Source: Gammaproteobacteria bacterium (GTDB lineage: Bacteria > Pseudomonadota > Gammaproteobacteria > Pseudomonadales > Azotimanducaceae). Taken from it: 32,857 nucleotides of DNA. Below, one piece after another: positions 1 through 32,857 of this stretch. Numbering within the stretch: position 1 is the first letter of the stretch; each line of letters starts with the position of its first letter. The translations under genes and the position numbers were made by a program. The notes beneath the pieces were generated by a model. It saw only the letters and a list, made by a program, of their open reading frames with translations. It was not told where the DNA came from and did not search any database. The stretch is from positions 12,022 through 44,878 of the forward strand of contig NZUN01000056.1 in NCBI GenBank assembly GCA_002697205.1. The letters run 5' to 3'.

Positions 1-894
1 TGCTGCGATAGTTCCGCGCGCTTTATACATAACATAGCGACCCGATCCGGCATCGGAACTATGTCGTAAAACTTGATTGTCAACCGCTCCTTCGCCTTTA
101 ACATTAAGAATATTATTAGCGCCTCCTGCGATCTCTATATTAAGAGGGCCGTTCATAGTATCGCCAGACTTCTTAACGTAGGAAGACGTTCCGCTTGCCT
201 TAGTCGCGCCCATAAGATCGAACGTATCAAGCGCAACACGCTTCAAAGTAACAGTGCCGCCTTGGGGAATAATTAAATCGCCGCCCACCGGAACGTTTAT
301 CGTAACGCCTGCACCGGCAACGAAAGTTGCGTCGCCTGCGCCGATATTACGAAAATGCCATTCAGCGTTATCGTCCAGCGCTTCCGTTGCATTTTGACGC
401 ACGTTTATCGTTTTTGCCGCTGCATTCGTTAAACGCAAATACTTGCTTTTGTCGGCATTCAGCAAATCGTAAGCAACCGTTGCAATTGGCGAAACGATAA
501 CTGTTCCACTTCCAACCGAAGCAACATCGGCAGTTGTCGCACGACGCGAAGTCCATTTGGAAATAGTAACGCTTTCCCCGGCGGCGTCATCAACAATAAC
601 GTCGCCATCCGTTCCGCCGATAGTCATTTTGCCGGGGGTGATTGTTGTTATAGTGCCCACAAATAGATTATTGGCGGTGTCGCCGGTAAAGCCTTTGACG
701 TTAACCCGGTCGCCGACTAAGAACCCGGCCGCAACAAAACCTTCAGCGCTATCGTTGAAGCTATTATCGGCGGCAGCAGCGCTAATTGTCGCCGCTGTTA
801 TCGCAACGTCGGTTGAAAGTTGCGACACTTCGATAAGTTCGCTTCCTTCGATAGAAGCGACGGCTTCAAGATCGCTAAGGCGTTTGTCTGCCAT
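1..894 (-). CDS. Tail fibre protein, N-terminal part (runs off left edge)
   Basis: The reading frame stays open from an ATG at 894 to base 1, so at least 298 codons are present and the C-terminus lies outside the window. The start has a GGAGGA ribosome site at 901-906, one of the very few GAG-containing sites in the phage. The protein begins MADKRLSDLEAV, has an Ala/Gly/Val-rich beta-type middle, and near the edge carries the KKSGDTMNGPL motif common in phage tail fibres. This is followed by a segment ending SGRYVMYKARGTIAA, typical of the region before fibre shafts. It is the last gene of the tail operon, 2 nt after the tip protein gene. It probably forms the host-binding fibre, with specificity in the missing part. 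Four of the 33 GAG/CTC words of the phage lie at 87-146, which hints at a differently derived fibre segment. Confidence 0.85.
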   Translation of the reverse strand, partial: MADKRLSDLEAVASIEGSELIEVSQLSTDVAITAATISAAAADNSFNDSAEGFVAAGFLVGDRVNVKGFTGDTANNLFVGTITTITPGKMTIGGTDGDVIVDDAAGESVTISKWTSRRATTADVASVGSGTVIVSPIATVAYDLLNADKSKYLRLTNAAAKTINVRQNATEALDDNAEWHFRNIGAGDATFVAGAGVTINVPVGGDLIIPQGGTVTLKRVALDTFDLMGATKASGTSSYVKKSGDTMNGPLNIEIAGGANNILNVKGEGAVDNQVLRHSSDAGSGRYVMYKARGTIAA

Positions 895-896
895 TT

Positions 897-3575
897 TTAT
901 TCCTCCAAAACCCTTACGTCGCCTTGCTCAATTACACGGGCTTCCCCTTCTTCGGTATAGCGCGCTTCGGCTTGGCTGTTAATGAAAATGTGCGACGGCG
1001 CTTGCCATGAATAAACGCCGTCCCGCTTGGCATGAACTTCAATGCGAATTACGCCTGAACCTATCGGCGTGACAGCTTGCGGGCTTACGGCCGGTTCTAT
1101 TTCTTGTTCCAACACGTCGTCAACATAAAGACGAAGGCGATATTCGACGCCCGGTTCAGGGCCAATATCACCCGCCGTATGATCGACAAGATAACCGCCG
1201 GTTTGTTCAATACGGTTTCGATGCGTCCACGTAACCGTTACTTCACCTTCGTAATAAGCGTTGGGGGCGTAGCTTTCGCCGTTGATACGAAGGTCGCCCG
1301 GCGCATAAGGACGACAAGCACGTTGGTTCAACGTAAGTGTCATCGCGTCGGCGGCGTCAAGCGGAAGAACGCCAGCGCCGGAAATCGGAATTATCTTGGC
1401 GTCAACTTCTTCGCCCTGAACATATTCGGTCGGATCAAACCCGGCGTAAGCATCCCAAAAGAATGCCACTTCGCCCGCAAGGTGTTCTTCGGGCACCGTA
1501 TCAAGGACACCGCGTCCCACCATTATAGCGCCGGTTTCAACGTCGATAGCGTCAACCCGCATTAGTTCTTCGCCAATTTGGAAGTGTGTCCCAATGGTAA
1601 CTTCTTCCAAGTCACTTCCGTCATTCAAAACGAAGTTCGGTTGCGTCTTCGTAATGTTGGTCGAAAGAACGCCAGACGGGCAAAAGTCCATCGCGCCAAC
1701 GTCTTCGTATCCTGCGCCGTCATCGGTATATAGCGCCGCGTTGATTGCTGAAGCGGGACGCAAACCGGCGGCTATCAAATAGCCGATTTCAGGATGCGTC
1801 AACAACTTGTTGTCGGTGTCTGACTGGCCAAGCGCTTGAACAAGTTCGTAATAAGGCGCTTCGGCGACAAGCTGTTGTTCAACAACCGAAGGCGGGCCGC
1901 TAGGGTCCGTCCAACCACTATCAGGAACAACGATGGTCAAGTTCGTGTCGGTATCGAAAACGTCTTGTGTGCATGAAATCTTGACGCGATTATTGCGCCC
2001 GGTGCCGTAGCTTATACCGTTCACACGCATGACGACTTCGGCAAGCCCCCAACGCGACCAACTGAACTTGAACACGTCGCCAACTTCAAGTTCCTTGGCG
2101 TCGCTGTTCGCCGTAATTGTGCAAGACAGCAGCGGCGAAGATAGCACTTTCAAATCGCGCTGCGCCGCAATCGTCGCGTTGCGCGTATTGCTGAAGCCGG
2201 GATATTGCAGCGGCGCGTTAATAGGAACGCCCTGTTGGCGAAGAAGCGCGGGATCGTCTATTGTGACGGTCGCGTCTTTGCCGGTCGTCGCGTCCCAATA
2301 AGTCACGGTAACGCTGTTCGTCAATTCACCGAACGTAATGCGCGTCGGATCGTCAACACTTCCAATATTGCTTTCGTCAAGATGAAGCAACGTCGCTTCA
2401 TCGTATCCGCCGCGAATAGGTTTGATGACGAACTTACCAGTCGTGCGCGACACATAAAGCGCGCAATCGACATGCTCTTGAACCATCGAAACAAAATCTT
2501 CAATGGTCTTCGTCTTATCCCACAATAGGGACAACCCAAGCTTTTCATTGAAGAAAATATCAGCCGCTGCCCTGAACGACACGTCGTCAACGTCGTCGTC
2601 GGTGTAACCCATGCCCCATTCAGGATCAGTCAGGCATTCGCGGATAATGTGGGCAGCGTTCATATCAACGACGCCTAGCGGAATATCTTGATAAGCCGCC
2701 GTGTAATCGTGCCCATGTCCGCCTGCGAAGCGAAAACCGCCGCTGCGCCCGCCTTCGTATGCTTCAATACCGCCTTCAACGCTTGTCCAACCCTGAACGC
2801 CTTCTTCAGCGCCGGGATTGGGAACAACAACGGGTTCGCCGTCGAACGTCAACGTTATGTCATCAATATAGCCGTCGTTACTTTCACCGGAATTACGCCA
2901 CATATGTTGAAACAGTTGAACGCGAGCGGTTCCGGCCGGGGCGGTTGCCGTAATTGAACGCTGTTCCCATTCGGGATACACCGGCCCGGTTTCTTCGGAA
3001 CTATCGTGAAAGCCAAGGCTGTTGCCATGAATATCCCAAAAGCGCATTGTCATCTTCGCCGTATCCAACGACGCACCGCCTTGCGGCGAAGATGATTGCC
3101 ACCACGACAAAGTAACTTCCGTCGCCTTGGTTGTGGCGCTTGAAGCTATCGCCGCTTTGGCTGGATACCATTGCATCAAACCGTTTTGGCGCTTGAAGAC
3201 ACGCTGCCCCCTAGCGCTCCACGTTTTCAAATATGGGTTGTTGCCTAGATAGCATTGACGAAATATCAAACAGGCAACGCCGCGAAACGCGGGAATTAAC
3301 GCACCAAGCTTCGAAACAAGATAGCTGTTTTGACCTTGGGTCGGTTCGCCCATCGCAAGGTCAATCGTGCCGCTAACGCCGCCTTCGCGCTTATCGCCGC
3401 CGAAAAGAGTATTCGCGGTTATTGAAATTGAACCGCTAGTCTTATATCCAACCCAAGCGTCGCGTTCGTCAACTTGAAGGCGCGTAAAAGCGTCGATAGG
3501 CCCGTGACACATGCCAAGGTGCATACCAAGATAATACTTGTATCCGACAGTTTGTGCTTTGCCGCCCTTACCCAT
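897..3575 (-). CDS. J-like tail tip attachment / host-specificity protein
   Basis: This is an 892-residue tip protein. The preferred start is the ATG at 3575 (MGKGGKAQTVGYKYYLGMHL), because Gly/Lys-rich starts followed by a TVGYKYYLG-like motif are usual for this group; an in-frame TTG at 3596 would add 7 residues. The start overlaps the preceding stop by 8 nt. Family knowledge: J-like proteins form the central tip below the tail tube and contact the receptor. In the sequence, an N-terminal hub-like part is followed by an insertion around residues 150-290 resembling a carbohydrate-binding beta sandwich (QLFQHMW, GYIDDITLTFDGEP), then the conserved tip core and beta-rich C-terminal modules. 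It sits directly before the fibre gene. Receptor is unknown. Confidence 0.85.
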   Translation of the reverse strand: MGKGGKAQTVGYKYYLGMHLGMCHGPIDAFTRLQVDERDAWVGYKTSGSISITANTLFGGDKREGGVSGTIDLAMGEPTQGQNSYLVSKLGALIPAFRGVACLIFRQCYLGNNPYLKTWSARGQRVFKRQNGLMQWYPAKAAIASSATTKATEVTLSWWQSSSPQGGASLDTAKMTMRFWDIHGNSLGFHDSSEETGPVYPEWEQRSITATAPAGTARVQLFQHMWRNSGESNDGYIDDITLTFDGEPVVVPNPGAEEGVQGWTSVEGGIEAYEGGRSGGFRFAGGHGHDYTAAYQDIPLGVVDMNAAHIIRECLTDPEWGMGYTDDDVDDVSFRAAADIFFNEKLGLSLLWDKTKTIEDFVSMVQEHVDCALYVSRTTGKFVIKPIRGGYDEATLLHLDESNIGSVDDPTRITFGELTNSVTVTYWDATTGKDATVTIDDPALLRQQGVPINAPLQYPGFSNTRNATIAAQRDLKVLSSPLLSCTITANSDAKELEVGDVFKFSWSRWGLAEVVMRVNGISYGTGRNNRVKISCTQDVFDTDTNLTIVVPDSGWTDPSGPPSVVEQQLVAEAPYYELVQALGQSDTDNKLLTHPEIGYLIAAGLRPASAINAALYTDDGAGYEDVGAMDFCPSGVLSTNITKTQPNFVLNDGSDLEEVTIGTHFQIGEELMRVDAIDVETGAIMVGRGVLDTVPEEHLAGEVAFFWDAYAGFDPTEYVQGEEVDAKIIPISGAGVLPLDAADAMTLTLNQRACRPYAPGDLRINGESYAPNAYYEGEVTVTWTHRNRIEQTGGYLVDHTAGDIGPEPGVEYRLRLYVDDVLEQEIEPAVSPQAVTPIGSGVIRIEVHAKRDGVYSWQAPSHIFINSQAEARYTEEGEARVIEQGDVRVLEE

Positions 3576-3762
3576 GACGTTCGCGCGCCTTTTCAACTAC
3601 ACGAAGGGCGTTGTCATCGCCGGTTGCAATGAAAACTTCTTCGGGAAGACCTTCGGATAAGAACTTGTTCCAGTCAAGATTATGGCGCGCAAAGAAGCCC
3701 CGCGCGCCATTGCTGCAAAGTTTTGCCGAACGAATGTCCACCATCTTTACAATGATTGTCAC
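3568..3762 (-). CDS. Small conserved tail protein upstream of the tip gene
   Basis: A 64-residue protein. I place the start at GTG 3762, which overlaps the TGA stop of the upstream gene in a GTGA quartet and has GGAAG just upstream. A longer reading from 3813 would run deep into the neighbouring gene. The core reads SAKLCSNGARGFFARHNLDW, then a Gly-Leu-Pro-Glu-Glu and ATGDDNALRVVE pattern. Small proteins of this type commonly lie between the membrane-anchored tail gene and the J-like gene in siphoviruses and gene-transfer-agent-like clusters. Their exact role is not known to me; assistance in tip assembly is an inference from position. Confidence 0.7.
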   Translation of the reverse strand: MTIIVKMVDIRSAKLCSNGARGFFARHNLDWNKFLSEGLPEEVFIATGDDNALRVVEKARERHG

Positions 3763-3989
3763 TTCTTCCCGCCCTTCGATTTGATGGCGACCGTTTTCAA
3801 GTCGCCATACCAAACGACGTTAGGACCGTTCAAGTCCCGCGTTCCAAATAGAACGGGAATTTCAACGCCTTCTTCGGCAATAGGCGCTTCGATTTCCGAA
3901 AGCCCGGCCGGTTTCTGCGATTGCTGTTTTGGCATAGTCGCATAGGACAACACCAAGCCAGCGACGAAAAGAGCGACGAACCACCACAT
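3759..3989 (-). CDS. Small membrane-anchored tail assembly protein
   Basis: A 76-residue protein with one hydrophobic helix at residues 2-17 (WWFVALFVAGLVLSYA), a Pro/Gln linker, then a soluble segment containing EEGVEIPVLFGTRDLNGPN and VVWYGDLKTVAIK. That soluble motif is also typical of the N-terminal region of some tip proteins, so it may cap or chaperone the tip at the membrane. The ATG at 3989 overlaps the TAA of the preceding gene (TAATG). The hydrophobic N-terminus has no signal-peptidase site, so a single transmembrane anchor is the simpler reading. Function is inferred from conserved neighbourhood. Confidence 0.7.
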   Translation of the reverse strand: MWWFVALFVAGLVLSYATMPKQQSQKPAGLSEIEAPIAEEGVEIPVLFGTRDLNGPNVVWYGDLKTVAIKSKGGKK

Positions 3990-4780
3990 TAGACTATTGA
4001 ACTCCCGCCCAAAGGGTTCTTCGTTGGAATGAAGTCAAACCCGCCGTTGTTCAAAAGATTGTTGAATTTATCGTTGCATGTTTGGCGCGTATGATCGCAG
4101 CCCGGATACAACACTACGTCAAACGGAACCCCGGCTTCAATGGCCTGCGAAAGAACATACGAAAGGCGCTGAATGGTTATCTGATTGCCAGCATGATAAA
4201 TGATATACGACAAAGTTCCATCCGAAGCCTTCAACATGCCGCCGGTGAAATATCCGTCGATATATGCCGCCGCCGCTTCAACGGTGAACGTTTTCACGGC
4301 AGCAACCGCCGCAACGCTGCCTTCAACGGCAAAATCTTCGGGGTTCACATAGCAACCACGCCCGTAAAGCGCATGACGGCAACCACGCTGATAGCGCGCC
4401 CGAAGACCGGGGCGACGAAGCGATGTGAAAATGCTTTCCATCTTCAAAACAATGCTAGTCGTGCCCGGCGCAATGCTGGCAAGACGACCCTTCCAAACGA
4501 CGTTGAACGCACCGCCTTTGTCACGTTCGAAAATTGTAAGCGACACAATCTTTTCGCCGTTGTCTGCCAACCAACGAAGACCAGCTTCGTTATTGAGCGA
4601 CATTTGAACGTCGATATTCGACTTGGCAATTTCGTTCTTTACTTCGGCGTCACTACGTCCAATGGACGCGGGCGTATAAACGTCGCCGTTATAGGTGACT
4701 TGTTCGTTGCCATCGGTGAAAGCCCAAATGGTTCCCGACGCCTGTTCGCTGAAGCGATAAAGTTCGGTCTTCGTCGCCAT
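3989..4780 (-). CDS. Distal tail protein of the BR0599/DUF2163 family
   Basis: A 263-residue protein ending in the signature of the phage BR0599-type family (YPGCDHTRQTC, then FNNLLNNGGFDF, IPTKNPLGGSSIV). Four cysteines are positioned as two pairs, C134/C143 (GCRHALYGRGC) and C228/C235. Position between the M-like tail protein and the tip genes matches the place of lambda gpL, which carries an iron-sulphur cluster on four cysteines. A metal site here is therefore plausible but inferred. The N-terminal half is the DUF2163-like beta region (EQVTYNGDVYTP). The ATG at 4780 overlaps the upstream TAA as TAATG, so expression is translationally coupled. Confidence 0.82.
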   Translation of the reverse strand: MATKTELYRFSEQASGTIWAFTDGNEQVTYNGDVYTPASIGRSDAEVKNEIAKSNIDVQMSLNNEAGLRWLADNGEKIVSLTIFERDKGGAFNVVWKGRLASIAPGTTSIVLKMESIFTSLRRPGLRARYQRGCRHALYGRGCYVNPEDFAVEGSVAAVAAVKTFTVEAAAAYIDGYFTGGMLKASDGTLSYIIYHAGNQITIQRLSYVLSQAIEAGVPFDVVLYPGCDHTRQTCNDKFNNLLNNGGFDFIPTKNPLGGSSIV

Positions 4781-5955
4781 TATACAACCGTCCTAACCGC
4801 CATGCTTACTTCAGTCCACAAGCCGTAATGATTGCACGAAATCTTGTCGTTGTCATTACGAAGCTTCAACAGGAAACCAATTTTCTGATTGGACGACCAA
4901 GCGGCCCCGGCAGGCAAGGCGGGGGCGAAGGTTAAACGATCATCGCCCGCCACCGAAGCAACCGCCGTAATCTTGGCATAGTGCCGCCCGGCGTCGCTAT
5001 CAATGAAAATGCGACTAAACGCGCCATGGTTCCAATAGTGTTGCGTATATTCGTCGCCGCTAACGGTAACGACGCCACCGCCCCCGTTCGCTGGCGTGAC
5101 AATGCCTAAATCTGAACGGTTCGTTGGAAACAAAAACGGATTTGCCGAACCTTGTATCGTGTCGGCGAACTTTTGCCACCATGCGAAGTCTTGCGAAGTG
5201 CCAAGATGACTTGCTTTGAACGTTAGATTGTGCGCCCATTGTTCAACCGTCCAAGGTGAAATAAAGTCCATAAGACCGACGTAATCAATCGCCTGAAGCC
5301 CCGTCGCAACGTTGCCGTCAAAACCCGTGCCAATCGGAACATACGGCAGGACAGGCAAGCCGTCGAACATTGTAAGCGCTATGTCGTTCGACGGCGGCAG
5401 GAACGGCAATGTGGGCAACATACGTTCAACAAATGTGAACGAAGAAGTCGCCGAATGGTCGGGATTTTGCCGCGTAATGCTGGCGTTGGTGTTGGTGAAC
5501 ACCGTTGTAATCGGGACAACCAAGCCGCGCGACGTATAAGCGTTTGCCAGCGGGTCCACGAATACGACGTTATCGGCGTTGACTTCGGCGATTTCGACTT
5601 GTTCGAACTTTACCCCTTCAACGACGATAGCCGCGCCGCCAACCCGGAAGTCACCGCGCGCCGGGTTGATGTATGCAACCGTATCGCCAGCCGTAAGCTT
5701 CATCTTCAGCTTGGCTTGATACTGCCAAAGCGGAAACTGAAATTCAGTCCGAAAGCGCTTCGTCATCATCGCAATGTGCCGCCGAAGGTCCAACACATCG
5801 TCAAAACGAAAATTGCCGGTGAACGTCCGACGCGGATAACGAAGAAGCGGAATGCGGTCTTCGTTACCGTTAAAGGACGTTCCAACGTCGGTAAGCCAAG
5901 CCCATTGCTCACCAATAGGCCGTTCAGGCGTCTGAATTACAGTGCCGTAGGTCAA
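4780..5955 (-). CDS. Minor tail protein downstream of the tape measure (M-like)
   Basis: A 391-residue protein starting with a TTG at 5955 that overlaps the TGA of the tape-measure gene as TTGA. No ATG lies near the N-terminus and no strong ribosome site is visible, so re-initiation is likely. The N-terminal motif PIGEQWAWLTDVGTSF, followed by RIPLLRYPRRTFTGNF and LWQYQAKLKM, is characteristic of distal tail proteins encoded right after the tape measure in long-tailed phages. The later part alternates Pro-rich and aromatic beta segments. It probably forms the ring linking tube to tip. Tail location is firm from context; the precise ring assignment is inferred. Confidence 0.8.
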   Translation of the reverse strand: MTYGTVIQTPERPIGEQWAWLTDVGTSFNGNEDRIPLLRYPRRTFTGNFRFDDVLDLRRHIAMMTKRFRTEFQFPLWQYQAKLKMKLTAGDTVAYINPARGDFRVGGAAIVVEGVKFEQVEIAEVNADNVVFVDPLANAYTSRGLVVPITTVFTNTNASITRQNPDHSATSSFTFVERMLPTLPFLPPSNDIALTMFDGLPVLPYVPIGTGFDGNVATGLQAIDYVGLMDFISPWTVEQWAHNLTFKASHLGTSQDFAWWQKFADTIQGSANPFLFPTNRSDLGIVTPANGGGGVVTVSGDEYTQHYWNHGAFSRIFIDSDAGRHYAKITAVASVAGDDRLTFAPALPAGAAWSSNQKIGFLLKLRNDNDKISCNHYGLWTEVSMAVRTVV

Positions 5956-8828
5956 TGTGGTTTCACCGAATTAGGGTTACGCTTAATTACATTCAGAATA
6001 ATACGTTCACCTTCGGGGCTATCCATTGCGGCGACAAATTCGCGTTCGTCAAACTGATTGACAATCTTTACGTCGCCTTGATAAACGTCGCCACTTCCGC
6101 CGCCGTCGCTTTGGCGTTGCTGATACGGCGTTTCAATAGTTACACGTTCACCGCGCGATACGTTCATGTTAATGTTGTTGTTGTCAATGCCCGACCGGCC
6201 TTCAACCATGAACTGTCCGCCGTTGGCATAGCTGCCCACATTGGTTGACGCGATGGCCGCGACGTTCGCGCCGGTCTTAATCGCAATTGCCGCCGCCGCC
6301 GCGATGTTGAACGGATAGGGCACCGTAGCGAGCGCATTCTGCGCCGCGACATAACCCTTAATCGTGGCGTCCGCGATAGCCGCCGCCTTGCCGATGGTGG
6401 CCAGCGTCCGCGACGAAGACGACTGAAGCCCGGCAAGTTCGCTGAAGAACGACGAAGCGCCTTGAAGCTTCATTTCGCTGAACTTGGCCTGAAGCGCATA
6501 CTTCGCTTGTTCATACTGTTGCGCGTTGATAACGTCTTCGTCGCGCAAACGCTGAAGTTCGGCGTAATACGACGTTTCGTTCGCAAGCATGTTGTCGCGT
6601 TCCAACATCGGATTGACGATTTCGCCAATCGTGCTGTTGATTTGCTGTTGCTGCAAGAGTGCGTTGTTCTTCGCGACCAAGTTTTGCACTTCTTCCGACA
6701 ACAGCTTGTTACGAAGTTCGTCGCCCGTGTAACCTTCGGCGACAAGTTTTTGGCGGATGCTTTCAAGATAGTTGTTTTGTTCGACGGCCTGCCCGTAAAG
6801 GCCAAGCGCCCGTTGCGACGTTTCAATTGCGTCTTTGAACGACAACAGCGGGTCGGTTGCTTCGGCCAACGCGCGCGAAGCCTTGCCCAACTGAAGCTGA
6901 TATTGGGCTTGCGAAATTGCGTTTTGGTCTAGTGCTTCCTTCGCCGCTTGAAGCGTCGCGTTATACGTGCGTTGCGGCCCTTGGGCTTCTTCGACAATCC
7001 GGTCAAGTTCCGACTGAACATACTTATAGTCGTTGATGGCCTGAATTTTGTCGCGGAAGACCTTCAATTGCGCTTCGTCAAGCGGCATACGACGCTTCAT
7101 AAATTCTTGTTCGATTTGATCCAACCGGCCTTGAACTTCGCGCGCGTCCTTCAACATCTTCATGCGGGCAAGTTCGTTATCCAACGCCTTGTTCGTATCG
7201 TTGATATAATCAGCCTGCGTCTTCGGGTCCGACGTGCTGTCCTTCTTCGGCTTGGGCGCGGTGCGGCTGTCAACGATAGCGTCGGCGGCTGTTTTGATAC
7301 GGTCGCGCGCTGCCTTGACAGTGTTTTGTTCCCAACGCTTGCCAAACGCCGTAAGGGTGTTGTCAGCTTCCCGAACAGCTTCGCCAAAGCTTTCGCCGAT
7401 AATGTCAATGGACGACTTGCCATCGCGCGCGAAACGACCGAACGAAACTGAACCGATGCGTTCAAAGCCGATGCCGAATTGCTGGCCTTTGTCGATCAGC
7501 CAGTTGATGCCGTCGATAACCTTGTTGATGGCAAATTCAACGCCATCAATGATGACATTTGCAATTTGCAAAATTGTGTTCTTCGTCATGTTCGCCATTT
7601 GCGACCAAGACATAGACCAAACTTTGATAATAGCTTTGATGTATCCGACAACAGCCCCATAGAAGCCAAGGAAGGCGTTATACAGGAAGCCCATTGTCGC
7701 GTCCCAAGCCGTTTGGAAATACGACGTTACGCCTTCGAACGGTGCGAACAGCCCGGCCAAGCCTTCCTTGACCGTTGCAACGAAGCCATTCCAGCTATCG
7801 GCCATCGTGATTGTTACAGTGTCAAATTCCTTCAGCTTGCCATTCGCACCGACCGTCGTATTGCCAAGCTTGTTCATTTCCTTTTCGGTCAAGCCAAGGC
7901 TGTTCGCATACGCTTCAAGTTCCGGCTTGTGCTTCGCTGCAATGTCGTCGGTAAACGACTTGAAGCCGACGTAAAGTCCGCCAACCGCAATCGCCAGCGG
8001 GGCGAACGGCGCAAGCATACGAAGGGCCGCGACGGTAAGCGCCTTGAAACCGCCTTCCATTTGCCCTGCAATCTGCGAAATCTGCGAACCCTGTTGAATA
8101 AAGACAATGAAGGGGTTTTGGCCGCTGGCCAGCGATACGCCAATGTCGTTGATTTGCGCCGCCAAGTTTGCCATGTTCGCGCGTTGCGCCCCGGCGCTTT
8201 GTCCGATGCGGTTTACGCCCGTGTTGAACGTGTCTTGCGCGCCCTTCGCGGCGTTCAAACGATTAGTTGCTTGGTCCACCGCCGCAACATACGTCCGCAT
8301 GTTGATAGCGCCGCCTTCAAGCAACGTGCGGGCTTCGGCCATTTCGGCGTTGAAGCGCATTTGGGCGGCGTATGCCGGGTCTAAGGACGACTTCAGGCGG
8401 TCGGCGCGGGCGGACAGGCTGGACGTGCTGTCCGCTGCCCGTTGGGCGGCTTGCGCGGCCCGTAGGGACGCCGTGGCGGCGTTGGCTTGGGCAGCGGCGG
8501 CGCGGGCCGTGGCGGCTTCCGTGCGGGCCGTTTCCGTCGCCAGTCGTTGTTTTTCGGTCGCCGCCTTCGCATCTGCCACGGCGCTGTTCGCGGTTGCCGT
8601 CGTAAGGCGGGCTTGGGCATTCATTTGAGCGGCAAGCGCACGGGTTGTCGAATTGGAAGCCGTTTCCATCTTCAACAACGCCGTCGTATTCATGGACGCC
8701 AATTCGGACTTCAGGCGTTCAACGTATTTGTGGGCATCCCCGGCAGCGTCGCCAATTGCACGAAGCTTCTTTTCCGGCCCGGTCGATACTTGGTCGTTAA
8801 CTTCAATATCAATCCGTTCGTCGGCCAT
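5952..8828 (-). CDS. Tail length tape measure protein
   Basis: A 958-residue protein and the second-longest in the tail module. Residues ~50-165 form an Ala-rich heptad-like coiled coil (ATARAAAAQANAATASLRAA). A conserved block around 210-260 (LAAQINDIGVSLASGQNPFI) is typical of prophage tape measures. Hydrophobic segments follow (LRMLAPFAPLAIAVGGLYVG, and a second cluster near FLYNAFLGFYGAVVGYIKAI). The C-terminus has the usual Gly/Asn-rich region. Using the familiar ~0.15 nm per residue rule, it would specify a tail of about 140 nm. The ATG at 8828 is preceded by GGAAGTAGG, the same leader as the major tail gene. Alternating GCC/GCG alanine codons give many antisense open frames here. Confidence 0.93.
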   Translation of the reverse strand: MADERIDIEVNDQVSTGPEKKLRAIGDAAGDAHKYVERLKSELASMNTTALLKMETASNSTTRALAAQMNAQARLTTATANSAVADAKAATEKQRLATETARTEAATARAAAAQANAATASLRAAQAAQRAADSTSSLSARADRLKSSLDPAYAAQMRFNAEMAEARTLLEGGAINMRTYVAAVDQATNRLNAAKGAQDTFNTGVNRIGQSAGAQRANMANLAAQINDIGVSLASGQNPFIVFIQQGSQISQIAGQMEGGFKALTVAALRMLAPFAPLAIAVGGLYVGFKSFTDDIAAKHKPELEAYANSLGLTEKEMNKLGNTTVGANGKLKEFDTVTITMADSWNGFVATVKEGLAGLFAPFEGVTSYFQTAWDATMGFLYNAFLGFYGAVVGYIKAIIKVWSMSWSQMANMTKNTILQIANVIIDGVEFAINKVIDGINWLIDKGQQFGIGFERIGSVSFGRFARDGKSSIDIIGESFGEAVREADNTLTAFGKRWEQNTVKAARDRIKTAADAIVDSRTAPKPKKDSTSDPKTQADYINDTNKALDNELARMKMLKDAREVQGRLDQIEQEFMKRRMPLDEAQLKVFRDKIQAINDYKYVQSELDRIVEEAQGPQRTYNATLQAAKEALDQNAISQAQYQLQLGKASRALAEATDPLLSFKDAIETSQRALGLYGQAVEQNNYLESIRQKLVAEGYTGDELRNKLLSEEVQNLVAKNNALLQQQQINSTIGEIVNPMLERDNMLANETSYYAELQRLRDEDVINAQQYEQAKYALQAKFSEMKLQGASSFFSELAGLQSSSSRTLATIGKAAAIADATIKGYVAAQNALATVPYPFNIAAAAAIAIKTGANVAAIASTNVGSYANGGQFMVEGRSGIDNNNINMNVSRGERVTIETPYQQRQSDGGGSGDVYQGDVKIVNQFDEREFVAAMDSPEGERIILNVIKRNPNSVKPH

Positions 8829-8831
8829 GTC

Positions 8832-9266
8832 CTACTTCCAATCGTATTTGAAGTCGCGCAATGAAAGTTTGCCCACAATAACCGAAGCATGAACGAACCC
8901 GCCGGGATGCTGCGACGACGACCCTTCGTCTAGCCGCTTGATATACGGCAAGACGTTCGAAAGGTAAATGGGTTCGCCGGGCTTGGCCAATGCTATAACT
9001 TGGGCGGCGACTTCCATCGCCTCTTGTGCCGAAGCCCCTTGCGTGGACCCGGCAAAACCAACGAAATAGGCGCTTATTGACGATGACTTGGGCGTTCCGT
9101 CGCCCGCTTGCCAGTTCGACAAGGCTTGCGAAGTATCGACCGGCGTAATGTTGACTAGGTATCGAACGATTGCGTTGGCAACGTGCTTTTTCGCTTCGTT
9201 GCCAACGCTGGCGACTTTATCGGCCTTCGCATACATGCGTTTTTGAAGGTCCAACAAGTTAGCCAT
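8832..9266 (-). CDS. Tail completion / neck-type protein
   Basis: A 144-residue protein; the start is ATG 9266 (MANLLDLQKRMYAKADKVAS), overlapping the preceding stop by 8 nt. The pattern ITPVDTSQALSNWQ, followed by YLSNVLPYIKRLDEGSSSQ, matches the HK97 gp10 / lambda Z-like style, where a VDTG-type turn and an N-x-xPYxxxLExG motif recur. It lies between the chaperone frameshift pair and the tape measure. That position is less usual than next to the connectors, so an alternative is a tape-measure-proximal tail protein. Role in closing the tail's head-proximal end is inferred. Confidence 0.65.
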   Translation of the reverse strand: MANLLDLQKRMYAKADKVASVGNEAKKHVANAIVRYLVNITPVDTSQALSNWQAGDGTPKSSSISAYFVGFAGSTQGASAQEAMEVAAQVIALAKPGEPIYLSNVLPYIKRLDEGSSSQHPGGFVHASVIVGKLSLRDFKYDWK

Positions 9267-9615
9267 TTCGTCCTTTGCCTTTCTTCGGCGGCGGGAACTT
9301 CTTCTTATACCATTCGAAAAATTCGTTATCCATTTTCCGAACATAAAACCAAAGGTCTAGCGTTTGCATGAACGTAAAGTCGTAATCATGCGCGTATTCG
9401 AATACGTCCGAACGCTTGATACGTTGGTATGACGTGCGGTCCCGTTCGCCGTCCAGTTCATACCAAGCGTTCAGATATAACGCCAATCCCGGTTTCAACA
9501 GCGGTTTGTTCTTAATCGGGTCGGGCAGTTCGTCGCCGAACCGCTTGTTATCTTCCCTAAACGACTTTTCAATATCCGGTGGATAGTCAAGCGTATAAAG
9601 AAGAACGGCGATTAG
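9259..9615 (-). CDS. Frameshift-dependent C-terminal part of the tail assembly chaperone (T part)
   Basis: This 118-codon frame has no convincing start of its own; the only upstream option is a TTG at 9681 without a ribosome site. It is in the -1 frame relative to the chaperone gene and is reached by slippage at GGGAAAC (9615-9621). After slippage the product continues LIAVLLYTLDYPPDIEKSF and gives a 266-residue G-T fusion, close to the lambda gpGT size. The segment is rich in Tyr, Asp and Lys and ends in a basic tail (FPPPKKGKGRNG). By family knowledge the extension recruits tail tube subunits to the tape measure, and only a small fraction of ribosomes makes it. Confidence 0.78.
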   Translation of the reverse strand, partial: LIAVLLYTLDYPPDIEKSFREDNKRFGDELPDPIKNKPLLKPGLALYLNAWYELDGERDRTSYQRIKRSDVFEYAHDYDFTFMQTLDLWFYVRKMDNEFFEWYKKKFPPPKKGKGRNG

Positions 9616-10058
9616 TTTCCCGACGCCTTTTCCCGCGCCTGTTCGCGAAAGTTCGATGCCTTTTTGGCGCGGGCTTCCCAATCATCGAATACGTCGGGAT
9701 ATTTGTCGAACAGCGCAAGAACGTTGTCGCGCGTGTATTCCATCGTCTTGTCATTGTCTTCGGCATTGCCGGTAAGGTCGGACAGGGGAATGTTTTCGAC
9801 GCCGTGCAAGATTTCGTCGGTGAACAGTTCGCGCACAAGCTTGCGCGCCAACATTTCGTCCATCGCGTCGGCCTGAATTGCCGTCATGTGCGGGTCGAAC
9901 TTGTCGGTGAACGCCTGCTGATATTTCTGATTGTTGCGCGACATGCGCGAAACCGTAATGGCCATCGGCTTGCCGTTAAATTCGTTCATGCCGACTTCAA
10001 GGCGGACGCCTGAAGTTTCTTTGGCCTTGTCGGTGGCGTAAATCTTGCGAAGCGACAT
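9612..10058 (-). CDS. Tail assembly chaperone, short form (gpG-like)
   Basis: A 148-residue protein encoded between the major tail protein and the tape measure, the usual place of lambda gpG analogues. The C-terminus DKYPDVFDDWEARAKKASNF is typical of these chaperones. The ATG at 10058 has AAGGATAAA upstream. The gene ends TCG GGA AAC TAA, so a canonical slippery heptamer lies directly before the stop. The protein coats the tape measure before tube polymerisation. It is acidic and helical, as expected, and is probably absent from the virion. Confidence 0.82.
   Translation of the reverse strand: MSLRKIYATDKAKETSGVRLEVGMNEFNGKPMAITVSRMSRNNQKYQQAFTDKFDPHMTAIQADAMDEMLARKLVRELFTDEILHGVENIPLSDLTGNAEDNDKTMEYTRDNVLALFDKYPDVFDDWEARAKKASNFREQAREKASGN
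9615..9621 (-). promoter_or_regulatory. Programmed -1 ribosomal frameshift site GGGAAAC
   Basis: On the minus strand the zero-frame codons are GGA AAC preceded by G, fitting the X XXY YYZ rule (G GGA AAC), with tRNAs able to re-pair as GGG AAA. The TAA stop follows immediately, which should increase pausing. The -1 frame continues open for 118 codons. Lambda uses the related G GGA AAG at the same gene position. Confidence 0.8.
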
Positions 10059-10075
10059 AGTGTTTATCCTTGCTT

Positions 10076-10111
10076 AGAAAAGGAAAAGGCGGGACCGCGA
10101 AGCCCCGCCTT
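10076..10111 (-). terminator. Factor-independent terminator after the major tail gene
   Basis: An 8-bp perfect stem (AAGGCGGG at 10086-10093 with CCCGCCTT at 10104-10111) with a 10-nt loop is followed on the minus strand by TTCCTTTTCT. It lies 34 nt past the stop of the major tail protein. It probably lowers transcription into the chaperone and tape-measure genes relative to the abundant tube protein. Confidence 0.75.
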
Positions 10112-10144
10112 CCTTGCTATCCGATTACGGGCGAAGCTTCAAGC

Positions 10145-11659
10145 TTAACCCGTCGCCAGCGCATAGTTCGGCACGTAGGACAGCCAATTGAACAAAATCG
10201 TATGGCCAAACGGGCTTTCCGCCGCCGCCGTCGTCAACGGAAGCTGAATGGCCGCATTCTGTTCGACGTTGGGCCGACCGCCGCCAAGCGACACAAGCGG
10301 AAGGTCAAGGACGAACGCCATGTTCTTTTTCGAATAGATGGCGTCGAACGTTACGTCGGCGTCATCGTCAATCGCTTGACCGGCGCGCATGTCCTTGAAG
10401 TATGCCGTAAATTCGCCGTCAACGTCCAACGAACCTTCGGTCGTGTCGAAAGCGCCATACGTCCCTTGCGCCTTGTCGCCGGAAACGTTGTTGTTGATGG
10501 TGACGGACCATTCCGTCACCTTGCCGAACAACGGCGTCGGGTTCAACGTGTTCGGGTCCACGATGGCCATACGCGCACGATACAGATTGCGCGAAGTGTT
10601 CCAACCGTCTTCGCCGCGCGCCTTTTCAAGCGTGGTTCCGGCTTCGGCGGTCAACAGGCCGTCAACGCCAGTGCGCTTGATATGCTTCATGCCGACGTAA
10701 CCAACGTCCACGTTGACAAGCGCCGCAAGCGGCGAAGTCCACGTAAGTTCGTTCGCCGTGGCCCCGGTGATAACTTCGGACATGCGCCCGTCGTCATCGC
10801 GGCCAAGCGGACGTTCGATGGTATCGGTAAGCTTGACGATAAGGTCGGGGTCTTCTTCGTTCTTGATGACAGTTCCGAAGAACATATCGAGCGACACACC
10901 CGCGCCAGCGTTGCCCGCCGGGGTGAATGCGGTTTTGTCAAATTCGATATAATCTTCGGTAACGCCTTCGACGCCGATACGGGCGTAACCCCGATTGTTC
11001 GCGCCGAACCCGTTGACAGGCGCGTCGCCACCAAGGACAACCCATTCGCCGGGGATAAGGCCGAATGTCGTCAAGTCGAACGCCGCCGACGTAACGCGCG
11101 CCTTGTTGCCGACGATGGTAAGCGCCATGTCGTCCGCGTCGAAGCGATGGCCGACAACTTCAATCGTCGCGTCGGCCCCGGCTTCGTCAACAAGACCGTC
11201 GCCAACGGTGATGCTTCCGGCGGCGACAGCCGAAACGACCTTCAGGCCATTATTCGGGCTGTTGACGAAGCCCTTGACAAGAACGATGGTCCCTTCAACG
11301 AAGCCGCTTTCGTCGCCAACGGTGAAAATGTCGGTCGCTGCAACGGCGGCGGTTGCGACAGTCTTCGGCTTGGTGCGCGCGGCAGCGAAGCAAAAGCTAT
11401 CGAACACCGATTGCATGTTGTTGAACGTGAAGTCTTCGTTCCAGCCCGCCGTAACGTCCAAATCGACGTTCGACCCTTTCTTGCGCTGGCGCGACTGCGA
11501 AAACGGCGTCCGCGCAACTTGCGTCGGTTCGCCGCCGAAGTCGCCGAAGCTGTTCGGTTCCCGCGTTTCGAAAATCGGGTTGTTCGGCAATTCCTGAAGC
11601 GCGACTTCGCGCGACTTGAACACCGTCGCTTGGTTCGATGACTGTTTGTCGCCCGCCAT
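10145..11659 (-). CDS. Major tail (tube) protein
   Basis: A 504-residue protein, large for a tube subunit. The N- and C-terminal parts resemble a tube protein: FKSREVALQELPNNPIFETR at the start, and TEWSVTINNNVSGDKAQGTY, DADVTFDAIYSKKNMAFVLD and SPFGHTILFNWLSYVPNYAL towards the end. Between about residues 100 and 270 lie beta-type insertions rich in Val and Gly (TVGDESGFVEGTIVLVKGF, GFVEG/GEWV turns) that may decorate the outside of the tail. The ATG at 11659 has GGAAGTAGG upstream, and a terminator follows the gene. Both fit an abundant structural product. Assignment rests on order (tail terminator, this gene, chaperone, tape measure) and the C-terminal pattern. Confidence 0.87.
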   Translation of the reverse strand: MAGDKQSSNQATVFKSREVALQELPNNPIFETREPNSFGDFGGEPTQVARTPFSQSRQRKKGSNVDLDVTAGWNEDFTFNNMQSVFDSFCFAAARTKPKTVATAAVAATDIFTVGDESGFVEGTIVLVKGFVNSPNNGLKVVSAVAAGSITVGDGLVDEAGADATIEVVGHRFDADDMALTIVGNKARVTSAAFDLTTFGLIPGEWVVLGGDAPVNGFGANNRGYARIGVEGVTEDYIEFDKTAFTPAGNAGAGVSLDMFFGTVIKNEEDPDLIVKLTDTIERPLGRDDDGRMSEVITGATANELTWTSPLAALVNVDVGYVGMKHIKRTGVDGLLTAEAGTTLEKARGEDGWNTSRNLYRARMAIVDPNTLNPTPLFGKVTEWSVTINNNVSGDKAQGTYGAFDTTEGSLDVDGEFTAYFKDMRAGQAIDDDADVTFDAIYSKKNMAFVLDLPLVSLGGGRPNVEQNAAIQLPLTTAAAESPFGHTILFNWLSYVPNYALATG

Positions 11660-11662
11660 GTC

Positions 11663-12145
11663 CTACTTCCTTTCGTAAAATTCAAAGTCCGCCGTTACGT
11701 TCCAACGCCAGAATGAATTTTCGGGCGTAGCTTCCTTGGCCGTGGACTTGTTGAACCACACGCCCGAAGGGGTTTCGACGTTCCGGTATATATCGGCAAT
11801 GCCCCCAGCCAGCAAGTCGCCAAGCGTGTAAGCATCCGTCACATTGCGCGGCGCGAACACTTGAACGATTACTTGGCCGGTCGTCGTCCATTCAGCCGGT
11901 GAACCGCCGGGTTCGTCCGTCATAACGTGGGCAGATTGGCGACTGTCCACAACTTGCGTTACGGCGCGCGTCCAAAACTTGCCTTGCATTTGCTTGGCAG
12001 CGTCGGACACTTCGTCGGGCGTTTCGACGCCCTGCCAACGCTGTTGAAACGCGGCGGTCAAAGGAAGAAGGGCGCGAAGGTCGTCTTTTGCGTCAAGCAA
12101 AAGCTGAAACATTTCGTCGCGGGCTTGGGCGCGTGTCGTCGGCAT
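11663..12145 (-). CDS. Tail terminator-like protein
   Basis: A 160-residue protein. Start is ATG 12145 within a TGATG overlap; the in-frame TTG at 12148 is less likely. The sequence has an N-terminal helix (RAQARDEMFQLLLDAKD), a beta core (TTTGQVIVQVFAPRNVTDAY), then LGDLLAGGIADIYRN and a C-terminal strand WRWNVTADFEFYERK. This is the usual layout of tail terminator / DUF4128-type proteins that cap the tube and join it to the head. It is immediately before the major tail gene, as in many siphoviruses. Family-level call is from layout and position, not a single motif. Confidence 0.68.
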   Translation of the reverse strand: MPTTRAQARDEMFQLLLDAKDDLRALLPLTAAFQQRWQGVETPDEVSDAAKQMQGKFWTRAVTQVVDSRQSAHVMTDEPGGSPAEWTTTGQVIVQVFAPRNVTDAYTLGDLLAGGIADIYRNVETPSGVWFNKSTAKEATPENSFWRWNVTADFEFYERK

Positions 12146-12531
12146 CAACGTTCAACCCATAGTTTCCAAAAGATGATTTCGCCGTTCGGACGAAGCGGCG
12201 TCATCTTTACGATTTCCACGTTGTCACCGTCGCTGTCCGTCAACGTGTCGGACGTAGCAGGGTCGAAATCAACAGCGGGCATAATACCGTATTCGCTGGC
12301 AATGTTTATGTCGGTATCGCCCAAAGCGGCAATCACGGCGGCAAGTGAATTGTCGCCGCCGTTCGGAAAGAATGCAATCTTGACCGGCACGGGTTCCGGC
12401 GGATTTTCGCTTGAACCGTGCCACGGCTTCGCGTCGGGGTCGCGTTCGCCGGGCTGTTGCCAAAGGCAAGCTTCGCCGTAGCGTTCAACCAAACGCTTGA
12501 CCGTTTCGATTTGGCGGTCAAAGACGCCCAT
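12145..12531 (-). CDS. Head-tail joining (head closure) protein candidate
   Basis: A 128-residue protein starting at ATG 12531 (MGVFDRQIETVKRLVERYGE), with TAATG overlap to the upstream gene and TGATG to the downstream one. The N-terminal helix followed by WQQP and a strand-rich body (VPVKIAFFPNGG, IIFWKLWVER) is compatible with a stopper or head-closure protein that plugs the portal after packaging. No diagnostic motif is visible. The call depends on its place between the connector-like and tail terminator genes. Confidence 0.55.
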   Translation of the reverse strand: MGVFDRQIETVKRLVERYGEACLWQQPGERDPDAKPWHGSSENPPEPVPVKIAFFPNGGDNSLAAVIAALGDTDINIASEYGIMPAVDFDPATSDTLTDSDGDNVEIVKMTPLRPNGEIIFWKLWVER

Positions 12532-13025
12532 TATACGCGCACCGTCCGAAGCCGCGCACCTTGCCCACATTCATAGGGCGCGATTGCCGACCGAACAGCG
12601 GGAAGCGACGGCGCGTCGTATGTCATGGCCGTTTCGTATTCGGTTTCGATAGGGCCAATCTTTTCGCGCTTGATTGCAGCGCCGCCCGCCGAAACGGGCG
12701 AAAGGTTGATACCGTCGTGAACGGCAAGGGCGGCGAACATTTGGCCGCGCTTCATCCCGGCGGGAACTTCGTCGTCGGGGAAGGCAAGCGTTCCGTCGAA
12801 GTTTTCGACGCGGCGCGGGAAAGGAAGGGACTGCGAACCGTTCAGCGCGTCGCCGCGATAACACTTCGTCAAAAGATAGTCCATCGCCTTGACAAGTTCC
12901 ACGTCGGCGGCTTCTTCGTCGGCGATGGTGACGCCACGGGCAGCGGCGAACGCGATGTAATCGGCGCGCGAAACGAACGACGTAGCGTCGGCCAATCCGG
13001 TTCCATCTTCAACAACCAACGCCAT
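12531..13025 (-). CDS. Head-tail adaptor, annotated in relatives as DnaT-like
   Basis: A 164-residue protein beginning MALVVEDGTGLADATSFVSR with a following YIAFAAARG. This N-terminal pattern (VEDGTG..A.S..S...Y..Y...RG) is typical of phage proteins often labelled DnaT-like ssDNA-binding but placed in the neck operon. A structural adaptor role joining the portal to the head-closure protein is therefore more likely than replication. The middle holds CYRGDALNGSQSLPFPRR, also typical. TAATG overlap with the next gene supports co-translation. Confidence 0.68.
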   Translation of the reverse strand: MALVVEDGTGLADATSFVSRADYIAFAAARGVTIADEEAADVELVKAMDYLLTKCYRGDALNGSQSLPFPRRVENFDGTLAFPDDEVPAGMKRGQMFAALAVHDGINLSPVSAGGAAIKREKIGPIETEYETAMTYDAPSLPAVRSAIAPYECGQGARLRTVRV

Positions 13026-13037
13026 GTCGCACCTTCC

Positions 13038-13376
13038 TTAGTTCGCCTTCCAAGCGGTCGCCGGGGCCGTCCCGGTCGGCTTGGCCGTTGCGCCCGTCTT
13101 GGCCGCTTGCGGGGCCGCTGGCGCGGTTGGGTTGGCCTTCGGGGGCATCGGGGCGTCGCCGCGTTCCGCTGCCCGCCGGGCGGCTTCCTTGGCGTAGGGT
13201 TCCGGCACGTCGCCCGCCACCGCGTCGAACGCTTCCATCGCGTCTTCTTCGCGGAACTTCAGCGCATTGCGGAAGCATACGACGCCGGGAAGGCTATCGG
13301 CTTCGGCTTGCTGTTCGGGGGTCGGTGCGACTCCCGAAATGAAGTATAACGTCCGACGACTGTTCGCCTTTGCCAT
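13038..13376 (-). CDS. Hypothetical virion-module protein with Ala/Pro-rich tail
   Basis: A 112-residue protein with an ordered N-terminal half (TLYFISGVAPTPEQQAEADS, then VVCFRNALKF) and a disordered Ala/Pro/Lys/Thr C-terminal tail. It starts at ATG 13376 with AAGGA upstream and follows the capsid terminator, so it may begin its own translation unit. Position between major capsid and adaptor suggests a head accessory or decoration protein. I recognise no family. Confidence 0.5.
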   Translation of the reverse strand: MAKANSRRTLYFISGVAPTPEQQAEADSLPGVVCFRNALKFREEDAMEAFDAVAGDVPEPYAKEAARRAAERGDAPMPPKANPTAPAAPQAAKTGATAKPTGTAPATAWKAN

Positions 13377-13409
13377 GATGTTTCGTCCTTGCTGTTGTCC
13401 TTGCCTAGA

Positions 13410-13451
13410 TACGAAAAGGGCGACGACGGAAGCAAGGAACCGCCGTCGCCC
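13410..13451 (-). terminator. Factor-independent terminator after the major capsid gene
   Basis: Arms at 13440-13451 and 13418-13429 form a 12-bp stem in RNA, with one G-U pair, around a 10-nt loop; TTTTC follows on the minus strand. It begins 12 nt beyond the capsid stop. It should insulate the abundant capsid transcript from the connector genes. Confidence 0.78.
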
Positions 13452-13463
13452 CCACGTTGGCGC

Positions 13464-14423
13464 TTACTTCGCGAGAAGAAGAACGCCCGCCGTGTCTTTG
13501 TGCGACGTGGACACGCGGTCCCAATTCGCCGCCGTGGCCAAGGCCGCGTCGTTCGGCGACTTCCCGCCGGAAGTCTTGTCCCACGAATAACCCTTGATGC
13601 CAAGGTTATAGGACCATTCCGACTGAATGGAACGCTGAATGTTTTCGTCGCCGTTGGTCGTTTCGACGTTCTGGAAGAAGTCGTCGTTCGTTTCGATGAC
13701 GATTGCGGCGGCGGTAAGACCCGCGATGTAATGCGCGTCGGGGTCCGGCGTCACGTTGATAAGCGACGGGCTGTCTGTCACAACGAACGCGCGCCCGAAG
13801 CCGTCTTGACGGACGTTGACGTTGCCGAAGGTGAAAAGACCTTCGGTGTTCGCCAGTGCGACGCCGAAAATGTCGAACAGCGACTTGGAGTGCATGACCC
13901 AAGACCGAAGGTCGTTCGAACGGTCGCCGAACTTGGCCGCGCCGCCCAACAGCGTTTGGAACGACGTGTCGTTCGCCGAAACGTCTTCGTAAACGTCGGC
14001 TTCGCCGGTAAGCGCCGCGACATACGCCATAAGGCCGGTGTTCAGCATGTCGGCCATCGTGGCGGCGGCAAGCTGCTGGCCATAGACCGCGCCGCCTTCT
14101 TCGGGGTTGCGCTTAATCCATTCGAACTGCGACGGGGGCATACGAACGGGCGGCGTCCCGGCGGCGACCTTCACCATCGTATCGACAAGGTGTTCAAGGT
14201 CTTTCGGGGTGACGGCCCCGCTTCCGTATGCGTTCCGACGACGGACAAGACCGTCAATCAGCCCCCAATACGCAAGGTCGCTGAAATCGCCCTGAATGGG
14301 GTTGACGCGAAGGACGATGCCGCCGTTCGACGCCTGATTGAACAGCGCGACTTGCTGCGACAAAACTTCCGTCATCGCCGCATAGGTGTATTCGGAAAAA
14401 ACGGCCAAATCCGACAGTGCCAT
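13464..14423 (-). CDS. Major capsid protein
   Basis: A 319-residue protein directly after the scaffold gene and before a strong terminator, as expected for the most abundant head protein. The start MALSDLAVFSEYTYAAMTEV, the pattern DLAYWGLIDGLVRRRNAYGSGAV and the C-terminal YNLGIKGYSWDKTSGGKSPN are typical of the non-HK97-annotated major capsid group found with DUF4055 portals. Residues ~95-170 (MADMLNTGLMAYVAALTGEA) fit the spine helix / P-domain of an HK97-type fold. That fold is inferred. The ATG at 14423 has AAGGGAA upstream. Confidence 0.88.
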   Translation of the reverse strand: MALSDLAVFSEYTYAAMTEVLSQQVALFNQASNGGIVLRVNPIQGDFSDLAYWGLIDGLVRRRNAYGSGAVTPKDLEHLVDTMVKVAAGTPPVRMPPSQFEWIKRNPEEGGAVYGQQLAAATMADMLNTGLMAYVAALTGEADVYEDVSANDTSFQTLLGGAAKFGDRSNDLRSWVMHSKSLFDIFGVALANTEGLFTFGNVNVRQDGFGRAFVVTDSPSLINVTPDPDAHYIAGLTAAAIVIETNDDFFQNVETTNGDENIQRSIQSEWSYNLGIKGYSWDKTSGGKSPNDAALATAANWDRVSTSHKDTAGVLLLAK

Positions 14424-14481
14424 GTTGATGTTCCCTTGTTTGCGGCGTCGCGTCCGATGAAGACTTGAACGAACCGCGCGA

Positions 14482-15174
14482 TTACTGTTGCGCTTGGGCT
14501 TTAGCTTCCGCTTTTGCCTTCAGATGCGCCGCGAAGTCTTTCGGGGGCAGCTTGGAAAAGTCGGGCGCGTCGCCCTGTTCGCCCGTCTTCGGTGGCATCC
14601 CGCCGCCAAGGGGCTTGACCGAAGGGTTCGGGGGCGTCCCGCCGCCCGTGCCGTTCGATGCCTTGATAATAGTCTTGAAATCGGCGTTTGCAACAAATTC
14701 TTCGCCCAACTTGTCGATTGTCATGTCGGACGGCTTACCGTCCGCGCCCAAGACCTTCGTAACGGGTTCGTCGCCCGTCATGTCGGCGATAAGACGCGAC
14801 TTGATATGCGGCAAAAGAAGCGCCGGGGAAGTCGAAATCTTGGTTGCCAGCGCAAGCGCAGCGTTGTCGATAAGCGTCTTTTCGGTGAACGACTTATACT
14901 TGCCGACTTCCTTCCCGTGTTCGGTCTTCAACGCTTCCACGTCGGGCGCGTTGTCAATGGTCGTCTGAAGTTCGCGAACCTTCGACGTAAGGTTCTTGTT
15001 CTTTTCGCGTTCCGACGCCAGCGCCCGCTTGACGGGTTCAACGTCTTCGCCTTGGGGCAGTTCGGCAACGTCAAGAACGTATTCGCCGTCCTTTTCCCCG
15101 GCGATGTATTCGTTCTTCAGTTCGTCCGAAAGCGCGTCATACTTCGCCTTGTTGATTTTGAACTTCAGTGCCAT
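14482..15174 (-). CDS. Capsid scaffolding protein
   Basis: A 230-residue protein: globular N-terminus (MALKFKINKAKYDALSDELK), then Glu/Lys-rich coiled coil around residues 50-90 (REKNKNLTSKVRELQTTI). A Gly/Pro linker near 180-205 and a basic Ala/Lys helix (AAHLKAKAEAKAQAQQ) at the C-terminus complete it. Coiled coil plus basic C-terminal helix is the standard scaffold architecture, the helix binding the capsid subunit. It is located between the minor head and major capsid genes. ATG 15174 has AAGGAAGG upstream. Confidence 0.82.
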   Translation of the reverse strand: MALKFKINKAKYDALSDELKNEYIAGEKDGEYVLDVAELPQGEDVEPVKRALASEREKNKNLTSKVRELQTTIDNAPDVEALKTEHGKEVGKYKSFTEKTLIDNAALALATKISTSPALLLPHIKSRLIADMTGDEPVTKVLGADGKPSDMTIDKLGEEFVANADFKTIIKASNGTGGGTPPNPSVKPLGGGMPPKTGEQGDAPDFSKLPPKDFAAHLKAKAEAKAQAQQ

Positions 15175-15192
15175 TGTTTGAACCTTCCTTGC

Positions 15193-16116
15193 TTAACTCA
15201 ATATCAGCGAACGCTTTGCCTTGTATTGTGCCAAGGTCAACGCGGCGGAACCTTCATAACGCTTCGGCGGCTTACCGTCAAAGGCATCGTTGATGAAGTC
15301 GGCGGATTGGCGCTTTGCCCACATATCGAACCGAAGGTGGGGCGTCGGGGCGGCGCTATAGACCGGCACGATTGACGACCGGCAACGCATGTGCGCGGGC
15401 GGGACAGGGCCACGGCCATAGACGTAACGCTTGCCGTCGCGGTCCCGGCAAATCTTCGTCGTAACGTCGTCAAGGACGGAAACCCATTCGTATTGCGCCG
15501 TCGCACCAAAGCCCTTCTTCGCCGCATTCATCGAAGCTTGCGCCGAAAGGTGTTGAATGACGGTCGATACGGCGGCGGTCGTGCTGTTGTCCAACAACCG
15601 TCCGATGCCATCGCGATAGCGATTGCCCTTCGTTCCAAGGAACCCGCGAATGATTTCTTCGGGCGACTGTTGATTGGCGTAACCGAACGTCACAAGGCGT
15701 TCAATCTTCGTCATCGCATACACCGTGGAACCGCGAAGAAGCGGAAGCCAAAACAGGCCGTCCGCGCCCATTGGTTCGGTCTTCGAACTGGCGAAGACTT
15801 GCGCCGCGTCAACGTCGGTGTTGAAGTATGCGTTGAACGCTTCGACTTCGACTTGCATGTAACGTTCAAGCCATTCGGTAAGCGCCTTCAACCACGGGTC
15901 GAAGATTGACCGCATGGCCTTACGAAGCGCAACCAATAGGTCGTTCAACTGGCGCTTCGACGCCTGCCCAAGCGACGAATAGTCAATGTGGGCAAGCCCC
16001 GTTCGCAACGCTCGGTCAAGCTGGCCTAGAACCTTGGGGAAGTCTTCGTTGCGTCCGCGCTTCAGCCCTTCCAAATAGACTTGGTGGCGAATGATTACGT
16101 CGAACAGTTCGGCCAT
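15193..16116 (-). CDS. Mu F / SPP1 gp7-like minor head protein
   Basis: A 307-residue protein whose C-terminal third shows the family signature: YEWVSVLDDVTTKICRDRDG, then VPPAHMRCRSSIVPV, with the two Cys of C...RCRS and the PP.H motif. Such proteins attach to the portal inside the procapsid and may be ejected with DNA. The N-terminal 200 residues are helical. It starts 2 nt after the portal stop, in the usual portal-MuF-scaffold-capsid order. Confidence 0.9.
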   Translation of the reverse strand: MAELFDVIIRHQVYLEGLKRGRNEDFPKVLGQLDRALRTGLAHIDYSSLGQASKRQLNDLLVALRKAMRSIFDPWLKALTEWLERYMQVEVEAFNAYFNTDVDAAQVFASSKTEPMGADGLFWLPLLRGSTVYAMTKIERLVTFGYANQQSPEEIIRGFLGTKGNRYRDGIGRLLDNSTTAAVSTVIQHLSAQASMNAAKKGFGATAQYEWVSVLDDVTTKICRDRDGKRYVYGRGPVPPAHMRCRSSIVPVYSAAPTPHLRFDMWAKRQSADFINDAFDGKPPKRYEGSAALTLAQYKAKRSLILS

Positions 16117-16118
16117 GA

Positions 16119-17606
16119 TTACGCCCCCGGCGGTGCGTTAGGGTCGTTGTTTGCGCCGGTCGCATCGGCCATCGCAGCGGCTTCCGCGACGGCCTTCGCC
16201 ATGCGGTCGGCTTCTTCCTTGTCGGTTTCGGCCTTGGCTTCTTCGTCGGTAAGCGACGCGATGCCAGCGCGGCGAAGGCTGTCCCGAACTTCGGTCCACG
16301 TAAGGACGCCGCTTTGGTATTCGGCGATAAGCGCCTTACGTTCTTCCGGTGAAAGGTTCACCAAGTCAAATTCGGTGTTCAGTTCGTAAGCGATTGCGCT
16401 TGCATCCTGTCCGACGAACCGTGCGGCGAAGCCTAGAATATGCTGGAAAGCCGCGCCGACGTTCTTCGCGACGGTGGACAAGACGGACGTTTCGGACACG
16501 TTGTCAATGTCCGCTTCGGTCGCCGTGCGCTGGACTTGTGACGCTTCGACAAGTTTCGCGCCAAGCGCCAACATTTGCGCTTCCTTTTGGTCCATCGCTT
16601 CTTTCGCAAGCGTGTTCGGTTCGGCCTGAAGAATGCCCGCGTTGCCGTCCACGGGAAGCGGAATGCCGCCCGCCGCGCCAAGGCGGATTTGACCGCCCAT
16701 TGTGTCGTCAATCCACTTTTGCGTTAGACCGCTGAACCAAAACGTCGGCTGTCCGACTTGATACACGCTGTCTTCGTAATCGGCGCTGTTGCGATAATGC
16801 GCCATGTTGATAGCGCAAAGGTCATACATCGGCGGCGGGTCAATCGTCGGGTCGTTGTTGATTGAACCGATGAAGACGAACGGGATTTCATCGAACGACG
16901 CGCCGCTTGCGTCCTTCGGGATATAGCGTTCAACGGGGGCTTGCCCCATTTTGTCGCGATAAATTTCAATGACGTATTCGTTACCGACAAGGCGAAGAAC
17001 ACGCCATTGTTCGCCGGTCTTGGTTTCGAACCCGTCGTCTTGTTCGTCGTAACTTTCCTTGAATACGACAAGCGACAACAGCGTCTTTGCGCCGCGTTTG
17101 ATGGTGCGCCAGTTGATGCCGTCTTTCGGATGAATAAGCTTCAACATCGGCTTGACTTCGCCGCTTTCGACTTCAGCGCGCGATACGCCGCGCGGCTGGC
17201 CATCCGGCGTCGTCATGTTCGGATAATCGACGTAAAGCCCGGCCCGCCCGAAGCCCAAGACCTTATCGACGCCTTCTTGCGCCAACTGTTGAAGCGTGAC
17301 GCCCGACCCGGTGGCGTCTTCAATCATCGGCTGAAGCAACGACGGAAGTTCAACCAACGGATCGCGAAGGAACACTTGACCGCGCAAGCCGAATTGCGTT
17401 CGTTGCGCCACGTTGAAGAATACGGCCCGCGTCAAATACGACTGATAACGCGCCGCATTTTCCGGCGACGTGTCATCGGGGTTTGGCATCGGCAAGTATT
17501 TCGTTTGCCGATACTTGACTTGCTGTTCGCCCGCCAAGCAATCGTCAATCAGTTCGTATTGCTTCAGTTTCTCGCGAAGTTCCTTGCGAACCGATGAAAC
17601 GGGCAT
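16119..17606 (-). CDS. Portal protein (DUF4055 type)
   Basis: A 495-residue protein. Early features are YRQTKYLPMPNPDDTSPENA and RYQSYLTRAVFFNVAQRTQF, with GLRGQVFLRDP and GRAGLYVDYPNM following. Later come SINNDPTIDPPPMYDLCAIN and AHYRNSADYEDSVYQVGQPT, all typical of DUF4055 portals. The C-terminal ~100 residues are a helical, charged barrel-like region with an Ala/Asp-rich end. It forms the dodecameric ring for DNA entry and docks terminase. It lies 11 nt downstream of the large terminase gene. Confidence 0.92.
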   Translation of the reverse strand: MPVSSVRKELREKLKQYELIDDCLAGEQQVKYRQTKYLPMPNPDDTSPENAARYQSYLTRAVFFNVAQRTQFGLRGQVFLRDPLVELPSLLQPMIEDATGSGVTLQQLAQEGVDKVLGFGRAGLYVDYPNMTTPDGQPRGVSRAEVESGEVKPMLKLIHPKDGINWRTIKRGAKTLLSLVVFKESYDEQDDGFETKTGEQWRVLRLVGNEYVIEIYRDKMGQAPVERYIPKDASGASFDEIPFVFIGSINNDPTIDPPPMYDLCAINMAHYRNSADYEDSVYQVGQPTFWFSGLTQKWIDDTMGGQIRLGAAGGIPLPVDGNAGILQAEPNTLAKEAMDQKEAQMLALGAKLVEASQVQRTATEADIDNVSETSVLSTVAKNVGAAFQHILGFAARFVGQDASAIAYELNTEFDLVNLSPEERKALIAEYQSGVLTWTEVRDSLRRAGIASLTDEEAKAETDKEEADRMAKAVAEAAAMADATGANNDPNAPPGA

Positions 17607-17617
17607 TGCGTCGTTCC

Positions 17618-19162
17618 TTACGTTGGGCGCTTAATCTTAATCTTCGTCGGCGCGCGGTTGTCACTGTTCAAGACCCGATACCGCACCATGTCGTAAGGAT
17701 GGTCTTCGGCGTCGGTGTCCACGTCGTCGGGGTCGTCTTGGTCCCTTGGCAGCGTGGGCAATGTCCTAATCGTTGCCCGGCAATTTTCCATGAAGTAAAT
17801 CGCCGGGTCTTCGGGATGCTTTATGCCCGCTTCTAAGCGGTCGCGCAACAACTGAAGTCCGACCTTGCGCGTTCCCGGCGATTTGTCGCTTTCGGTCCAA
17901 GATACGCCTTCGTCGGCCATCTTCTTTTCGATGGTATCGACGGCGTTGTCTGTCACATTACGAATTTGGTTGTCGGCTGGACCCGGCGAAGGTTGCTTTG
18001 GGAACCATCCCAATTGCATTTGTTCAATTTCGTAATCGCGCACGGCCTTAGCTACGTCGGTTGACGACTTCCGAAGCCCTTTGTTCGACCCGAACTTTTC
18101 GGTGAAGTATAGTTCGCCGATTTGAATAAGCGTTCCGCGCGGCGGGCAGAAATTCCATACGCTGCCATCGCTAAATTCGACTTCGCATTCTTCGCCGTTA
18201 GCTTCGGCCCACCATCCGACCGAACACGGATGCGACGAACCCCAATCCATTGAACGGTCAATATACCAAGTGTCGGGAACGGTGAAGCGCGGCAAAATAT
18301 GAATTTCTTTGCGCCATACGTCGTCAACAGCGCCGCCCGCCACAATGTCCCAATCGCCTTCAAGCCATGCGGCCCGCTTGTTCGGGTCCGTTATGCTGTC
18401 AAGTTCGGCGATGTATAGCGGGTCAAGATACGGGTTTTCTTTATACGAACCGAATATCGCTTGCTGGCGCTGTTCGATTTCGACTTCTTTCTTCAACGCC
18501 GGATGGAAGACCTTTACGACGGTGCGAACGATGGCGCCCGATGGTGCCGGGTCAATGAAACGCGCCTTAACCCAATTGTGGCCGGGGCCATACGGGTTCG
18601 TCGTGCTGAAGACTTCAAGCGGCATACGCGGAACGGTGAAGTTGCCGTTTTCGTCGCGCGGACTGTTCTTTTCTTGCGTCCACGACGAACGGTTACAACT
18701 CATCATTGCGTCGTAAGGTTCGCTGTTCGGATACTTGGCAAGTTCGTTCCATCCGATGAACGGAAATTCTTGACCGTGATAGTTCCAATAATCGTCGTTG
18801 CGAAGGAACTGGCGAAACAACAATTCTTCGCCGGTCGGCCAAACCCATTTAAGGTCCGACTTACTTTCCAAGAAACGCGCTTCGGGGAAGGCTTGACGAA
18901 AGATACGCTTCGACTTCAATATAAGGTCGTCAAGGTTCTTATATTTGCGGTCGAAGATTACGCCGCGCCAATAGCTGCCATAGCCCTTGCCCACATTCTT
19001 AGCGAAGCGCATCAACTGGCAATCGGTCTTACCGGGGCCGCGCGTCCCGTGATACAAGATATGCGACGCCGGGGTCTTCAACGCAATTTCTTGCGAAGTC
19101 CCTTTCAAATACGCCCATACGGTGTTTAGTTCGGGTTCAATTGGGGCGGCTGGCGCGCGCAT
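17618..19162 (-). CDS. terL: Terminase large subunit
   Basis: A 514-residue packaging motor. Walker A is GTRGPGKT at about residues 39-46. A Walker B-type segment FPFIGWNEL is at about 134-141, with the glutamate as likely catalytic carboxylate. FSTTNPYGPGHNW fits the coupling motif region, and the nuclease half begins near DRSMDWG with the first metal-binding Asp. ATG 19162 is chosen over the in-frame TTG at 19168; either overlaps the small subunit gene by about 30 nt. It pairs with the upstream small subunit and the downstream portal. Confidence 0.94.
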   Translation of the reverse strand: MRAPAAPIEPELNTVWAYLKGTSQEIALKTPASHILYHGTRGPGKTDCQLMRFAKNVGKGYGSYWRGVIFDRKYKNLDDLILKSKRIFRQAFPEARFLESKSDLKWVWPTGEELLFRQFLRNDDYWNYHGQEFPFIGWNELAKYPNSEPYDAMMSCNRSSWTQEKNSPRDENGNFTVPRMPLEVFSTTNPYGPGHNWVKARFIDPAPSGAIVRTVVKVFHPALKKEVEIEQRQQAIFGSYKENPYLDPLYIAELDSITDPNKRAAWLEGDWDIVAGGAVDDVWRKEIHILPRFTVPDTWYIDRSMDWGSSHPCSVGWWAEANGEECEVEFSDGSVWNFCPPRGTLIQIGELYFTEKFGSNKGLRKSSTDVAKAVRDYEIEQMQLGWFPKQPSPGPADNQIRNVTDNAVDTIEKKMADEGVSWTESDKSPGTRKVGLQLLRDRLEAGIKHPEDPAIYFMENCRATIRTLPTLPRDQDDPDDVDTDAEDHPYDMVRYRVLNSDNRAPTKIKIKRPT

Positions 19163-19649
19163 CTGCAATCAACCGACGCTGTTGTTCCGCCCATTGCCCT
19201 TCAAGCAACGGAAGTTCGTCTTCCGTTGCGCGCGTCGGCACTTCGATTACGTTTTGAACGACGTTGACGTTGACGTTCGTATCCTTGCCCTTGCTGATAT
19301 AGCCCAATGCTTCGCCCGCAAGCTTGAAGTAATCGAAGCGAACTTTCGCGTCGATTTCGCTACGCGAACGGTCCAACGCTTCTTTCGCGTATAGCAGTTC
19401 GCCGGGCAGCAAGTCGGCAACTTCGGCGTCCGTTTGACGAAGCCGACTGATTTCGCGCTGAACGATAGGGTCGTCAATCCACTTTTGCGCGGCCATCGCG
19501 CGCCCGTAGTTGTGTTGACCGGGGAACAGCGTGTAACCGTGAAGGTGGACGTTCGACGGGTCTTCGGCGCACAACCGCGCAAACTCCAACTTTAGCTGAA
19601 GTTCGTCTTCATCGCTGAAGATAGTCGGTTTTTCGTGCGCCCATGACAT
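19137..19649 (-). CDS. terS: Terminase small subunit
   Basis: A 170-residue protein directly upstream of and overlapping the large subunit gene. Helical N-terminal half (DELQLKLEFARLCAEDPSNV, then YGRAMAAQKWIDDPIVQREI) suggests a helix-turn-helix DNA-recognition region. A helical oligomerisation part (LYAKEALDRSRSEIDAKVRF) and a disordered acidic C-terminus follow. It would recognise the phage packaging site, which is often near this gene. No pac or cos sequence could be identified by eye. Confidence 0.82.
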   Translation of the reverse strand: MSWAHEKPTIFSDEDELQLKLEFARLCAEDPSNVHLHGYTLFPGQHNYGRAMAAQKWIDDPIVQREISRLRQTDAEVADLLPGELLYAKEALDRSRSEIDAKVRFDYFKLAGEALGYISKGKDTNVNVNVVQNVIEVPTRATEDELPLLEGQWAEQQRRLIADARASRPN

Positions 19650-19681
19650 GACGTTAAGCTATCCGATGGAAGGGGCAAAGT

Positions 19682-19966
19682 CTATTGCTTATTGCGGTCG
19701 GCGGCGCGCTTTGCAGCATCCCGCCGCCACTGGCGAACACCGTCCACTTGCGCCGCACAATCGTTGCGCTGGCGACGGGTCCGGTTCAGTTCGTCCACCA
19801 AGTCGGCGTTGACTTCGACGGCCTTTTCGGTCGTGTCGCAAGGCGTGACAAGGCTTTCGTCGGGAAGGTCTTCGACGTAGCGGTATTCAATCGCCGGGCG
19901 TGTTGATAGCCCGGCGCACCCCGCTAGGGACAGGCTGATTAAGCCAATCGCGAACAACCGGGTCAT
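19682..19966 (-). CDS. o-spanin, outer-membrane lipoprotein (Rz1-like)
   Basis: A 94-residue protein starting at ATG 19966 with GGAAGCAAGGA upstream. The N-terminus MTRLFAIGLISLSLAGC is a lipoprotein signal with lipobox LAGC and Cys17 as the lipidated residue. The first 80 nt overlap the end of the inner-membrane spanin gene in another frame, and the rest extends beyond it. With its partner it would fuse inner and outer membranes as the last lysis step in a Gram-negative host. Confidence 0.88.
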   Translation of the reverse strand: MTRLFAIGLISLSLAGCAGLSTRPAIEYRYVEDLPDESLVTPCDTTEKAVEVNADLVDELNRTRRQRNDCAAQVDGVRQWRRDAAKRAADRNKQ

Positions 19967-20264
19967 TCCTTGCTTCCTTTTCAATGATGGTCCGAACGGT
20001 CGTTTCGCGCGTTGCGTTAGCCGTCCTTGCGCCGGTTAGTTGCTGAATGATTGCGTCGTTCGCGATACGCTGTTGCGTGAACCCTTCGATGACTTTCGCG
20101 TTGGTCTTGTTGACGCTTTCCAGCGTCGCCGCCTTGGCTTCGGCCCTGTCCTTGTCCGCCTTCATGCTGGCAAGGTCGCCGCGCATGTATAGAAGCGCCA
20201 TGACAAGCCCGGCGATGGCCAGAAACGGCCAATACCGGCGCAACAGGGCTAGGGCTTCAACCAT
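19887..20264 (-). CDS. i-spanin, inner-membrane spanin subunit (Rz-like)
   Basis: A 125-residue protein with a single N-terminal transmembrane helix (YWPFLAIAGLVMALLYM, about residues 11-27). A periplasmic coiled coil (MKADKDRAEAKAATLESV and onward) and a C-terminal VRDWLNQPVPSGVRRAI follow; a DWL-type end is common in Rz proteins. The start at ATG 20264 overlaps the upstream stop and has AAGGAA. Co-location and overlap with the lipoprotein gene make the spanin call secure. Confidence 0.87.
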   Translation of the reverse strand: MVEALALLRRYWPFLAIAGLVMALLYMRGDLASMKADKDRAEAKAATLESVNKTNAKVIEGFTQQRIANDAIIQQLTGARTANATRETTVRTIIEKEARNDPVVRDWLNQPVPSGVRRAINTPGD

Positions 20265-20616
20265 TCTCGCGTTCCTTCGCCGCTTCTTCCAACGCTTCGT
20301 TCACCGAACGAACTTCGCCGTGTATCAACTGCAACCGCTTTTCTATAAGCTGAAGTTCGATACGGTTCAAGTTGTCCGATGCAATCATGCCTTCGATGGC
20401 CGATGCAAGACGATTGATTGATGCGCTGTCCGCGATTGCGGCGGAAAGAACGACGGCATCGCCGCCAGCCGGTTTACCCTTTACTTCGGTCGGGAAGCGC
20501 GCCTTAATCCAACCGTAGGAAGCAAAGCCGAACGTAACTAAGAAAACTAAGACCGAACCGACCGCCGTAACCCATTCAGGAACATTGGCCGCATTACTTA
20601 TCGTTGTCGGTTCCAT
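20257..20616 (-). CDS. Single-span membrane protein of the lysis cassette (holin or antiholin candidate)
   Basis: A 119-residue protein from ATG 20616 (MEPTTISNAANVPEW). Alternative ATGs at 20637 and 20640 add up to 8 residues, and none has a clear ribosome site, so it is probably translated by re-initiation from the upstream gene. One hydrophobic helix (WVTAVGSVLVFLVTFGFASYG) is followed by a soluble helical region with heptads (LNRIELQLIEKRLQLIHGEV). This one-span plus coiled-coil build resembles small phage membrane proteins near spanins, sometimes called holins. Which of this and the next membrane protein is the true holin cannot be decided from sequence. Confidence 0.6.
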   Translation of the reverse strand: MEPTTISNAANVPEWVTAVGSVLVFLVTFGFASYGWIKARFPTEVKGKPAGGDAVVLSAAIADSASINRLASAIEGMIASDNLNRIELQLIEKRLQLIHGEVRSVNEALEEAAKERENG

Positions 20617-21112
20617 TGGCGACGACCCGCTTTTCATCATAGACTAAACGGGCGTCGGACGCGGCACGAAGAACGTTTATCATTTCGAACAAGAGTATCG
20701 CCGGATAAATCGCCCAACCCGTTGTCGGAACGCCCGACAAGACCAAGCCTAGCGAAATGTTCCACCAAAAGAAACAGGAAAAGAACGCCATTGCCATACG
20801 AATATACGGCGTTCCGGCGGAACGACCATTTATCCACAACGCAATAAGGCGGATAATTCCCATTATTCCGCAAGTGAAAGCAACGGCAACTTGCCCGAAC
20901 GCGGCGTTCAACATCGCGAATTGCGCCGCCGTATTGGGCGCGGTGAACATCGAAGGGAAGGCGAACAGCACGACGCACCATCCAACCAAGAACAGCGCGA
21001 ACAACCATTCGGTCGCCCGCGACGTGAATTTGTGGTTGAACCTTACAAGCATCATATAGCGTTCGTCCATCGTTACTTCGTCCGACGCCCCCGCCCCCAT
21101 TGAACTGTTCAT
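20594..21112 (-). CDS. Four-span membrane protein of the lysis cassette (holin candidate)
   Basis: A 172-residue protein; start at ATG 21112 overlaps the endolysin stop as ATGA. Four hydrophobic segments are visible: EWLFALFLVGWCVVLFAF, FGQVAVAFTCGIMGIIRLIA, MAMAFFSCFFWWNISLGLVL and WAIYPAILLFEMINVL. Short N- and C-terminal tails are charged. Location directly after the endolysin and before the spanins suggests membrane permeabilisation. It is longer than classical holins (usually under 150 residues), so the holin name is an inference. Confidence 0.6.
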   Translation of the reverse strand: MNSSMGAGASDEVTMDERYMMLVRFNHKFTSRATEWLFALFLVGWCVVLFAFPSMFTAPNTAAQFAMLNAAFGQVAVAFTCGIMGIIRLIALWINGRSAGTPYIRMAMAFFSCFFWWNISLGLVLSGVPTTGWAIYPAILLFEMINVLRAASDARLVYDEKRVVANGTDNDK

Positions 21113-22020
21113 GCCGCTTTCTGTTCCTTGCGACGCTGGATAAACTGCCAAACGACCAATCCGACGCCAGCAAGCATCAACAGGCCGAACACGATTGCGG
21201 CGATACGTCCGATGGTCGTATCATCAATGTGGGCTTTGACAGCATCCGCCGCTTGAAACGCCGTTGCGCCGGTAACGCCGACGCCAGCCGCGATTGAGCC
21301 GACGCCTTCGGGCGACTTGGTGACGGCCTTGTCCGCTTCAACGCCCTTGCCGTTGACTTCGCCAGCCTTCGCGCCAACCGGCGTCGGAAGCTGTTCGGGC
21401 TTCAACGGATACGTCAAGTCGTCCTTCGCCATCTTCACGGCGTAATCAATGACGCCGTGGTCGCCGTCGTCGGCGGTCGGGTTCGGCTTGTCGCCAAGAA
21501 CGCGACGTTGCCAGCCTTTGCCGAACGTCGAATACGTCTTCAACGAACGAAGGAAATCCATACGACGGTTGCAAAAGCTTTCGATGAACGCCACTTCGTC
21601 GGCATTCGCGATTTTGCATACGGCGTCGATTGTCGCCGGGCCAACCGCCCCGTCAACAGCAATCTTCAGCGACAGGCCAACCATGTTGCCCACACTATTG
21701 ACCGTGCGCTGAAGGTCTTTGATGGACCGCGACACGCCCGAATTGACCGCATAGTCGAAGACGGCGTAATCGACGCCAGCCGGAAGGCTGTTGCATCCGG
21801 CGGCGTTCCAATAGTTCTTGCGATAGATTTCGGCGACTTCGGCGTCTTCGATGAAGCGAACGCTACGGGTCGGAAGCCCGTTCAAACGCCGATATGCGTC
21901 ATAGACCTTTTGCGTTACGCCTTTGTTGGTCGCGCCGCCGGGGTCTTTCGGATGATTGACGAAGCCGCCTTCATGGGCAAGCGTTAGGTCCAATGAAGGG
22001 TTGAATGCGGCGTCCGACAT
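21109..22020 (-). CDS. GH108-family endolysin with C-terminal membrane anchor
   Basis: A 303-residue muralytic enzyme; start ATG 22020 (MSDAAFNPSLDLTLAHEGGF), with only a weak upstream ribosome site. The EGG motif with predicted catalytic Glu17, the following HPKDPGGATNKGVT and YWNAAGCNSLPAGVDYAVFD are hallmarks of glycoside hydrolase family 108. The region KIAVDGAVGPATIDAVCKIA is the associated peptidoglycan-binding repeat (PG_binding_3). A Gly/Ala/Pro linker then leads to a C-terminal transmembrane helix (IAAIVFGLLMLAGVGLVVWQ) and a basic RRKEQKAA tail. It cuts peptidoglycan glycan strands. The tail anchor implies membrane tethering before lysis, unlike soluble holin-released endolysins. 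Confidence 0.9.
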   Translation of the reverse strand: MSDAAFNPSLDLTLAHEGGFVNHPKDPGGATNKGVTQKVYDAYRRLNGLPTRSVRFIEDAEVAEIYRKNYWNAAGCNSLPAGVDYAVFDYAVNSGVSRSIKDLQRTVNSVGNMVGLSLKIAVDGAVGPATIDAVCKIANADEVAFIESFCNRRMDFLRSLKTYSTFGKGWQRRVLGDKPNPTADDGDHGVIDYAVKMAKDDLTYPLKPEQLPTPVGAKAGEVNGKGVEADKAVTKSPEGVGSIAAGVGVTGATAFQAADAVKAHIDDTTIGRIAAIVFGLLMLAGVGLVVWQFIQRRKEQKAA

Positions 22021-22064
22021 AGTGTTCAAAGCCCGGTTAGCGTTGGCGTTGACGCACCATAACG

Positions 22065-22100
22065 AAAAGGGCCGAAACGGGCAACCCCGTTCCGACCCTT
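22065..22100 (-). terminator. Factor-independent terminator between accessory and lysis regions
   Basis: Arms at 22086-22100 and 22067-22081 can form a 15-bp RNA stem with two G-U pairs and a 4-nt loop, followed on the minus strand by TTTTCG. It lies in the 142-nt gap between the DUF7303-like gene stop and the endolysin start. It would separate the transcript starting near 22770 from the lysis and late genes. The rest of the gap is GC-rich with no gene. Confidence 0.8.
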
Positions 22101-22162
22101 CCCGCGACCCGCGTTCCTGCCCCGTCAAGCCCCGTGGGCGGGCGACAGGGCAGGCCGGGGGA

Positions 22163-22726
22163 TTAGCTGGCCCGCTGGACCAACGCGCCGTCCGCCGGGG
22201 CGGTGAACGCGCCGTAAGCAACGCCCGACTTCACCGGCTTGACGGTGAACTTGCGGCCATCCGCGCCTTCCTTGCTGAAACGCTTGTTGGCGCTGGAAAT
22301 GGTGGACGCCAGCGACTTCGCCGGGTTCGGCTTGTCTTCGGTCGCCGGGACGAAGAACGACTGGCCGACGTTCATCGTTTCGAACGGATAGACGGACGAA
22401 GAACGCGGCGCGCGACCTTCGGGCAGAACAGCGCCTTCGATAAGCGCGAACTGCGAAGCGGCGGGGGCGGCGGTGTTGGTGTCGGTCACGTTGGTATTCC
22501 CTTCGTTGCTGGAAGGGGCGGGCGCTTCGGCCTGTCCCTTTTCGGTCGCCCGAACGGCGACCTTATCGCCATCGGTGATTTCGGTATTGGTTTCGACCAT
22601 GCCGTTGTCAAGAAGGTTCTTGACTTCGGCGGGCGTCGCCATGTGGAAAGGTGCGTCGGCGTTGGCCATCGCGGCGATGATGGTTGCCAGCAACGCCTTG
22701 TCGCCAGCGGTAAGCTTCTTTGCCAT
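22163..22726 (-). CDS. Hypothetical protein with DUF7303-like C-terminal domain
   Basis: A 187-residue protein from ATG 22726, with AAGGAAGGAAA upstream, one of the strongest ribosome sites in the window. The N-terminal part (KALLATIIAAMANADAPFHM, TPAEVKNLLDNGMVE) looks like a winged helix. A Ser/Thr/Ala/Pro linker follows. The C-terminal part has YPFETMNVGQSFFVPA and ANKRFSKEGADGRKFTVKPV, the pattern of small phage domains of the DUF7303 kind, whose function I do not know. It has its own promoter-like element and a strong terminator, so it is a monocistronic and probably highly expressed gene. Confidence 0.6.
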   Translation of the reverse strand: MAKKLTAGDKALLATIIAAMANADAPFHMATPAEVKNLLDNGMVETNTEITDGDKVAVRATEKGQAEAPAPSSNEGNTNVTDTNTAAPAASQFALIEGAVLPEGRAPRSSSVYPFETMNVGQSFFVPATEDKPNPAKSLASTISSANKRFSKEGADGRKFTVKPVKSGVAYGAFTAPADGALVQRAS

Positions 22727-22773
22727 GTGAATTTCCTTCCTTGCTTGCACGGGCGTTGCTGCCCGGTAACGAC

Positions 22774-22802
22774 GGCCTAAGCTACGTCGTAAGACGTGTC
22801 AA
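22774..22802 (-). promoter_or_regulatory. Promoter-like element with TACGTCGTA operator
   Basis: A perfect TTGACA (22797-22802) and a 17-nt spacer lead to TAGGCC, a poor -10. The spacer holds ACGTC-GTAA-GACGT, an inverted repeat, and TACGTCGTA (22783-22791), which recurs in two other promoters of this phage. It is 47 nt upstream of the DUF7303-like gene. Confidence 0.55.
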
Positions 22803-22805
22803 CAA

Positions 22806-23192
22806 CTATTTTTGATATTTTTGCGTTTGTGCGACCATAGCGCGAAGCCCTTCGCGGGCTTGCCGTTGCGCCAAGTTCAAGTTCGCGGCCATCTGTTCGA
22901 ACTGAACGCCAGCCGTCATCAACACGGGCGTTCCGACTTGCTGAAGGTGTTCGCCGTGCGCTTCGATAAGCGTCTTGGCGGCTTCAATCATCTGATACAT
23001 GATGCACGACGCGGCCAACAAGTCGCGATACTTCGGATTAACCGGCGCACCGAAGACTACAAGTTCGAAGCCTTCCGGCGGCTGGCCAGCCTGAAGCGCG
23101 GCGTTGTGTTCGGGACCGATTGGCAGCGAATAAACGTTGCCGTGTTCGTCCGTAACGAACGTGCGGTTCATAATGTCGTCATGGTTAATCAT
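22806..23192 (-). CDS. Hypothetical protein
   Basis: A 128-residue protein from ATG 23192, overlapping the upstream stop by 8 nt. The N-terminal third looks globular (NRTFVTDEHGNVYSLPIGPE, GFELVVFGAPV). The rest is helical and Gln/Ala-rich (LLAASCIMYQMIEAAKTLIE, QMAANLNLAQRQAREGLRAM). No family recognised. It closes an operon of four overlapping small genes running from 24195 and ends just before the promoter element of the next gene. Confidence 0.55.
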   Translation of the reverse strand: MINHDDIMNRTFVTDEHGNVYSLPIGPEHNAALQAGQPPEGFELVVFGAPVNPKYRDLLAASCIMYQMIEAAKTLIEAHGEHLQQVGTPVLMTAGVQFEQMAANLNLAQRQAREGLRAMVAQTQKYQK

Positions 23193-23523
23193 GGTCGCCC
23201 GCCTGATTGACGCTATAGAAAACGCGCCCGGCAAGGCCGACCGACGTAAGGAAGTTCGGCGACGATATGTTATACGTCATCGCCCCGTCGCCATCGCTGT
23301 CTTCGAAGTCAACTGCGATGATAAGTGCGCGCGGCACGATTTCGCCCCGGTCAATACGACGAAGCATATCAACAAGCGCGTCGCGCGGCGTCCACAACGC
23401 TGCGTCGCGGTTAACCGTCGCTTTGTGCGTCGTAATGCTAACCGGATATTCGGCGAAGCTTTCGCTATCGTCTTCAGTCTTCGCCCCTGAAGAAGCGACG
23501 GGGTGTTTCGGTTTGTCCGTCAT
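23185..23523 (-). CDS. Hypothetical acidic protein
   Basis: A 112-residue protein from ATG 23523, overlapping the preceding zinc-motif gene by 50 nt. The N-terminus is disordered (KPKHPVASSGAKTEDDSE). The core reads RDALVDMLRRIDRGEIVPRA, then LIIAVDFEDSDGDGAMTYNI, a pattern seen in phage proteins of unknown function. Nothing catalytic is visible. Confidence 0.55.
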   Translation of the reverse strand: MTDKPKHPVASSGAKTEDDSESFAEYPVSITTHKATVNRDAALWTPRDALVDMLRRIDRGEIVPRALIIAVDFEDSDGDGAMTYNISSPNFLTSVGLAGRVFYSVNQAGDHD

Positions 23524-23773
23524 TGTTCCAGCCCGGTAAAATGTCGTTGGGATTGCCGCCCGCTGCGATGAAGCCGCGAACATATTGGTTGACGTGTATC
23601 ATGTCCATACGTCCGTTGCAACGCTGGCACGTCAACTTTTTACCGAACAATGCGGCTGGACCGGCGGCAACTTCTTCGTCGGTCATTTCGAATAGATGGC
23701 GCGGACAGCCGTTCAGCCGTTCGACGTTGGCTTGCGCTTCAGCCCAAAGCCGTTGACTGTCCGCGCGTTCCAT
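23474..23773 (-). CDS. Small zinc-motif protein
   Basis: A 99-residue protein with C23-P-R-H26 and C49-Q-R-C52, a spacing that could bind one zinc ion. TCQRCNGRMDMIHVNQYVRG suggests a ribbon followed by a helix. It starts at ATG 23773 inside a TAATG overlap. Similar Cys/His miniproteins in phages often bind nucleic acid or host RNA polymerase; that is only a suggestion here. Confidence 0.55.
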   Translation of the reverse strand: MERADSQRLWAEAQANVERLNGCPRHLFEMTDEEVAAGPAALFGKKLTCQRCNGRMDMIHVNQYVRGFIAAGGNPNDILPGWNNDGQTETPRRFFRGED

Positions 23774-24195
23774 TACTTCTTCGCCGCTTCGCTGGCCTTG
23801 GTGGCCGACTTGTCGGCGGGCGGCGACGCCTTGTTGGTCGGCGCTTTCGCGGCGTCGGTGCCGTCTTCCGCGCCTTCAGCCGATGCGCCGGTCTTTTCGC
23901 CCCAAGGCGACGTTGCGTCGCGTTCTTCGACGGTTTCGTTGTCGCCCTTGGTATCGACCAGCTTTTCGTCGTCGTGCGCGTTCTTGGTCGTGTCCGACTG
24001 AACGTTCGCGAACGACGATTTCTTGCGTTGCGGGTTATAGTCGGGCATCGACTTCACTTGCGCCGTTTCGACAGGCTTCGCCGGGTCCAGCGTGTTGTGA
24101 TTGCTTTCCACTTCGGGAAGCTTCGCCGGGTCCGACTGAACGGCGGCGGTCGTGGTTTTCGACGCGGTAGGCGTCGGGGTCTTGGCGTCGGTCAT
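23773..24195 (-). CDS. Disordered low-complexity protein
   Basis: A 140-residue protein of Ala, Asp, Glu, Lys, Pro, Ser and Thr with no evident globular core except possibly KSMPDYNPQRKKSSFANVQS. It starts at ATG 24195 with AAGGAA upstream and overlaps the next gene as TAATG, so translation is real despite the low complexity. Mixed-charge, Lys/Glu-balanced sequences may act as linkers or nucleoid/DNA-condensing partners. Function unknown. Confidence 0.55.
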   Translation of the reverse strand: MTDAKTPTPTASKTTTAAVQSDPAKLPEVESNHNTLDPAKPVETAQVKSMPDYNPQRKKSSFANVQSDTTKNAHDDEKLVDTKGDNETVEERDATSPWGEKTGASAEGAEDGTDAAKAPTNKASPPADKSATKASEAAKK

Positions 24196-24270
24196 ATGAC
24201 GTTCCTTCTAGCTAGACTTGCCCGACGCCGCCCATAGAACGCGCGCCGGGCCAAGTTGTTCTAGCCGGTC

Positions 24271-25104
24271 TTATCCCCGAACGCCACCCTTGGGCACCGG
24301 CTGGACTTCCTGCGCGATGCGTTCGGCCATTTCCGCCATATCGCCCTGCGCCTTGCGCATATGGGCAACCCCTTTGGCGTGAATTTCGGCGTTCACGTCT
24401 TCCATGCGCGACGCCTTCGACGTGCCGTCATCGTCGGGAAGTTGCGACGCCAGCTTGTCCAGTTCAGGGTTCTTGACGACCGGAATTTCGGCATCGAACA
24501 GCGTATTGCCAGCCGCCGACTTGAAATGATCTTCAAGTTTCGACTGTTCGGCGTTCAAGTCGCGATTGGCGTCCTTGAATACGTCGAACGCTTCGCCATG
24601 GCGACCGCGAAGCTTGTCGATATTCGCCCGGTTCGACTGTTCCAGCGTAACGCCGATGCCGCGAAGCGTCCGCACGACATACCACGACACATCGCCGCTT
24701 TCTTCAAGAACGTTCACGCGGTCGAACGGATTGCCTTCGGCCCATTTCAGCAGATATTCGGCGACTTCGCCCGCTTCGGTGATGATGCCAATTGCGCCAT
24801 GAAGAACGTCAATGTCGGCGGGCGACCATGCGTTGATTGCGGTCAAGGCGTCGATAAGGTCGGCAGCGGTCGGCTTTTCGGCAGGCGGAAAGTTCAAATC
24901 TTCGCGCGTCTTGCCCCTGAACAACAGTTTCTTGATAAGGTTCAAGTCTTCGGCAAAGCCCTTGACGCCCATAAGGACGTGCCGAAGGTCCATTACTTCA
25001 ACCCGTTCGGGATGAAATTCGGTCGAACACGTCTTGTCACATTCGGCCATATAGTCGAAATGATGTTCAACGCCGCGTCCGCTGCGAAATTCGTCTTCAG
25101 TCAT
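24271..25104 (-). CDS. MazG-like nucleotide pyrophosphohydrolase
   Basis: A 277-residue protein from ATG 25104. Residues 104-165 carry the all-alpha NTP pyrophosphatase signature: Ile-Ile-Thr-Glu110-Ala-Gly-Glu113-Val-Ala-Glu, then Glu134-Glu135-Ser-Gly-Asp138 and WYV, the Glu/Asp set that binds magnesium. KLRGRHGEAFDVFKDANRDL following it is usual in phage MazG-like proteins. The N-terminal 90 residues and a charged C-terminal extension to 277 make it longer than the ~100-residue minimal domain. It would hydrolyse (d)NTPs or alarmone-like nucleotides, shaping the nucleotide pool or starvation signalling in the host. Confidence 0.86.
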   Translation of the reverse strand: MTEDEFRSGRGVEHHFDYMAECDKTCSTEFHPERVEVMDLRHVLMGVKGFAEDLNLIKKLLFRGKTREDLNFPPAEKPTAADLIDALTAINAWSPADIDVLHGAIGIITEAGEVAEYLLKWAEGNPFDRVNVLEESGDVSWYVVRTLRGIGVTLEQSNRANIDKLRGRHGEAFDVFKDANRDLNAEQSKLEDHFKSAAGNTLFDAEIPVVKNPELDKLASQLPDDDGTSKASRMEDVNAEIHAKGVAHMRKAQGDMAEMAERIAQEVQPVPKGGVRG

Positions 25105-25159
25105 GTTGCTTGTCCTTCCGGTTGAAAATGCCCACATTGGGCGGGCCACACTACAGGAA

Positions 25160-25202
25160 GGGCGGGCAGGCAACAAGGGCGGCGTCGCCCGGCAACCCGC
25201 CC
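25160..25202 (-). terminator. Possible terminator or nested hairpin
   Basis: Outer arms GGGCGGG/CCCGCCC (25160-25166 and 25196-25202) enclose a second GGGCG/CGCCC hairpin with a 4-nt loop. The sequence after it on the minus strand is TTCCTG, not a clear T run, so termination would be inefficient. It sits in the 112-nt gap after the 25217-25474 gene. Confidence 0.35.
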
Positions 25203-25216
25203 CGTCCCGAATAGGG

Positions 25217-25474
25217 TCAATAATCGTCGTAATAGCCGTCGTCGTGTTCAAGTTCGTTCAGTTCGTCGCGGATGCGGTCGCTTTCGCCCTTGGTCGCGTC
25301 GATACGACGATAAAGCCAATCGCACTTTTTCACGGCGCGGCCATTGATTGCGACAATCCACCAATCGTCAACATACGACGACATGATACCAACGTCGGGT
25401 TCAGCCCCTTGAACGTCGTATTCGATGGTAACGGGCAAGCCACCAAGGACCGTCGTTTCGTGTTCGTATGCCAT
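25217..25474 (-). CDS. Hypothetical conserved phage protein
   Basis: An 85-residue protein starting at ATG 25474 in a TAATG overlap. The core LPVTIEYDVQGAEPDVGIMS, followed by YVDDWWIVAINGR, is a compact beta-type domain I have seen as a pattern in phage miniproteins without known role. The C-terminus is acidic (DELNELEHDDGYYDDY). It is the last gene of the transcript starting at the 25773-25801 promoter. Confidence 0.6.
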   Translation of the reverse strand: MAYEHETTVLGGLPVTIEYDVQGAEPDVGIMSSYVDDWWIVAINGRAVKKCDWLYRRIDATKGESDRIRDELNELEHDDGYYDDY

Positions 25475-25719
25475 TAGTTCAACTCCCCATGCGCGCCAAT
25501 GGTAGGGTTAAGCGAACCGTCGTGCAACACGCGAAAAATTTCGACGTAGTTAGCGCCCTTATCAATCCAAGACGCTTGAAGTTCAAGTGCATGGTCAATG
25601 TCATCGGCGACCAATTCGCTTTGACGACCGGCCTTTTCGAAGCGAACGACGAACGGGCAAGCGTTGAACGCAACGTTGCTATCCAGCAGCGCCTTGCGGT
25701 CTTCGTTAGAAGCGAACAT
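25474..25719 (-). CDS. Hypothetical protein
   Basis: An 81-residue protein. ATG 25719 (MFASNEDRKALLDSNV) is preferred because AAAGGGG lies 6 nt upstream; the in-frame ATG at 25740 lacks such a site. It reads as a small alpha/beta domain (NACPFVVRFEKAG, then DDIDHALELQASWIDKGANY). First gene behind the best promoter of the family. No recognised family. Confidence 0.58.
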   Translation of the reverse strand: MFASNEDRKALLDSNVAFNACPFVVRFEKAGRQSELVADDIDHALELQASWIDKGANYVEIFRVLHDGSLNPTIGAHGELN

Positions 25720-25772
25720 AAGAAACCCCTTTCCGGGCATTCAAGCGGCGGAATTGCCGTCTTGTTGAACCT

Positions 25773-25801
25773 TCAATACGACGTAAAATACGACGTGTCA
25801 A
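25773..25801 (-). promoter_or_regulatory. Sigma-70-type promoter, best member of the TTGACA family
   Basis: TTGACA (25796-25801), exactly 17 nt, then TATTGA (25773-25778), on the minus strand. The spacer is built from two copies of a TACGACGT word, and the downstream copy forms TACGACGTA (25777-25785), the complement of the operator word in two other promoters. The -35 box contains the TGA stop of the upstream gene. Drives the genes at 25719 and 25474. Confidence 0.8.
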
Positions 25802-25995
25802 CGCCTAAAATTACGACGGTCCAACATTTTTATCGCTTCAGTGCGCTTGCGCTGAATACGAAGGTATTCGTCGCGGGCGGCGATATGTGCGAAATGATAG
25901 CCGTCGAAATACGACCATTCGGCGTAGTTTTGACCAACCGGCGGGACCATTGCGACCGACTTTGCGTTGATTGCAATTACATTATGCTGAAACAT
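25798..25995 (-). CDS. Hypothetical small basic protein
   Basis: A 65-residue protein with ATG 25995 and AAAGGAAA upstream. N-terminal strand-rich half (NVIAINAKSVAMVPPVGQNY), aromatic middle (AEWSYFDGYHFAHIAARDEY) and an Arg/Lys-rich C-terminus. Its TGA stop lies inside the -35 box of the following promoter. No family recognised. Confidence 0.58.
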   Translation of the reverse strand: MFQHNVIAINAKSVAMVPPVGQNYAEWSYFDGYHFAHIAARDEYLRIQRKRTEAIKMLDRRNFRR

Positions 25996-26053
25996 TGTCG
26001 TTTCCTTTGTCCTTCGATACGACGAACGTTACGGCGCAAGTGTTAAGAAACCC

Positions 26054-26251
26054 TTACCACAACCACCATATCAGCGGAATGACGGTCGTAACGACCGAAA
26101 CAGCCACGACGATGATACAACCAAGGCCGGGGTCGCCTGCTACGCCAGTGCCGTTACACGACGGACAAGCCGCCCCGTAAACGCGGTCGGAATGCGGGTC
26201 GTCGCTGCGAAGCAATCCGACACCGTTGCACTTGACGCAATGGTTACTCAT
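26054..26251 (-). CDS. DnaJ-type zinc-ribbon protein with C-terminal membrane helix
   Basis: A 65-residue protein with two CxxCxGxG repeats, C5-V-K-C8-N-G-V-G and C29-P-S-C32-N-G-T-G, the motif of the DnaJ zinc-binding domain. A C-terminal hydrophobic helix follows (CIIVVAVSVVTTVIPLIWWLW, about residues 45-65). It lacks a J domain. Start ATG 26251 is in a TAATG overlap with the nuclease gene. It would expose a single zinc-ribbon at the inner membrane, possibly to hold an unfolded client or recruit a host protein; no function is proven. Confidence 0.72.
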   Translation of the reverse strand: MSNHCVKCNGVGLLRSDDPHSDRVYGAACPSCNGTGVAGDPGLGCIIVVAVSVVTTVIPLIWWLW

Positions 26252-26754
26252 TAGCCCGGTCCTTTAACAAGTTCAATGTAGGATTGAACGTCACGCGCGG
26301 CGCTACGCCAATCGAAGCATACGCTAACAGCGTAGTTCGCCGAACGCAAGTATGAAATCCAATCGTCCTGTTCGTTCGACGTTGAACCCGCCCGACGTTT
26401 CGTCGCCTTGTCAGCCGAACGCTTCATTTCGATGAACAGCCCGGCATAACGCGCGCACGTCACGGGCAAGAATACGTCGGGAACGCCCGGCTTAACGCCT
26501 TCATGCTTCAGCTTGGCGGCGGTTATCTTGTCGCGCTGTCCGCCGTTCGGCACGGCAAAGCAACGGGCTAGTTCGGGATGCTGTTCGACATTCGACGTAG
26601 CGTAAGGCGACGACTGGAACACCGTCATGTCGCCGCTTTCAGCCCAACGCCAAGCCGTGTCAAAGCCGTGACGTTGGGCGACCTTCAGCCATGCGAAAAG
26701 CGCGCGTTGTTCGCCGTGTTCCGTTCCCGACTTTGCCAGTTGGTCGGGCGTCAC
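26251..26754 (-). CDS. VRR-NUC domain nuclease
   Basis: A 167-residue protein starting at GTG 26754 in a GTGA overlap, with GGGGAAAG upstream. The domain covers most of the protein: Glu15 in EHGEQRALFAWL, the FAVPNGGQRDK motif, GVKPGVPDVFLPV with catalytic Asp93, and GLFIEMKR with Glu109 and Lys111 (the PD-(D/E)xK core). Stand-alone VRR-NUC enzymes in phages cleave branched or structured DNA such as Holliday junctions, probably during replication or packaging. Confidence 0.88.
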   Translation of the reverse strand: MTPDQLAKSGTEHGEQRALFAWLKVAQRHGFDTAWRWAESGDMTVFQSSPYATSNVEQHPELARCFAVPNGGQRDKITAAKLKHEGVKPGVPDVFLPVTCARYAGLFIEMKRSADKATKRRAGSTSNEQDDWISYLRSANYAVSVCFDWRSAARDVQSYIELVKGPG

Positions 26755-27035
26755 CAAACTTTCCCCGTATCAGATACTACGGCTTTAACTTCGTCTTCGG
26801 TGCCGACATATGTTGCGAATACATGCGGTTTGCCGCGATGATCCGCGCCCGACATGATACTTACGAAGATACTTTCGCCAGCGTTAAGCTTGGCTAATTC
26901 TTCGACAGTCGGCTTCCATGCCGATACGTTGCAACGCCCGTTACTGAATACGTGAAGCCATCCAACCATTTCTTCAAGGCCGGGCGGCGGGCCGAAATGA
27001 TGCGTCGAACCTTCAAAATCATGTGGATCAGCCAT
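26751..27035 (-). CDS. Hypothetical conserved phage protein
   Basis: A 94-residue protein from ATG 27035, overlapping the previous gene by 8 nt. The core GLEEMVGWLHVFSNGRCNVS, followed by LAKLNAGESIFVSIMSG and an ATYVG strand near the C-terminus, looks like a compact beta-rich domain. This type recurs in phage accessory regions without known function. It is co-translated with the nuclease. Confidence 0.58.
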   Translation of the reverse strand: MADPHDFEGSTHHFGPPPGLEEMVGWLHVFSNGRCNVSAWKPTVEELAKLNAGESIFVSIMSGADHRGKPHVFATYVGTEDEVKAVVSDTGKVW

Positions 27036-27441
27036 CTTCGTTCCTTTCGGAATATACGCACTTGCCAAGACCGCACTTCGCGCATGTGCGCGGCAGGACA
27101 AGCCCGGCAACCTTGCGGTATTCGTTGCAGCGTTCAACGTCCTGAAGAACAGGCAAGTCGTTAATGATCGCGCCGACCGCTTTTGCTTCAACCGGCTTTA
27201 TCCCCATGATGACGAAGCCCGGCGCGATAGCCGGAAAGTCTTCATCGCCCATGATGTAGGTTACGACGAAACGCAAAGGCGCTTCGCCCGGTATCAAGCC
27301 AAACGACGGATCAAACTTGCGAATAACAAGTTCGTCGCCATTGGCGAAACGACGGTCGTTGCGACGAATTTCAAAATTCTTATCGCCGCGCTTCAGCGCT
27401 TCGAAAAAATGCGGATGGCACTTCAGTTCATGCGTCTTCAT
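27028..27441 (-). CDS. DUF3850 (ASCH-like) protein with Cys-rich C-terminal extension
   Basis: A 137-residue protein. The start is ATG 27441, with AAAGGG upstream. Residues 1-85 match DUF3850: HELKCHPHFFEALKRGDKNF, EIRRNDRRFANGDELVIRKF, then VTYIMGDEDFP and GFVIMGIK. This PUA/ASCH-related fold is thought to bind RNA or modified nucleotides. A ~50-residue extension ends in CAKCGLGKC with an upstream RCNEYR, giving Cys positions for a small zinc site. Stand-alone DUF3850 proteins usually stop near 85 residues, so this is a fusion or extended form. Confidence 0.82.
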   Translation of the reverse strand: MKTHELKCHPHFFEALKRGDKNFEIRRNDRRFANGDELVIRKFDPSFGLIPGEAPLRFVVTYIMGDEDFPAIAPGFVIMGIKPVEAKAVGAIINDLPVLQDVERCNEYRKVAGLVLPRTCAKCGLGKCVYSERNEDG

Positions 27442-27575
27442 GGCCAAACCCTTTGCCCGTCAACATAATGTTCGTAACCAACCACAAGCTTAACCCAAAG
27501 CTTTTTCGCTTGGGCGGCGTAAGGATGCGGCCAAAAGAAGCGTTTGTAAACGCGAACGATTTCAAAACGGTTCAT
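27438..27575 (-). CDS. 45-residue hypothetical protein
   Basis: A very small gene supported by both ends: its ATG (27575) overlaps the TGA of the upstream gene as ATGA, and its own TGA overlaps the ATG of the DUF3850 gene as ATGA. The product MNRFEIVRVYKRFFWPHPYA and onward is basic and aromatic (four Trp/Tyr-rich patches). Such aromatic-basic miniproteins are seen in phage accessory regions. Function unknown. Confidence 0.72.
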   Translation of the reverse strand: MNRFEIVRVYKRFFWPHPYAAQAKKLWVKLVVGYEHYVDGQRVWP

Positions 27576-27784
27576 GGTTCATACAACCTTGACAGTTCAA
27601 ACCAACGCCCGACATGCGAAAGCGACGTGTCGATTGCGTCGATAAGTTCGTTGCGTTCAGCGGCTAAAGCCAAGCGCACGACTTCAAGCCGTTGTTCCGG
27701 CACGTCGATATGTGCGAACTTGGCTTCGTCGTCACCCGTGATAAGGACGCATATTGCGTCCAACGTTTCCGTCTTCGGCGTCAT
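27572..27784 (-). CDS. Hypothetical helical protein
   Basis: A 70-residue protein with ATGA overlaps at both ends. The sequence is acidic and helical (ICVLITGDDEAKFAHIDVPE, then QRLEVVRLALAAERNELIDA). No motif recognised. Second of four overlapping genes translated from the promoter at 28015-28043. Confidence 0.58.
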   Translation of the reverse strand: MTPKTETLDAICVLITGDDEAKFAHIDVPEQRLEVVRLALAAERNELIDAIDTSLSHVGRWFELSRLYEP

Positions 27785-27981
27785 CCGTAACGGTCCATCA
27801 TCCGTTGCATGGCTTCAGCCTTCGACATACGCGGACGGAAGGCGTAAGCGAAGAATTGCGGCGAAGTCGTCAAAGCCGTGTTCATCCGAAAGAACGGCTT
27901 CGGGTCCAACGCCAGTCCGCGCCCAAGCCCTGCCATGTGGGCAACGCGCCGTTCGGCGTCGCCGATGTTATACGTTTCCAT
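27781..27981 (-). CDS. Hypothetical protein
   Basis: A 66-residue protein starting at ATG 27981 with AAGGAAGGAC upstream and ending in an ATGA overlap. Sequence METYNIGDAERRVAHMAGLG, then FFRMNTALTTSPQFFAYAFR and a C-terminal amphipathic Met-rich helix. No family recognised. First gene behind the 28015-28043 promoter. Confidence 0.58.
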   Translation of the reverse strand: METYNIGDAERRVAHMAGLGRGLALDPKPFFRMNTALTTSPQFFAYAFRPRMSKAEAMQRMMDRYG

Positions 27982-28014
27982 TACGATAGTCCTTCCTTGT
28001 GTTAGCCCGAATGT

Positions 28015-28043
28015 TCAATGGCACATTCAACGCACTACGTCAA
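28015..28043 (-). promoter_or_regulatory. Promoter, TTGACG-N17-CATTGA
   Basis: TTGACG (28038-28043), 17-nt spacer, CATTGA (28015-28020) on the minus strand. The first 11 nt (TTGACGTAGTG) are identical to the element at 30687-30715. It is 34 nt upstream of the 27981 start and probably drives the overlapping block down to the nuclease gene. Confidence 0.65.
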
Positions 28044-28498
28044 CGGCCCCATTTGTCCTTAGCGGGGGCGACGGCCTTTCCCCATTTGCCCACACTATCA
28101 GCCGTAGCAGGCTTCGGTTCGACAGGCTTCGGCGGCAAGCCCCATTTGCCCGCATGGTCGATTATCAGCACGTCGCCGACCGGCGGTTCACGCAAGGCGC
28201 GGCCCTGTTGCTGAATGTCCAACGCTATGCCCTTGCCCCATTTCGACGGTTCGGGCTTGACGGGTTCGGGGTCGTCAACGACGTGCCATTCGACCGTTTC
28301 GTCATGCGACCGACGCGACCAACCGGACGACGAACCGCCGGGAAAGTTGATGCGCCATCCGGCGAACTGATAGTCGATATATGCGCCGGGTTGCATGTCG
28401 TCGGCGCGGACGCGGTATCCCATTACGGCCAACGACAAGGCGTCGTCAACGTTCAGCGTGTCGGCGGACGTGTAGTCCTTGCGTTCGTCAATTGCCAT
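28040..28498 (-). CDS. KWGK-repeat protein, N-terminus possibly DUF2829/Tad2-like
   Basis: A 152-residue protein. Residues ~18-60 (DALSLAVMGYRVRADDMQPG, then IDYQFAGWRINFPGGSSSGW) recall the compact beta domain of DUF2829, the family of the anti-Thoeris protein Tad2. The match is weak and I treat it as a hint. The C-terminal half contains four KWG units (SKWGKG, GKWGLP, GKWGKA, DKWGR) separated by Pro-rich spacers, an unusual short-linear-motif array. It lies just upstream of a promoter for the next block. Its -35 region partly overlaps the gene end. Confidence 0.6.
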   Translation of the reverse strand: MAIDERKDYTSADTLNVDDALSLAVMGYRVRADDMQPGAYIDYQFAGWRINFPGGSSSGWSRRSHDETVEWHVVDDPEPVKPEPSKWGKGIALDIQQQGRALREPPVGDVLIIDHAGKWGLPPKPVEPKPATADSVGKWGKAVAPAKDKWGR

Positions 28499-28649
28499 TG
28501 CCCTTGTCCTTGATGAACTGTTCGGCTTCGGCCATCGTCGTAAACGTGGCGTCGGTTATGCGGTCGCGCGGCCCGTCAATTGTGCGCGTCGTTTCGATGA
28601 TGCGAAACGGTTTGCGCGTCGGCGGATGGCGCTGTTCGAAAATCTTCAT
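28488..28649 (-). CDS. 53-residue hypothetical protein
   Basis: A small gene placed by its junctions: the ATG at 28649 immediately follows the TAG of the upstream gene (TAGATG), and its stop overlaps the next start by 11 nt. The product (MKIFEQRHPPTRKPFRIIET, then a predicted C-terminal helix MAEAEQFIKD) looks like a short beta hairpin plus helix, as in phage recombination-mediator-sized miniproteins. Function unknown. Confidence 0.68.
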   Translation of the reverse strand: MKIFEQRHPPTRKPFRIIETTRTIDGPRDRITDATFTTMAEAEQFIKDKGNGN

Positions 28650-28868
28650 CTAGTCAATCCTTTCCATATTGACGTTAGCCTTGTTCAAGGCATCGCGTAT
28701 CTTGTCCAAGCGGACGCTATCACGACGAAATTCCTTACGGCGAAGTTCGTCGTTGGTTCCTTGCCGCTGTTTGATGGCATACGCCAGCAATGCGACAACA
28801 TCGCTTTTGCACCGACGAAGCGTTTCGTCAAGTGCGTTTATGCGTTCGATGTATTGTTCGTCGGTCAT
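28650..28868 (-). CDS. Hypothetical helical protein
   Basis: A 72-residue all-helical protein (MTDEQYIERINALDETLRRC, LLAYAIKQRQGTNDELRRKE) rich in Arg, Asp and Glu. ATG 28868 lies in an ATGA overlap with the upstream gene, so the longer reading from 28910 is not needed. Possibly a small coiled coil. No family recognised. Confidence 0.6.
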   Translation of the reverse strand: MTDEQYIERINALDETLRRCKSDVVALLAYAIKQRQGTNDELRRKEFRRDSVRLDKIRDALNKANVNMERID

Positions 28869-29077
28869 TTCGCTTTCCCTAACGCCAGCAAAACAAGGCA
28901 AGCGTCCCAATGCGTTTCACAAGTTACGGCGACCGTTCCAAGGACGGAACCAACCGGCGAACGCACCATTACGAAGTTGCCGCTTGCGTAATAGTCGCCG
29001 GGTTCAAGTTGCGACGCACGTTTGGCGGCAACAGCTTCGCGGGCTTCACGTTCAGCGCGAACTTGTTCAACGGACAT
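28865..29077 (-). CDS. Hypothetical protein
   Basis: A 70-residue protein with a charged N-terminal helix (VEQVRAEREAREAVAAKRAS) and a small beta domain (LEPGDYYASGNFVMVRSPVG, then TVAVTCETHWDACLVLLALG). ATG 29077 has GGAAAGGG upstream, next to a hairpin at 29098-29122. No family recognised. Confidence 0.58.
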   Translation of the reverse strand: MSVEQVRAEREAREAVAAKRASQLEPGDYYASGNFVMVRSPVGSVLGTVAVTCETHWDACLVLLALGKAK

Positions 29078-29097
29078 AACAAACCCTTTCCGGTTGG

Positions 29098-29122
29098 CGG
29101 GGCGACCATTCCAGCCGCCCCG
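29098..29122 (-). terminator. Hairpin without T run (possible attenuator)
   Basis: CGGGGCG (29098-29104) pairs with CGCCCCG (29116-29122) around an 11-nt loop. It lies in the 52-nt gap after the stop of the 29130-29354 gene and ends about 10 nt before the ribosome site of the next. No T run follows, so it may be an RNA stability element or weak terminator. Confidence 0.4.
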
Positions 29123-29129
29123 ACGTTGC

Positions 29130-29354
29130 TTACACCTTCAGAAACGCATACCGTCCGACGTAACCGCCCTTCGACTTGTCAAGCACAACGATAGCGGTCC
29201 AACGACCCTTCGGCGTCCGCACAACCATAAAGCGGTCGTCGTATTCGGGATACATTGCCTTGTCTTCTTCGATGCGCTTCATAAGATTAGCTTCGGTCGC
29301 ATACGACTTGATATGCGGGCTGTCCAAATCGACGTTCATGTTACGAAGTGCCAT
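29130..29354 (-). CDS. Hypothetical small protein
   Basis: A 74-residue protein from ATG 29354 with AAGGA upstream. N-terminal part is helical (HIKSYATEANLMKRIEEDKA); the C-terminal part is beta-like (RFMVVRTPKGRWTAIVVLDK, then GGYVGRYAFLKV). Single gene directly behind a well-formed promoter at 29387-29415. The RFMVVRTPKGRWTAIV pattern occurs in small phage proteins of unknown role. Confidence 0.6.
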   Translation of the reverse strand: MALRNMNVDLDSPHIKSYATEANLMKRIEEDKAMYPEYDDRFMVVRTPKGRWTAIVVLDKSKGGYVGRYAFLKV

Positions 29355-29386
29355 GTCTTTCGTCCTTCTTTCCAAGTGACAAACGA

Positions 29387-29415
29387 CAGATACGACGGGG
29401 GCGACGACGTGTCAA
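29387..29415 (-). promoter_or_regulatory. Promoter, TTGACA-N17-TATCTG
   Basis: Minus-strand TTGACA (29410-29415), a 17-nt spacer ending CGTCG, then TATCTG (29387-29392). GGGGG and CCCCC flank the -35 box and can form a 6-bp inverted repeat around it, a possible repressor site. Starts 33 nt before the 29354 gene. Confidence 0.75.
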
Positions 29416-29429
29416 CCCCCGAATGCGAT

Positions 29430-29837
29430 TTATTTTGCCTTCAACGTTACGTGCCAGCGTCCGACGATACGCGCGCCCTGTTGTGCGATAAGGCGTTCGT
29501 ATGTGGCGGCTTCATTGCTGCCGGGGTCAATGCGGTATGCCTTGGACAGCGACAGGGGCTTGGACACGTAGGACCGCCCTTGCGGCGACAGGACGGCCAA
29601 GACGACATGCGACGGCGGACGATAGGCGTAGCGCCCGCGTATCCATTCGTCGTTGCGGTCGTGCGCCCAACGCCACGACGCAAGGTCGCGCTTGGACGCC
29701 ATTTGGCAGCGGTCGGGAAGCCCCATAACCGGCCCGCCGAAATACTGATTGCCATAGACGCCGCCCCAAGGTGCGATATGCGTTACGCGCATCAATGCGG
29801 ACGGGCCGTCGTCGTAACGAACAATTTCGCCAATCAT
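29430..29837 (-). CDS. Hypothetical conserved phage protein
   Basis: A 135-residue protein from ATG 29837, in ATGA overlap with a 49-residue upstream gene. The N-terminal half is beta-rich (MIGEIVRYDDGPSALMRVTH, then GGVYGNQYFGGPVMG, with CQMASKRDLASWRWAHD); the rest has helix-rich TYERLIAQQGARIVGRWHV. The pattern VRYDDGPSALMR occurs in phage proteins of unknown role. It is probably the last gene of the transcript starting near 30295. Confidence 0.58.
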   Translation of the reverse strand: MIGEIVRYDDGPSALMRVTHIAPWGGVYGNQYFGGPVMGLPDRCQMASKRDLASWRWAHDRNDEWIRGRYAYRPPSHVVLAVLSPQGRSYVSKPLSLSKAYRIDPGSNEAATYERLIAQQGARIVGRWHVTLKAK

Positions 29838-29983
29838 TGCTTGAACCCCTTCAATGCGCGCCGAACGTCCGCAATAAAGTTGTCCGTTGCGCGCGGACAC
29901 GTCGGCGTTGATGATTTCACGATGACGGCCCGGTTGGGGCCGTGCTGAATGACAACCCGTTCATGACGCTTTGTCCGCGTCAC
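29834..29983 (-). CDS. 49-residue hypothetical basic protein
   Basis: Begins with GTG (29983) in a GTGA overlap with the 22-residue gene and ends in an ATGA overlap with the next. The product (VTRTKRHERVVIQHGPNRAV, then a KSSTPTCPRATDN linker and helix) is basic. Linked overlaps on both sides argue for translation; nothing else identifies it. Confidence 0.62.
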   Translation of the reverse strand: MTRTKRHERVVIQHGPNRAVIVKSSTPTCPRATDNFIADVRRALKGFKQ

Positions 29984-30048
29984 TTCATACGACGCGCCCG
30001 GCCAATCCGACAGGGCGCGTTACGTCGTCGGCGTTCGTCCTTCGTCAT
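29980..30048 (-). CDS. 22-residue arginine-rich micropeptide
   Basis: ATG 30048 overlaps the TGA of the upstream membrane protein as ATGA, and its own TGA overlaps the next GTG as GTGA. The peptide has nine Arg among 22 residues (KDERRRRNAPCRIGRARR). It may be a true micropeptide or only a coupling ORF that carries ribosomes to the next gene. Confidence 0.5.
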   Translation of the reverse strand: MTKDERRRRNAPCRIGRARRMK

Positions 30049-30242
30049 TCGCTGATTTCCCGACCGCGCACCGTGAAGCGGGGGCCGGTGTATTCGTGAC
30101 CCTTGGGGGCAGGCTTGGCGGCGATGCGGGCCAACCGCGCCTTCACGGCCTTGCGGTGTTCCAAGCGGGCCACCAATCGGGTTCCAGCCGCATAGACGAC
30201 GAAGCCGACGATAAGGCCGATTGCGATTGAAATAAAGTCCAT
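30045..30242 (-). CDS. Small single-span membrane protein
   Basis: A 65-residue protein: N-terminal transmembrane helix (FISIAIGLIVGFVVYAAG, about residues 3-20) and a basic cytoplasmic tail (RLEHRKAVKARLARIAAKPA). ATG 30242 has AAGGAAGGAAC upstream and a promoter 30 nt before. Small Arg/Lys-tailed membrane proteins can block superinfection or interfere with host envelope functions; this is speculation from the build. Confidence 0.62.
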   Translation of the reverse strand: MDFISIAIGLIVGFVVYAAGTRLVARLEHRKAVKARLARIAAKPAPKGHEYTGPRFTVRGREISE

Positions 30243-30271
30243 TGCGATGTTCCTTCCTTGCTATACGTCGG

Positions 30272-30300
30272 ACACTACGTCGTAACGTCCGACGTGTCAA
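30272..30300 (-). promoter_or_regulatory. Promoter, TTGACA-N17-TAGTGT, with inverted repeat
   Basis: Minus-strand TTGACA (30295-30300), 17 nt, TAGTGT (30272-30277). An 8-bp inverted repeat ACGTCGGA/TCCGACGT (30265-30272 and 30288-30295) frames the spacer, and TACGTCGTA lies at 30276-30284. Both look like repressor-binding symmetry. Drives the membrane protein gene at 30242. Confidence 0.75.
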
Positions 30301-30309
30301 CCGGCTATT

Positions 30310-30501
30310 TCATCCAACCATGTTGCAATCGCGGACGTGATGCCCGGCGCGTTCCAGCCGACGAACAGCCTGATTGCGGTTCGTTGCGTGAACGGTGAAA
30401 ACGCCTTCTTCGCGGCGCTGTCCGACCGTGCAATCATACGCATGTTTGCCGGTGCCATCGGCGAAGGTGTTGCTATCGCGAAAGTAAGGCTTGGCGGTCA
30501 T
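30310..30501 (-). CDS. Hypothetical protein
   Basis: A 63-residue protein starting at ATG 30501. The core is KHAYDCTVGQRREEGVFTVH followed by NRNQAVRRLERAGHHVRDCN, an alpha/beta fold with a helix and a terminal strand. This build recalls small phage domains that process Gly-rich loops, but no family is recognised. It ends just inside the -35 side of the downstream promoter. Confidence 0.58.
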   Translation of the reverse strand: MTAKPYFRDSNTFADGTGKHAYDCTVGQRREEGVFTVHATNRNQAVRRLERAGHHVRDCNMVG

Positions 30502-30516
30502 TTCAACGTTCCTTGT

Positions 30517-30660
30517 TTAGTTGGCGAAGACAGCGCGGGCGCGGAAGCCTTCGGCGCGAAGCTGTTCAATCATTGCGTCGGCGGCTTCAGCCGTAAGGTT
30601 CGCGCCATTGTGGGCGATGAACCAAGACTTGTCGTCCGCCTGAATTTCAACGTTGAACAT
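30517..30660 (-). CDS. 47-residue hypothetical protein
   Basis: ATG 30660 with AAGGGAA upstream, 7-8 nt before the start; stop TAA at 30517. The product MFNVEIQADDKSWFIAHNGA, then a helix AEAADAMIEQLRAEGFRARA, is a compact beta-beta-alpha mini-domain. It fills the space between the 30501 gene and the promoter region at 30687-30715. Confidence 0.72.
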   Translation of the reverse strand: MFNVEIQADDKSWFIAHNGANLTAEAADAMIEQLRAEGFRARAVFAN

Positions 30661-30686
30661 TTCGTCGTTCCCTTGCTGTTGAACAC

Positions 30687-30715
30687 GATATGGCATACGT
30701 CCAACACTACGTCAA
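30687..30715 (-). promoter_or_regulatory. Promoter-like element, TTGACG with weak -10
   Basis: TTGACG at 30710-30715 on the minus strand, with CATATC 17 nt downstream at 30687-30692. The TTGACGTAGTG start is shared with the 28015-28043 promoter. It lies between the 30729 and 30660 genes. Confidence 0.5.
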
Positions 30716-30728
30716 TAGCTACGTTGAA

Positions 30729-31055
30729 TTATTTTTCGCGACCGGGGGCGGACCAATGGACGCTGTTCGGTGCGTCGTCGGCTGGCGCTTTCTTGCCCAC
30801 ATACAAGGACGGCAGAAATTCAGCGGGCCGAAGCCGCGCTTGCATGACGACTTCAACCAAGCCTTCGGGCGTATAGCTGTCCGTCATAAAGACGTTCGTT
30901 TCCGCGCCGCCGTCATCGAACCAAAATTCGGTCAAGCCTTCGATACGGCCCGGCGAAATCAACGTGATGCGGTTTGCGTCGAAGAAGCGGCGAACCCATG
31001 CGTCGGGTTCGATGGTGGACGTTGTGAAGAATGCGACACTAATTCCGATATACAT
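30729..31055 (-). CDS. Hypothetical protein
   Basis: A 108-residue protein from ATG 31055 with AAGGGAA upstream. The core (FFTTSTIEPDAWVRRFFDAN, ITLISPGRIEGLTEFWFDDG) looks alpha/beta, followed by a disordered end (KAPADDAPNSVHWSAPGREK). It is the first gene after the AT-rich region, which may hold its promoter. Confidence 0.58.
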   Translation of the reverse strand: MYIGISVAFFTTSTIEPDAWVRRFFDANRITLISPGRIEGLTEFWFDDGGAETNVFMTDSYTPEGLVEVVMQARLRPAEFLPSLYVGKKAPADDAPNSVHWSAPGREK

Positions 31056-31294
31056 TGCGATTTCCCTTCGATTTGCCTGTTGTCTAGGTGTTTTCCGGTT
31101 GATGAATGGCCTAAGTGTCTGTTTTTATTGAATGTTGTATAATGTTGTATGTTGTATAAGATTAGTTACATTGAATTTTATATCAGGATGAAGGCCGAAC
31201 CCTCCCTTCCGACCCCTAGCCCCATACAACATACAACACATACAACACACGGTTTTCTGCCACTTTTGGCGCACAACAGCCATACAACGCCATA
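31056..31294. other. AT-rich gene-free region with iteron-like repeats (origin candidate)
   Basis: A 239-nt gap without an open frame that fits codon use. Three GTTGTAT words lie close together at 31133-31158, and ATACAAC words recur at 31223-31288 in the opposite orientation. The 15-nt word TGTTGTATGTTGTAT near 31143-31157 is matched by its complement near 31224-31240. It follows a primase/helicase gene. It could be an origin, a regulatory region for the 31055 gene, or a terminator with a long loop. Confidence 0.5.
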
Positions 31295-32650
31295 CTACAA
31301 CCATTCGTCACCGATGATTGAAACGTCGTTTACGGCGAAGCAACGTTGCGTAACCCCGAACTTTTCCTTGTCCTTCGAACCAAGTTCGCGAAGTTCGCCG
31401 CTATCAATCATAAACTGAATGGTCGCCTTCAACGCATTGGTCGAACCAAGACGCGAATTACGGAACGACGCACGGCTATGCGTTCCTTGTGCCAGCGAAC
31501 GCCAAGGGATAATGCCCATAGCATGAAGCGCGGGCGGAACCTTGTATTTGCGTTCAGCGGTGGCAGCGTCGGCGCGAACCATAAGATTGATGAAGCGAAT
31601 AACGTCGTTGTGGCATTGCTTGTCGTTGAAGCCGTTCACCGACGAACCAACGTCGCCACGTTCGAAGCGCGCCAGCAACCGGGCAATGTCGTTGGCCACA
31701 AAGTCGCAAGCCCATTTGGCCGCGTTGTAATCAATGACGGGACCATTCCAATATAGGCCGACCGCAACGACCGCCGCAAGCTTCATCGCCTTTAGGTGCG
31801 CGCGGTTCCAAAGTTGCTTCACGACTTCGGCGTTGTTGCTGTTGATTTGCGCGTCGGCGAAGTCGTTAAATTCATCGAACAGCTTGCGCGCTTCGGCGCT
31901 GAAGGCGACGTTCATCGGCTTGAACGATTGGGCGCTATTGATGGCGTGGCACTTGGCCAAGAACGCCCGGCAATTGGCCAGCAAGCCCGGCGTAGCGCCA
32001 ACGTTGCGATGCGCTTCGTTCATGGGCGGACGTGGGCCGGTGTATTCCATGATGGTGAAGCGCGGAAGCAAGCCCGACGATACCATTGTTTCGTCCAACG
32101 CTTCGTAAAACTTTTCGGGAACGCTTTCGCCTATCATCGTGAAGGCTGGCGACGGTATCGGTTCGCCGACTTTATCTTTGTCGGAATACGCCGTTGGGTT
32201 CAACATATCGCCCGCGCCCGACTTGTTGTATAGGTCCAGCCAAACTTGCATGATTTGCTTTTCATGGCTGTTCGCATTCGGATGCGATATGCGCTTCAAC
32301 GTAATGCCGATTTCGCCTAGCACGGTAACGAACGACTTCGACCGTTCGAACCACTTCAACAGGCCAGCGCCGGAACCGATTTGTGACGGCCCGATATACT
32401 GGCGCATATAGGTGAAGTGCGCGCCATCCGGCCCCCATGCGATTTGTTCGGCCAAGCGATTGATGCCCGACCCTATGGCTTCCTTGCCCGTGCCGGTCGG
32501 CGCAATCAGCATTATGTAATGGTTCAAGCCGGTGCCGGATACGTTATACGCCCGACCCGCGACGCCTGATACGAAGGCCAATGCGCCAGCTAAGGCGATT
32601 TCCATTACGGGGCGCGGGGCCGTGTCATAGATGAATTGCGCGATTTCGCC
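31295..32650 (-). CDS. DUF3987 primase/helicase-like protein, N-terminus missing
   Basis: A ~450-residue phage part of a fused frame. Walker A motif IMLIAPTGTGKEAIG follows a hydrophobic helix near the edge (EIALAGALAFVSGVAGRAYN). Later LLPRFTIMEYTGPRPPMNEA and the helical C-terminal half are typical of DUF3987, a D5/primase C-terminal ATPase-like family in phage replication. The true start is lost: upstream of about 32650 the frame continues into unrelated enzyme sequence. Stop TAG at 31295. The AT-rich repeats just downstream fit a replication role. Confidence 0.8.
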   Translation of the reverse strand, partial: GEIAQFIYDTAPRPVMEIALAGALAFVSGVAGRAYNVSGTGLNHYIMLIAPTGTGKEAIGSGINRLAEQIAWGPDGAHFTYMRQYIGPSQIGSGAGLLKWFERSKSFVTVLGEIGITLKRISHPNANSHEKQIMQVWLDLYNKSGAGDMLNPTAYSDKDKVGEPIPSPAFTMIGESVPEKFYEALDETMVSSGLLPRFTIMEYTGPRPPMNEAHRNVGATPGLLANCRAFLAKCHAINSAQSFKPMNVAFSAEARKLFDEFNDFADAQINSNNAEVVKQLWNRAHLKAMKLAAVVAVGLYWNGPVIDYNAAKWACDFVANDIARLLARFERGDVGSSVNGFNDKQCHNDVIRFINLMVRADAATAERKYKVPPALHAMGIIPWRSLAQGTHSRASFRNSRLGSTNALKATIQFMIDSGELRELGSKDKEKFGVTQRCFAVNDVSIIGDEWL

Positions 32651-32857
32651 CACAAGACCCGGATGATCGTCAGCTATGGCGCCATGACCGCTCACCGTCG
32701 AAGCGACCGGTGCGTCGAGCAGTTCAGCCAATTCCGCGAGCAGGTTGCAGGCGCCCGCAAGGATGACGCCCCCGCCACAGATAAAGGCCGGTCGCTTGGC
32801 GGCGAGGATGACATCGGCTGCGGCAGCAATCAGTTCGCTGTCCGGGCCCGTGCGATA
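32651..32857 (-). CDS. Fragment of a thiamine-diphosphate enzyme (acetolactate synthase type), foreign to the phage
   Basis: The frame open to the right edge reads SELIAAAADVILAAKRPAFI, then GGGVILAGA, LAELAELLDAPVASTVSG and HGAIADDHPGLVG. This is the central TPP-enzyme domain of the acetolactate synthase family, which normally continues LGVVG or similar. Instead it switches in frame to the phage protein at GTGGGC. GAG/CTC words reappear here (32692, 32715 and 32736), unlike the phage part. It is a bacterial chromosome piece joined by mis-assembly or illegitimate recombination, not part of the phage gene. Confidence 0.8.

Follow-up and report, generated by a model that had tools for sequence, protein, structure and literature searches.

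The window analysed here, a stretch of 32,857 bases, corresponds to bases 12022-44878 of contig C59 and covers 73% of that contig (44,878 bases), which belongs to a 3.98-Mb assembly. C59 is a Sphingomonas-type siphophage contig, and the first 20 kb of the window, where aligned, share 78-93% identity with Kharn, Lucius and Eidolon, three Sphingomonas phages. The following features were assigned, in window coordinates:

1-32857, no strand: GAG/CTC-purged phage DNA
17618-19168, minus strand: terminase large subunit gene, 97.9% identical to the annotated Lucius terminase and used to find the clade
22163-22750, minus strand: gene for a DUF7303 protein, an early-module companion (Kharn orthologue matches PF23978 with 198.9 bits)
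24271-25251, minus strand: MazG-like pyrophosphatase gene, an early-module companion with uncertain start codon (profile match at 36292-37272 of C59; Kharn orthologue matches phrog_229)
26251-26757, minus strand: VRR-NUC nuclease gene, 168 amino acids, candidate reader of the purged word (PF08774 over cut-off on C59 with 27.7 bits, and also on the Kharn orthologue)
31295-32857, minus strand: part of an NrS-1-type primase/helicase gene, truncated where the contig stops (open ORF, orthologous to the Kharn primase, which carries PF22763)

The contig ends lie inside the primase gene (window 31295-32857 and the start of L012), a position that circular permutation of the phage genome would account for. 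A winged-helix-like N-terminal part was predicted for the DUF7303 protein (pLDDT 79.9), and a PDB search for solved relatives gave no match with E <= 0.001. A second VRR-NUC domain was found on a different contig of the same assembly (G000:C57:5853-6182, minus strand), within an open frame of 597 residues.

The window contains 37 GAG/CTC words (16 GAG and 21 CTC on the plus strand), compared with 1134 expected at zero order and 678 at first order. In 200 dinucleotide-preserving shuffles of the window, the mean was 678 (sd 20.2, minimum 630), which places the observed count at z -31.7. The first-pass annotation had reported 33 words in bases 1-32640, and our recount (13 + 20) agreed exactly; its expectation of about a thousand matches the zero-order figure, the first-order figure being lower. 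The depletion also held in the Markov-based trinucleotide count that it had proposed, where CTC/GAG was by far the most avoided word (ratio 0.05), followed by CAC/GTG and AAA/TTT (0.55). Here and below, the ratio without further specification is the observed CTC/GAG count divided by its first-order Markov expectation on both strands. The whole contig holds 49 words (ratio 0.053), and three other contigs of the same assembly showed ratios of 0.58-0.78. Since isolate genomes show the same purge, chance and assembly artefact are excluded as causes, and the avoidance of GAG/CTC is beyond doubt.

Codon-usage bias would have limited the loss to in-frame codons. The Glu codons GAA and GAG were indeed used 789:11 in Kharn, 894:0 in RcSpartan and 762:5 in KL1. 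In the same three annotated relatives, however, synonymous-codon shuffling within genes predicted approximately 348, 384 and 366 GAG/CTC words across codon boundaries, and only 14, 4 and 10 were seen. The purge extended to every codon phase and to both strands, through silent changes at all three positions of the word. The earlier view that the loss is not a codon effect alone was thus borne out. Its extension to all frames and to intergenic DNA applied fully to the frames; intergenic regions retained 4 words in 2,539 bases (Kharn), 0 in 1,926 (RcSpartan) and 11 in 2,521 (KL1), the KL1 leftovers being largely ribosome sites.

At fourfold sites, G before AG was reduced to 2.1% (36.8% elsewhere) and C before TC to 0.3% (21.5% elsewhere). 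Additionally, A in xGx before G was found at 2 of 2,062 sites (0.1%, 15.2% elsewhere), and T in xCx before C at 4 of 2,159 (0.2%, 12.6% elsewhere). A deaminase footprint would show the word removed only by C-to-T or G-to-A changes, and such changes cannot be the source of the latter two losses. Of the selective or mutational pressure on DNA suggested by the first-pass annotation, selection on DNA was supported and biased deamination rejected, because the central A or T is also replaced where this is silent. In six strongly purged loci, the sense-strand ratios were 0.05 for GAG and 0.04 for CTC; in 18 partly purged loci, they were 0.25 and 0.37, a certain strand difference. The near-equal loss of the two words indicates that the target is duplex DNA, although the partly purged loci show some asymmetry.

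GTG/CAC was avoided more weakly, with ratios of 0.33-0.56 in 12 of the 14 genomes lowest in GAG/CTC, 0.62 in G012 and 0.80 in R3. The two ratios covary over 45 genomes (rho 0.73), and the joint avoidance might reflect one reader of G-W-G. AAG/CTT and GAA/TTC were enriched, rising as GAG/CTC fell (rho -0.84 and -0.79). In a mutation-selection-drift reading with 0.8 assumed as the neutral reference, 2Ns was about 2.7 for C59 and 4.9 for RcSpartan; given that assumed reference, modest but uniform selection suffices for the purge. These results show that purifying selection acts in these phages against GAG/CTC as a word of duplex DNA and, to a lesser degree, against GTG/CAC.

The comparison with related phages that had been called for earlier was made on 45 genomes or contigs with a common terminase or primase family, including C59; Psp6, RcPacific and Carrot were left out as non-clade. 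Records with this terminase numbered 628, among which 60 were listed. G004, G006, G013 and G016 are under 40 kb, and for SLUR63, RHph_Y55 and BcepGomr the analysis covered the first 50,000 bases. The purge proved to be a clade trait of graded strength: the ratio was below 0.5 in 31 of the 45 (hereafter purged) and at least 0.5 in 14. The 14 lowest (RcSpartan, G002, R3, Lucius, G001, Eidolon, Kharn, KL1, VCLv11, PaMx42, C59, G012, Shy and Pfeifenkraut) ranged from 0.006 to 0.111. RcSpartan retains five words in 44 kb, with 854 expected (0.006). The named hosts of the strongly purged members represent eight proteobacterial genera. In the tree of terminase, portal and capsid proteins, low ratios were found on several branches with unpurged genomes interspersed; for example, Kimi (1.12) adjoins Birtae (0.28). 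The preferred flanks of GAG varied between lineages, GGAG being among the most avoided in many partly purged genomes.

Phages of other groups isolated on the same host species or strains were unpurged in seven of seven cases (0.59-0.97). Among Pseudomonas aeruginosa phages, LUZ24 (0.86), YuA (0.82), D3 (0.83) and phiKMV (0.81) contrast with PaMx42 (0.043), T7 (0.97) with Shy (0.09), and RcPacific (0.59 over the first 30,000 of 67,036 bases) with RcSpartan; the host species of phiKMV and T7 are assumed and not given in their records. On Sphingomonas LR55, Carli (0.91) differs from Birtae. YuA, with a putative base-modification gene, and RcPacific, with a methylase, are weaker controls. Moreover, clade members on one strain differ from each other (Birtae, 0.28, and Kimi, 1.12, both on Sphingomonas LR55; VCLv11, 0.039, and VCLv21, 0.388, both on Variovorax CL14). 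The trait therefore follows the phage clade and not the isolation host. These unpurged phages make it unlikely that the isolation hosts harbour the reader, and the host nuclease initially suggested is unsupported as far as these hosts are concerned. A defence of unsampled natural hosts is a possible cause.

Avoidance of restriction sites and palindromes is known from phage genomes, including T7. In the clade, 35-47 of the 64 six-base palindromes had zero copies in the 14 lowest-ratio genomes. In the window and clade genomes L001-L011, GATC, GTAC, GAATC, CCAGG and many GC-rich six-base palindromes were nearly absent, with differences between genomes; GATC stood at 0/261 in Shy and at 105/153 on one strand in Pfeifenkraut. 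The GAG ratio was only loosely related to the palindrome ratio (rho 0.39 over 45 genomes; 0.30, p 0.06, without deazaguanine carriers). G004, G008 and Birtae combine GAG ratios of 0.24-0.30 with palindromes at 0.94-1.13 of expectation, whereas Carli has palindromes at 0.22 and GAG at 0.91, so that the two kinds of avoidance are separable. Six of the seven same-host controls avoid palindromes (0.22-0.55 of expectation; T7, 0.42), indicating that ordinary restriction pressure need not be accompanied by a purge of GAG. Two IMG/VR contigs, G029 (L098) and G032 (L108), wholly lack CCGG and GGCC, and G029 also lacks CGCG, where hundreds are expected. Kimi (L006), unpurged for GAG, has CGAAG at 0/36 and CGGAG at 1/41, which possibly reflects a CGRAG reader.

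Five genomes with 7-deazaguanine genes were unpurged for GAG (0.79-1.05) and lacked only 1-10 of the 64 palindromes. Of the 14 unpurged genomes, 5 had such genes, compared with none of the 31 purged ones (Fisher p 0.0016, uncorrected for kinship). This pattern would be consistent with a reader that modified G blocks, but it is confounded with the missing early genes of the carriers. The first-pass annotation had noted no modification gene in the window; this holds for 7-deazaguanine genes, with no match in the whole of C59, and for methylases the search covered two families (PF01555 and PF00145), neither of which matched in the three closest relatives of C59. DNA methylases were rejected as an explanation of the unpurged relatives, with PF01555 over the cut-off in 1 and PF00145 in 2 of 46 records and no pattern.

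Profile searches, restricted to early and replication genes from four reference phages as queries, covered the 41 clade genomes that reach 40 kb. VRR-NUC was found in 38 of these, including all 27 purged ones, but not in G014, G024 or the examined part of SLUR63; Kimi and ten more unpurged genomes also carry it. DUF7303 was found in 36 of 41, the exceptions being the five deazaguanine carriers, of which three were covered in part. MazG occurred in 28 (25 of the 27 purged genomes and the unpurged Kimi, G021 and G029). Thus, Kimi carries all three genes, yet is unpurged. No tested early or replication family separated the two groups by occurring in every purged genome and in no unpurged one; some families were confined to purged genomes but occurred in few of them. 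A change of specificity could hide a gene that tracks the purge.

The incomplete purged contigs G037, G040, G048, G050 and G006 gave no VRR-NUC match. Among primase loci, several of which share a contig, the 97 with VRR-NUC in view had a median ratio of 0.41 and the 10 lacking it a median of 0.82; the two low-ratio loci among these ten have VRR-NUC elsewhere on the contig. Prediction of the GAG ratio from VRR-NUC or primase distance was weak, and VRR-NUC relatedness performed no better than primase relatedness. Outside the clade, the VRR-NUC phages Carrot (0.89) and Salinibacter 5_12 (1.02) were unpurged. L343, a 22,326-base contig with VRR-NUC, MazG-like and DUF7303 genes and no match to the terminase or primase of the window, had a ratio of 0.37; several of its other genes also resemble those of the clade, and the support it gives is weak.

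The primase family was found in 44 of the 45 genomes. The clade DNA polymerase belongs to either family B or family A, apparently exchanged (L012:8497-10554, plus strand, and relatives), a difference also noted for Birtae and Kimi in the accessible part of PMC10385605. Family-B polymerase as a cause fitted the first 11 genomes but was contradicted by R3, which is purged with a family A enzyme (0.015), and by G026, unpurged with family B (0.88).

The remaining words were compared among relatives. Of the 31 in Kharn, 26 recurred in no more than two of five relatives, and the other five in three or more. The word at 462 (Met-Ser, ATG-AGT), which has no one-step silent escape, was the sole word kept in all five, and two other no-escape words (TGG-AGC) were kept in the sole relative aligning there. 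Words at 3964, 5273, 18151 and 23868 have a silent escape and were still kept in three or four relatives. Most words therefore turn over, and a missing escape accounts for only part of the conserved ones. Ribosome sites made up 14 of 29 leftover words in KL1 and 12 of 38 in PaMx42, of which 13 and 11, respectively, lie exactly 11 bases upstream of the start; in these two genomes, the word is kept where it pays. Two of the Kharn words lie in an HNH endonuclease gene between the helicase and exonuclease genes (L001:25616-26266, minus strand), which is unaligned in Lucius.

The reading we favour, with a probability of roughly 0.42, is that the purge avoids a DNA reader that these phages bring themselves, probably an early-module nuclease with VRR-NUC as the first suspect. 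A phage-borne reader is favoured by the spread of the trait over eight host genera, the unpurged phages of other groups on the same hosts and the separability from palindrome avoidance, as well as by the strand symmetry in strongly purged loci, the use of all codon positions and the covariation with GTG/CAC. Further support comes from the presence of VRR-NUC in every purged genome of at least 40 kb, the lower median ratio at primase loci with VRR-NUC and the unpurged state of the deazaguanine carriers. The case for VRR-NUC is weakened by Kimi, by a fit no better than that of the primase and by the structure specificity reported for such enzymes in the accessible part of PMC4103454; the ten further unpurged carriers, the incomplete purged contigs, Carrot and Salinibacter 5_12, and the strand difference in partly purged loci also count against the overall reading.

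In the proposed mechanism, the conserved nuclease (26251-26757) would act on unmodified DNA at G-W-G, with A preferred over T. The phage genome would be spared by the absence of the word and not by methylation, and host DNA, full of GAG/CTC, would remain a target. Changes in flank preference or loss of activity might give rise to the graded and unpurged lineages. Self and non-self would then be told apart by vocabulary, a DNA-cutting phage enzyme reading a three-base word deleted from its own genome across eight host genera; we offer this idea only tentatively.

The main rival is host restriction. Here, defence nucleases that are widespread in Proteobacteria but missing in the strains used for isolation would read GAG or several sites containing it, and phages lacking modification would evade them by site avoidance. 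The accompanying loss of classical sites (GATC, GANTC, CCWGG and six-base palindromes), the lineage-specific flank preferences and the deazaguanine carriers, unpurged and missing few palindromes, are in its favour. Nevertheless, we regard it as rather unlikely, considering the seven unpurged same-host phages, six of which avoid palindromes, the differences between clade members on one strain and the weak correlation with palindrome avoidance; to our knowledge, no enzyme has a three-base site.

A replication cost, in which the NrS-1-type primase or a different replication protein would start or stall at GAG/CTC and surplus sites would slow replication, would agree with the near-universal primase family, with the fact that NrS-1-type primases start at short words and with 2Ns values of about 3-5 being enough. 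It is made improbable by Kimi and the deazaguanine carriers, which share the primase family and are unpurged, by leftover words that turn over without a conserved set (RcSpartan keeps only five) and by the strand-symmetric loss. Avoidance at the RNA level, directed at ribosome-site-like GAG and its complement CUC in messages, could explain the strongly avoided GGAG flank, but AGG/CCT was not avoided (about 0.85-1.05 in the lowest genomes), other flanks were purged too, and sense GAG and CTC were lost equally in strongly purged loci, so that we give it very little credence. Less probable still is mutation bias, such as deamination of CTC to CTT or TTC: the rise of AAG/CTT and GAA/TTC would suit it, but the replacement of the central A or T wherever a silent escape exists refutes it as the sole cause, and ribosome sites retain the word.

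The clade resembles known cases of restriction-site avoidance in that words are lost from the duplex by selection while proteins are kept, with GATC, GTAC, GANTC and many six-base palindromes lost as well; as with Type II sites, the loss affects both duplex strands. It differs in that Type II avoidance concerns palindromic sites of 4-8 bases, whereas this word is a non-palindromic one of three bases, depleted in all 16 flanks in RcSpartan and G002, and in that the trait spans eight host genera and is absent from other phages of the same hosts, while restriction avoidance would be common to unrelated phages of one host. In the open-access literature searched, we found no description of a non-palindromic trinucleotide so nearly eliminated, with as few as 5 copies left in 44 kb. 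According to the accessible part of PMC10385605, 7-deazaguanine modification protects phage DNA from nucleases. In our comparison, the relatives with these genes show no GAG purge and lack few palindromes; in C59, which lacks such a gene match, the text is changed and not the base. The VRR-NUC family profile matches 4qbl, the nearest solved VRR-NUC (E 5e-16), which relates the nuclease of the window (PF08774) to junction-resolving enzymes such as psNUC and 4qbl. In the accessible part of PMC4103454, these enzymes are described as junction-resolving and structure-specific, psNUC did not cut linear duplex, and a GAG-reading activity is not mentioned, which sets them apart from the candidate reader.

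The silent purge suggests that something tied to these phages makes GAG/CTC costly in double-stranded DNA, and it would imply a DNA reader not yet named. If phage-borne, this reader would represent restriction without modification; if host-borne, it would represent a widespread defence reading three bases. The clade member Shy was isolated on E. coli K-12, so that the reader should be testable in a laboratory strain.
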